This document shows positions 1-41,853 of a stretch of 41,853 nucleotides of DNA, one piece after another. Location: IMG/VR virus record IMGVR_UViG_3300013136_000016, positions 1-41,853 of that record; one strand, written 5' to 3'. Source of the stretch: a virus. The notes under the pieces were generated by a model that was given only the letters and a program-made list of their open reading frames with translations, was not told the origin of the DNA and made no database searches. Both the position numbers and the translations under genes were made by a program. The first letter of the stretch is position 1. Each line of letters opens with the position of its first letter.

Positions 1-591
1 GTTCTTCAAGCAAAGAAGTTCGAGCTAAACAAACGACAGGAATGCTTATCCCTTGCTCTGTCACTGGGCTGCACGCATTACCTTTCGATGGACGCTGACG
101 AGTTCTATCGTGAATCTGAATTCTCCGAAGCTAAAAAGCAAATAGAATCTGAGAACTTAGATGCTACTGCAGTCAACTACATCAATTACGTGACTCCGAC
201 TCTGCATCGTGGTTATTCTCGGTGGTTGGTTCCATTCATTTATCGGATCACTCCACGAACTCGACATCACGTGATGCAAACTCATTTTTCCGGCATAGAT
301 CCAACTCGTGGAATGATAGACGATTCTTACGTTAAATGGAAGGTATTCGATAAGGAAACAATATCCATGCACCACATGGAAATGCTGAGAAAGGATCTTA
401 CTGGTAAGTACTTGGCTTCTAGCAGGTTCTTTCCAAATAGGGCTCTTCTGCCGATCTTGGAAAAGGACGTTAGGGAATCGGTTGGTACAGGCATCCTAAA
501 ATTCACAGCTTCTCATTTGGGAGATACAAGCAACCCAAAGGACGGCCATCAATTATTCGAATGTGATAATGAATTTGGATTGGTCGTTTAG
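1..591 (+). CDS. Glycosyltransferase-like protein, 3' part
   Basis: The reading frame is open from the first base, so the gene begins outside the window; the ATG at 88 is internal. The run GCTHYLSMDADEFY has the look of a GT-A fold glycosyltransferase, with a DxD-type metal and sugar-nucleotide site (DAD) after a short hydrophobic strand. Later parts (TPRTRHHVMQTH, SGIDPTRGMIDDS) are not diagnostic. In T4-like phages such enzymes modify DNA, capsid or host surface sugars; the substrate cannot be read here. The end overlaps the 3' end of the convergent baseplate gene by 4 bases and I see no terminator hairpin between them. Family call is inference from one motif. Confidence 0.6.
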   Translation, partial: VLQAKKFELNKRQECLSLALSLGCTHYLSMDADEFYRESEFSEAKKQIESENLDATAVNYINYVTPTLHRGYSRWLVPFIYRITPRTRHHVMQTHFSGIDPTRGMIDDSYVKWKVFDKETISMHHMEMLRKDLTGKYLASSRFFPNRALLPILEKDVRESVGTGILKFTASHLGDTSNPKDGHQLFECDNEFGLVV

Positions 592-1394
592 AATTTACTA
601 ATGGTAACCGATCTGGAAAGCACCATTGGCTTCGCAGCTTCGACAGCGGCGGTCATTGCTCCAGCAGAAGCCGGCATCTTCAAGTCTATTGTGCTAGCCA
701 TCACCTTTAGTAGGGCGAATAACGGTTCTCCAAGGACTGCACTGTTCTGTATCGAACTTGGTCCCAATACCGTGTTTTGACCGTCAATGTGAACCGTTTT
801 TGCTGAAACGGTTGCTTTGGAACCAGTCGTTACCCTTACTTCTGAATCGGAAACTATTCGAATAACGTTTCCTTCGAGTGCGATTGTCGAAAGGTCGTCC
901 TTGTGTTCAATGATTATGTTAGAAGTATCGTTGTCTATACGGACAAACGATTTCTTAAGTTCCATCTGCAAACCAATCTGCTTATCGAACCAGAACTTTA
1001 TTTCTTCATCCCCGTCGAAGAGAATGAAATGCGCACCTTCGTATTTCTTTCCTCCCTTTCTTAATTGTTCCTTGATGTCCTCTCCTATTTCTTGGATTTG
1101 AAAGTACTCTGGAGAGTATATGTCTCCAGTTGAGAACCTCACCTTGACGATGGACCCAACTTTTGGAATTGATATTGCCCCACCCCTAGCATCTTGACCA
1201 AAGAACATCGGTTTTCCGACTGGTACTGCCCACGGAATATGTTCAACTTCCAGATCGTCGAATACTGAAAAGACTCGAACCCTGCATCTGCCCTCGTACT
1301 GAGGATCGTCAATGTCTTCGACTTTTCCTAAGTAAGTAGAAACGAATGTTTCTTCTCCTGGTAAACCAGTTATGTCATCTGTTTGGTATTTCAT
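588..1394 (-). CDS. Baseplate hub/spike protein, gp5-like (OB fold plus needle)
   Basis: The 268-residue protein starts with a region typical of the gp5/VgrG OB fold: YLGKVEDIDDPQYEGRCRVRV, then IPWAVPVG, then GSIVKVRFSTGDIYSPEYF. This pattern (path through 'DP...GRcrVRV', 'PWA.P', 'G..V.V.F..Gd...P.y') is how these domains usually read. The second half is short alternating strands (FVRIDNDTSNIIIEH, LEGNVIRIVSDSEVRVTTGSKATVSAKTVHI), expected of a trimeric beta-helix needle. T4 gp5 also carries a lysozyme domain; none is seen here, so this is the short, lysozyme-free form. It is the last gene of a baseplate operon and follows the repeat protein by 12 bases. It would sit at the tip of the tail tube and puncture the outer membrane. 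Confidence 0.8.
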   Translation of the reverse strand: MKYQTDDITGLPGEETFVSTYLGKVEDIDDPQYEGRCRVRVFSVFDDLEVEHIPWAVPVGKPMFFGQDARGGAISIPKVGSIVKVRFSTGDIYSPEYFQIQEIGEDIKEQLRKGGKKYEGAHFILFDGDEEIKFWFDKQIGLQMELKKSFVRIDNDTSNIIIEHKDDLSTIALEGNVIRIVSDSEVRVTTGSKATVSAKTVHIDGQNTVLGPSSIQNSAVLGEPLFALLKVMASTIDLKMPASAGAMTAAVEAAKPMVLSRSVTISKF

Positions 1395-1406
1395 GCTTTA
1401 TTCTAC

Positions 1407-3233
1407 TTAGTTTGAATTTTCGGATTCTGGATAAACGTCCCCAATTTCCGAAATTTCTTCTGGTTTTGATTCGTCAGGATAAACGTCTCCGAGATCTTCA
1501 GCTGGTTTTGAAGGTTCTGAATCGGGATAAGCATTTCCTATTTCCGAAGCTTCTACTTCAACTGGATCAGTTGGATACGCATCTCCCATATCGGAAACAC
1601 TAGGACTTGCTGGTTCTTCTGGATAAACATCGCCTATTTCTGCGATCTGATCGGTTACTGGATCTATTGGATACGCATCTCCCATGTCGGAAACTGCTGG
1701 AAGCAACGGGTCGTCCGGATAAACGTCTCCTATGTCGCTAACTGATGGAGTTGCCTGATCAGCATAGAGATCTCCCATGTTGGAAACTTGAGGAGGCGGA
1801 GGTTCAGTAGGATAAACGTCACCGATCGTCGAAGTCGGAGGAGCTGGCGGTTCGTCAGGATAAATGTCTCCAATGTTTGATGTTGCCGGATTAGGCGGCT
1901 CAGTTGGGTAAATATCGCCGATCGTATTCACCGGCAATCCTGGAGGTTCCGTAGGATAAATGTCCCCAATATTTTGAACTTCCTGGGTAACTTCGTCCGG
2001 ATAAAGATCTCCCATGTTAGCTACCGGTGGACCAGGAAGTACGGTTGGGTAAATGTCTTCAATTCCAGCGATTGGCGGAGTTACGGGTTTATTTGGATAC
2101 ACAGTACCTATTGCGGTAACATCGGCTCCAGCCGGTTGGTCAGGGTAAACATCTTCATTGAGATTGCTTACCAACGGAGGTCCTACTACCGGATTTCTTC
2201 CGGTCAGATTTCCGCTGACATTATTGAAATCCGTCATGAATTCGTTGAACCCGGTGTAAGCATTGCCTATCACCTTGGTTTCTACGATAGTTTGTATTTC
2301 GTTGAGCACTGACCCCACGATTGCTCCTGGCAATCTCGTAGCAGTTTGCATGAATCTAGTTATGGAACTGTTCAACGAGTCTAATGCTCCTGAAAACATT
2401 CCCATTTGACGGAACGACTGAGCCTCAGAAAGCGAAACAGGTTCCTGAATGACCCATCCAACGTTTATGTTGAACGATGGTGCGAACGATTTTTCTTCCG
2501 TCGAAATCTTGTGATCTGACTGGCTTCCTCCCATGAATCCGCTAAAATCGAACTCGCACATCTTGCATCTGAATTGAACGATCCTTAGCCCGGAAACGAG
2601 ATCATTTTCGTCCGTCTTGTAAAACTGCCCGGATCTATCGACAATGTCCCTAATTTCGACCAAATCGATTACCATGTCGAACCATCTAAGGTTTTCCGGA
2701 ACTCGGTAAGACAATCTTTCTTGGTCGTAAATTGCATACCTGTAATTCTCGGCCATTTCGGTGAGTGGCTGCTTTATCGAATCCATGCAATTAACGATAA
2801 GCGCGGTCTTTTGATTTCCCTCTTTCACCCTATGCATCGATTTCCAAAGATCGCCAATTCCCTGAATAGACTGGAAGTACCATGGAGAATCCTGAACTTG
2901 TTTTAGTTTGACTTTGAACTGTTTCAGTGCTAATTGAGGATCCGTTCCTGCTGTGAATGGGTATCCTCGGTAGTACTCGTTTAACCAGGTTTCCGTCGAA
3001 TACTCGACCACTTCGTTCTGATTGTTGGGTCGTATTGTCGTATCCCTAGAAACTACTTCTAATGCTGGGTCCCTCAATAAACTCGAATTGGTTAGACCGT
3101 CAAACTGTGGATACTGTTCGGCTGGAGGAAAGAAGTCGATCCTAAACGTTAGGAACACAGGATCTTGAAAATCATCGACTGATGATTTTATGAATAGGTT
3201 GGTCTTCTTAATTTCTTCTATTCCCTTTGCCAT
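1407..3233 (-). CDS. Baseplate/tail-tube protein with long 16-residue repeat tail
   Basis: 608 residues in two parts. Residues 1-356 look like a globular tail protein (FLTFRIDFFPPAEQYPQFD near the start; a later MCEFDFSGFMGG segment) and lie in the baseplate operon between the hub and the gp5-like spike, so a baseplate or tube-end role is likely. Residues 357-608 are 16 tandem units of 15-16 residues with consensus IGD[IVLA]YP[TD][ED]P, rich in Pro, Asp and Glu. Such a tail is expected to be extended and very acidic. The ATG overlaps the preceding gene's stop by one base. I do not recognise the whole architecture; the structural role rests on context. Confidence 0.65.
   Translation of the reverse strand: MAKGIEEIKKTNLFIKSSVDDFQDPVFLTFRIDFFPPAEQYPQFDGLTNSSLLRDPALEVVSRDTTIRPNNQNEVVEYSTETWLNEYYRGYPFTAGTDPQLALKQFKVKLKQVQDSPWYFQSIQGIGDLWKSMHRVKEGNQKTALIVNCMDSIKQPLTEMAENYRYAIYDQERLSYRVPENLRWFDMVIDLVEIRDIVDRSGQFYKTDENDLVSGLRIVQFRCKMCEFDFSGFMGGSQSDHKISTEEKSFAPSFNINVGWVIQEPVSLSEAQSFRQMGMFSGALDSLNSSITRFMQTATRLPGAIVGSVLNEIQTIVETKVIGNAYTGFNEFMTDFNNVSGNLTGRNPVVGPPLVSNLNEDVYPDQPAGADVTAIGTVYPNKPVTPPIAGIEDIYPTVLPGPPVANMGDLYPDEVTQEVQNIGDIYPTEPPGLPVNTIGDIYPTEPPNPATSNIGDIYPDEPPAPPTSTIGDVYPTEPPPPQVSNMGDLYADQATPSVSDIGDVYPDDPLLPAVSDMGDAYPIDPVTDQIAEIGDVYPEEPASPSVSDMGDAYPTDPVEVEASEIGNAYPDSEPSKPAEDLGDVYPDESKPEEISEIGDVYPESENSN
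1410..2165 (-). repeat. Tandem 48-bp coding repeats (16 units)
   Basis: The 3' 756 bases of the preceding gene encode about 16 units, mostly 16 residues (48 bases) long and two of 15. Nearly all contain the core GD-x-YP. Third positions and the Pro-rich half differ between units (for example IGDIYPTEPPNPATSN against MGDAYPTDPVEVEASE), so protein sequence is conserved more than DNA. Confidence 0.9.
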
Positions 3234-4783
3234 TATACAACGACTTTATTTTCGGCCGTAGGAATCATCCAATGCCGCCTCGATAAACAAACGTTCGTTT
3301 GGAATTTCCCATCGTAGTAAGAATAATCGACTGACCGTACATAGTAAAAATCGCTCAGCGATTGGTCGAGCACCATTGCTTGAGGTTTGTTATCTATAGC
3401 AGGGATTCCGGTTTTTATCGGATTCAGAATAGGATTATTAGTTCCATCGTCTGCCATGCTATTTGCCAATATTGCTGTTTGCTTGCTCATGTAAATATTG
3501 ACCTTCACCCTATTTCCTCTCATCACGTTCACACTGAATCCAGGAAGAGTGACGTTCAGTATGTTCTTTTCGGTTTCCAACCAGTTGTGGTGGTTCAATA
3601 ATTCTGCAAATTTGTACGATGCATGCGCATTGCTGTAGTCTATTCCGCTCCATACTCCAGTCGTAATCGCTGGGCCATTTCCCATGTCTTCGCTGGACGG
3701 ATTTGCGAATTCTGGAATAGCTGCAGTTTGCGGGGCCATTCCATCATTCGTGACGGTCGACGTAAGTGGTTCGGTGAAATACACGCGAAAGTTAACATCG
3801 TCCTGTTTTTTGGGATCTCCGTTAGCTCCGTGCTCGTACCAGTAAACGTACTTTCTTATCGCATGGCTCTTCAGTATGTCACCGTGATTGCTATCGATTG
3901 AGAAATCCGAAATGTAGAATTCGGTTTGCACTGCTTCCGGATAATTTGTCAAAATGATCGGTACTTCAATCTCTTCGTCCACCTTCTGTTCTGGGTCTTG
4001 CCTACGCTTATCGATTATTGTTTGGTCGATAGCTTGCCAGCCCTTATCGATTTCCTTGTCCCTACTGAACTGTTTTTCGACATTGACGAAATTCAGTATG
4101 TAGTATCGATCGATGAAAATATCGAAGAAATTACTGTCATCACGGTACGAGAATTTTCCAACCTGTTGCAAGAACGATTTGTACGTGTAATTCGGAAGGA
4201 TCCAAGTCATCGTATCGTTCATTCCTTCTGGCTGATTATTAGCAAAGCCCAATTGTAATTCTTCAGCTACTTTTTGAAGAACTTGTATGGATGACATGTT
4301 GGGATAAGCTTTCGAATAATTTCCATGAAGGTATGGAACGTTCAATTCGCCGCTCAGGGTATACATGATCGAAGTCGAATTAGGAATCGGCATGGATGAA
4401 ATCGAAGTTATCAAAAAATCGGCTGCCATGGATTTCAATTTCTTGAGCGGAGATTGAATGAAAACGCTGACGATAATGTTGGATAGAGGGTATCCCCTAG
4501 AAGTGAAAATGTATCCGTTGTCCATCAAAGTTACTGATATTCTCGGAATCAAATCGTCCTGCCATATACTTAGGGCCTTTAACGTATGCTTCGTCAGTTT
4601 GATCTTCCCTATGTGAACGATAGGTTCCATCATACCGGCTCTCTGCCTAAATCCCGAAACTTCGCCGTCGAATAGCTTACGATTTGCATCTTTAGCTTTG
4701 CTGCTTTCGAAATCGGCGTACTCGATGATAGTCGGTCGTATCTTTGGAGTTGACCGGACTAATATTCTATTCTGTTCGGCCAT
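3233..4783 (-). CDS. Baseplate hub protein, gp27/gpD-like
   Basis: 516 residues. The text has the feel of the tail-hub family (T4 gp27, Mu gp44, P2 gpD): an early strand-rich domain (GKIKLTKHTLKALSIWQDDLIPRISVTL), a domain with IQVLQKVAEELQLGF followed by WILPNYTYKSFLQQVGKFSYRDD, which is the usual 'helix then Q-S-Y-x-E-F-L' type LysM-like part of hubs, and late strands (LPGFSVNVMRGNRVKVNIYM) with a VDYSYYDGKFQTNVCLSRRHW ending. It is directly followed by the repeat protein and the gp5-like spike and preceded by the gp53-like protein, which is the expected neighbourhood for a hub. Assignment to gp27 rather than another hub subunit is inference. Confidence 0.65.
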   Translation of the reverse strand: MAEQNRILVRSTPKIRPTIIEYADFESSKAKDANRKLFDGEVSGFRQRAGMMEPIVHIGKIKLTKHTLKALSIWQDDLIPRISVTLMDNGYIFTSRGYPLSNIIVSVFIQSPLKKLKSMAADFLITSISSMPIPNSTSIMYTLSGELNVPYLHGNYSKAYPNMSSIQVLQKVAEELQLGFANNQPEGMNDTMTWILPNYTYKSFLQQVGKFSYRDDSNFFDIFIDRYYILNFVNVEKQFSRDKEIDKGWQAIDQTIIDKRRQDPEQKVDEEIEVPIILTNYPEAVQTEFYISDFSIDSNHGDILKSHAIRKYVYWYEHGANGDPKKQDDVNFRVYFTEPLTSTVTNDGMAPQTAAIPEFANPSSEDMGNGPAITTGVWSGIDYSNAHASYKFAELLNHHNWLETEKNILNVTLPGFSVNVMRGNRVKVNIYMSKQTAILANSMADDGTNNPILNPIKTGIPAIDNKPQAMVLDQSLSDFYYVRSVDYSYYDGKFQTNVCLSRRHWMIPTAENKVVV

Positions 4784-4784
4784 G

Positions 4785-5507
4785 TTATACTAGTTTATTT
4801 TTTATCAAAGTTTCTTTGAGTTTCGCTCTGGAAACTGGTTCTGGACAATCTTCTTTCTTCACGTTCGTAACGTCTGACCCAAATATGATCTTTCCATTGG
4901 CCAGTTTAACTCCACTGTCCAATGCTAAGTTAGGCGGAACTGGAGCAGTATTTGCCACCTGGTAAGCAGAGGTGAGTGGACCAGTCCCGGAATAATTACC
5001 TCCCTGAAGAATAGTGGACAACTGTCCGTTGAAACCGGTAAAATTACCACTCTTGAGAAGCATTTCCAATTTCGCTAAGTTCCCATTAACTGCATTTCCT
5101 CGTTGCAACAAGTAAGCCAATCTAGCTTTGTCCTTTCTTGTTTTAGGAGCAAGGACCAAATTAGCCGATTTCTTTCTGGTACCGGTTAATCCAGAAAGAC
5201 TTGCAACACTACTGAATTTCGCTAGATCTTCGGAGCTTGGGATCCTTAGGATGTCTCCGACGTTTATTGAAAATGGATTGGAATAACCGTTATATTTCAA
5301 AAGGAGGTCAGCATAACTTTGATCCTGGTAGAAGTAATTAGCAATGAGATCTGGCCGCATGGCAGTTTCTTCCGAAACGACGTATGCTTTTCCAGTGTTC
5401 AATCTCACTCCAAGGAACGATACTGCCCTACGGATTAGATCCACGACCACGTCACCGTTTGGTTTGGTGAAGTACAGTTTATTCGATAATGTCTTTAAGT
5501 TAAGCAT
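4785..5507 (-). CDS. Baseplate wedge protein, gp53-like with LysM domain
   Basis: 240 residues. Residues about 50-90 read MRPDLIANYFYQDQSYADLL followed by KYNGYSNPFSINVGDILRIP. This is the signature of T4 gp53 and other phage LysM-type baseplate proteins: 'D.ia...YgD..yw.lll..N.i.dPf.i..Gd.L.iP'. The protein joins neighbouring baseplate wedges in T4. The rest is low complexity with a basic stretch (GTRKKSANLVLAPKTRKDKA). One base separates its stop from the next gene's start, so the genes are translationally linked. Confidence 0.75.
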   Translation of the reverse strand: MLNLKTLSNKLYFTKPNGDVVVDLIRRAVSFLGVRLNTGKAYVVSEETAMRPDLIANYFYQDQSYADLLLKYNGYSNPFSINVGDILRIPSSEDLAKFSSVASLSGLTGTRKKSANLVLAPKTRKDKARLAYLLQRGNAVNGNLAKLEMLLKSGNFTGFNGQLSTILQGGNYSGTGPLTSAYQVANTAPVPPNLALDSGVKLANGKIIFGSDVTNVKKEDCPEPVSRAKLKETLIKNKLV

Positions 5508-5515
5508 TGCTACTG

Positions 5516-7555
5516 TTAGGTTTTATCGGACGCTCTATCGAAGTACAGCCATAGCATCGAATCGTCCATTTCTCCAATTTTACTTATGTCGGCTGAAGAT
5601 TTTCCGCTACCGTCCGCGAAATTGTATCTGTACGCTCTTCTTATTCTACTACGGTACCTTTCGAAAGAACTTGCGCCAACTGATTGAGTTATGCTGTCAA
5701 TTTCGGTTTGTGATAGGCCCTTAGCCATAGCAGACCATTCAGTGTTATTAACTTCACCGAACGTATCGTTTGCCGAAGAAGGATTACGCATTTTGTTATA
5801 CATAAGTTTAGCTTCTCCAAGGTTAAACATTCTTTCAATCGAAGCTTTATCCCTAGGTTTTCCTTGTGCTAATCTTACAGTAAATGTGCAACCCGTCGGA
5901 AAATCATCAGGCCCCATTTCTTCATCGAATTTGAGCGAACAATTGCTGCATACTAAATCTCCCATTGTAAGAATTGGGTTCATTGGATTTCCAACTACTA
6001 GATGCCATTCACCGATTGGTCTATCAGACAATGCAGATTTTACCGAAATCAATTTAGGGATTGCATCAGCTAGCAAAGAAGCAGTACCTGCTTGAATAGT
6101 TTTTGTTGCGGCTTCTCCTAATTTGCTCATATCTCCAGTTGTAGCACCCTTAAGAATATCTGCGCTAGCGTCAACGGTTTGCGACATAGCCTTTTTTACA
6201 GCATCAATAATCGGTGACATTTGCTGTATGAAATCTGATAAATTACCATTGAATCTCGTTCCCCAATCCGTAAGTAATTTTCCTAAAGTTTGAGTCGTTG
6301 TTTCATCAAATTTTACTCCAAGTCTAGGAAAATATCTTGCTAGCTGACCAAGAAATTGAGCGTCATTGTACGTTAGATTCAAGAAGCTCGCAATTAAATC
6401 CAGGGCAATTATTTTTGGGCTCAATCCATTGAATGATCTGAATGAATAATGAAAGCTTATTGTGAATGGATTGCTCCAACCATCTTGCATTCCACGAGCT
6501 CTCCTAGTTGAGCTGTTTATCACGTTAACTGGACCGTATATCCTATTCCAATACGGACCTTCTGCCGTATACAGTTTCCTTGAGTATTCCTGCAGTCTTG
6601 CTTCCTGTTTACTTAATTGCTGAAGCTGGGCATCGTCTCCATTCAATCCAACGTAAATTGATTGAATTGCTCCTGATAATTTCTCTAGCCCAGGGATTTT
6701 ATCGAAAACATTCGCAATGTCAGTCAATGTGACTTCGTTACCTTCGATCATTTGTGGTTCGTCGATCGTCAGTGTTTCCCAACGCATTCCCCAGTTCATC
6801 ACACCGATGTTTGAAAGAACATTGTCTGTGCCTTCACCGAACCATGTAACAGCTTGAGCAATCGGAAATGGATTCTTTTTTCTGGGGGCTCTTAGCAAAT
6901 CGTCTATTGGAAATGGGTATCGCCTTAGTGTTATGAGGCGGTTGTTCGGAATCTTTCCGTAGTTCTTGCAGAACATGAAATCCGTCATTGCATAAGGTTG
7001 AAAACCAGTAACGCTGTCCATCGATTGAGTCTTTGACCAATCTATTATCGTGCTTGCCGTTGGATTCGCAAGCGTGGAAGCGTTTTTGATTGCATAACTA
7101 GCACGTGATCGTCGATATTGATCTAATAACGAAACATTGTCTCTGATTGCTTGTTTAACACTATCGGTTGGCAAATTTTTTGCCATTGTAACTTCTAGCG
7201 TTTGTTGGTCAATTTTAAGTTGATTCTCTATTCCGGATTCAACAAGATCGTTTAATCTTGCAGTTTCATCATGCGGATCAACTTTATTTTTAGAAGCGTA
7301 ACCGATGAAATGCGCATCTGGCTGATAGATTGCTCCATTGATGAATTTGGAGTACTTGAAGATTGAGAACTTGTTAAATATCGAGTCCACATCGGCCGAT
7401 ATTAAGGACCCGCCAGAGGAACTTTTATCCTTCTTGTAGTCTTCGGACAAGTTCAGGACCAAATCTTCCTTTGGAACTTTAGATAAAGCTTCCAGGTAAT
7501 TTATTCCGCTGAAAATTTCGCTGACCAGGTAATTGGGTTTATTCACTACGCTCAT
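5516..7555 (-). CDS. Large virion structural (tail/baseplate) protein
   Basis: 679 residues, first gene of the baseplate operon and preceded by a late-promoter-like element. A late segment, GDLVCSNCSLKFDEEMGPDD followed by FPTGCTFTVRLAQGKPRDK, is typical of large tail or baseplate proteins of T4-like jumbo phages, where the 'G-ddfPt-v-f-v-l-a-grprd' pattern recurs. The middle contains RLITLRRYPFPIDDLL and WGMRWETLTIDEPQ. No enzymatic motif was seen. The exact subunit cannot be named from sequence alone. Confidence 0.6.
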   Translation of the reverse strand: MSVVNKPNYLVSEIFSGINYLEALSKVPKEDLVLNLSEDYKKDKSSSGGSLISADVDSIFNKFSIFKYSKFINGAIYQPDAHFIGYASKNKVDPHDETARLNDLVESGIENQLKIDQQTLEVTMAKNLPTDSVKQAIRDNVSLLDQYRRSRASYAIKNASTLANPTASTIIDWSKTQSMDSVTGFQPYAMTDFMFCKNYGKIPNNRLITLRRYPFPIDDLLRAPRKKNPFPIAQAVTWFGEGTDNVLSNIGVMNWGMRWETLTIDEPQMIEGNEVTLTDIANVFDKIPGLEKLSGAIQSIYVGLNGDDAQLQQLSKQEARLQEYSRKLYTAEGPYWNRIYGPVNVINSSTRRARGMQDGWSNPFTISFHYSFRSFNGLSPKIIALDLIASFLNLTYNDAQFLGQLARYFPRLGVKFDETTTQTLGKLLTDWGTRFNGNLSDFIQQMSPIIDAVKKAMSQTVDASADILKGATTGDMSKLGEAATKTIQAGTASLLADAIPKLISVKSALSDRPIGEWHLVVGNPMNPILTMGDLVCSNCSLKFDEEMGPDDFPTGCTFTVRLAQGKPRDKASIERMFNLGEAKLMYNKMRNPSSANDTFGEVNNTEWSAMAKGLSQTEIDSITQSVGASSFERYRSRIRRAYRYNFADGSGKSSADISKIGEMDDSMLWLYFDRASDKT

Positions 7556-7576
7556 CGAATCGTGTTCCTATTTTTG

Positions 7577-7586
7577 GTTATTTATT
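7577..7586 (-). promoter_or_regulatory. T4-like late promoter element (AATAAATAAC)
   Basis: On the minus strand the sequence is TGTAAATAAATAACC. The start codon of the large structural gene lies 21 bases downstream. Same element and similar spacing as before seven other minus-strand genes; T4 late promoters have TATAAATA at -10. Confidence 0.65.
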
Positions 7587-7707
7587 TACAGACAAACACG
7601 AATGACATGGGAAGAGCCATTCACCATCGGATGAATCAGAAACGATTCGATTATTGAAATGAAGTAACTAGTGATCGATAGGTTTGGTGTCACCTGGAAT
7701 CATCCGA

Positions 7708-8442
7708 TCATCTCGTGGAATCAAGATCAGGATTAGGTATAGCTTTCCACCGACGTTCTGCATCCCCGCCTGTTCCCCTAGCTAACTGTACTGTGATAGC
7801 TTTCTGTTTTAGGTAGGTCAAAGCTTCATCGTACTCTCCGTCATTCACCAAGTTCTGAATTTCCGTTCCGTCCGATTCAGACAATTTTACTCTGTATACG
7901 ATCGGCCAACGCTGAGGATTAGCTTGAGCTCTCATCTTTAACATTCTGATGATGCTGTTGTACTTCTTTCTTTCCGAAGTATTCCTTCCCTCTTCGGGAA
8001 GAAGTCCAGCTTTGAAGAGAGTGTCAAAATCGACCCAATCGGCCAATGATTCAGGTTCCTCGATGAAAGAATCGATTCCTAGACAATCGGCCAGACCGAA
8101 GTACCATTTTTCCTGTGGAACTGCAATCGATTCGTTGAATGCTGCAAACGATGTTATTGCTTTAGAATTATTCACTTTTTCGTAAACTTCGTCTTTTTCG
8201 TCTCGTTCACGATACGGTTCCAAATTGTCGCCGTACAGACCGGGAATCACGCTAACGTTTTCGTCGTTCAATTCTATTGCATTGGCTAACGTGACTTCGT
8301 ATCGCTTGACGTCTGGTTCGTACCTCGTTGAGTACACCTCGCTAACTTTCGCTTTTGCCCCGGCAATAGCTTGAAACAGTTCGCTCTTTAATTCTTCGCC
8401 GGTCGCTTTTATCTTAACGACATCATCGACATTAAATTCCAT
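7708..8442 (-). CDS. Hypothetical protein with capsid-targeting-like motif
   Basis: 244 residues, no recognised domain. Residues 96-105 read ITSFAAFNES, one copy of the F-x-x-F-(x)-N-E motif seen in many proteins of this window. The N-terminal half may be a small beta domain (MEFNVDDVVKIKATGEE); the C-terminal half is helical and ends in RWKAIPNPDLDSTR. Its start overlaps the end of the upstream 540-residue gene by 11 bases, so the two are co-expressed. A head or core role is inferred only from the motif and the neighbour. The stop is TGA. Confidence 0.6.
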   Translation of the reverse strand: MEFNVDDVVKIKATGEELKSELFQAIAGAKAKVSEVYSTRYEPDVKRYEVTLANAIELNDENVSVIPGLYGDNLEPYRERDEKDEVYEKVNNSKAITSFAAFNESIAVPQEKWYFGLADCLGIDSFIEEPESLADWVDFDTLFKAGLLPEEGRNTSERKKYNSIIRMLKMRAQANPQRWPIVYRVKLSESDGTEIQNLVNDGEYDEALTYLKQKAITVQLARGTGGDAERRWKAIPNPDLDSTR

Positions 8443-10054
8443 TGTTAGGTCTCTTATTTTCGTTTAGGAACTGCGAGAAGTTCATTATCGTCATTGAGTC
8501 CTCGTAAACGCTACGTTTCTTCTTTTTCTTTTTCTTCTGAGTGTTGAAATCTCCAGAACCGAATTGATTTTCGGTGGGAACACGAATCGGTCCAGCACCG
8601 CTTATGGATCCTGGAACTTGAATAGAAACACCCGGAGCAGTTCCGCCTCCTTCACCATCCTCAGTTATCGGAGAAATTACAGGTTGTTTCTTATTGATGA
8701 CGCTCGGCCCAGGAATGAACATCCTTGAGATGGCATCCGCTTTCATTTCGCCTTCTCTTCCGCCGAATAGTCTGCCTATGAATTTCGCGGCAGTGTTCAG
8801 GGTCTTAGCATAGGCTCCATGAGTTTTCTCTCCGAATTCTGACCAAGCTCTCCCAGCCGACGTCATGTTTGGTTGAGCTGCTGGAAAAGCACGAAGTATT
8901 GAAGCTAACCTCTTCCTGAACTTCATTATCAAGCTAGCATCGGCGATCTGCTGACCGGTAACTGGTAGGTCGGTCAGTTCGTGTAATTTTAGCTTGGTGT
9001 TGAACTTGTAATGAATTCCCTTGGCCTTGTCCAAGTTTAGAGACTTATCCTTGGCCCTGTTTATGAGTTCGTTCACTGTTCTAGCAAGTTCGTCGGTCAA
9101 GTACTGAATGACTTCCGGCGAAGAAATGGACTGAAACTTGTAACGAGGTCCTTCCGCTCCACGTAAACCGTTGATTTGCTTTTTGATCTGGTCCGCTTCC
9201 GCATAGATTTCTTCTTCTGTCGTGAATAGCCGGTACCTCATGTCCATGATCCTTCTTAGAATCACGGCTTCCTGCTTGTTCCTGAGAGCTTCTTCCTTTA
9301 CTTGGTTGAATTTTTCTTCTCCAATCTTGTCCTTTATTGTCTGTTCAGCTTTAGCTTTCGCTTGTTTTTCTCCGGCTTGAACCTCTGATGGGTAAATCTC
9401 GATCACCTGATCGGCGATTTCGAACGTATCGATTACCTTTTTTGCACTGTGAATCTTTGCATCTTCCTGAGTATCAGCATCCTCAATGTGAGCGATTTCA
9501 GGTTTAATCTTTTCGCTGAGCACGGTCAAAAAATCCATGTACGTGTTTGCGAATTCGGTTTTCAGGTTAGTTATGTCTTCCATAACCTCGTTAGCGATCT
9601 TGTGAATTTCTTCGTTATCGATGGTTTGGAAAGCCGAATAGATCTTTTCTAGAACTTGAATTCTAGCTGCTATCCTAGCCTTGGCAACGATTAGTTCTTC
9701 AAGGCGATACTCATCGATAGGATCCTTCGACATTATGGTTGAGATCTCGGAATCTATGTCCTCCCGTCTTTTCTTGCAGTACGCTAAGTACCTCTTGATC
9801 TTCGCCTTAGAAAATTCGGTTCCGAGTTCCTTTTCAAGAATCGGTTTCTTAAGGTCCTGAGCAATGTCAACTATGCCGCGTTCCAATAACTGGTCGATTA
9901 GGTAATCCACCTGATTCCAATTGTCGGTGCTTTCACCATTGTCTCCAGTTTTCAAACCGGCCTTGCTTAGAGCGTCCCCAATTTTGATCAGGGTCGTTTC
10001 CAGCAATAAATCTTCAAAGTGTTGAATTCTGTTTATCTTTAGAAACATTCTCAA
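8432..10054 (-). CDS. Coiled-coil, probable prohead core or cargo protein
   Basis: 540 residues, mostly helical and highly charged: KIKRYLAYCKKRREDIDSEI, EEKFNQVKEEALRNKQEAVI and similar heptad-like stretches through residue 350. Then comes a Gly/Pro-rich linker (GEGGGTAPGVSIQVPGSISG), a run of basic residues (TQKKKKKKKRSVYED), and at the very C-terminus MTIMNFSQFLNENKR (from residue 521), a strong match to the capsid-targeting-like motif. The N-terminus (RIQHFEDLLLE) carries a weaker copy. The layout, a long helical body plus short head signals at both ends, suits a scaffold/core or internal head protein. No catalytic motif was seen. Confidence 0.55.
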   Translation of the reverse strand: MRMFLKINRIQHFEDLLLETTLIKIGDALSKAGLKTGDNGESTDNWNQVDYLIDQLLERGIVDIAQDLKKPILEKELGTEFSKAKIKRYLAYCKKRREDIDSEISTIMSKDPIDEYRLEELIVAKARIAARIQVLEKIYSAFQTIDNEEIHKIANEVMEDITNLKTEFANTYMDFLTVLSEKIKPEIAHIEDADTQEDAKIHSAKKVIDTFEIADQVIEIYPSEVQAGEKQAKAKAEQTIKDKIGEEKFNQVKEEALRNKQEAVILRRIMDMRYRLFTTEEEIYAEADQIKKQINGLRGAEGPRYKFQSISSPEVIQYLTDELARTVNELINRAKDKSLNLDKAKGIHYKFNTKLKLHELTDLPVTGQQIADASLIMKFRKRLASILRAFPAAQPNMTSAGRAWSEFGEKTHGAYAKTLNTAAKFIGRLFGGREGEMKADAISRMFIPGPSVINKKQPVISPITEDGEGGGTAPGVSIQVPGSISGAGPIRVPTENQFGSGDFNTQKKKKKKKRSVYEDSMTIMNFSQFLNENKRPNNGI

Positions 10055-10056
10055 AA

Positions 10057-10524
10057 TTATTTCATTTGCAATAGGTACTGAACCTTATTCTTGAGGTCGA
10101 GCATTTCGTCAACGATGTTGAACAGTTCCGAATCCTTATCCCTATCGAAAATTTGGTAGAACATTTCCAGCAGTATGCTATCGACGAGCTGCCAGAAAGC
10201 GGGTAAAGCAACCTCGTAATCGTAGAGCATGATCGATGCCTGTCCGAATTTTAATTTGTCCTTACCGTACTTACCTGCGATTGCTTCGATAAGAGTGTCC
10301 ATCTGACCGATGAACGTATCATAGAATAAGCCGAAATGCCTGTGCTCCGTGTCGAAACCGGTTTGCAGGTGAAGGATTTTTGCCTGATCGGCGATTTGGA
10401 ATAGAGATAGCATAAAAACTGCTACTGTCGATTCCTTTTGATTCTGTGGTTCTGTTACGTCAGGGGCATCCTGTTCCAGCCGAGGATCTTCTTCTCCAAC
10501 TGCTAAAGCTTCGATCTTAAACAT
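10057..10524 (-). CDS. Small helical, ferritin-like phage protein
   Basis: 155 residues, nearly all helix after an acidic N-terminus. KILHLQTGFDTEHRHFGLFY then DTFIGQMDTLIEAIAGKYG resembles the first helix pair of Dps/ferritin-like bundles, where 'H-W/L-x(n)-H...y..' is followed by 'd..a.....G'. Phages of this kind often carry a small ferritin-like family (I recall DUF5856) with this pattern. Metal-binding or a head role is possible but not shown. It sits between the coiled-coil protein and a 63-residue gene, overlapping the latter by 8 bases. Confidence 0.5.
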   Translation of the reverse strand: MFKIEALAVGEEDPRLEQDAPDVTEPQNQKESTVAVFMLSLFQIADQAKILHLQTGFDTEHRHFGLFYDTFIGQMDTLIEAIAGKYGKDKLKFGQASIMLYDYEVALPAFWQLVDSILLEMFYQIFDRDKDSELFNIVDEMLDLKNKVQYLLQMK

Positions 10525-10708
10525 TTTTCTGCTTACGAATTTTTTGATTTTTCTCCCATGTTTTGAACGGAATCACCCAGAAGTTGCGTTCCACTTTGCT
10601 TTTAACGTAGTCGTAAACCGGATTACCCTCAGGATGTTGGAGGACCGCATTCTTTAAGGGTTCCTTACCTTCTCGGTATCTTTTAGCGTTTAGGTGAGTC
10701 TTTTCCAT
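10517..10708 (-). CDS. Small basic hypothetical protein
   Basis: 63 residues with 14 Lys/Arg; no recognised family (AKRYREGKEPLKNAVLQHPE, FKTWEKNQKIRKQKNV). It is the first gene of this minus-strand block, overlaps the next gene by 8 bases, and has a late-promoter-like element just upstream. The element is so close to ATG that the transcript would be almost leaderless if the start is right. Confidence 0.5.
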   Translation of the reverse strand: MEKTHLNAKRYREGKEPLKNAVLQHPEGNPVYDYVKSKVERNFWVIPFKTWEKNQKIRKQKNV

Positions 10709-10713
10709 GTCTG

Positions 10714-10725
10714 GATTATTTATTA
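10714..10725 (-). promoter_or_regulatory. Late promoter-like element (TAATAAATAATC)
   Basis: Minus-strand TAATAAATAATCCAGAC followed by ATG. It matches the element found before other genes but is only 5 bases from the start codon, against the usual 17-21. Either the message is nearly leaderless or translation starts further in. Confidence 0.45.
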
Positions 10726-10810
10726 GCGGATGCTACCAATAAACCGGTATCAAAACTTTATTTCAAGTGTTAATAAAATAGATACATAAAACTGTAATAA
10801 CGCAACGTTA

Positions 10811-12382
10811 ATGAAATTTGAAGATCTAACCAACGACGACATCCAAACGGTCTCCGAGTTATACAGGAACACGGATCTCACCTGGGATGAACGGATGAAT
10901 AGATTGAGCAACTACCTTAACAAATCTGAACGCACAGTTGCCAAATGGTTATCCAGATTAGGATTGACCGAAAGATCTATAATCGAATCACCGCAACTCA
11001 TAAAAGCAAAGGAACGACAACTCGGAGAGAAGAATCGATTCCTCATTACTTGGGCTCAAAATGATACTCCAGTAAATGAAGCTTTCATTTCCAACATGGA
11101 AAAGTACGCGGAATACATCGATGCCGACATTCACGTGATAGCCGGCCGATACAGGAATCCAACATCAATCTTCACGGACAAGAATTACGATACTTGGTCA
11201 GAACGCATTGAGAAGTACTTGGATGCTAACAGGCATAACGTCCACAAGCACATGTGGATCATGTCCGACATCAAAATTCAACCGACTGCAACTGACCCGA
11301 TGACGGGTCTTCGTGGTTTAACTGGAGTCAACTCATGCGTGTTCGGATCGCCGAAAGTTCAGTTCGAAACGGTCCCGGTTCTCGAGGGAAACCTCCCAAA
11401 GATCATGATGACTACTGGTGCATGCACAGTAAGAAATTATACAGATTCGAAATCCGGTAAAAAGGGAGAGTTCCACCACACTCTAGGTTTCGTCATCATT
11501 GAAATCAAGGATGAATCCACTTTCTTCGTTAGGCAGATAACTGCAACGGACGATGGAAACTTCACGGACCTCAACACCAAAGTTGAGTACGATTTCGAAA
11601 ACGAAGAGAGTACGATACGTAAAGTCAATAAGCTTGCTGCCATAGTTTTCGGAGACGTTCACTTCGGCCAGCACGATCCTATCGTTCTCAATAAGACTCT
11701 GGAATTCATGGAGATCATGAAGCCTGAGCACGTCATTCTACACGACGTATTTGATGGCCTTTCAATAAATCATCATGACATCAAAAATCCTTTCGTTCAA
11801 TACGAACGCGAGATGAATGGGACCAACACGTTGAAGGACGAGGTCGAGTCGCTTCTCGAAGGTTTGGAAAATTTCGAAGGCTCGTTCAAGACAGTCATCG
11901 TTCGCGGAAACCATGACGATTTCCTTGACAGATGGTTGCAAACTTCCGATTGGAGAAAGAGCGGCACCTTGAAGAACTCGCTCGAGTACATGGAGTACGC
12001 TGCTCTGATACTAAGCGGAAAAGCAAAGAACGGAGTTATTCCATACCTCATCAAGCAGAGATTTCCAGATTTCATAACTTTGGACCGTAACGACAGTTAC
12101 GTCATTAAGGATTGGGAACTCGGTCAGCATGGAGATCTAGGAACTAACGGTACGTACGGTTCCATAAATCAGTACAGGAACTTGAACACCAAAATCATTG
12201 TCGGTCATTATCATTCGCCTGGTAGGAAGGACGGCGCACTCGCCGTGGGGACTTCGACCAAACTAAGAGTGAATTATAACTTTGGTCCTAGCAATTGGCT
12301 ACAGTCACACGTAATCGTCCATGAGGATGGTAAGGCTCAGCACATTAACTTCACGAACGGCGAATTCACAACACTTCTTTAA
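10811..12382 (+). CDS. Calcineurin-like metallophosphoesterase with N-terminal HTH
   Basis: 523 residues. Residues 1-60 look like a helix-turn-helix (ERMNRLSNYLNKSERTVAKW then LSRLGLTE). The C-terminal half has the full set of metallophosphoesterase motifs in order: GDVHFG (D-x-H), HDVFDG (GD-x-x-D type), RGNHDD (GNHD), GQHGDLG and GHYHSP (GHxH). These bind two metals and cut phosphodiester or phosphomonoester bonds. The combination of DNA-binding N-terminus and nuclease-type phosphoesterase recalls the phage T5 A1 protein (host DNA degradation) and Mre11/SbcD-type nucleases; that link is inference. The gene stands alone on the plus strand and ends at a strong hairpin terminator. Confidence 0.75.
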   Translation: MKFEDLTNDDIQTVSELYRNTDLTWDERMNRLSNYLNKSERTVAKWLSRLGLTERSIIESPQLIKAKERQLGEKNRFLITWAQNDTPVNEAFISNMEKYAEYIDADIHVIAGRYRNPTSIFTDKNYDTWSERIEKYLDANRHNVHKHMWIMSDIKIQPTATDPMTGLRGLTGVNSCVFGSPKVQFETVPVLEGNLPKIMMTTGACTVRNYTDSKSGKKGEFHHTLGFVIIEIKDESTFFVRQITATDDGNFTDLNTKVEYDFENEESTIRKVNKLAAIVFGDVHFGQHDPIVLNKTLEFMEIMKPEHVILHDVFDGLSINHHDIKNPFVQYEREMNGTNTLKDEVESLLEGLENFEGSFKTVIVRGNHDDFLDRWLQTSDWRKSGTLKNSLEYMEYAALILSGKAKNGVIPYLIKQRFPDFITLDRNDSYVIKDWELGQHGDLGTNGTYGSINQYRNLNTKIIVGHYHSPGRKDGALAVGTSTKLRVNYNFGPSNWLQSHVIVHEDGKAQHINFTNGEFTTLL

Positions 12383-12404
12383 TCTCTCTCGTACTATTTT
12401 ACAT

Positions 12405-12432
12405 AAAAAAAGCTCCTCATGGAGCTTTTTTT
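12405..12432. terminator. Bidirectional rho-independent terminator
   Basis: Perfect stem AAAAAAAGCTCC / GGAGCTTTTTTT with loop TCAT. The A-run on one side and T-run on the other make it work in both directions, as expected between the convergent phosphoesterase gene and the ligase operon. Confidence 0.9.
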
Positions 12433-12508
12433 ATGATTCCATCGCGATACCAGAAGTTCCGGAAGTTCCGCTAGAACCTGAGGTTCCCGGTTCCGTTTGT
12501 ACTGGCAT
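12431..12508 (-). CDS. Possible 25-residue Gly/Thr/Ser-rich peptide
   Basis: Minus-strand ORF starting with ATG at 12508, preceded by AGGACGGA, a good ribosome-binding site at about 2-6 bases. The peptide is MPVQTEPGTSGSSGTSGTSG then IAMES. It begins 18 bases after the ligase-fusion gene and its stop lies inside the terminator stem. The low-complexity GTSG repeat gives no function. It is too short to be certain; the ribosome site and position favour it. Confidence 0.4.
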   Translation of the reverse strand: MPVQTEPGTSGSSGTSGTSGIAMES

Positions 12509-12526
12509 TCCGTCCTGATGATATTC

Positions 12527-14434
12527 TTAAGTTTTTTCCTCGAGTATGAGATCGATCGATTCGTCGACCTCTATTACTGGAACGCCAGGAGATTTGAATT
12601 GTGATAGATCAATCGATTCGTTTAGCTTCTCGTTCAAGTCTCTGTTCATGTTGAAAAATTCTGAGTGAATTGCTGCTGGAGCCGCTGACTTGAATGACTG
12701 GTAATCGTTGTCCTTTACTGAGGTCATTATCGAATCCTTAACTCCCGCATTCGGAAGTTCCATCAATCTCAAATCCTTCTTTAGATTGAGGTTACGAGAT
12801 CTTTTCTTTGCCAGTTCCAACTGAAGAGCAATGTCGCGAATCCTACTTTTGTTTGCAGCAATGATGTTAGGTTCGTAATCTGGGCGAATTTCCTTCAGTA
12901 AGTTTTCGACCTCTCCGTCCGGTACAACTACTGGTCCGATCATGAAGCTTGGGTAGATATTGACCAATTTGTGAAGAGCATTCACGACAGTTTCCTTTTT
13001 GAAAGGTTTGGTCTTATTCGTTGCTCCGCTGTGAACGCAGACCAACAGGCAAGGAAGACCGTTCTCGTTGAACAGGCCCTGTGCCGATTTTATGTGACCT
13101 GGGTGAATTGGTTGAAAGTCAGAGATGATCAAGTTTACCGGTTTAGTCTTCCTATCCTCAATTCCTTTGAAGCTCTCAAAATAACCAGGTTCCTTATCTT
13201 CACCAATGAACTCGCTGAACGTTGGGAAGTAATTTTCGTAAATTGCATCTCCCATGATTACTTTGCTAATTTTGTCTACCTGATCGTTCAGGTTGTCCTT
13301 CATTTCCTTGGTGAAGAACGTCGAACTTACTCGAATTTTTTTCTTCCTAAACATGTTCAGGAAGACACGATAGATTTCCTTGAAGTTCGGATTCGACTCG
13401 ATTATTTGAGTCACTCTAGCGTCATTGACCAATCCGAAGTTAACGTTGAAATCTGCACGCTGTAAGAAGTCCGGAATTTGAATGTCAAGGTCCCTGTACT
13501 TCTCTCCGAATTCCTTTATGAATGCCAAGTAAATGTGATTGACTAGGGAAATGTACTTCTCTTCGTAAGTTTCTCTAGCCAATTGTATGTTGCGTAGTTC
13601 GCTCAATGAGTACTGTTCTATGAAGTTCATCAGGTCGATGACGATGATCCAAATGTAGTCATCGCTCTTCTTTTGATTCTTGTCCGCCGCTCTGGCCTTT
13701 GCATTCGCTTGAAATGCTGGGTCGACCAATTTTGCTAGGAACACAGGTTCCTCAGTTTTCTTTCCGTCCTCGTAAAACCTGAATACAACTCCCTCTATGT
13801 CTTTATCGAGTGAATCACGTAGGAACGTTGCTTTCATTTTTGGATTGAGAACCGACATGATGTACTTGGTGAAAGAAATGGTCTTGAACTTTTCTACGAG
13901 CTCGTCGAACGGAGTGTAAACGAACTCCTGAATCTTGTTCTTCTGTTCGTCAGTCAGCTTTCCCTGGAAAATGATAGGTGGTCTTTCTATTCCTAGAAGG
14001 TCGGCCCATTTGTTGAGTTCTTCCTTGCTCTGAATGGTTTCAGAAATGCTACCGTTCTGATCGAGAATGTGAATGTAACTGAGAATCAATTTGTTTTTTG
14101 GAAGACGGTCGTATGCGATGACCTGCGCTTTCTTATTCGCGAAGTACTCCATTCCGAACATGTACGGAACTGGGATCTTTTCTATCGTTTCAGGAGATAG
14201 GCTTTCGAAGTACTGTACGGCAGGTTCGAAGTACCTGCTCAGAACTCTGTCGATGTACGAGAGCTCGCCGTTCCTTTTGAAGTACTGGAATTTGGACGAA
14301 TTTGGATCGCGCTTCACGCCAAAGAAGGCTCCGTCCATCTTCTCGTTGATGATGATGGATTTATTAAGGAGATTCTCTATGAATGCCTTACCTTGTTTGT
14401 CTAAAACGTCCTTTAAGTGTGATAGCCCTGGCAT
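12527..14434 (-). CDS. Nucleic-acid ligase fused to HxGH nucleotidyltransferase
   Basis: 635 residues. Residues 1-250 have covalent nucleotidyltransferase (RNA/DNA ligase) motifs: EKMDGAFFG (motif I, Lys32 as AMP acceptor), FGMEYF (III, 93-98), IEGVVFRF (IV, 213-220) and FLAKLV (V, Lys235). Residues 250-400 are helical. Residues 433-600 are a cytidylyltransferase-like fold: NLIISDFQPIHPGHIKSAQG contains HPGH (444-447). The usual ISGT-R motif near the end is replaced by KDSIMT, so catalysis by this half is uncertain. Between the two parts, FPTFSEFIGED (403-413) matches the capsid-targeting and protease-site motif. The operon also has a kinase and a HAD phosphatase, pointing to nucleic-acid repair. 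RNA is the likelier substrate because DNA ligases usually carry an OB domain, not seen here. Confidence 0.7.
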   Translation of the reverse strand: MPGLSHLKDVLDKQGKAFIENLLNKSIIINEKMDGAFFGVKRDPNSSKFQYFKRNGELSYIDRVLSRYFEPAVQYFESLSPETIEKIPVPYMFGMEYFANKKAQVIAYDRLPKNKLILSYIHILDQNGSISETIQSKEELNKWADLLGIERPPIIFQGKLTDEQKNKIQEFVYTPFDELVEKFKTISFTKYIMSVLNPKMKATFLRDSLDKDIEGVVFRFYEDGKKTEEPVFLAKLVDPAFQANAKARAADKNQKKSDDYIWIIVIDLMNFIEQYSLSELRNIQLARETYEEKYISLVNHIYLAFIKEFGEKYRDLDIQIPDFLQRADFNVNFGLVNDARVTQIIESNPNFKEIYRVFLNMFRKKKIRVSSTFFTKEMKDNLNDQVDKISKVIMGDAIYENYFPTFSEFIGEDKEPGYFESFKGIEDRKTKPVNLIISDFQPIHPGHIKSAQGLFNENGLPCLLVCVHSGATNKTKPFKKETVVNALHKLVNIYPSFMIGPVVVPDGEVENLLKEIRPDYEPNIIAANKSRIRDIALQLELAKKRSRNLNLKKDLRLMELPNAGVKDSIMTSVKDNDYQSFKSAAPAAIHSEFFNMNRDLNEKLNESIDLSQFKSPGVPVIEVDESIDLILEEKT

Positions 14435-14446
14435 AATCTTTACTTT

Positions 14447-15001
14447 TTAGTCTAACGGCCCGAAGTCTCCACGACTCATTGCTTGACCGAATTCCCTTTT
14501 TCCATGCGAGTCCAGATCAATGCTAATGTGAGTGATCAAGTCAGCAACTTCCGAATTTCCTTCTAGGTACGAAATCAATTCGTTAGGAATGATGTTCTGA
14601 GACGTGGTTTTTCCACCTTTTGCTGTCAATCTCTTTTCGATTTCGTTGTACCTCAAACCTCTTCCGCTAGCCTGCCAAATATAGAACGAGACTTCTTTCT
14701 GATTCTCGTCCTTGTAATAGTTCTTGTAGAATTCTTCAATCTTCAGGAGTTCGTCCGAGATAAGTTCGAAAGCTGCGTCAGGCCCGATTTCTTTTATGAT
14801 TCCGGGTCTGTTAGAAATGATGGTTGCTACGTGAGAAGCATGCCCGTGAATGTCGGCTGGGTAGTGAATCGTTTCCAATTTCGGACACAATCCGATTATA
14901 GTTTGCAGTTCGGATAAAAATTCCGCTGCAGGTATTCCTTTGAATGGGGTCTCTAACGATTCATTTACCTCGAAAAAATTCTTTACGAATTTCTTAAGCA
15001 T
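14447..15001 (-). CDS. Hypothetical protein in the ligase operon
   Basis: 184 residues. The N-terminus MLKKFVKNFFEVNESLE resembles the capsid-targeting-like motif (aromatic pair followed by N-E-S). The body contains HYPADIHGHASHVATIIS and IWQASGRGLRYNEIEKRL, with several His residues that might bind metal, but I know no family with this pattern. It has its own late-promoter-like element and lies 12 bases upstream of the ligase fusion. Confidence 0.55.
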   Translation of the reverse strand: MLKKFVKNFFEVNESLETPFKGIPAAEFLSELQTIIGLCPKLETIHYPADIHGHASHVATIISNRPGIIKEIGPDAAFELISDELLKIEEFYKNYYKDENQKEVSFYIWQASGRGLRYNEIEKRLTAKGGKTTSQNIIPNELISYLEGNSEVADLITHISIDLDSHGKREFGQAMSRGDFGPLD

Positions 15002-15019
15002 TTACCTTTGATAATTTTT

Positions 15020-15029
15020 GTTATTTATT
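15020..15029 (-). promoter_or_regulatory. T4-like late promoter element (AATAAATAAC)
   Basis: Minus-strand CCTAATAAATAACAAAA, with the start codon of the 184-residue gene 18 bases downstream. It overlaps the last codons of the upstream kinase gene. Confidence 0.65.
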
Positions 15030-15680
15030 AGGTGGAATACCTAAAAGCCTATAACATTCTGCCGTAAATGCCACGTCTGAATCATCGTTGAACCTCTGAG
15101 TGGTCTCGTTGAAAGTGTTGGTAATGAAACTTAGTTCGTTATTCCATGGTCGATAGTCCAAGCTAGGAAGACCAAATTCGAGAAAATGGCCGAATTGGTG
15201 AAGCTCTTCTTCGGTTGAGTGAGCTCCGTCGAATATGTCCTTTCCTCTATTATCATTAGTTTGCCGATTGACCTTGATGAAAATGGTCTTGCAATTACGA
15301 TAGAGATCCGAATTCAAAAGAGCTTCGTATTCTTTTCTTGCTCTTTCTGGGGTTAACCTGTGTCGAAGGACTGCCCATGTGTACGCTGAAAGTATCGCTC
15401 TATCGAAAATCCAAGTATGGCCGGCATAGTCCGGTCGTAAATTCATCTCCATGATTGACATGATGTTGCCGAGACTGAAATAATGCAAAGCCGGAGTTGC
15501 ATCGAGATCTTGCAAACCCAACGTTTTGATGTGATTGGCAAAGTAGAACTTGTAGTACTCGACCCCATAGAATATCGGGTCCAGCGGATATTGTTCCCGT
15601 TGGGATTTGAGACTCTTTAGAAAATTCTCAATGAGGTAAGTTTTGCCGCATGAGCGCGGACCTTCTACGAATAGTATCAT
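15021..15680 (-). CDS. P-loop nucleotide or polynucleotide kinase
   Basis: 219 residues. Walker A is at the very N-terminus: FVEGPRSCGKTYLIENFL (Lys13, Thr14). The segment TWIFDRAILSAYTWAVLRHR is a D-R-x(3)-S lid-type motif as in thymidylate and deoxynucleoside kinases, and IFIKVNRQTNDNRGKD holds another basic patch. Length fits both dNMP kinases and stand-alone 5'-polynucleotide kinases. It overlaps the HAD gene by 4 bases (ATGA) and shares an operon with the ligase fusion. That context favours a repair role, while the DRx motif favours nucleotide metabolism; both remain open. Confidence 0.6.
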   Translation of the reverse strand: MILFVEGPRSCGKTYLIENFLKSLKSQREQYPLDPIFYGVEYYKFYFANHIKTLGLQDLDATPALHYFSLGNIMSIMEMNLRPDYAGHTWIFDRAILSAYTWAVLRHRLTPERARKEYEALLNSDLYRNCKTIFIKVNRQTNDNRGKDIFDGAHSTEEELHQFGHFLEFGLPSLDYRPWNNELSFITNTFNETTQRFNDDSDVAFTAECYRLLGIPPNK

Positions 15681-16207
15681 GTCAATCGGATTCTTTCCGG
15701 TTTACCGAGGTACCGTATGATTTCGATGGCGGACAATGGCAGTTCGAAGATTTTTGTCTTGTCCACGAAGAATATAGAAACTTGCAACTTGGACCCGCTG
15801 AGAACTGCTGCGTACTTGGTAAGTTCGGATATTGAGTCCTCGTATATGGTTACGCTCTTAACTGTCGGATTCTCGGCTAAAAGTTTTGATAGAACGTCTG
15901 CTTTGTTACCATCACGTTCGCAGAAGAAAACTTCCGTGAATTGACAACCTTGTTCGGAAAGCAATCTCATCACCTGTTCCTTGTTAGCGATCTTTCGATT
16001 GGTGATGAGGTAGTTTGGATTTTCAGTTTCTCTGGTCTTTTCGATGACGTTCTCTATTGCAGGAATGTGAAAATCAGGAGATAAGGACCTTTCTGAATCG
16101 TACCATTCGTACATAGTCTTGCCCTTCGGTTCCAATGAAGCGAAGTTCTGCGTTCTGAACATGGTATCGTCGAAATCGAATACGTTAATGTGTTTCAGGT
16201 TGCTCAT
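15677..16207 (-). CDS. HAD-superfamily phosphatase, SAK/RNA-repair-like
   Basis: 176 residues. HINVFDFDDTMFRT gives the HAD nucleophile motif D-x-D-x-T (Asp11, Asp13, Thr15); YLITNRK is motif II (Thr in a strand end); VTIYEDS is motif IV (E-D). The order and the 'DDTMFRT...W' opening recall the HAD domains called Swiss Army Knife RNA-repair (HAD_SAK_1), and also the phosphatase half of T4 polynucleotide kinase-phosphatase. Its start overlaps the preceding gene by 23 bases and its TGA stop overlaps the kinase ATG. A phosphatase acting on nucleic-acid ends is a reasonable inference, not shown. Confidence 0.65.
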   Translation of the reverse strand: MSNLKHINVFDFDDTMFRTQNFASLEPKGKTMYEWYDSERSLSPDFHIPAIENVIEKTRETENPNYLITNRKIANKEQVMRLLSEQGCQFTEVFFCERDGNKADVLSKLLAENPTVKSVTIYEDSISELTKYAAVLSGSKLQVSIFFVDKTKIFELPLSAIEIIRYLGKPERIRLT

Positions 16208-16556
16208 TTTCGAGTAGGTATGTTGTTTCTGGAGTCACTACTGAGACTCTCTCTTGAAATAATTGAACTCTCAGCAATTCTGCAAGCTGCAATGCTTTTT
16301 TCAGTATTTGATCCTCAGTTCTCGGGAACCGCTGGTAGTTAATATACCCAACAATCACCCCAGGTTCCCAGCCCTTTACGTACCTAAACTCAGTTGGAGT
16401 GATTGTAACGCAATCTCCTAAGCCTCTTTCGTCAAGGGTATTCACGAACTTGTCGCAGATTTCTCTGACCTTCTCTATCGTGTGAATGTGATCACCGTAT
16501 TCGGATCGAAGTCCGACCCAAATCTGAACATTGAATGATTTGACAGTTCTCATCAT
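16185..16556 (-). CDS. Hypothetical protein, first gene of the ligase operon
   Basis: 123 residues, no family recognised. It alternates strands and helices (KSFNVQIWVGLRSEYGDHIH; TITPTEFRYVKGWEPGVIVG), like a small ferredoxin-like alpha/beta fold. It shares the short intergenic region 16557-16618 with the divergent plus-strand gene and overlaps the HAD gene. Confidence 0.6.
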   Translation of the reverse strand: MMRTVKSFNVQIWVGLRSEYGDHIHTIEKVREICDKFVNTLDERGLGDCVTITPTEFRYVKGWEPGVIVGYINYQRFPRTEDQILKKALQLAELLRVQLFQERVSVVTPETTYLLENEQPETH

Positions 16557-16576
16557 TATAGTTTACTTCTTCTACT

Positions 16577-16586
16577 GATAAATAAC
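16577..16586 (+). promoter_or_regulatory. T4-like late promoter element (GATAAATAAC)
   Basis: Plus-strand CTGATAAATAACTCAG, 32 bases before the ATG of the 156-residue gene. It is identical to the elements upstream of the 178-residue acidic gene and the GIY-YIG gene on the other strand. Confidence 0.6.
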
Positions 16587-16618
16587 TCAGTAGTTTAACA
16601 ATACTTCACAAATTTCGC

Positions 16619-17089
16619 ATGGACAGATCGTTAAGACGCTCACGAGAGTACGATGGTAATAGGTATCACCTGATCAGGGACTGCGTTCAACAGCAAAAGC
16701 CTTTCGCCATATACAATTTTACGTCAATGAAGCAGTACAACGAGTTCCTGAATGACTTGGACACGTTCGAGAAGCTGAATTACGTGATCCAAACAATCAC
16801 GTCGTTGTCCAAGATCGAACAACGAGTGCGCATGGTGTACCCAAGCATCTTCGTTACCAACGAGGGAACGTCCGTGTCCATTGATGAGTTCAAGGAAATC
16901 ATTCGTGGATCGCTTGCTCACTACAATTTGGACTCTATCGTGTGCTTGTACGACGGAGCCGTCTCAGTTTTCTATCGTAACGGTGACCATCACTCAATTG
17001 GTAACACCATCTACGGCAGTAACCAGATCAACGAATTCCAGAGCGATTTCTATCAAATAGAAAGCATTTATTACACCTTCCTGACGTAA
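16619..17089 (+). CDS. Hypothetical protein upstream of uvsY
   Basis: 156 residues, no domain recognised. The middle reads FEKLNYVIQTITSLSKIEQR and LDSIVCLYDGAVSVFYRNGD, an alpha/beta pattern. It is the first gene of the plus-strand recombination block and has a late-type promoter, whereas recombination genes are usually middle or early in T4, so the block may be read at more than one time. Confidence 0.55.
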   Translation: MDRSLRRSREYDGNRYHLIRDCVQQQKPFAIYNFTSMKQYNEFLNDLDTFEKLNYVIQTITSLSKIEQRVRMVYPSIFVTNEGTSVSIDEFKEIIRGSLAHYNLDSIVCLYDGAVSVFYRNGDHHSIGNTIYGSNQINEFQSDFYQIESIYYTFLT

Positions 17090-17121
17090 AACTTCCACAC
17101 AATTTTAGGTAAAATACTAAG

Positions 17122-17562
17122 ATGGAAGATGAAAAACCTAAACGAACGTTAGCCGAGGTCTTTCGTGACAAACGAGAAACTTTTTCGGGAGAAATACAGA
17201 GCGGAATCAGGCTCTTGAGCAACATCAGGAACATACCTGATGTCCAGGTCACCTTTTTGAGCATGAGACAGCGCCTTCTTGAGGAAAATCACACTCTTTT
17301 GGAGCATTTTACTCAAATGAAGAAGAAGTATCGTGAAAAGAAGGGTGAAGAATGGGCCGACGCATCGAAAATAGGTCAGATTCGTTACCAGTCGACCGAA
17401 AAGGCGACAATAGTCGATGGAAAGACCGCAGAGTTACGAGAAAAGCTCGAACAGCTCGAAAATCAGATCAAATTTTACTCAGAATCGATCGTAACGGTCG
17501 ATTCAGTTCTCTGGGGCATTAAAGACCGTATTGCCGCTCAGAAAATTCTCGACGGCAACTAA
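17122..17562 (+). CDS. uvsY: UvsY-like recombination mediator
   Basis: 146 residues (T4 UvsY is 137), wholly helical. The stretch GQIRYQSTEKATIVDGKTAE resembles the conserved UvsY core (RYEKSEMKT then acidic, then hydrophobic helix), followed by LENQIKFYSESIVTVDSVLW as the last amphipathic helix. It lies 15 bases before the UvsW-type helicase; in T4 the two genes are also close neighbours. UvsY loads the UvsX recombinase on single-stranded DNA covered by gp32. Call rests on length, a partial motif and synteny. Confidence 0.55.
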   Translation: MEDEKPKRTLAEVFRDKRETFSGEIQSGIRLLSNIRNIPDVQVTFLSMRQRLLEENHTLLEHFTQMKKKYREKKGEEWADASKIGQIRYQSTEKATIVDGKTAELREKLEQLENQIKFYSESIVTVDSVLWGIKDRIAAQKILDGN

Positions 17563-17577
17563 AAACATCGAACGCGC

Positions 17578-19041
17578 TTGCTAGTATTTGACGTAACTGC
17601 AGATAAGCAGTACCTTCAGTTAGTACACCATGACACCAAGGGTGAATTAAAGGATCTGCAGCTCTACTTCAAGAAGAGGCAACAGGGATACTTTCACAAC
17701 ATTCTTTACAAGAGAAAACTTTGGGACGGGTACGATAAATTCATCGATGACCACCATCGAATCGGTATCGGTCTGTGGCGAGAGGTGTACTACTTCGGCG
17801 AAAAGTACGATTACGAGATAGAAATCCGTGGATTGGACAGTCTTTTGAACCTGGAGTTCACAAAGGACAAGTCAGACAAGTTCGCGTCAGTAATGTTGGA
17901 CGGAACTAACCCCCAAATCGAAGCCTACGATTATCAATTGGAAGCTCTTCACCGTGGATTGAAGTACAAGTTCTGTGCACAGGAATTAGCGACCTCAGCA
18001 GGTAAGACCCTGATCTTCTTTTTATACTTATCGTTCCTGAAAAGAAAGGGAATCATTTCAAAGGACAAGAAAGCAATTCTCATAGTTCCGAAAGTATCCC
18101 TGGTCAATCAGACAGCTGATGCATTCGAAACGGAATATCAGACGGGGTTGGTCACCTGGAACATTCACCGTATAGGAGGGAAGAACGAATTCTCCGAGAA
18201 GAAATTTGCTAATTGCGATCTGGTCATCACCACCTATCAGAGCGTCATTCTCGACGACGGTACTCCAGCCAAGCGTGGAAAAAAGAAAATAGAACGTAAG
18301 ACCAAGCCGGAGTTCTTCAAGAACTTCAGCGTCGTTTGTGTAGACGAATGTCACACGAGTCGAGGAGATTCGATTCGCAACATCCTGTTGGCCAGCATCA
18401 ATGCTGAGTACAAGTTGGGACTCTCCGGAACCATACAAATAGAGGAACAGTTCTCGGACTTCTTCAAGATTCAGGAGTTCTTGGGTCCGCTTAGCATGAA
18501 GGTCAGAGCGAAGTTCTTGATGGACAACGATTACTCTGCTGACGTTCATGTCAAAATGCTAAAGCTCAAGTACCCAAAGGACGAAACGTTCGTTCAGAAG
18601 TATGCCGAGCTGAAACAGATGGAAGTTCATCCTCCTGGGAAAGTGATGTACGATATGGAAAAGGAATTCATTATCTCGTACGAACCTCGAATCAATTTCA
18701 TTGCGAAGCTCTGTGAGAATTTGCAGGGGAATAAGTTAGTCCTATTCATAAACGTTAAGGACAAGTACGGGCAGCGAATTCAGGATAAGATTCACGAAAC
18801 TAACGAGAACGTTTACTACATAGATGGAGGCGTGAACGATGACGATAGGAGCGACTATCGAGAAATTTTGGAAAATTCAAATAAATTTTTAGTAATTGAA
18901 TTAGCTGATAGATTCATTAAAATTAACCAATATCAATTTGTACAGCTAAATGATGGTTCTAGAAAATACGCAAAGGATTTAACAGAAATTGATGAAATCT
19001 CAGATGCATGGGTAACTTTACAAAAGTGTCAATATAAATAA
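17578..19041 (+). CDS. uvsW: UvsW-like SF2 helicase, N-terminal part, interrupted
   Basis: 487 residues from a TTG start; no ATG is available in frame. The N-terminal domain (YKRKLWDGYDKF) matches the UvsW 'YGNWDG' pattern. Helicase motifs follow: ELATSAGKTLIFFLY (Walker A, Lys143), VCVDECHTS (DECH, residues 256-259) and LGLSGTI (motif III). Motif IV-like KLVLFINVKDK and YYIDGGVNDDDRSDYREILE are normal. After Glu432 (18873) the DNA turns AT-rich and the remaining 55 residues are foreign. UvsW unwinds branched DNA and R-loops in recombination-dependent replication. Motifs V and VI lie 1.2 kb downstream, beyond an HNH endonuclease gene. Confidence 0.85.
   Translation: MLVFDVTADKQYLQLVHHDTKGELKDLQLYFKKRQQGYFHNILYKRKLWDGYDKFIDDHHRIGIGLWREVYYFGEKYDYEIEIRGLDSLLNLEFTKDKSDKFASVMLDGTNPQIEAYDYQLEALHRGLKYKFCAQELATSAGKTLIFFLYLSFLKRKGIISKDKKAILIVPKVSLVNQTADAFETEYQTGLVTWNIHRIGGKNEFSEKKFANCDLVITTYQSVILDDGTPAKRGKKKIERKTKPEFFKNFSVVCVDECHTSRGDSIRNILLASINAEYKLGLSGTIQIEEQFSDFFKIQEFLGPLSMKVRAKFLMDNDYSADVHVKMLKLKYPKDETFVQKYAELKQMEVHPPGKVMYDMEKEFIISYEPRINFIAKLCENLQGNKLVLFINVKDKYGQRIQDKIHETNENVYYIDGGVNDDDRSDYREILENSNKFLVIELADRFIKINQYQFVQLNDGSRKYAKDLTEIDEISDAWVTLQKCQYK
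18874..19041 (+). other. Foreign AT-rich tail, intein block-B-like remnant
   Basis: The 55 residues after the helicase body (IELADRFIKINQ, FVQLNDGSRKYAKDLTEIDE) look like intein block B, which typically reads as a beta strand, T-x-x-H region, then 'l-x-dG-s-x-x-a-x-dL-x-x-x-D-x-i'. The usual N-terminal Cys/Ser and block A are absent, and the TxxH His is missing. It may be a worn-down split intein or a chance match. Codon use is like the endonuclease insert, not the helicase. Confidence 0.4.
19033..19040 (+). promoter_or_regulatory. Exact T4 late promoter octamer TATAAATA
   Basis: TATAAATA overlaps the end of the interrupted helicase frame, 26 bases before the endonuclease ATG. Late promoters in front of homing endonuclease genes are also known in T4. 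Confidence 0.6.
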
Positions 19042-19066
19042 GTAAAAGTTCACATTTTGTACAGGT

Positions 19067-20044
19067 ATGAAATTCAAAAATATAAATTACTTCTATTCAC
19101 AGTTCATTAATGAATTGGGAATGCCTGACGATGACCTCAAATTATTTGAATATTTGACTTTTTTATTACGGTATTCCGAAGTGCACGATAGTACGCAAAC
19201 AGTTGAATATACTGAAAATCATCATATTCTTCCTAGATCGCCATTTAATCAGCACATCAATGCAAATTGGAACATCGTCAATCTTGTTTATTTAGATCAT
19301 ATTTTTGTTCATGAATTGTTAGCACAAGCGTATAATACCAGACAATTTTTGCGAACATTAAATTTTATGAAGAGTGATATTTCTAAGAATCATAAAATTT
19401 TATCGATTGCAGCAAAGAAAGGATGGATGAAGTTAAAGAGCAATATTGAAATTTATGAAAAATGGAAGTTAGCTAGACACGAATTTTTAAAAAATATTTC
19501 ACTGACAGAAAGAAGTCGTAGATCAAATAAAGCATGGGCTAAAATAAAAGCAGACCCTTTAAAGTATGCGGCACGATGCAAACAAAATAGTGAGAACTGG
19601 AGCAATGATTTACGTATATTAAAAAGTAAACAAATGAAAGAATATTTTACAAATAATCCAAAGGAAAGTTCAAATAGAGGTTTGAAACGATGGGCATCGG
19701 CTGATACAGAATATCGTAAAGCATTCGGCGAGAAAATAAAGAAATCGTTATCAACTATAATAGTAAAAGATAAAATAAGTACAAAATTAAAAGCTAAGTG
19801 GAATGAACCTTTATTTAGAGATAAAATGAAAAACCGTAAAATTCGGCAATTCAAGTATCTTCTTATTTCGCCACTTGGCGAAGTTTTTAGACGAGTTGGC
19901 GTCCAATCTATACTTGATGAATTTAATTTTTCAGCAAGTTTATTTAGAAAATTTACGAATTCTAATAAGCGAGTTAAATCAAAGTATCTTAAATGTGAGA
20001 AAGTTCGAAATACAATAGGTTGGACAATTAATAAAATAAGCTGA
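19067..20044 (+). CDS. HNH homing endonuclease inserted in uvsW
   Basis: 325 residues, Lys/Asn-rich and AT-rich. TENHHILPRSPFNQHINANW then NIVNLVYLDHIFVHELLAQA matches the HNH variant of phage homing endonucleases: 'E-x-H-H-I-x-P-(R/K)-S ... N-x-v-x-L-x-x-x-e-H-x-x-x-H-x-L'. The basic C-terminal part (RSNKAWAKIKADP, KSLSTIIVKDKIS, GEVFRRVGVQSILDEF) likely holds NUMOD-type DNA-binding repeats. It would cut a uvsW allele lacking the insert and spread by repair. The ORF is free-standing (own ATG, own promoter) and ends with TGA. Base composition differs sharply from flanking helicase DNA. Confidence 0.8.
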   Translation: MKFKNINYFYSQFINELGMPDDDLKLFEYLTFLLRYSEVHDSTQTVEYTENHHILPRSPFNQHINANWNIVNLVYLDHIFVHELLAQAYNTRQFLRTLNFMKSDISKNHKILSIAAKKGWMKLKSNIEIYEKWKLARHEFLKNISLTERSRRSNKAWAKIKADPLKYAARCKQNSENWSNDLRILKSKQMKEYFTNNPKESSNRGLKRWASADTEYRKAFGEKIKKSLSTIIVKDKISTKLKAKWNEPLFRDKMKNRKIRQFKYLLISPLGEVFRRVGVQSILDEFNFSASLFRKFTNSNKRVKSKYLKCEKVRNTIGWTINKIS

Positions 20045-20054
20045 TTAATTTAAT

Positions 20055-20135
20055 ATGGCAAAAATAGTATCATTAAAAAATATAGAGGAGAATACGAAGG
20101 AGGCAACTGGCGTTGTGCTAGTTGCCTCCTATTGA
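20055..20135 (+). pseudogene. UvsW motif V region, out of frame with its continuation
   Basis: From 20085 the reading frame gives EENTKEATGVVLVASY and then TGA. This continues the interrupted helicase well (YREILE, then this) and leads into the canonical motif V 'VASY..GTFSTG', but GTFSTG is in another frame. Dropping one T in TATTGAG would give VASYEVGTFSTGIN without a stop. Codon use from 20085 is helicase-like, while the ATG at 20055 and its ten AT-rich codons belong to the insert. Confidence 0.5.
20098..20130 (+). other. Perfect 11-bp inverted repeat at the helicase re-entry point
   Basis: AGGAGGCAACT and AGTTGCCTCCT flank an 11-base loop. The left arm contains a GGAGG Shine-Dalgarno-like core that would be hidden in the hairpin. 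The TTG start of the C-terminal helicase ORF (20122) lies in the right arm. No T-run follows, so a terminator is unlikely. Confidence 0.7.
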
Positions 20136-20400
20136 GGTCGGAACGTTTTCTACTGGAATAAACTTGAAGAATGTCAACTACATCATATTCGCCGAAAGCT
20201 ACAAATCTGAAATCACCGTTCGACAGTCAATCGGCCGTGGAATGCGTAAGCTGAAGGGAAAGTACAAGATCACCATTTTGGATCTCGTTGACGATCTTGA
20301 TGGGTACATCGTGAAGCACGGAAAAGTTAGGGAAAAAATCTACAAGGAACAGGAATTTGTGACTTCAAAACACGAGTACGATCTGACTCCGTTTAGGTAA
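20122..20400 (+). CDS. uvsW: UvsW-like helicase, C-terminal part
   Basis: 92 residues in the frame open to 20400; TTG at 20122 is the only apparent start. VGTFSTGINLKNVNYIIFAE is motif V and RQSIGRGMRKLKGKYKITIL is motif VI (Q-x-x-G-R-x-x-R), followed by LDLVDDLDGY, the usual SF2/UvsW ending. This part completes the helicase interrupted at 18873. Whether it is joined by splicing, made as a separate chain or dead cannot be read from sequence. The 3' end is convergent with the next minus-strand gene, with only 2 bases between. Confidence 0.8.
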   Translation: MPPIEVGTFSTGINLKNVNYIIFAESYKSEITVRQSIGRGMRKLKGKYKITILDLVDDLDGYIVKHGKVREKIYKEQEFVTSKHEYDLTPFR

Positions 20401-20402
20401 AG

Positions 20403-21176
20403 TTAAGCGACTCCTTCTCTCAGGTAATCGTAGAACCATTCCTCTCCATTTTCCCTGAACTTTTGAACCCTGGCGAGGACTTCTTGTAAATTGGAATCAA
20501 TTGATTGCAATTTTTCCAATTCGTTAGTAAGAAAGGTCCTTATTTTTTCAGCTTCTTCCCTAAGCTCCTGTACTTCATAAGGCTCATCAATCATACCGGA
20601 CTTGACAAGTTCCTCATAATTTTCGTCGTCAGATAATTCAACGAAACCTTCGTAACTGTCTTCTTCCTTCGCCGATTCTTTTATTCCTTCGTAATCGTAA
20701 GTCATATCCTCGATGCGGTTATGGCAATCGTCATCAGTAGCTACTGGCACGACAACTAACCACCCTCCATTCTTTCCTCCGAAACCAACGTAATCCACCC
20801 AACCGTAATCTATTCCGTCAGTTAAAGCTTCCCGTTGATCGTTTAGAAACCGATACCACCAATTGTACAATTCATCATCGCTGAGATTGGAGTAGTTCAT
20901 TGCTTCTTCGGCTTTCTTCTTGTCTGGCCAGATGTTGTAGACTTTGATGTTCATTACGAAATGACCGGAAGGAAAATCCCGACCTTCTCTTCCCCAATTG
21001 TACTTATTTTTAAGCTCTATCCACTTTCTATCAACTGACTTAATGAGTTCAAGTATTCCGTGCTCGAATGGAAAATCGTTGAATAGCCCTTGATACGGAT
21101 CGCCCCATGTCAAAGTATCATCGAATCGTCTACTTTCGTTGATGAAATTAGAAAAATTGAGTACGATTTCGTTCAT
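20403..21176 (-). CDS. Hypothetical head-cargo-like protein
   Basis: 257 residues. The N-terminus MNEIVLNFSNFINESRRFDD is one of the best copies of the capsid-targeting-like motif, with Phe8, Phe11 and an I-N-E site at 12-14 followed by Ser. The body is acidic with many Trp/Tyr (YNWGREGRDF, YNWWYRFLNDQ, YGWVDYVGFGGKNGGW) and a helical acidic C-terminus. No enzyme motif was found. If the motif works as in T4, the first 14 residues would be removed by the prohead protease and the rest packed with DNA. Confidence 0.6.
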   Translation of the reverse strand: MNEIVLNFSNFINESRRFDDTLTWGDPYQGLFNDFPFEHGILELIKSVDRKWIELKNKYNWGREGRDFPSGHFVMNIKVYNIWPDKKKAEEAMNYSNLSDDELYNWWYRFLNDQREALTDGIDYGWVDYVGFGGKNGGWLVVVPVATDDDCHNRIEDMTYDYEGIKESAKEEDSYEGFVELSDDENYEELVKSGMIDEPYEVQELREEAEKIRTFLTNELEKLQSIDSNLQEVLARVQKFRENGEEWFYDYLREGVA

Positions 21177-21550
21177 TATCCGTGCTTGCTTATTTCGATT
21201 GCTCGCAGTTGGGCCAAAGCTTTTTCTTTGGTAGGATGCGTTCCCAACGTTTTCTTTCCCTTTTTGTCAAGAACCACCCATTTGTTTCCACGCTTACGTA
21301 TCATTTCGTTGAGAACGAAATTATCGAAAGATTCGACGATCTGCTGTGCAGGAACGGCTTGGGTCTGTTGAACTGGTTGAACCGGCGCAGCGATTTGAGA
21401 AGGCGGCTGCGTACGTTTCAATAGGTCGGAAACCTTGCTACGTATGAGATCCAATTTTTGTATCTCCTCCTTGGTGAACTGATTTTCGTTCAAATCTTCT
21501 TCTACCAACGAAACGTAGGCTAAGAAGGAATCAAGTTGAGTATTGTCCAT
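21176..21550 (-). CDS. Small protein with internal head motif and basic C-terminal repeat-like domain
   Basis: 124 residues. A helical first half and a Gln/Pro linker (PPSQIAAPVQPVQQTQAVPA) lead to VESFDNFVLNEM (73-83), another copy of the head motif with L-N-E. The C-terminus, NKWVVLDKKGKKTLGTHPTK then EKALAQLRAIEISKHG, is a small 'K-W-x-v-x-d-x-x-G-k-x-l-g-x-h-x-t-k-x-x-A-x-x-q-l-x-A-i' domain common in phage and virus small proteins; its role is unknown. The stop and the next start overlap by one base. Confidence 0.6.
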   Translation of the reverse strand: MDNTQLDSFLAYVSLVEEDLNENQFTKEEIQKLDLIRSKVSDLLKRTQPPSQIAAPVQPVQQTQAVPAQQIVESFDNFVLNEMIRKRGNKWVVLDKKGKKTLGTHPTKEKALAQLRAIEISKHG

Positions 21551-21553
21551 TTA

Positions 21554-22153
21554 TCATATCGATATTTTTGATGCTATCACTATTCCCAAAATAAGCTTGG
21601 TGTAAATCAACTGGAACTGGTAATAGGTGAGAATTATCTGGTACTCTTCCCTGTCCAAACCGACCAGACCTTTTCCGATTGCTAGCTTGACCAACTTATT
21701 GATGACTGTTATCAGCTGTTCCTGATTTTTGACCAGGCCTGCAAGGATTTCGCCAGAAGTGGAGTAACTCAACCTGGTACGATTGTCCTGAATCTTCGAC
21801 GACCAATCTTCAGCAAAATTCACTCCGTCCCTCTTCGCCAGAAGGTCTGGCGCATTTATTGCATCGTCAATGATCTTAGTTGCATGATTAAGGTCGGTTA
21901 TCTTTTCGGCGATTTCGTTCAACCAATTAAGTTCCTGTTCAAAAATCATGATGGTCATTGAACTTTGACCGGCTTCGTAAACGAATTTCAGCAATTTCGG
22001 ATCGATTGGAGTCTTCCGGTAATCGGAATCGTCCATTCCCATAGGATTGAACACTTCTCCTGCTTCAACCTGGAACTCGTTGAATGGAAAATTCTCGAGA
22101 AACGGGTACTTCCTTTGCACTACGTACGCCTGTTTACTAACAGAACTGATCAT
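21554..22153 (-). CDS. Hypothetical protein, mostly helical
   Basis: 199 residues, no family recognised. N-terminus is FLENFPFNEFQVEAGEVFNP (aromatic-rich); the rest is helical with a hydrophobic C-terminal end (LIYTKLILGIVIASKISI) that could be a membrane-associated helix. Stops are tandem TGA TAA. A late-promoter-like element lies 17 bases upstream of ATG, suggesting a virion or lysis-stage protein. Confidence 0.55.
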   Translation of the reverse strand: MISSVSKQAYVVQRKYPFLENFPFNEFQVEAGEVFNPMGMDDSDYRKTPIDPKLLKFVYEAGQSSMTIMIFEQELNWLNEIAEKITDLNHATKIIDDAINAPDLLAKRDGVNFAEDWSSKIQDNRTRLSYSTSGEILAGLVKNQEQLITVINKLVKLAIGKGLVGLDREEYQIILTYYQFQLIYTKLILGIVIASKISI

Positions 22154-22170
22154 TTGGTCAGTCTTTTTTC

Positions 22171-22180
22171 TTTATTTATT
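22171..22180 (-). promoter_or_regulatory. T4-like late promoter element (AATAAATAAA)
   Basis: Minus-strand ACTAAATAAATAAAG, 17 bases before the ATG of the 199-residue gene. Confidence 0.55.
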
Positions 22181-22224
22181 TAGTACATTAAAACTTAAAT
22201 TGGGTTCACCTATACAATACCAGC

Positions 22225-23853
22225 ATGAATCAAACATTAGAACAACGAATAAAGTCATTGGATCTTAAGCAGAATGCTATTAAGATCCTTATCAATTCTT
22301 TCTATGGTGCGTTTGGAAATCGCTATTTTTACTTCCACAATAATGATATTGCTCAGTCCATCACCCTACAGGGTCAGGACCTCATCAAGTTCTCGATCAA
22401 GGCAATAAACCACTACTTCATGAACATGTGGCACCTTGATACCGAACTTCACGAGAAGCTCGGTATCTTGGGAAGACCGATTTCGAAGATCGAAAAGGAA
22501 GCAGCAATTTACACCGACACCGATTCCATTTATTCCTGCATTGAGTACGCAATCAATTCAATTCAGAGAGATCTAAACTTGACCGATCAAGAAGCTTTGC
22601 AGTTCTGCTTGGACGTCAATGCTTACAGACTTCACGAGTACTTCGAACGCTGTTTCGAAAAGTACGCTCAGCATTTCAACACGAAAAATCACCAGAACTT
22701 CGAGCTCGAAAACATATCTCGCGCAGGAATTTGGGTAGCAAAGAAAAAGTACATTCTTGAGGTTGCTTCCAAAGGAACCAAGCTTCTTCCGAAACCGTAC
22801 CTCATGATCAAGGGTCTCGAAGCTATTCAATCCTCGTATCCTATCTGGGCTCGCCAGAACTTGCAAAAAATTTACTGGATCCTCCTGGCAAAAGGTTACG
22901 ATCTCGATTTCGAAAACGATCTCATTCCGGTGATGAAAGCAATGAAAGCCGAAATGGAACAGATGCTCATCGACGAAATAGCATTCAATTTTTCCGTAAG
23001 AGTTTACGAGGAACACCTCAGAAGCTTGCTTCCATTGGTGATGGAAAAAGGAATGCCGATTTACGGCAGAGCTTCAGCTTATCACAATCACGTGATTCAA
23101 AAGACAAACAATCAGAAGTATCCGTTGATTCGTAGCGGTTCCAAGATCAAATTCTACTACGCTGCGAATAACGAATACGATTTCGACGTTTTCGCCTATG
23201 CACCAGGAGCTTTTCCGGAATTCGCAATGCCTATCGATCGCGAGCAGCAATTCTTCCGTCTCATAGTCGAACCCATAAACAAGCTTCTCTTAGCCATGGG
23301 ATTCAGCAAATTGAATTCGAAGTTAATTCGTCATATCGAGATAATAAAACCCAGGAGCAGAACGAAAGCTTTCACTAACGACGAAACGTATCCACTGTAC
23401 ACGGTGCATTCGGAAACTCTCGATTTCACTCCTATTCCGGAAAGTGTTCAGCATTTCGTTGGAAATCCGGACGTAACCATACCGCCAGATCTGTTTCCGA
23501 TATTCATTTCGTCGATCACGACGTACGGTCTTTCGACAGTTATCGTTTCAAAGCACGAATTGCAAAAGTACCGTGAACGTATAGCGAAGAAAAAAGGAAT
23601 AACGATTACCGATCCTTTTGAAACTCCGTACGATGAGATGGTGATAGTTCTCGAACAGAACGGTTGGGAAAAATCCTGGGGAGACGATAACTGGGTAAAA
23701 TCGAAAGCTAAGAATAAGGAAGCTAACACAGGTATATCGACGAAAGCTGCGTATTTAAGGGTCATGAAGATCTTACAGAAGAAAATGGTCACTCCGTACA
23801 CAGCAGAAGAATTAGCGGAACACGAAGAAGAATTAAGAAGAGGTATTGAATAA
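22225..23853 (+). CDS. Family B DNA polymerase, C-terminal half (split polymerase)
   Basis: 542 residues. The protein starts only 18 residues before motif B (AIKILINSFYGAFGN), then has motif C IYTDTDSIYS (Asp98, Asp100) and the KKKY region (VAKKKYILEV). The palm, thumb and C-terminal parts are present, but the exonuclease domain and motif A (D-x-x-SLYPS) are missing and are not elsewhere in the window. Upstream 22154-22224 is a short divergent intergenic region, so the split is by gene, not by the window edge. The N-terminal half must be encoded elsewhere. Split family B polymerases are known in some T4-like Aeromonas phages (43A/43B) and in Rhodothermus phage RM378. The primase gene starts inside the stop (TAATG). 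Confidence 0.85.
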   Translation: MNQTLEQRIKSLDLKQNAIKILINSFYGAFGNRYFYFHNNDIAQSITLQGQDLIKFSIKAINHYFMNMWHLDTELHEKLGILGRPISKIEKEAAIYTDTDSIYSCIEYAINSIQRDLNLTDQEALQFCLDVNAYRLHEYFERCFEKYAQHFNTKNHQNFELENISRAGIWVAKKKYILEVASKGTKLLPKPYLMIKGLEAIQSSYPIWARQNLQKIYWILLAKGYDLDFENDLIPVMKAMKAEMEQMLIDEIAFNFSVRVYEEHLRSLLPLVMEKGMPIYGRASAYHNHVIQKTNNQKYPLIRSGSKIKFYYAANNEYDFDVFAYAPGAFPEFAMPIDREQQFFRLIVEPINKLLLAMGFSKLNSKLIRHIEIIKPRSRTKAFTNDETYPLYTVHSETLDFTPIPESVQHFVGNPDVTIPPDLFPIFISSITTYGLSTVIVSKHELQKYRERIAKKKGITITDPFETPYDEMVIVLEQNGWEKSWGDDNWVKSKAKNKEANTGISTKAAYLRVMKILQKKMVTPYTAEELAEHEEELRRGIE

Positions 23854-24974
23854 TGCAAAGGGAAGAGGTAGTACAATTCATTCGAGTCGTTCTCACCAAA
23901 AGATTTCACGATAATTTCGAGAAGCAAAAAATAGATGACTCCAACGATCGCAAGCTTAATTTTGCTTGTCCGATCTGTGGAGACTCGCACAAAAAGGCTT
24001 CTAAGAAAAGGGGCAACCTCTATTTCGATACGGAAGCTTACAAGTGCTTTAATGACGGTTGCATGGCATACATGTCCCTTGGTGAGTTCGTTGCCAAGAT
24101 GAGTCGCGAGCTTGGAATAATGCTTCCGAGCTTCGTAGCCGAAATGGAATACAAACCGATCAGGATAAAAAGGACGGAGAAGCCATTCCTTCGATTCATG
24201 ACGTCGGACACCAGCGAGTTAATCACGATACCTGAGGTCATCAATCGTTTCAGCCTAGTACGACTCGATCAAACCGAAAATCATCCGAATGCAGTATCGT
24301 ACGTGAAGGGAAGGAACCTTCACCTCATAGAGGATTACGGTGACTTCCTGTACACGGACAACTCCGACAATAAGATACTTATCTTCAACTTTGACCGGCG
24401 ATCTGGGAAGATCCTGGGATTCTCAATGAGGAGCCTCGATCCAAAGGCTGAACGCAAGTACATTATCAAATCGTACACGGACCTGGCAAGCATATTCATA
24501 CAGAGGGAAATCGACCACGATCTAGTGGAAGATGCGAATTACCTCAACAATTACTTCAACATTCTCAATGTAGATTTTGCAAAACCGATCTGTTTGACCG
24601 AGGGGCAGTTCGATTCGATGTTCGTCAGGAACTGCATAGCTACGACTGGAGTGACGAAAGCAAGAAGCATACTTCCTTCTCTTGGAGCGAAGGCAGGTCT
24701 CAGGATACTGTTCGATAAGGATAAGGGCGGAAAGGACGAGATGATGAACCTAATAAAGCAAGGTTACTCGGTTCTGTTATGGAATAAGATACTATCCTAC
24801 CTTAAGAAGATGTGCCAGACCGACTCGGATCTCATTCAGATAACTTCGATCAAGGACATCAACGATCTGTTCAATTTCATCAGGGCAAGAAGGCCAAACT
24901 TCACGATAGCGGAATTCAACGACTGGCTAGAACATTACTTCAGCGACAGTCCATTCGACATCGCATACCTTTAA
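23853..24974 (+). CDS. DNA primase, T4 gp61-like
   Basis: 373 residues. The N-terminal zinc-binding region reads FACPICGDSHKKAS and YKCFNDGC (Cys39, Cys42, Cys65, Cys70). Further on, CLTEGQFDSMFVRNCIATTG and RILFDKDKGGKDEM are the TOPRIM motifs (E-G at the strand end, then D-x-D-x-x-G). This is the layout of gp61-type primases, which make RNA primers together with the gp41 helicase. It overlaps the polymerase stop codon, which fits one replication operon. Confidence 0.8.
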   Translation: MQREEVVQFIRVVLTKRFHDNFEKQKIDDSNDRKLNFACPICGDSHKKASKKRGNLYFDTEAYKCFNDGCMAYMSLGEFVAKMSRELGIMLPSFVAEMEYKPIRIKRTEKPFLRFMTSDTSELITIPEVINRFSLVRLDQTENHPNAVSYVKGRNLHLIEDYGDFLYTDNSDNKILIFNFDRRSGKILGFSMRSLDPKAERKYIIKSYTDLASIFIQREIDHDLVEDANYLNNYFNILNVDFAKPICLTEGQFDSMFVRNCIATTGVTKARSILPSLGAKAGLRILFDKDKGGKDEMMNLIKQGYSVLLWNKILSYLKKMCQTDSDLIQITSIKDINDLFNFIRARRPNFTIAEFNDWLEHYFSDSPFDIAYL

Positions 24975-24994
24975 GAATTGACACGAACCAATTG

Positions 24995-25004
24995 GATAAA
25001 TAAT
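24995..25004 (+). promoter_or_regulatory. T4-like late promoter element (GATAAATAAT)
   Basis: TTGGATAAATAATTCC, 18 bases before the ATG of the HNH endonuclease gene and just after the primase stop. Confidence 0.6.
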
Positions 25005-25022
25005 TCCAAATAATAGGTTCGA

Positions 25023-25724
25023 ATGCCAGCTAAAATACTTTTCCGGGAGAATATTACGTCTGAAGTTATCAGATTATACGTAGATGAATTTTTTAATTGT
25101 TGTCAAATAGCTCGAAATTTGCATTTGAAACCCCATCAAGTTACTACCATATTAAAACGTAATGAAATAGCAATTGAAAAAATTGAAAAAAAGTCCAACC
25201 GAAAATATCGTAATCTAACGGACTCTACAAAAGATAAAATATCTAAAAGTTTACTCGGAAAACCTAGTGGCAGGTTAGGTAAAAGTATGTCACTTAGACA
25301 TAAATATAATAATATCAAGTCTCAATTGAGAATGCCAACGCTAAAATTGGAACAGTATTCAAATTATGATAAACTTAGATTTATTTTTCAATGGATTTGC
25401 CCATTACGAACTAGTAAAACTAACGATGAAAATTACGATTATGGGCAATCATATATTGAAAAGTTTATAGAAAAATTCTACAATGATGAGTATTTCAATG
25501 AATTATATGATTCTTGGGTAAACACTAATAACAATAAGTTAATACGCCCAACCATAGACCATATAATTCCTAGAGCTAGAGGCGGAACTAATCATTTAGA
25601 TAATCTACAGATTTTATCGTGGTTTGAAAATAGAGCCAAGGGAGATATGACCGAAGAGGAATGGAAACTCTTTAAGATAAATCATAATATCACGTGCGAT
25701 CTTTTTAGACTTTCTGATAAATAG
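25023..25724 (+). CDS. HNH homing endonuclease between primase and gp4
   Basis: 233 residues, AT-rich. Residues 1-60 are a helix-turn-helix (EVIRLYVDEFFNCCQIARNL, with KPHQVTTILKRN), KISKSLLGKPSGRLGKS is a NUMOD3-type DNA-binding repeat, and near the C-terminus TIDHIIPRARGGTNHLDNLQ is the HNH nuclease motif (D-H-I-x-P-x-x-x-G-G-x-x-x-x-x-N-L-Q). Free-standing: the gene sits between two host genes without disrupting either. The first 300 bases of the following gp4 gene are also AT-rich, consistent with flanking DNA carried in with the endonuclease. Confidence 0.85.
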   Translation: MPAKILFRENITSEVIRLYVDEFFNCCQIARNLHLKPHQVTTILKRNEIAIEKIEKKSNRKYRNLTDSTKDKISKSLLGKPSGRLGKSMSLRHKYNNIKSQLRMPTLKLEQYSNYDKLRFIFQWICPLRTSKTNDENYDYGQSYIEKFIEKFYNDEYFNELYDSWVNTNNNKLIRPTIDHIIPRARGGTNHLDNLQILSWFENRAKGDMTEEEWKLFKINHNITCDLFRLSDK

Positions 25725-25725
25725 T
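25716..25725 (+). promoter_or_regulatory. Possible late promoter element (GATAAATAGT)
   Basis: It overlaps the last codons of the HNH gene and lies 3 bases before the GTG start of gp4. This is too close for a normal leader, so it is weaker than the other copies. Confidence 0.35.
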
Positions 25726-25728
25726 ATT

Positions 25729-26241
25729 GTGCACACACCTAAAACTAATACGATCAAAGATTTTCTAAAACCTAGAAATGGCTTGCGCCTTCCTAGACAG
25801 GGTTATTATAAGCCAATTTATCCAGAAAAATATATAGGACGTTTAGATCAAATTATTTTTCGAAGTTCTTGGGAATTTCGATTCTTGAAATGGTGTGATT
25901 TGAATCCACAGATCAAAAATTATGCTAGTGAACCGATTCCAATTCCATTTTTTAATCCGCTAGACAAAAGAGTTCATAAATATTATGTAGATTTCTACGT
26001 TAAGATAATTGGGCAAGACGGAAAGGAAAGTGAATACTTATTAGAGGTGAAGCCCAATAAGTACATAACTCCCCCGAAAGCTCCAGAACGAATGACGGAC
26101 AAGCAGACCGCAAATTACGTTTGGGCTGCAAAACAGTACATAGTGAATCAGGCGAAATTCGAAGCTGCCAAAGCGTTTGCTGAGCAAAAGGGAGTTAAAT
26201 TCGGGATCATTACTGAAAACTTTCTGTTCAAATCCATATAA
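25729..26241 (+). CDS. Head completion nuclease, T4 gp4-like
   Basis: 170 residues, GTG start. The core is well conserved with gp4 of T4-like phages: GYYKPIYPEKYIGRLDQIIF then RSSWEFRFLKWCDLNPQI, YASEPIPIPFFNPLDKRVHK, YYVDFYVKI and YLLEVKP. The pattern 'S-S-W-E-x-r-f...W-S/A-S-E-x-i-x-I-P-y...h-x-Y-x-x-D-f...E-x-K-p' is a restriction-endonuclease-like fold with a D/E-x-K site. gp4 completes DNA-filled heads before tail joining. The gene's 5' half is AT-rich like the adjacent HNH gene, whereas from about 26030 onward it has the genome's usual composition. Confidence 0.85.
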   Translation: MHTPKTNTIKDFLKPRNGLRLPRQGYYKPIYPEKYIGRLDQIIFRSSWEFRFLKWCDLNPQIKNYASEPIPIPFFNPLDKRVHKYYVDFYVKIIGQDGKESEYLLEVKPNKYITPPKAPERMTDKQTANYVWAAKQYIVNQAKFEAAKAFAEQKGVKFGIITENFLFKSI

Positions 26242-26249
26242 AAGAAGTA

Positions 26250-26909
26250 ATGAAACTTAAAGTCATAAAAGAGTTCACAGATACCGGCGAAATCGCACCG
26301 TTTCCAGAAGAGGGAACAGCGTACTATTTCGATAACGATAGGGTGCAAATCAATTACGCTAGGCTAATTCCAGGATACTTTTACACGTTCGTTTCGGTTT
26401 CGTCATTCTCGGAGGACGATCTTCCGAGTCTTGACGAGTACCAAGTTGGACTGCTTGATGGAAGGAAGCCGAAAAAACCGTACTTCGATAGAAGGCCGAT
26501 CATTCTGTCGCTTGGACAGGAGGGGCCAATGGAAGTCGGGTTGAACGTCAAGCTAATGCCGTTTAACTTAAGGAGATGGTTTCTTCAGAAGTATTTGAAG
26601 CACATATTTCCGACGATGCTAAAGCTCGTGGATAGCACTGGCGATCTGGCGCATGTGAACAACCGTATAAGAATGCAAGAATCTGCACCCTTGCATTCCA
26701 TCAATCGACAATTCGTAAAGACTGCTTCCGAACAAACGGGTCTTAAATTAGAATTCCTGGTTGATAAATATACAAGAGGTGAGATGGGGAATCCATTAGC
26801 TCTAATCGATTGGGACCAAATTATTAAAATGGGTCGATGCAATTACATGCACGATAAATCAATCGCTTCTAAAACTCCAATCTTCTACTTCTTGACAAAA
26901 TTTACATGA
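26250..26909 (+). CDS. Hypothetical virion-associated protein between gp4 and portal
   Basis: 219 residues. A central stretch, YFDRRPIILSLGQEGPMEVG then LNVKLMPFNLRRWFL, is a recurrent pattern in T4-like structural proteins ('Y-D-x-x-P-l-i-l-x-l-g...G-l-N-l-x-l-x-P-x-x-x-R'). Its role is unknown to me. The end has tandem stops TGA TAA and overlaps nothing; the portal ATG follows 6 bases on. The part after about 26757 is again richer in AT. Confidence 0.55.
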   Translation: MKLKVIKEFTDTGEIAPFPEEGTAYYFDNDRVQINYARLIPGYFYTFVSVSSFSEDDLPSLDEYQVGLLDGRKPKKPYFDRRPIILSLGQEGPMEVGLNVKLMPFNLRRWFLQKYLKHIFPTMLKLVDSTGDLAHVNNRIRMQESAPLHSINRQFVKTASEQTGLKLEFLVDKYTRGEMGNPLALIDWDQIIKMGRCNYMHDKSIASKTPIFYFLTKFT

Positions 26910-26915
26910 TAATGC

Positions 26916-28610
26916 ATGGCAGGATTTTTAGAAGGTAATCCAATGAAATCGCTCAAGTCCAGGTTAACGGAATTGAGCAGGTTCGGCCTTAAATACGATG
27001 ACCTCCTCATTAAGAACTCTCAGGCGATCGGTTTTATCGAAAGCCAATTGGGAGGATCAGGTGGAGGCTTCGCAACCGACGATTTAATGAGGGCCACCGT
27101 AGCCCTAGCAGATACCACTTCGGCACTGAAGACGAAGGCTATCGCCTTCTTTCAGATGGATTACGTTACGAAACGTGAACGTTTGAGGGACATAGCTTCC
27201 AGTGGAGAAATCGAGTTCGTTCTCGAAACAATAACAGACGATGCAATCGTTTACGATCCGGACAATCGCTTCTGTTATGCGAACGACCTTATCGGAGAAA
27301 TGCAGTACCTCGGAGACAACAAAAAGAACCGTCTCGAGTACCAAGAACGTATCGTCAATGCTTACAATACAGCATTCTCGAAAATTTACAGTCGCTGGGG
27401 ATTCGATCAAGGAATTTCTGCATGGCAGTACTTCTACCAGTGGTTGATCGAGGGACACCTAACGTTCGAAATCATTTACGATAACATTCTGAAGCCAACC
27501 GAGATCATCGGTTTCAAGGAACTTGACCCGGCAAGCCTCTATCCGGAACTGAAAAAGGATAATGAGGGCAAGATGGTCCTCATGTGGTCCCAGCGTGATC
27601 CTCTTACTAAGCAAATAAGAACATTAGCCGACTCACAGATCATTTACATATCGTACTCGAATCACATGAGGACGAAACGTGTAAGCTTCGTTGAACGTTT
27701 GGTGAGATCTTTCAACATGTTGAGGATCATTGAGCACTCGAAGGTCATTTGGCACACGATGCATGCTCCAATTCGATTGGTTACTACCGTTCCTATCGGA
27801 ACCAAGTCAATGCAGAAAGCCAAGGAGGACGTTCGTGAGTTCACGAACACCCTGAAGGAAGATATTTACTTCGACGGCGAATCTGGCGAACTGAAAGTCG
27901 ACGGAAAGCCGAGCATTCTGTTCTACAAGAACTACGTCGTTCCAGTAAATGACCAGCAACAGCAAGTAAAGATAGAACCTTTGGAATATGTCGGTCCAAA
28001 CCTGTCCGGTTCAGAACTCTTGAAGTACTTTCATGAAAAACTGAAGATGGACTCGAAAATTCCTAACTCCAGGTACACTGAGGGGGGCGGAACGTTCACC
28101 TTGTCAACGGAAGGTATTTCCAGGGAAGAAATTCGCTACAACAAATTCATTTTGCGTCTGCGTTCAGCTTACAAGGAGCTCATCACGAAACCTTTGTACT
28201 TGCAAATGTGCATGGACGTGAAGGAATTGAGAAATGATCCAAAATTCAAGAACTCTATTGGCGTAACTTGGTACGATGATAACGTATTCGAGGAAATCAA
28301 GAATCAGGATCTCCTGAACAAGAGGATCGCAGCAATCAACGCTCTCAAAGCAATCACTAATGACGAGAACAAGTCGTACTTCTCTTCCGACTTCTTGGTA
28401 AGGGAATACTTGAAGCTTAGCGATCAGGTAATTCAAAAGAATGCCGATTACTTGGCTAAATCAAAGGGTAAAACGTCTGAGGGACAACCAGCAGAGGTCG
28501 AAGTTCCAGCTGGAGGTCCTCTTCCAACCCCGGCTCCTCCACCGGAAAATCCTGAAGAAGCTGGTGGCGAAACCAAGAGCGAAATGGGAACTCCAGAAGG
28601 AGGTCTCTAA
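26916..28610 (+). CDS. Portal vertex protein, T4 gp20-like
   Basis: 564 residues (T4 gp20 is 524). FQMDYVTKRERLRDIASSGE and LETITDDAIVYDPDN near the start, FEIIYDNILKPTEIIGFKEL then DPASLYPELKKDN, and QIIYISYSN in the middle follow the T4 portal pattern (residues 'R..l...A..peI...vd.ivdeaiv', 'G...Y..id..nP..Gi.eL..idP'). The C-terminus is a Pro/Glu-rich tail (VPAGGPLPTPAPPPENPEEA). It forms the dodecameric ring through which DNA is packed. It is the last plus-strand gene before the convergent tail operon. Confidence 0.8.
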   Translation: MAGFLEGNPMKSLKSRLTELSRFGLKYDDLLIKNSQAIGFIESQLGGSGGGFATDDLMRATVALADTTSALKTKAIAFFQMDYVTKRERLRDIASSGEIEFVLETITDDAIVYDPDNRFCYANDLIGEMQYLGDNKKNRLEYQERIVNAYNTAFSKIYSRWGFDQGISAWQYFYQWLIEGHLTFEIIYDNILKPTEIIGFKELDPASLYPELKKDNEGKMVLMWSQRDPLTKQIRTLADSQIIYISYSNHMRTKRVSFVERLVRSFNMLRIIEHSKVIWHTMHAPIRLVTTVPIGTKSMQKAKEDVREFTNTLKEDIYFDGESGELKVDGKPSILFYKNYVVPVNDQQQQVKIEPLEYVGPNLSGSELLKYFHEKLKMDSKIPNSRYTEGGGTFTLSTEGISREEIRYNKFILRLRSAYKELITKPLYLQMCMDVKELRNDPKFKNSIGVTWYDDNVFEEIKNQDLLNKRIAAINALKAITNDENKSYFSSDFLVREYLKLSDQVIQKNADYLAKSKGKTSEGQPAEVEVPAGGPLPTPAPPPENPEEAGGETKSEMGTPEGGL

Positions 28611-28678
28611 TGGGAGCAAAGAAACAAGGTAAAAAAAGCAGGACGAGATATTCGTTCTGCCATTTTTATGAGCACTAA
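28610..28678 (+). CDS. Possible 22-residue peptide after portal
   Basis: ATG overlaps the portal stop (TAATG) and follows AGGAGG by 6 bases, although those bases also encode the end of the portal. The peptide (MGAKKQGKKSRTRYSFCHFY EH) is basic. A terminator hairpin lies inside it, so it may be only leftover reading frame. Confidence 0.25.
   Translation: MGAKKQGKKSRTRYSFCHFYEH
28638..28667 (+). terminator. Rho-independent terminator after the portal gene
   Basis: GCAGGACGA and TCGTTCTGC pair with one G-T wobble across the loop GATAT, followed by CATTTTT. It stops the long plus-strand replication-portal transcript before the convergent gp25 gene. Confidence 0.75.
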
Positions 28679-28737
28679 CCTTAATAAGTTGGGTAAATTC
28701 AAACAGCCGAATCACGTGGTGAAGGCTGATCCGGAGG

Positions 28738-29112
28738 TTAATCCTCGTACAGGGCTGCAAACGACCTCTTGCCATTGATAGAAATATCCAGGCCCAATCC
28801 GACCTTGAACATGTCGGAAACATCGTCCAAATTGAATGCGGTTGGAACTATTTCGTACTGCTTTGCTAGCATAACGTAGTTCTGTATCTGTTCGGACGCT
28901 TCTTTTTCCAATAAGTCTATTGGGTATCCCTCGAATTCGAAAAGGTACTTAGTTGCGTCCAACCCAAACATCGGTTCTCCCAAAACTTCTCCCTTTTTCG
29001 TCAGGATCGTCATTCGAACTTGCGTAATGGTGTTCTCGATGTCGTTTTTTGACTCGAAAACGTCCGCTATGAAGTTCGGATCGGTTGCTTCCCTGAAATA
29101 GAAATCTGTCAT
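28738..29112 (-). CDS. Baseplate wedge protein, gp25-like
   Basis: 124 residues (T4 gp25 132). DIENTITQVRMTILTKKGEV then LGEPMFGLDATKYLFEFEG is the gp25/gpW family signature: 'aI..si..lL.T..ge...p.fG.dl..ylFe'. A short ending (DISINGKRSFAALYED) follows. In T4, gp25 is part of the conserved wedge core that starts sheath polymerisation. Its start overlaps the neck/tail-like gene by one base. Confidence 0.8.
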   Translation of the reverse strand: MTDFYFREATDPNFIADVFESKNDIENTITQVRMTILTKKGEVLGEPMFGLDATKYLFEFEGYPIDLLEKEASEQIQNYVMLAKQYEIVPTAFNLDDVSDMFKVGLGLDISINGKRSFAALYED

Positions 29113-29846
29113 TAGAAGTGGACTAAGTAGAGCCAGTCAGGCGTATTTTCGCCCTTCATCATTTCCAAAACTGCCGTGAATTCAGCATCAGCCTTGGTGA
29201 CGAAGGTATTGTAATTAGGTCTGATACCTCCAGGTAGGTTGAAGTCAAAACTAGTGAGCAATTCTCCCAATCTTACTTTTGCTTTTGCCCTGGTGTACCT
29301 CTGGAACATTTCGTCCTCGTAAAGGTACTGCTCGTCGATTTTCTTAGCCACTTGCATGACCATTTTGGTTGTTGGCGTTCTACCCGTTATGGAAACGCAC
29401 TTGGTGTTCTTATTGTAATCGAATGCTATCGTATCAAGAATGAAATTCTTCGTGATGTCAAGGAATGAGAATAGAACCGTACGATACACCAGAGATTCTC
29501 CAATGAATGGAGTCAAAAAGACTTCGGATCCGATGAATTTGTTGTCCGCGAAGTCACAGTCAATGGTTCCGAATATGGAATTTCCCTTAGGTTCCTTTAC
29601 TTCATAAACGAACTGAACGCAGTCCGGCATTCTGATGGTACGGGACTGTTTGAACCTATCGTTCGAAAGAAGTTCGTTCGGTATGAGCAAGTATCGAGGC
29701 TCTACCGCATGTCTCCAATTATCGTAGAAGTACCGTTCGGCGTTAATAATGACACGTTCTATTTCCGCATCCGGGATCGAATACGGCAGAGCCTTTGCCA
29801 AGGTAAGTTCGTTCTTGATGTCAATTAAAAGTTCGGCTCTTGTCAT
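29112..29846 (-). CDS. Virion neck/tail-type structural protein
   Basis: 244 residues. ELLIDIKNELTLAKALPYSI then PDAEIERVIINAERYFYDNW is typical of a T4-like structural protein that occurs next to gp25 or neck genes ('ipd.eI.rII..A...f'), followed by RTIRMPDCVQFVYEVKEPKG and a C-terminal GELLTSFDFNLPGGIRPNYN. I do not have a firm gp number for it; a neck or tail-tube-adaptor role is inferred from context and abundance in similar phages. Confidence 0.55.
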   Translation of the reverse strand: MTRAELLIDIKNELTLAKALPYSIPDAEIERVIINAERYFYDNWRHAVEPRYLLIPNELLSNDRFKQSRTIRMPDCVQFVYEVKEPKGNSIFGTIDCDFADNKFIGSEVFLTPFIGESLVYRTVLFSFLDITKNFILDTIAFDYNKNTKCVSITGRTPTTKMVMQVAKKIDEQYLYEDEMFQRYTRAKAKVRLGELLTSFDFNLPGGIRPNYNTFVTKADAEFTAVLEMMKGENTPDWLYLVHF

Positions 29847-29859
29847 TACGTTAGTATTT

Positions 29860-30324
29860 TTATTCTTCTGATCCTGGAGCTGCCATTGGCTGCCCTGCTG
29901 GGTTTCCGCCTATTCCTGGAGTGTTCTGAGCAGCCTGTGTTGCGGTCGGAGCGGCGGTTGTCGTTTGTGTAGTAGACTTCGCCTGCTCTGCTGCTAATTG
30001 CTGTTCGAACTGATTCTCTTGTAACCGCAGATCGTTGTAATCCTTCTGTGCCTTAGTTAAAGTTTCCAAAGCTTGCTGGATCTTCGGCTTCAGAGCGTTC
30101 AACTGAGTTACGATAGCATTCACATCCTCATTTATAGGATTTTCGACAGTTGCCGAATAGTCGGGCTTGTTTGTGGTTAGAGTAGTTAAATCCGCTCTTT
30201 TGACCTGGTCCACGAACTTTTCCTTCTTCTGTGGGTCGACGTTATCGCCTTTCAGAGCAGTTTTTGGATCCTGCAAGGTGTCTGTTTTTGCGAACTGGTC
30301 GAAATTCATTACTTTATCTGACAT
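29860..30324 (-). CDS. Small helical protein with N-terminal head motif
   Basis: 154 residues. N-terminus MSDKVMNFDQFAKTDTLQD has Phe8 and Phe11 at exactly the positions seen in two other proteins of this window, though without a clear x-x-E cut site. The middle is a coiled coil (LNALKPKIQQALETLTKAQK DYNDL) and the end is Thr/Ala/Gly-rich. Core or cargo protein by motif; no enzymatic feature. Confidence 0.55.
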   Translation of the reverse strand: MSDKVMNFDQFAKTDTLQDPKTALKGDNVDPQKKEKFVDQVKRADLTTLTTNKPDYSATVENPINEDVNAIVTQLNALKPKIQQALETLTKAQKDYNDLRLQENQFEQQLAAEQAKSTTQTTTAAPTATQAAQNTPGIGGNPAGQPMAAPGSEE

Positions 30325-30341
30325 GTGATTCGATACTTTTT

Positions 30342-30351
30342 GTTATTTATT
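30342..30351 (-). promoter_or_regulatory. T4-like late promoter element (AATAAATAAC)
   Basis: Minus-strand ATCAAATAAATAACAAAAAG, 17 bases before the ATG of the 154-residue gene; it overlaps the stop codon of the upstream nucleotidyltransferase gene. Confidence 0.65.
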
Positions 30352-31092
30352 TGATCCTCCTTCTAGGTACTCAGCGAAAGATTTAACGTGCTTCTTTTTG
30401 GTCAATTCTCCAGGGTTCCGTCTGAACTGGGTCACGTTATTTGCAGGATTCAAATCCCATCTGGAATAAGGAGCAGAATTCGTCCATTGAGTAGGAATCG
30501 CTCCGAGATTGGTGCTTATTGGAGTTGGAGAAACGTTAGGGTCGGTTTCCTGATTGAACGAATCGGCTGGGATAGAATAGGTTCCGCTCGCTTCTTCGTT
30601 CACTATTTTCCATAGTTTTTCCTTGTCCACTTGTCTTGGCAATGCCGCAAAGAATTTTTCCTTGTCCATGTTCTTAATAAATTTTCGCATGTCGGTACCA
30701 GATACACCCTCAGGTCTCTTAGTAGTAATGCGGTTGATTTTCCCTATTCCCCCAGAAAAACGTTCGACAGTATCGAACCTGTTCATATCAGAGTCAAGAG
30801 AATATATGTTGAGCGTGACGTTCCGGGCGTCCTTGCTTTTTCCCAACAGGTCGATGAATTCGTAGGCTGTTTTTACTGGAGAACCTTCGGCCAGGTTGAT
30901 CTTCACAGATTTATCGTCCTTGAAGTACTCCTTTAGGATCTGCACGGCCATCGCTCCAGTCACGCCGTCCATTTCGATAGGAGAAACGAAGACCTGAGTC
31001 TCGTCGTTCTGCTTAGCTATCTTTTTGATGGCTTCGTAATGACCGACATGAGGTGGCTTGAACTTGCCAGTGATGATCCCGACCTTCTTCAT
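30343..31092 (-). CDS. Cytidylyltransferase-like nucleotidyltransferase with C-terminal head motif
   Basis: 249 residues. GIITGKFKPPHVGHYEAIKK carries HVGH (15-18) and a basic lysine; EGVSGTDMRKF (129-138) is the ISGTxxR motif that binds nucleotide phosphates. So the catalytic fold looks intact, as in NMN adenylyltransferase or related enzymes that join a nucleoside monophosphate to a phosphorylated substrate. A low-complexity Asn/Pro/Thr stretch and then VKSFAEYLEGGSNK at the extreme C-terminus follow, another copy of the head motif (Y-L-E-G). It is a paralogue of the C-terminal half of the ligase fusion (compare GVSGTDMRKFIKNMDKEKFF with GVKDSIMTSVKDNDYQSFKS). Confidence 0.7.
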   Translation of the reverse strand: MKKVGIITGKFKPPHVGHYEAIKKIAKQNDETQVFVSPIEMDGVTGAMAVQILKEYFKDDKSVKINLAEGSPVKTAYEFIDLLGKSKDARNVTLNIYSLDSDMNRFDTVERFSGGIGKINRITTKRPEGVSGTDMRKFIKNMDKEKFFAALPRQVDKEKLWKIVNEEASGTYSIPADSFNQETDPNVSPTPISTNLGAIPTQWTNSAPYSRWDLNPANNVTQFRRNPGELTKKKHVKSFAEYLEGGSNK

Positions 31093-31098
31093 TCGCAG

Positions 31099-31635
31099 TT
31101 AGACTTTTAGGTTCTGTGAAGCTCTTATCAAGCATTCTGCCATGTAATGAGTGCATTCCTTTAGGAACGTCTCGTACGTTTGATTAGGATCTTCTGAGGT
31201 CTCGTAAATGTGAGCTTCTTTGATCAAAACCTCATTACAGATCTGCTTGATTGCGGTCTTTGCATTTTCCGATAACGTGTCCGGATGGTCTGAACAACCC
31301 TCGCAAGGCTGAGCCATTTCTTCAGGTTCCTTTAGCATGTCCTCTTCGTTCATTTCTTCTGTATCATCGTCCTGATCTTCTCCGATTGGAGTTTCAGAAA
31401 CGTTAGCCTGAAAATCCTGAAAGCTTTCGAAAACTTTGTGACTTTCATGATGATTCGAGGAGCCTTCTTTGTGGCTCGTTCTTTGTGTTGTCATTGATTC
31501 GCTCTTTTTTTGATTTTCGGCTGAGTCCTCACACGGAAGCTGTTCCTCAGTTAGAGTAGCGGTTTCGTCGGCAATGCCTTGACCGAACTTCTTTAATACG
31601 AATTCAGGGAGGTTGAATTTTCCGAATTTCCCCAT
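31099..31635 (-). CDS. Acidic hypothetical protein with head-like motif
   Basis: 178 residues. A low-complexity, His/Ser-rich middle (SHKEGSSNHHESHKVFESF QDFQ) contains F-x-x-F (72-75), then an acidic run (GEDQDDDTEEMNEEDMLKEP) and a helical C-terminus (ETFLKECTHYMAECLIRASQ). The acidic run is reminiscent of small acidic prohead core proteins. No enzymatic motif. Late-promoter-like element directly upstream. Confidence 0.5.
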   Translation of the reverse strand: MGKFGKFNLPEFVLKKFGQGIADETATLTEEQLPCEDSAENQKKSESMTTQRTSHKEGSSNHHESHKVFESFQDFQANVSETPIGEDQDDDTEEMNEEDMLKEPEEMAQPCEGCSDHPDTLSENAKTAIKQICNEVLIKEAHIYETSEDPNQTYETFLKECTHYMAECLIRASQNLKV

Positions 31636-31653
31636 TTACTTCAGATATTTATG

Positions 31654-31663
31654 GTTATTTATC
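31654..31663 (-). promoter_or_regulatory. T4-like late promoter element (GATAAATAAC)
   Basis: Minus-strand CGGATAAATAACC, 18 bases before ATG at 31635. A near-perfect hairpin (GAAGAAG-ATAA-CTTCTTC) lies immediately upstream. Confidence 0.65.
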
Positions 31664-31757
31664 CGAAGAAGTTATCTTCTTCCGGACAAAATCCGTATAG
31701 CGTCAGCCATATTTGTTAGGGTGGAAGACTTTATGCGAGAGTAGGAAATAAGAAGGT

Positions 31758-31994
31758 TCAATTCCTTTTGAAAATCGATAAGTTTATTGTCCCTCTACTT
31801 ATCGTTGGATTAGGACTTGGCTTGAAATTAACAATACCTGTCATTATACTATCGCCAATGATAGTAAGAATTTCGTCGTCCGTTAAATTAAGGTTCTCTA
31901 AGTAAACACCAGCCTCGTAATGATCATGTGATCGGTCTGAACTGGGACCATGTCAGTATCCGCTCCAACAGCTTATTCCACTAGTTCCTTGCAT
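31758..31994 (-). pseudogene. Frame-disrupted small ORF after the outer-membrane gene
   Basis: ATG at 31994 lies one base after the outer-membrane gene stop and its frame runs to 31758, with one TGA at codon 14. After it the text looks like a real protein (HDHYEAGVYLENLNLTDDEI then LTIIGDSIMTGIVNF). An alternative start, ATG at 31948, gives MVPVQTDH and would enter the same frame if one base were missing near 31930. The rest of the 31636-31757 gap holds only a 12-residue ORF (MADAIRILSGRR, 31672-31710), a hairpin and the promoter element. Confidence 0.4.
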
Positions 31995-31995
31995 G

Positions 31996-32616
31996 TTAGT
32001 ATGCGCCTAATTTTATCGAGAAGTCAAGTGCCACGTTATTCAATGGTTCGTACGTTGGAACGTATCGCCATGATGGCCCGCATGAGATGCGAAGCTTCTT
32101 TAGCACGTTTATTTCTACGCGAGCTCCGACCGTGAGAACGAAGAACGCTTCCGATTGTAATTTCATTTGGCCGGTGGTCCAGTACTGAGCCGTTTCCGAC
32201 ATGTAGTAAGAGACTCCGCCTGCACCAATCACGACCGGTACGGTCAAATGAATTAGGAATTTTGAGAAGAAAGTAGGTTCCAATAACAGTCCGCCGTACC
32301 CGTAGTACTTCTTTATGTTGTAATACGTGTATCCATGAGGAACCAGAGCGTAAATTTCCGAAGGTATTCTCGGATCGACTATGAACTGACCGGTAAGCCC
32401 AATGGAGAACACGTGATTCACAGTTGCTCCAAGAGTTCCTCCCAATCCCCAAACGGTCTTGTCATTGGCCCAGGATAGGGAACCGTCGAAAGAAAAGTAA
32501 CAGTTGACTACCGTAGGATCCGGAGAACTGTTGAATAACGTTGCTGAACCCTGTTCGGTCTGTGCAGCCGAAGCTAAAGATAATAGGAACAGAAAAACGA
32601 TCAGAATCTTTTTCAT
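31996..32616 (-). CDS. Secreted outer-membrane beta-barrel protein
   Basis: 206 residues. The N-terminus MKKILIVFLFLLSLASAA is a classical signal peptide: two Lys, a Leu-rich core, then SAA with cleavage before Gln19 (QTEQ). The mature part is alternating strands with aromatic ends (YFSFDGSLSWANDKTVWGLG, GATVNHVFSIGLTGQF, FFVLTVGARVEINVLKKLRI) and ends in VALDFSIKLGAY, typical of an 8-stranded outer-membrane barrel. Gln right after the cut is a Bacteroidota habit. A phage making a host-type outer-membrane protein may alter surface receptors (superinfection exclusion) or envelope stress; that is inference. It follows the ClpC-like gene by 2 bases. Confidence 0.75.
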   Translation of the reverse strand: MKKILIVFLFLLSLASAAQTEQGSATLFNSSPDPTVVNCYFSFDGSLSWANDKTVWGLGGTLGATVNHVFSIGLTGQFIVDPRIPSEIYALVPHGYTYYNIKKYYGYGGLLLEPTFFSKFLIHLTVPVVIGAGGVSYYMSETAQYWTTGQMKLQSEAFFVLTVGARVEINVLKKLRISCGPSWRYVPTYEPLNNVALDFSIKLGAY

Positions 32617-32618
32617 AT

Positions 32619-34595
32619 CTACTTTATTGATAGGCAGTCCTCTTTCGCCTTCCTCGTGATCACCAGGTGATCTCCTTTTTTGACCTTATTGTCTACATAG
32701 GCTTCGGCTATGAGGTCCTCCAGGTGTGACTGAATGACTCGGTGTAACGGACGAGCTCCGAACTTTTCGTCGTAGCCTTTTTCGATAAGGAATTCCTTCG
32801 CCTTGTCCGTGATTTCGACGAAGTACCCATTTTCTTCTACTCGTTCCTTGAGATTGGCAAGTTCGATGTCAATGATCTTTCCGATGTCAGCCTTGGTCAA
32901 GGAATTGAAGGTGATGATGTCATCGATACGATTGATGAACTCCGGCGCGAACTGTTTGCTTACAGCTTTACGAAGAACCTCGTTCGCCAGTTCCTTTTGC
33001 CTTTCGATTTGACCGGCTGTTGCAAATCCTATGCCGGTTCCGAACTCCTGCAAAGTTTTTATCCCAACGTTCGACGTCATGATGATGACCGTGTTCTTGA
33101 AGTCAACGGTCTTTCCCAAACCGTCAGTCAAACGACCGTCATCGAGAACTTGGAGTAGCAGGTTAAAGATTGAAGGGTCTGCTTTCTCGATTTCGTCGAG
33201 AAGCACGACCGAATACGGCTTACGCCGAACTTTTTCGGTCAACTGACCGCCGTTCTCGTAACCAACGTATCCCGGAGGAGCTCCAATTATGCGGCTTCCT
33301 GAGAATTTTTCGCTGTATTCGGACATGTCAATACGAAGCAGAGCATCTTCCGAATTGAAAAGGAACTTTGCAAGCTGTTTTGCTAGTTCGCTCTTACCTA
33401 CCCCGCTAGGGCCGATGAAAAGAAACGTTCCAATCGGCTTTTTCTTTGACTTCAGACCGGCTCGTGAGCGTTTTATTGCCCTTGCGAGCTTATGGATGGC
33501 CGAATCCTGTCCGACTATGAATTTCTGTAGAGATTCTTCCATTCCGGACAGCTTCTGGATGTCAGTTCCCGTCATTTTATTGACCGGAATGCCAGTAATG
33601 TTGGAAACAAGCTTGGCTATGTCATCTTCGGTGACTGAAAAGCGATTTGCTTTCAGAGATTGCTCCCATTCTCTCTTTGCTTCTGTAATTTCATCGGCCG
33701 CCGCAAGAGCTTCATCCCTGAGTTTTGCTGCGGCTTCGTAATCTTGAGAATTTACAGCATCGTTCTTCTTTTTGATGACCCCGACCAATTTTTCTTCGAG
33801 AGTTTTGATGTTAGAAGGAACTACCACACCGTTTATATGAACTGTAGCTCCAGCTTCGTCCATAAGGTCGATCGCTTTGTCCGGAAGCCATCTGTCCTGA
33901 ATGTACAGATCGCTGTACTTGACGCAAGCGTCCAAAGCGTCCTCAGTGTACCTTACAGAGTGATGATCTTCGTACTTTTCCTTGATGTTCTCGAGGATTT
34001 CACAAGTTTCGTCAGCGGTTGGCGGATTTATGATGATTTGTTGGAACCTGCGGTTGAGAGCTCCGTCCTTTTCGATTGAATTACGGAATTCGTCGATAGT
34101 TGTAGCTCCAATGCACTGAATTTCTCCCCTTGCGAGAGCTGGCTTAAGAATGTTAGCAGCATCGAGCGATCCGCTTGCGGATCCGGCTCCTACTAAAGCA
34201 TGAACCTCATCGATGAACAGAATCATGTTTCCGTTGTGCTGGACTTCCTGAATTATCTGTTCCATTCGCTGTTCGAACTCTCCACGATACTTGGTTCCGG
34301 CAACGAGGTTAGCGAGTTCAAGGGCAATGATTCTTTTTCCGAGAAGTACTCTCGGACAAGTCCGGTTCACTATCATGGTCGCTAAACCTTCGACAATCGC
34401 CGTTTTTCCAACGCCAGGTTCTCCAATCAGCAACGGATTGTTCTTTTTCCTTCTCGAAAGTATCTGGCTGCATCTCTTGATTTCTGAGATACGGCCTACC
34501 ACTGGATCGAGCTTTCCGTCCATTGCTAATTGAGTCAGATCCTTACCGAAGACATCTACTAGAGGAGTTTTAGTGCTTTGAGCTGTCTTTACCAT
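32619..34595 (-). CDS. ClpC-like AAA+ unfoldase lacking the N-terminal domain
   Basis: 658 residues with two AAA+ modules: first Walker A GEPGVGKT (58-65) and Walker B LFIDE (126-130); a short UVR-like middle segment (DYEAAAKLRDEA, about 285-296); second Walker A GPSGVGKS (395-402), LLDEIE Walker B and sensor NRIDD. The gene starts just before the first AAA domain (LDPVVGRISEIKR), so the about 150-residue adaptor-binding N-domain of host ClpC/ClpA is missing. GIGFA (521-525) in D2 matches the (I/L)GF loop that docks on ClpP, so it could work with host ClpP. Its start lies inside the GIY-YIG gene's 3' end. Confidence 0.85.
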   Translation of the reverse strand: MVKTAQSTKTPLVDVFGKDLTQLAMDGKLDPVVGRISEIKRCSQILSRRKKNNPLLIGEPGVGKTAIVEGLATMIVNRTCPRVLLGKRIIALELANLVAGTKYRGEFEQRMEQIIQEVQHNGNMILFIDEVHALVGAGSASGSLDAANILKPALARGEIQCIGATTIDEFRNSIEKDGALNRRFQQIIINPPTADETCEILENIKEKYEDHHSVRYTEDALDACVKYSDLYIQDRWLPDKAIDLMDEAGATVHINGVVVPSNIKTLEEKLVGVIKKKNDAVNSQDYEAAAKLRDEALAAADEITEAKREWEQSLKANRFSVTEDDIAKLVSNITGIPVNKMTGTDIQKLSGMEESLQKFIVGQDSAIHKLARAIKRSRAGLKSKKKPIGTFLFIGPSGVGKSELAKQLAKFLFNSEDALLRIDMSEYSEKFSGSRIIGAPPGYVGYENGGQLTEKVRRKPYSVVLLDEIEKADPSIFNLLLQVLDDGRLTDGLGKTVDFKNTVIIMTSNVGIKTLQEFGTGIGFATAGQIERQKELANEVLRKAVSKQFAPEFINRIDDIITFNSLTKADIGKIIDIELANLKERVEENGYFVEITDKAKEFLIEKGYDEKFGARPLHRVIQSHLEDLIAEAYVDNKVKKGDHLVITRKAKEDCLSIK

Positions 34596-35184
34596 TTACT
34601 TTCTTTTTGCAATTTTCGAAATGCCATCTGTACATTCCGTTAGTTTTTCCGGAAGTGCCACAGTGTGGGCACGTTAATTCGCGAAATGCTGTTTTGTGTG
34701 TTTCAAAATATGCAGTTAATGTACTGCTAATTTTTTGTAATCGTTCACTTTTTTTAATCGGATCAATATTTTGCCAATCTCTTTTTACCGATTCTCTACG
34801 TTTATTTCTTTCCTCTTCTGCATTTTCAATTCCGTGAATTTGTTCATACGTTTTACCGGATAAAGCTGCTGATATGCGGTTCTTTGTTTCTATTGAGTGA
34901 TGCATTTTGAATCCTTCTCCACCGTCAGTAAAATTAGAAAGAATTCCGTCATTTGTAAGTTTGCCATATCTTAGAATGTATTCTTTTTCTAATCGACAGG
35001 CTTCCTCCCAAGAAATATTGTCATGTAATATTTCGACTTTATATTCTGTCTTCTTAACGATGTTATTCCATAGCGGATTGCGATTGTGTTTCTTATATGC
35101 ACGTCGGTAATCTGGCCCCAATCCTATTCCGATATAAAAAATAGAATTCGTATCTAATCGTATGTGCTGGTAGACATAAGCCAT
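34570..35184 (-). CDS. GIY-YIG homing endonuclease with C-terminal zinc finger
   Basis: 204 residues, AT-rich. The N-terminus has VYQHIRLDTNSIFYIGIGLG (the 'GIY' strand as VYQ, then YIG), followed by AYKKHNRNPLWNNIV (R..H) and EEACRLEKEYILRYG (the helix with the catalytic Glu). HSIETKNRISAALSGKT is a NUMOD3 repeat. The C-terminus has CPHCGTSGKTNGMYRWHFEN followed by C, a C2HC-type finger. The last 26 bases overlap the start of the ClpC-like gene in another frame. It sits on a late-type promoter and is free-standing. Confidence 0.85.
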   Translation of the reverse strand: MAYVYQHIRLDTNSIFYIGIGLGPDYRRAYKKHNRNPLWNNIVKKTEYKVEILHDNISWEEACRLEKEYILRYGKLTNDGILSNFTDGGEGFKMHHSIETKNRISAALSGKTYEQIHGIENAEEERNKRRESVKRDWQNIDPIKKSERLQKISSTLTAYFETHKTAFRELTCPHCGTSGKTNGMYRWHFENCKKKVNGKDSSKH

Positions 35185-35201
35185 AACTACTGATAATTTA
35201 G

Positions 35202-35211
35202 GTTATTTATC
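35202..35211 (-). promoter_or_regulatory. T4-like late promoter element (GATAAATAAC)
   Basis: Minus-strand GTGGATAAATAACCTAAA, 17 bases before the ATG of the GIY-YIG gene. Confidence 0.65.
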
Positions 35212-35227
35212 CACCAACCTTTCACGA

Positions 35228-35860
35228 CTAATCCCACCAGCCTTTCAGGCCGCTTCCGTCGAACCATTTATACCAAAGATCTTTCTTCTTTTTCTCTTCT
35301 TCTGTCATATCCTTGATGTATTCCTGGTAATCGTCGTAATCCTGACCTTCGAGGATCCTGAACAGTTCTTTCCATGTATCTTTTTCGATCTTGTGAGAAA
35401 GGTCTAAAAGGGCCTTATTTTTGGCTCTTTCTTCATCCGTTTCATCGTCAAGTAAGGCAACCATCCCGTTTTCGTCAGGCTTGCCAAAATTCCAACGCGT
35501 AACGAGCTCGTAACCTAATTCCTTCTCTGCGAGCTGAATAAAATCATCTTCGATGTGATGTTCGAGAATTTCTATTGCCCTACGCATTTTCTGAACCTTT
35601 TTGTTCCTAGGTTCTTCGATTTCGTGGCCGTGAAATTCCAGGTAATTTGCAGTACGCTCAAGGTTCTTTTTGAGCATGGTAAGTGCATCGCGAAAGTCGA
35701 ACTCGTAGTTATTCCAGAGTTCCTTTCTGAACTGCCAAACGTTGGTGCAAAAACGTGGAATATCGTACCGAAAAAGGTCGATAATCTTCCAGTACCACCT
35801 TTCGTGGATTCGAAGCTTCCTTAAGCTCTTGGCAAATGTGTCCGCAAATACGATATTCAT
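35228..35860 (-). CDS. Hypothetical acidic helical protein
   Basis: 210 residues with a Trp-rich start (HERWYWKIIDLFRYDIPRFC) and a charged helical rest (ENGMVALLDDETDEERAKNK; EGQDYDDYQEYIKDMTEEEK) ending in YKWFDGSGLKGWWD. Similar small proteins recur in large T4-like phages without known role. Preceded by a late-promoter-like element. Confidence 0.55.
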   Translation of the reverse strand: MNIVFADTFAKSLRKLRIHERWYWKIIDLFRYDIPRFCTNVWQFRKELWNNYEFDFRDALTMLKKNLERTANYLEFHGHEIEEPRNKKVQKMRRAIEILEHHIEDDFIQLAEKELGYELVTRWNFGKPDENGMVALLDDETDEERAKNKALLDLSHKIEKDTWKELFRILEGQDYDDYQEYIKDMTEEEKKKKDLWYKWFDGSGLKGWWD

Positions 35861-35877
35861 AAGGTACTCATCTTTTT

Positions 35878-35887
35878 GTTATTTACC
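35878..35887 (-). promoter_or_regulatory. T4-like late promoter element (GGTAAATAAC)
   Basis: Minus-strand AAGGTAAATAACAAAAAG, 17 bases upstream of ATG at 35860; it overlaps the stop of the preceding gene. Confidence 0.55.
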
Positions 35888-36319
35888 TTTTCCGTCGATG
35901 GCATGCTGATCTTCGACGATCCAGCGTAAGAAGGCACGAATGTTCATTTTGGTTTCGTGTTTCAGTTTCCTTCTGAACCTGTGAGCTTCGTGATCGAGGA
36001 TGTCATTCATCAATGCATAAGCTGCCTGGTAGAACCACTGTGAATGAAATCCCTGGTGGTTGTCAATGTAGACCATGTAATCTTTCGAATCGCTTTTTAT
36101 CATGATTATCAGGTCTTTCAGAACGATGAGAGTTTCGTTATCGATCCTGTCGTATCGGATTGCTTCAGGATGTTTTCTGGCTTCACCAACTACGAGATCG
36201 AAAATTTCTTTCTGCTCAAAGTTAAGGGTCTTTAGTGCGGATTTCTTCAACACGGACCTGCGCTTGATTCGCGTTTTAGCGTTCATGCGCTTAATTTTAT
36301 ACTGCAATTTTTTTAACAT
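35879..36319 (-). CDS. Hypothetical basic protein
   Basis: 146 residues with a Lys/Arg-rich N-terminus (KRMNAKTRIKRRSVLKKSAL) and a His-rich second half (MVYIDNHQGFHSQWFYQAAY, ILDHEAHRFRRKLKHETKMN). Could bind nucleic acid, but no known domain was recognised. Confidence 0.55.
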   Translation of the reverse strand: MLKKLQYKIKRMNAKTRIKRRSVLKKSALKTLNFEQKEIFDLVVGEARKHPEAIRYDRIDNETLIVLKDLIIMIKSDSKDYMVYIDNHQGFHSQWFYQAAYALMNDILDHEAHRFRRKLKHETKMNIRAFLRWIVEDQHAIDGKGK

Positions 36320-36342
36320 TTATGCATGTATTGCTTTGTACT

Positions 36343-36348
36343 ATTATA
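36343..36348 (-). promoter_or_regulatory. Possible sigma70-like -10 box TATAAT
   Basis: Minus-strand TTGGTATAATAGTAC, 23 bases before ATG at 36319, in a 37-base intergenic gap. No good -35 hexamer is visible. Confidence 0.3.
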
Positions 36349-36356
36349 CCAAATAA

Positions 36357-36731
36357 TCAAGCTTTCGGAAAAAAGTTGCGCAAGTCATTTTCCGTAACAA
36401 CAGTCTTCCGTGGCAATTCGAATTCAACGAAAGAATCGCTGACTCTCATGCTTTCGACGTGCTTCCATAAGCTGGGAATATCGAAACAGACAGGATTGTG
36501 ATCTTTGTCCCATGCTTGAACCTCAGTAGAATCCGAGTTCCTTTCGTAGAGGTACCAGTCAATCCATTCTGCCGCATCTCTTCCGTAATACGCATTAAAC
36601 AGGAGGCTTATTGCCCCAACCCAACCGTCCTCGTAATGCATGAGGGCTATTCCTAACTCCGACACTTCAAAGCTTTTCTTGCTTTGTTTTTCCAGAGTAG
36701 TTATTATCAGTTCAAATACTTCAAGTTTCAT
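36357..36731 (-). CDS. Hypothetical protein
   Basis: 124 residues. EDGWVGAISLLFNAYYGRDA then AEWIDWYLYERNS recalls the small conserved domain found in many T4-like phages and tied to nothing known. TGA stop. It overlaps the next upstream gene by 11 bases. Confidence 0.55.
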   Translation of the reverse strand: MKLEVFELIITTLEKQSKKSFEVSELGIALMHYEDGWVGAISLLFNAYYGRDAAEWIDWYLYERNSDSTEVQAWDKDHNPVCFDIPSLWKHVESMRVSDSFVEFELPRKTVVTENDLRNFFPKA

Positions 36732-36930
36732 CCAATTCGATTTTAGGGGTAACGGTTATTTTTTCGAAAAAATCTTCCAGAGCAGTTTCTATTCCAGCCG
36801 CTATGAGAAGCTGTAAGTCAGCAGGTCCATTTACTTGCTTGTTGCGTTGTGCCACTGCCAGTGCTTGGACGATGCTTTCTGCGTATTCGTTAGCCAATGC
36901 AGGTAGGTTTATGTCAGCTGGTTTTTCCAT
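36721..36930 (-). CDS. Hypothetical small protein
   Basis: 69 residues, a single amphipathic helical region (ALANEYAESIVQALAVAQRN) and an acidic tail. It overlaps both neighbours by 11 and 17 bases, which supports its being a real gene in the operon. Confidence 0.5.
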   Translation of the reverse strand: MEKPADINLPALANEYAESIVQALAVAQRNKQVNGPADLQLLIAAGIETALEDFFEKITVTPKIELDET

Positions 36931-37438
36931 TCAGTATTTCAATTATTTTTTCAACGTTGTCTCGCAGTCGTTCAGTAGTGTCCGACCAATCTCCTATGAG
37001 CCACACGTGATTGTCTTTGGTGATGTGAGGGTATTCCTCGGTCATGTCCTCGAACTTCGGAGCAACGTTCATATCGTCTATCGCTACCCAAGTTTTAATT
37101 TCATCCACGTGATCGTTCACCCAATCAGCAATCTGTTTTGCACGATCGTGTGGACCGGTAGAACTCATCTTAGCTTTTCTATCGTGAGTCACGTCGATAA
37201 TGACATTAGGTATTCCATAGAACTCAAAGAACTGACCGAGCTCATTGATCGTGTAGTGCTTCTTCCAATCCGAACTTATGACGACCTTTGCATCAGTCCT
37301 CCTTATGATTTCGGCCAAAGCATCGCAATCTTCCCTTTCCCATTCGTATGGCAATTTAAGAGTCTCACTCACCTTTACTCTGTGCGAATAAAGGCCGTAT
37401 GATAAAGGTCCGTCTATGTCAACGAATATTACTTTCAT
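36914..37438 (-). CDS. HAD-superfamily protein, SAK2-like
   Basis: 174 residues. KVIFVDIDGPLSYG is the HAD nucleophile motif (D-x-D-G), AKVVISSDWKKHY is motif II (Ser), and WVAIDDMN is motif IV (D-D). The layout VFVDIDG...A.i..rt.akvVISSdW...tv.eL...f...GI...iid.T matches the HAD_SAK_2 type phage proteins, which are linked to RNA repair or nucleotide phosphatase work. The two genes on either side are hypothetical. Substrate unknown. Confidence 0.65.
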   Translation of the reverse strand: MKVIFVDIDGPLSYGLYSHRVKVSETLKLPYEWEREDCDALAEIIRRTDAKVVISSDWKKHYTINELGQFFEFYGIPNVIIDVTHDRKAKMSSTGPHDRAKQIADWVNDHVDEIKTWVAIDDMNVAPKFEDMTEEYPHITKDNHVWLIGDWSDTTERLRDNVEKIIEILNGKTS

Positions 37439-37650
37439 TAGTCGATCAAATTGTGCAATTTTATGACGAACTTCGCATAGAGGTTCTGTCGTACAGTTTT
37501 TGCGATCGGATTCTTTTCTCTTTCCAACCTCGCCAGAAATAATTCTGTCAATCTATCAGCTGCTAGCAATTGCTGTGGATCGTTGCACGACATGATCACT
37601 TTCTTTACCCAGCGATACACGTCCTTATTTTCTTTTCCTTCTGCTGCCAT
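37438..37650 (-). CDS. Hypothetical small protein
   Basis: 70 residues, helical and basic (RWVKKVIMSCNDPQQLLAAD, RLEREKNPIAKTVRQNLYAK). It abuts the SET-domain gene and overlaps the HAD gene by one base. Confidence 0.5.
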   Translation of the reverse strand: MAAEGKENKDVYRWVKKVIMSCNDPQQLLAADRLTELFLARLEREKNPIAKTVRQNLYAKFVIKLHNLID

Positions 37651-37651
37651 A

Positions 37652-38053
37652 CTATTTTACTTCAATGTTAGTTCTTCCGTCGTTCCAATACTCCGGTCCA
37701 CCGTAGTAGACAAAAATTTCTTCACCAGCCTTTATGTCACGACTCGCAAAGAATTTGAAGGTCTTACGAATCTCATCCGATACCCAGTAAGCTGAGGCTG
37801 AGTTGCTGTGATTGTACATTGAACCTGCTCCTAATACTACCACTTGTTGAGTTGTTGGAGTCATCGAGCCGTTAGGATAATTGAATCGATAGTCCTGTAA
37901 AAGAGGAGAGGATTCGAAAGGCTTTAGACCCAAATCGAGGAATGGACATTCCTCGATAAGTTCTCCGGTTGATATGTCGTCGATCGCGAATACGCCCAAT
38001 CCGTGGATTGGGCTCGAAGCAACCTTTATTTTACGGCTTACGAACAGTTCCAT
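37652..38053 (-). CDS. SET-domain protein (putative protein lysine methyltransferase)
   Basis: 133 residues from the ATG at 38053, which overlaps the upstream stop (TAATG). A longer frame exists but runs into the upstream gene, so I prefer this start. It carries the SET motifs in order: SPIHGLGVFAIDDISTGELI, MYNHSNSASAYW (N-H-S, the SAM/pseudoknot part) and RDIKAGEEIFVYYGGPEYW (G-E-E-l-x-x-x-Y-G). A full SET core is about 110-130 residues, so this is a minimal domain without pre- or post-SET. It would methylate lysines using S-adenosylmethionine; the target is unknown. Confidence 0.8.
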   Translation of the reverse strand: MELFVSRKIKVASSPIHGLGVFAIDDISTGELIEECPFLDLGLKPFESSPLLQDYRFNYPNGSMTPTTQQVVVLGAGSMYNHSNSASAYWVSDEIRKTFKFFASRDIKAGEEIFVYYGGPEYWNDGRTNIEVK

Positions 38054-38459
38054 TAGCTTATGAATTCCGCTATTTTTCGATCGAGATCTCCGGCTACAAC
38101 GTGCGAACCGTACTTGGTGCAAAAGTGCGAGATGAGAGCTCCACCGTTAAATTCCAGGTACTGAACGATCGTCAGGTTCTGGTACTCTTTCATCCACCTG
38201 TAAGCATGCATGCGTATGCATTCCTTATAGATTAGATCCTCGGTGAAGGCTACTGGTTCTGGTTTTATTGACATTTCGTTAGAGACGTATTTTTCCTGCG
38301 TGATGGCATGGATTCGTTCCTTTTGCTTGGAAGTCAGCGAATGACGCGCATGCCACAGTTCGATGAGATCCTTTGCGAGTTCCTCGTCGTAATACGTACT
38401 TCCTTTGTCTTCGTTGATAGTAATAAGGATTCAGTATCCTTCACAGTAGTATGGCTCAT
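38053..38459 (-). pseudogene. Small conserved-looking gene with a single-base frame offset
   Basis: The frame from 38274 (MSIKPEPVAFTEDLIYKE...) remains open upstream to 38430 with coding-like text (ILITINEDKGSTYYDEELAK then DLIELWHARHSLTSKQKERI) but has no start codon. In the next frame, ATG at 38459 gives MSHTTVKDTE and ends exactly where the other frame begins. One missing base near 38431 would join them to a 135-residue protein. As it stands, only 38053-38274 (73 residues) has its own ATG. Decay, frameshifting or an assembly error are all possible. Confidence 0.5.
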
Positions 38460-38465
38460 ATCGAT

Positions 38466-38648
38466 TTAAGAATTTTTCCTTAACGATATTATACTACTGG
38501 CTGGCTGTTTGGGTTTAGCTTTGACCTGCGATTTTTTAGGTCTTGAGGGCTTCTTTTTCGGATTCTTTCCGAATATGTAAGGATCGCCGGCTTGAGTTAT
38601 TGCGGCTTGCTGAAGGAATTGAGTGAAGTTCTCGACGATCCTGCCCAT
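38466..38648 (-). CDS. Small basic protein with N-terminal head motif
   Basis: 60 residues. N-terminus MGRIVENFTQFLQQAAITQA has Phe8 and Phe11 as in two other proteins. The rest is Lys/Pro-rich (NPKKKPSRPKKSQVKAKPK), like a DNA-binding internal head protein. It is three bases from the next gene, an acidic coiled-coil membrane protein. Head-cargo role by motif and charge. Confidence 0.55.
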   Translation of the reverse strand: MGRIVENFTQFLQQAAITQAGDPYIFGKNPKKKPSRPKKSQVKAKPKQPASSIISLRKNS

Positions 38649-38650
38649 TT

Positions 38651-39118
38651 TTATTTCAATTGTTGACCGAAAATCATCGCTAGAATGATTCCGGCTAATG
38701 CTGTGAAAATGATCCAGAGGACTCTGGTAACCGTTGTCTTAAAGGAAAGTATCTCTTTATGCTCATCGAGCATCTTTTGGTATTCCTTTTCTTCAGCTTC
38801 CTTTTTTGTTTTGAAAGCCTGAAGGTCATGGTGTTCGGTTATGAGTTTCTGAAAGTCCTTTTCCTCAGCTACCGATTTCTTTCTGAACTCGGTATTCTTG
38901 TTGACCCTCACGACGATCCCGTCCTCTGGGTCCAATAACTGTCGCTTTATTGCACGCAGGTCCTCTTTTATGTCCTCCTGCGTGGAGTCGATATTGGTGA
39001 TCTTTTCTTGGATCGCCTTTAATTCCCCATTAGGAAATTGTTTTTTGATTATCTCTAAAGCTTCAAGGATCTCATTCATCATGAGATTAACATCGCCGTC
39101 TGTGCGAGGATCTGCCAT
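38651..39118 (-). CDS. Coiled-coil protein with C-terminal membrane anchor
   Basis: 155 residues. Residues 10-125 are charged heptads (KKQFPNGELKAIQEKITNID; EHHDLQAFKTKKEAEEKEYQ). The end, TRVLWIIFTALAGIILAMIF then GQQLK, is a single membrane helix. This tail-anchored layout resembles XhlA-type phage lysis proteins, but the family call is weak. It may be holin-associated or a membrane-bound structural protein. Confidence 0.55.
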   Translation of the reverse strand: MADPRTDGDVNLMMNEILEALEIIKKQFPNGELKAIQEKITNIDSTQEDIKEDLRAIKRQLLDPEDGIVVRVNKNTEFRKKSVAEEKDFQKLITEHHDLQAFKTKKEAEEKEYQKMLDEHKEILSFKTTVTRVLWIIFTALAGIILAMIFGQQLK

Positions 39119-39153
39119 TTTTAACCGAATTTTTTTAGTAAAGTTGAGTGTGA

Positions 39154-39438
39154 TTAGTCTACTGCTGGAGTTTCCTCAGGTTTCTCTCCGCCTTCTGGTT
39201 CTGCTGGTTTTTCAGCGCTTGCATCAGTGTCATCGAGAACAGTAACATCGTCTCCGCTTTCTGGTTCGATGGTAGCTACTGGAATTTCTGGCTCAGGAGT
39301 AGGTTCGCTATCGACCATTGCTGGCGTTACCATTCCACCCGATTGAGCTGCACAGAATTCTTCGAAGTTTAAGATTTTGGTTGAACCCTCAAGATTAGCA
39401 CCGTCCATGTTAGGCATGTTCATGTTATTGCCGTCCAT
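39154..39438 (-). CDS. Small acidic protein with head motif
   Basis: 94 residues, very acidic (TIEPESGDDVTVLDDTDASA then EKPAEPEGGEKPEETPAVD). Residues 20-29 read TKILNFEEFC, with the F-x-x-F motif at 25-28. It resembles the small acidic T4 prohead core proteins in composition, so a core-protein role is plausible. Late-promoter-like element 20 bases upstream of its start. Confidence 0.5.
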   Translation of the reverse strand: MDGNNMNMPNMDGANLEGSTKILNFEEFCAAQSGGMVTPAMVDSEPTPEPEIPVATIEPESGDDVTVLDDTDASAEKPAEPEGGEKPEETPAVD

Positions 39439-39458
39439 ATTCGTTAGGATAATTTTGA

Positions 39459-39468
39459 TTTATTTATC
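39459..39468 (-). promoter_or_regulatory. T4-like late promoter element (GATAAATAAA)
   Basis: Minus-strand AGGATAAATAAATC, 20 bases before ATG at 39438. Confidence 0.6.
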
Positions 39469-39510
39469 CTGAGGGGTGGAACAATTTGAGCCTCGCTCTC
39501 CCAAATTGTA

Positions 39511-40434
39511 TTAGGCAGTCAGTTTAGTCGAACAGATTGGACAGGCTTTCCAGTGACTTTTCACTTTAGCCCCACAGTTCGGGCATTTTCTACGAATCTC
39601 TCCGATTTCGATAGGTTTCGCACTTTCTGGTAGAATCCGATAGGAATACGTGTTGCAAGCCCACGAATTGAAAAATCCGTAAGTGTCGACCAGTTTTTGA
39701 TCGGACTTACCGCCCTGTTCAACGCGGCCAGTTTCCAAAGAAGATTTGGAAAGCTTGCTTCGTGTTTTCGATACCGTCGCTTGTTCCATATTAGCTGCAA
39801 AGTTGTCGTTGAAGTTCAACGAATCCTGAGAAGCATTGCACGAAAAACTGGCATTGTTCATGTAACAGTTCACGTCTGGTTGCGTTGTGAAGCTGGAATT
39901 AGCGTTGTTTGTCAGAGTGGTTCCAATGGACGATCCGACTCCGCCGGTATTCGTATGACTGAAGAAATAGTCATTACGGTAGAACGGTTGCGGTGGACTG
40001 ATCGTTATGGTTCCTGCTCCGTAAATCCAGGTGTTTGTATAAATTCCGGGGAATACGACCTGCTCGTCGTAAAAGTCCACCTTCACGAGTCCATTCAGCT
40101 GTGCTGCTTCGATCGCTTCGACGGAATTTTCGATTTCGTAGGTGTTGAACAGGAACTTGCGATTGATGTCAAGGAACCTCTCGAGATAAACTCTCTGACC
40201 GGGTTTCACGACGATTCCGCCACTGGAGACGTTAACTCCATTGATCATGATTTTTGCAAGAACTCTTGTTGTCTTGGGGTTCCACAATTCGATCTCGAAC
40301 GTTGAGCCGTTCTTGAGATAAACGTTTGAATCGTAGAGTTTGAGGCGATTTCTGTTCACAGTGATGTGAGCAGTTGGCCAATTATTGGCGTTTGAGCGAC
40401 CCACATTGAGGGTGCTCGATTGATTTTGGTACAT
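39511..40434 (-). CDS. Virion-associated protein with C-terminal zinc ribbon
   Basis: 307 residues. The first 140 residues are beta-rich: DSNVYLKNGSTFEIELWNPK, VLAKIMINGVNVSSGGIVVK and PGQRVYLERFLDINRKFLFN. This pattern is shared by a family of phage and giant-virus virion proteins. The middle is Asn/Ser/Thr-rich (TLTNNANSSFTTQPDVNCYM). The C-terminus has RKCPNCGAKVKSHWKACPIC, a zinc ribbon with two CxxC pairs. Function unknown; a fibre or decoration role is possible. The minus-strand leader is long (105 bases from the promoter box) and structured. Confidence 0.6.
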   Translation of the reverse strand: MYQNQSSTLNVGRSNANNWPTAHITVNRNRLKLYDSNVYLKNGSTFEIELWNPKTTRVLAKIMINGVNVSSGGIVVKPGQRVYLERFLDINRKFLFNTYEIENSVEAIEAAQLNGLVKVDFYDEQVVFPGIYTNTWIYGAGTITISPPQPFYRNDYFFSHTNTGGVGSSIGTTLTNNANSSFTTQPDVNCYMNNASFSCNASQDSLNFNDNFAANMEQATVSKTRSKLSKSSLETGRVEQGGKSDQKLVDTYGFFNSWACNTYSYRILPESAKPIEIGEIRRKCPNCGAKVKSHWKACPICSTKLTA

Positions 40435-40547
40435 AGCTTTGTTGCATTATTTTTGCTCATCTCATCGTGACCGTGGTCGATCACTCGAGGGCCCGCAGGC
40501 TCGAGACGAACAGAAGAGCGAGGCTTTATGTTCCAGTAATATTTATA
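40435..40547 (-). promoter_or_regulatory. Leader with exact TATAAATA and GC-rich hairpin
   Basis: TATAAATA (40540-40547 on the minus strand) is the exact T4 late octamer. The 105-base leader of the virion gene contains CTCGAGCCTGCGGGCC followed by CTCGAG (40473-40503), a GC-rich palindromic stem unlike anything else in this AT-moderate window. Confidence 0.5.
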
Positions 40548-40561
40548 CGAAGATTGGAAAT

Positions 40562-40897
40562 TTAGTTTTGCGGATATTCTCGCTTCACTAGCTTGACGCA
40601 ATCGCTGACCTTAAAGCATAGAACTGCTAACTGGTCGTAATGCACTAACGTGAACTGGATGATTATGTCGATTTCTGATTCTGTGCATGTGATGAGAACC
40701 GGGATCATTCGATCCACGAATAGCTTATCATCGTCGCTTACCCACTGACCTTTTGATGTCTTGAAAATAGTCAGTCCACCAGCAATTGATCTGACATGAT
40801 CGTCCCATTCATGGTGGTGAGTGATGTGATACTTTCGTCCGTTATTATCGTGAAACGGAACGAAGATCTGTCATAAGTATTTTTCGGTAGGTTCCAT
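40562..40897 (-). pseudogene. Small conserved-looking gene with in-frame TGA or frame offset
   Basis: From ATG at 40897 the frame gives MEPTEKYL, TGA, and then 103 coding-like codons (QIFVPFHDNNGRKYHITHHH, IAGGLTIFKTSKGQW, IDIIIQFTLVHYDQLAV). The part after the stop is the natural protein; families with 'i-x-V-P-x-x-d-n-x-G' starts are common in phages. An ATG at 40875 followed by one extra A, then CAG ATC, would give MQIFVPFHD. So a one-base indel or a nonsense change has broken it, or it is recoded. Confidence 0.5.
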
Positions 40898-40899
40898 AG

Positions 40900-41013
40900 C
40901 TAAAAGAAAAACTTCCCGTCCCTTTTCCCAGTGGACTTGGCACTTACTGCATTATTACGTTTGTTGGCAGCGCGTAATCGCACTCTAGCCCAATCTCTAC
41001 ATGTCAGTCCTGC
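40900..41013 (-). pseudogene. Possible small ORF lacking a usable start
   Basis: This is the in-frame continuation after the TAA of the 41014 gene. It reads CRDWARVRLRAANKRNNAVS then AKSTGKRDGKFFF, with biased basic composition and no internal stop. An ATG at 41003 lies one base out of frame (ATG T AGA GAT TGG). It could be a basic small protein in the wrong frame by one base, or chance. Confidence 0.3.
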
Positions 41014-41235
41014 TTACCGCCTAGCTGAGGCGTCGGCGTCCATCGGTGTTGACCTTCGAGCGAGGAGGTATTGAAAAAAGTTTCGTATCATGGCAGCAAA
41101 ATAAGACCGACCATCGTACTTGCACTGATCCCATAATGAGAGATCGTCATAGAAACAGAATGGTCCATTGATTCCTCTCAGCATTTGACTGAGTTCGTGT
41201 CGATCTGTGGGCTTGTGTCCTTTGAATACTACCAT
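41014..41235 (-). CDS. Hypothetical protein
   Basis: 73 residues from the ATG at 41235 (MVVFKGHKPTDRHELSQMLR). A longer frame to 41319 overlaps the NADAR gene, so I prefer the short start. INGPFCFYDDLSLWDQCKYD is a conserved-looking centre. No known family. A TATAAACA box lies 9 bases upstream of the ATG, but that is weak. Confidence 0.5.
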   Translation of the reverse strand: MVVFKGHKPTDRHELSQMLRGINGPFCFYDDLSLWDQCKYDGRSYFAAMIRNFFQYLLARRSTPMDADASARR

Positions 41236-41246
41236 GACGTTTTTGT

Positions 41247-41723
41247 TTATACTGTACCACTTTTCAAAGTGTCCCGTACTTTCATGATGGCTTTTCCAAG
41301 TAGATTGAGACCCGGCCATTTGCTAGGTTCCGTTCTAAGAGCGTGATCGGCGTCCATGCCGATGCCCCAGATGCTGTCTACGGGACTTGCTTCGACTATG
41401 ATAGATTCTCCAGTATCCATCAGAATCTCTTTCAACTCGGGATTCTGAGTGAATTTTAGCATGTTGCCCTCGTAAACGATTTGTTCTTTGTTCTCGTCCC
41501 ATAATTGGGAATTGAAGCCCTGAATCTCTCTTCCGAGCATCTTTTGAACTTTCGGATTGTTCGTCTGCATTATTCGAGCTGCGGTGTTCGGATCTCCCAT
41601 CAGCATGGCTTTCCGGTACATCATGTACTGTTCGGCAGTGCAGAATTTTTTTCCATCTTCCGTGAATTCGCTCTTGTACCATTGGGAGAACGGCCCGTTC
41701 CAAAAAAAGTGATATGTTGCCAT
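41247..41723 (-). CDS. NADAR-family protein (YbiA-like ADP-ribose glycosidase)
   Basis: 158 residues, the usual length for NADAR. FFWNGPFSQWYKSEFTEDGK then KFCTAEQYMMYRKAMLMGD follows 'F....g.fSN.y...f...g..f.saEqymq..Ka...gd'. QGFNSQLWDENKEQIVYEGN, then NPELKEILMDTGESIIVEAS and DSIWGIGM complete the family pattern (W, E-x-s-x-x-D-x-x-W-G-x-G). NADAR proteins act on ADP-ribose chemistry; some remove ADP-ribose from guanine in nucleic acids. In a phage this could reverse a host ADP-ribosylating defence or help NAD salvage. Target is inference. Confidence 0.8.
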   Translation of the reverse strand: MATYHFFWNGPFSQWYKSEFTEDGKKFCTAEQYMMYRKAMLMGDPNTAARIMQTNNPKVQKMLGREIQGFNSQLWDENKEQIVYEGNMLKFTQNPELKEILMDTGESIIVEASPVDSIWGIGMDADHALRTEPSKWPGLNLLGKAIMKVRDTLKSGTV

Positions 41724-41796
41724 GTTAAATGTGGTCTAAATGAAATTTTACTGCGTCGAGCATCGCATCGAGCGAATCGTGAACGTACTCGAAGTT

Positions 41797-41824
41797 ATTA
41801 TACTAAAAGAGAATAGAAAGTTAA
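41797..41824 (-). promoter_or_regulatory. Possible sigma70-like promoter (TTAACT-16-TATAAT)
   Basis: On the minus strand TTAACT (41819-41824), a 16-base spacer and TATAAT (41797-41802) precede the NADAR gene by about 70 bases. The 41724-41796 stretch has 26 coding-like codons (VHDSLDAMLDAVKFHLDHI) with no start, too weak to call. Confidence 0.4.
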
Positions 41825-41853
41825 CGGATATTTTCCATATCCTCGAACTTGGA
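41821..41853 (-). CDS. C-terminal end of a gene entering from the right edge
   Basis: The minus-strand frame SKFEDMENIR followed by TAA reads like the end of a protein running out of the window. Only ten residues are visible. Confidence 0.3.
   Translation of the reverse strand, partial: SKFEDMENIR

Follow-up and report, generated by a model that had tools for sequence, protein, structure and literature searches.

What signal, if any, is carried by the short aromatic motif that recurs in the proteins of this viral genome, and what might it bind? The window analyzed here (IMGVR_UViG_3300013136_000016, positions 1-41,853; 53 called proteins) was described in an initial annotation as encoding about eleven proteins with a capsid-targeting-like motif, F-x-x-F-[IL]-N-E. 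All eleven listed strings are present in their genes, with residue numbers that agree wherever given. The motif is real, with F-x-x-[FY] in 10 of 11 sites, but it is less uniform than claimed: the literal form is found in genes 8432 and 20403 (named by their first window position) and not in the other nine listed sites, and Glu at +6, as in the putative cut sites I-N-E, L-N-E and I-G-E, is present in three sites (8432, 12527, 20403) and not in the remaining eight. The tag is an aromatic pair three residues apart, to which the N-terminal form mostly adds hydrophobic-x-Glu. We infer that these tags of a large T4-like phage are probably T4-type capsid-targeting sequences (CTS).

The clearest N-terminal tag is NFSNFINES (residues 7-15, window 21132-21158) in a 257-aa protein (20403..21176, minus strand). 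All 7 sequences of this family have both the aromatic pair and Glu at +6; one of them, with Ser at +4, falls outside the strict pattern. Short N-terminal peptides with aromatics three residues apart are also found in a 154-aa protein (29860..30324, minus strand), whose putative docking motif NFDQF lacks Glu (residues 7-11, window 30292-30306), and in a 60-aa ORF (38466..38648, minus strand) with NFTQFL, again without Glu (residues 7-12, window 38613-38630). As first noted, all three have Phe at residues 8 and 11. F8/F11 are kept in 6/6 sequences of the 29860 family and Glu at +6 in 0/6; no ortholog of 38466 was found. A 184-aa protein (14447..15001, minus strand) has a degenerate N-terminal tag, NFFEVNES (residues 8-15, window 14957-14980), the sole listed site without F-x-x-[FY], as the second Phe of its F9/F10 is out of register; the canonical form is present in 3/3 orthologs.

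The sites of 8432, 30343, 12527 and 21176 are C-terminal or internal rather than N-terminal. A 540-aa protein (8432..10054, minus strand) carries NFSQFLNE at its C-terminus (residues 525-532, window 8459-8482), preceded by a Lys-rich stretch; of the last 15 residues in this family (7 sequences), only F526 and F529 are invariant, and Glu at +6 is present in 4/7. The cytidylyltransferase-like protein 30343 (30343..31092, minus strand) has a C-terminal linker and the tag SFAEYLEG (residues 238-245, window 30358-30381), with the aromatic pair in 7/7 family sequences and Glu at +6 in 1/7. It was initially called a nucleotidyltransferase, and its PF01467 match reaches 21.2 bits (cut-off 21); however, three family members have no enzyme domain and two have an extra HAD-like domain (by eye) joined to the enzyme, and a better description of the family is a conserved C-terminal linker and tag to which an enzyme is attached in only some of the relatives. 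In an RNA ligase and cytidylyltransferase-like fusion (12527..14434, minus strand; PF09414 above cut-off, PF01467 slightly under), FSEFIGED lies between the domains (residues 406-413, window 13196-13219); FPxFxxF is found in 7/7 sequences, with Glu (3), Asp (3) or Thr (1) at +6. Internal SFDNFVLNE (residues 74-82, window 21305-21331) sits ahead of the conserved domain of a 124-aa protein (21176..21550, minus strand; phrog_3684), where the aromatic pair is present in 6/7 sequences.

SFAAFNES (residues 98-105, window 8128-8151) in a 244-aa protein (7708..8442, minus strand) has its Glu one residue early. F99 and F102 are invariant in 5 aligned sequences, the pair is present in 6/7 sequences overall, and the tag is N-terminal in the shorter orthologs, opening the protein in 3/5. 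A 178-aa protein (31099..31635, minus strand) contains SFQDF (residues 71-75, window 31411-31425) and, outside the earlier list, YETFLKE (residues 154-160, window 31156-31176, minus strand); other internal copies, such as TFDQFVNEC, are found in 3/5 orthologs. NFEEF without Glu (residues 24-28, window 39355-39369) in a 94-aa protein (39154..39438, minus strand) is kept as SFEEF in the one ortholog found. A further unlisted candidate is N-terminal YSQFINE at residue 10 (with flank, window 19088-19114) of an HNH endonuclease-like ORF (19067..20044, plus strand); the two relatives found are identical copies.

Across the 53 called proteins, F..F[ILV][NGAS]E was observed 3 times compared to 0.10 in shuffles (maximum 1) and [NS]F..[FY] 17 times compared to 7.8 (maximum 13), while plain F..[FY] showed no excess (63 compared to 59). 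The strict pattern [FYW]xx[FYW][ILVM]xE gives 9 matches over 7 window proteins, among them unlisted mid-protein ones at residue 173 of the portal and within 35879. We also scored each window protein against its own shuffles, using a docking profile whose training set excluded the contig of the window. Seven listed proteins reached p<=0.01 (8432, 20403, 30343, 38466, 39154, 29860 and 31099, the last at a site other than the listed one), 21176 and 12527 were weaker (p=0.04; p=0.135, or 0.005 with Glu scored), and two did not pass, 7708 (p=0.29) and 14447 (p=0.595). Equally good scores come from internal sites of the unlisted proteins 5516 and 16619 and from the doubtful small ORF 41014, and the 5516 site is present in some orthologs and absent from others; for these reasons lone weak sites in the window are not trustworthy. 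Ortholog conservation backs 7708, 8432, 20403, 21176, 29860 and 30343. Occurrence of the motif in cytoplasmic enzymes had been named as grounds for refutation; the window primase, polymerase, UvsW helicase and Clp ATPase are untagged (docking p 0.34-0.89). From the window alone the case for a tag is modest; across seven contigs it is strong.

These contigs are the window's own record and six relatives, whose 1,259 proteins were scanned for [FY]xx[FYW][ILVM]xE with gene starts set by the analysis script. A strict tag beginning at residues 4-10 is present in 70 proteins, all with Glu because the pattern selects for it, and many start MK-h-K-x-F. Tag density is 42.8 per 10,000 sites at the N-terminus compared to 2.7 mid-protein, a 16x difference. 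Controls with altered aromatic spacing gave ratios of 1.0 and 1.3, and shifting Glu by one still gave 4.5. Where one member of an ortholog pair is tagged (92 pairs), the other has a strict tag in 60 and an aromatic pair close to the N-terminus in 76; the background is 191/1,195. The relatives' tagged proteins (n=61) include nucleotide enzymes; four match a deoxyribonucleotidase family and a single one a clamp-loader family, so some could act in the cytoplasm.

The new element here is a tag-like repeat array in the relatives' gp21-like protease. PF03420 is above cut-off in 10/11 related records, and the exception, lacking a gp21-type protease, is the fragmentary 68.7-kb contig of the window itself. 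As the gene is absent from that contig, the array is known from relatives only, and it escaped the sequence-only annotation because its gene lies outside the window. Compared with PDB 5jbl, the protease gives E 4e-6 by sequence and E 5.8e-11 by fold (TM 0.78 by target length), and its SSRAAG and DHP columns are invariant in 9 sequences; by sequence family and fold it is of the Peptidase S77 (gp21) type. Fused to it is a tandem array of ~11 repeats, each 14 residues long, whose core reads Y-[ST]-x-Y-[LV]-A-E (10-11 units in the 6 fusions read). Of the best 80 loci of a fusion search, 79 yielded the ORF and 77 hold 6 or more in-phase units; shuffles of 39 fusion-search proteins gave at most 2. 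Glu occupies +6 in 250/281 distinct array units, counted in a run with the ORF found in 39/80 loci. A 735-kb record also has the array. The relatives encode a gp23-type capsid protein, and the fusion precedes gp23 with no separate gene between. AlphaFold confidence is low over the array (pLDDT ~35). The fusion, the position before gp23 and the repeats together suggest a scaffold role for the array.

A profile trained on tags alone placed the six fusions at ranks 1-6 of 1,265 proteins by internal hits, all hits in the array falling in one phase of 14; column-permuted tag profiles matched the observed score in 1/2,000. At positions other than the aromatic pair and Glu, tag and repeat resemble each other weakly (51/2,000 permutations). 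Arrays have Y..Y where cargo has mostly F..F, and the upstream hydrophobic residue is at -2 in the array versus -3 in tags. Conversely, a repeat-only profile picked out cargo no better than chance: it matched 36 proteins at 8 bits, compared to 28 after shuffling and 31 (maximum 48) when its columns were permuted.

Tags and array also co-occur, in a comparison where several genomes were sampled in part only. The tagged fraction is 2.3-6.9% in 10 array-bearing genomes versus 0-1.5% in 7 without the array, though the array-bearing phages may be one clade, and the co-occurrence is then not many independent events. The N-terminal/mid-protein ratios of the two groups overlap (with array, LR756504 3.7 and LR745206 4.1; without, T4 4.3, immuto 3.2 and phiM12 12.2 from 2 proteins), and wrong-spacing N-terminal matches number up to 7, in LR756501.

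From the motif, its N-terminal enrichment and conservation, the protease-array fusion, the tag-repeat likeness and the co-occurrence, all computed, we propose a course of docking, cutting, packaging and ejection. The aromatic pair would dock a protein onto the prohead core. The likeliest docking site is the protease's repeat array, a step we give roughly an even chance; as the array carries the same core peptide, a cargo tag would enter the core like one stray scaffold repeat. Once activated, the protease would cut behind hydrophobic-x-Glu, which would release cargo tagged at the N-terminus and break up the array; the cargo would remain in the head and probably exit with the DNA. For C-terminal or internal tags, a cut after Glu would leave the cargo joined to its docking peptide. 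C-terminal tags and tags without Glu would dock without being freed by that cut and may stay fixed where they are or act as structural anchors; the eight listed sites without Glu at +6 may likewise dock without being cut. More tentatively, tag and scaffold repeat could be one interchangeable part, with the core built of tandem docking peptides and each cargo given a single copy, a proposal we consider slightly more doubtful than not.

That the sites are chance matches chosen by eye would fit the lack of excess of plain F..[FY] in the window, the failure of 7708 and 14447 on the profile and the equal scores of unlisted proteins; nevertheless, the enrichment and conservation over the relatives refute it for the set as a whole, and we consider it extremely improbable, though single sites such as 38466, 39154 and 19067 may be such matches. 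An N-terminal peptide with another role, in membrane or chaperone contact or as a common translation-initiation context, is very unlikely: the MK-h-K-x-F start could reflect shared gene starts, but the aromatic pair also occurs C-terminally and between domains in conserved families, with constrained spacing.

The capsid-targeting reading has also to be weighed against [FY]xx[FY][ILV]xE being an extended recognition site of the gp21-type protease, the aromatic pair not being a docking signal and tag and array being alike because both are cut. Hydrophobic-x-Glu, common to strict N-terminal tags and array, and the Glu of most array units favor this explanation. We nonetheless regard it as rather unlikely, since the pair persists where Glu at +6 is lacking (families 29860 and 30343), since INES and LNE stretches in the C-terminal part of the fusion, candidate cut sites, lack aromatics (by eye), and since in T4 mutagenesis, as reviewed in the excerpt available of PMC9026906, residues 4 and 7 mainly target and residues 8 and 10 serve cutting. 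Somewhat less improbable, but still unlikely, is that a T4-type CTS docks to another core protein and that the array likeness reflects chance or unrelated helix constraints. In its favor, CTS proteins occur in T4 in the absence of an array, tag and repeat have dissimilar flanks, and the cargo hits of the repeat-trained profile stay at chance level; on the other hand, a match arising by chance in one of the 14 phases would occur at ~0.4% (estimated from 2.7 per 10,000 sites), and PTm1, Lak-A1 and immuto, which lack the array, each have just 2 tagged proteins. This alternative opposes only the array as docking site and is compatible with the rest of the explanation.

If the tag is one scaffold-repeat unit, a docking rule could be defined and tested with peptides, and the tagged proteins of huge phages known only from metagenomes could be listed from sequence. 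If the parts are interchangeable, the large, changing protein sets (tens of cargo) with which huge phages fill their heads would have an explanation, and the binding partner of this CTS would be identified. The tagged proteins are candidates for delivery into the host when infection begins.

The comparison with T4 in the initial annotation stands as to position, spacing and two-part layout (aromatic pair, hydrophobic-x-Glu). As in IPII, IPIII and others, the tags are N-terminal and borne by diverse cargo. The window has a gp20-type portal (26916..28610, plus strand; PF07230 E 5e-61), a marker of T4-like head assembly, with no terminal tag (docking p=0.5) and the bare mid-protein match mentioned above, and the relatives have the S77 protease of gp21 fold and gp23-type capsid protein. 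In T4, internal proteins depend on a short peptide for entry into the head; Asp10 stops cutting with targeting unaffected, and the internal proteins co-purify with gp22 and have affinity for the core, by a contact left undefined in that review excerpt (PMC9026906). The strict scan of T4 returns 4 proteins, including ipII, ipIII, 61.4 (motif upstream of the annotated start) and hypothetical protein 61.1, and does not return IPI or Alt; the same scan finds more per genome here (G003 15, G006 19, G008 13). Unlike in T4, tags here are also C-terminal or between domains and some lack Glu; for Alt, the available part of PMC5694885 describes an additional cut near the C-terminus and no C-terminal tag. 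The protease of the relatives is fused to a tag-like array, whereas T4 has CTS without one.

The many head-internal proteins and protease maturation inferred here resemble the ejection proteins and prohead protease of SPN3US, a phiKZ-related giant phage. SPN3US propeptides are mostly >100 residues, with two of 20-24, in the available text of PMC5694885 and PMC10052503, whereas the strict tags are short and begin at residues 4-10, unlike the long N-terminal propeptides of SPN3US/phiKZ. The core scaffolding protein/protease of Tenacibaculum phage PTm1 and its Prevotella phage Lak-A1 counterpart resemble the fusion in that the protease ORF is much extended at its C-terminus (589 and 584 aa in all); the place of the array is taken by other repeats in PTm1 and by a long acidic stretch in Lak-A1 (by eye).

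The eleven window genes to which the initial annotation assigned a shared capsid-targeting-like motif, F-x-x-F-[IL]-N-E, are named here by their start coordinates. Every string quoted for them was found in the window. An F-x-x-[FY] aromatic pair is shared by 10 of the 11 proteins, but Glu at the sixth residue after the first aromatic (+6) is present in 3 and the literal motif in 2. The plain F..[FY] pattern shows no excess in the window (63 occurrences versus 59 in shuffles), while a strict form, F..F[ILV][NGAS]E, is observed 3 times versus 0.10 in shuffles. We also applied a docking profile for the aromatic-pair peptide, trained without the window's own contig and scored against each protein's own shuffles. 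At p ≤ 0.01 it supports 8432, 20403, 30343, 38466, 39154, and 29860. It supports 31099 at a site other than the listed one and 21176 weakly, and gives no support to 7708 and 14447. The unlisted genes 5516 and 16619, together with a doubtful small ORF at 41014, match the listed proteins in docking-profile score.

Whether the motif is real is settled by the relatives. The window is contained at 99.96% identity in G001, a 68,667-base IMG/VR record, and six further related contigs of 114–270 kb were used: G002, G003, G006, G008 (covered to 180,000 of its 180,030 bases), G010, and G011. Genes were called by script, so gene starts are estimates. Across these seven contigs the pattern [FY]xx[FYW][ILVM]xE, here called the strict tag, begins at residues 4–10 in 70 of 1,259 proteins, cases that are not independent because some of the contigs are close to each other. 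Its density is 42.8 per 10,000 sites at the N-terminus versus 2.7 in mid-protein. The corresponding ratio is 1.3 when the aromatic spacing is lengthened by one residue, 1.0 when it is shortened by one, 0.7 with Lys in place of Glu, and 4.5 with Glu moved by one. Ninety-two ortholog pairs include one or more tagged proteins; the partner carries the strict tag in 60 and an aromatic pair near the N-terminus in 76, against a background of 191 of 1,195.

Functions were scanned in the 61 N-terminally tagged proteins of G002, G003, G006, G008, and G011, the remaining nine belonging to G001 and G010. No Pfam family was hit by more than one of the 61. Few of the PHROGs matched carry a function (25 of 26 matched families listed); those that do include deoxyribonucleotidase (four members), NUDIX, lysozyme, CHAP, and AAA ATPase, with single matches to clamp-loader, portal, and baseplate-lysozyme families. 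The expectation that clearly cytoplasmic enzymes would lack the motif is borne out by the window's replication enzymes, but less so by the relatives, given the four deoxyribonucleotidases and the clamp-loader match. By docking profile, no tag was found in the window's primase (p 0.39), DNA polymerase (0.82), UvsW helicase (0.885), or Clp ATPase (0.335), nor in its portal (0.50), which the bare pattern matches in mid-protein at residue 173.

Conservation was then counted in each family as the window protein plus its orthologs. All seven members of the 20403 family keep the aromatic pair together with Glu at +6. The 12527 family has FPxFxxF in 7/7, with Glu at +6 in three, Asp in three, and Thr in one; its window gene (12527–14434) is a single ORF with RNA ligase and cytidylyltransferase-like domains, and the orthologs range from 622 to 984 aa. 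The pair is present in 6/6 of the 29860 family, with Glu in 0/6, and in 6/7 of the 21176 family. It is also present in 6/7 of the 7708 family, internally in the window protein and N-terminally in three shorter orthologs. Three orthologs of 14447 have the canonical motif, and the window copy is out of register. Two families carry the tag near the C-terminus and differ in Glu at +6: in the 8432 family F526 and F529 are invariant in seven sequences with Glu in 4/7, and in the 30343 family the pair is kept in 7/7 with Glu in 1/7. A PDB search with the 8432 family matched Gfh1 alone (E 0.02–0.06), a match we do not believe. In gene 30343–31092 a variable enzyme domain precedes a conserved linker and tag. 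The enzyme domain is present in four members of this family, two of which also have what by eye is a HAD-like domain, and the other three keep the linker and tag only.

A gp21-type protease (PF03420) is present in 10 of 11 related records, and its fold in the relatives matches the T4 gp21 structure (5jbl). In six contigs it is a fusion protein of 660–677 residues, encoded immediately ahead of the gp23-type capsid gene. The middle of the fusion is an array of 10–11 matched tandem 14-residue repeats with the consensus K-G-I-x-Y-[ST]-[EN]-Y-[LV]-A-E-[NK]-[VL]-[NE], predicted with low confidence to be helical. Searching with the aligned fusions, a query that itself contained the array, returned at least 578 relatives. 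Among the best 80 loci, some of them on the contigs already described, the fusion ORF was found in 79 and at least six in-phase units in 77; one of the two ORFs with fewer units stops at a contig end. Among huge-phage records, the array is clear in LR756501, LR756504, and LR745206 and degenerate in LR756500. By eye, there is no array in the protease ORFs of T4, phiM12, PA5oct, XacN1, Phosso, immuto, and Lak-A1, and the PTm1 protease-scaffold fusion (L162 5932–7701) has different repeats, of EKWI-type units, in its place.

The array repeats resemble the tags. When the 70 tags, none of them from a fusion protein, were used to train a profile, the six fusions ranked 1–6 of 1,265 proteins by internal match count, and the matches within the array shared a single phase of 14. 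Because the repeats resemble one another, these amount to one match rather than eleven. Profiles with permuted columns scored as high as observed in 1 of 2,000 trials, and in 51 of 2,000 with the aromatic pair and Glu removed. The likeness does not extend beyond the core heptapeptide. Between tag and repeat the hydrophobic residue upstream is offset by one position, and the preferred aromatic is Tyr in the array and Phe in the tags. A profile of the array repeats only, scanned over all proteins, did not score the tagged proteins above chance, which we counted against the link between tag and repeat.

Strictly tagged proteins in the array-bearing contigs number 5/126 in G002, 15/261 in G003, 19/297 in G006, 13/214 in G008, 7/127 in G010, and 9/158 in G011. 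In array-bearing huge-phage records, each scanned in part, they number 36/520 (LR756501), 16/271 (LR756500, degenerate array), 9/346 (LR756504), and 7/303 (LR745206). Array-lacking phages have 2/303 (PTm1, F/Y/W pattern only), 2/219 (immuto), and 4/259 (T4), and, scanned in part, 2/407 (Lak-A1), 2/233 (phiM12), 0/154 (PA5oct), and 0/142 (Phosso); XacN1 entered the array check alone. G001, a contig from which the protease is absent, has 2/82. The N-terminal to mid-protein ratios overlap, at 3.7 for LR756504 and 4.1 for LR745206 versus 4.3 for T4, 3.2 for immuto, and 12.2 for phiM12 (two proteins). The four T4 matches are ipII, ipIII, 61.1, and 61.4, the last with its motif upstream of the annotated start.

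The T4 capsid targeting sequence (CTS) and gp21 are already known. According to PMC9026906, entry into the T4 head requires only the first ten residues of IPIII, where positions 4 and 7 serve targeting and positions 8 and 10 serve cutting. An Asp at position 10 prevents the cut while leaving targeting intact, and gp22, the scaffold, co-purifies with internal proteins (PMC9026906). The targeting and cutting residues described there correspond to the aromatic pair and hydrophobic-x-Glu of the window and its relatives. We infer docking, cutting, packaging, and ejection, the last two as initially proposed. The aromatic pair would dock cargo into the prohead core, with the array as the likeliest site, and a cut after Glu would free N-terminally tagged cargo; at C-terminal tags, a cut would leave the docking peptide attached. 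Our search of the open-access literature found no protease-fused array made of the CTS motif.

The window portal is T4-type (PF07230), with best annotated-phage matches in uncultured huge phages, Prevotella Lak phages, and Tenacibaculum phage PTm1. A ribosomal protein S21 gene is found in two of eight related records (G003 46716–46874 and G004 224366–224527); at that frequency, and more than 100 kb from the protease gene on the contig, we set it aside as a tie to the Bacteroidetes lake phages in the literature. An Rfam scan of the window at gathering thresholds gave no match. Tandem Repeats Finder detected no repeats in the window and did not pick up as DNA tandem repeats those of a protein of 608 aa encoded among the baseplate genes (1407–3233), which ends in many [IM]GD[VIA]YP-type repeats with Pro-rich spacers. 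The DNA polymerase B ORF (22225–23853) begins within the polymerase domain, at Pfam position 146 of 453, so its N-terminal part lies elsewhere or is split. The UvsW-like helicase gene (17578–20400) appears interrupted by an HNH homing-endonuclease ORF (19067–20044), which sits between the main helicase ORF and a C-terminal ORF (20122–20400) that by eye is helicase-like. The tag of this HNH ORF is a candidate; the homologs found are two loci, both 100% identical. Further homing endonuclease-like ORFs, of HNH and GIY-YIG types by eye, lie at 25023–25724 and 34570–35184.
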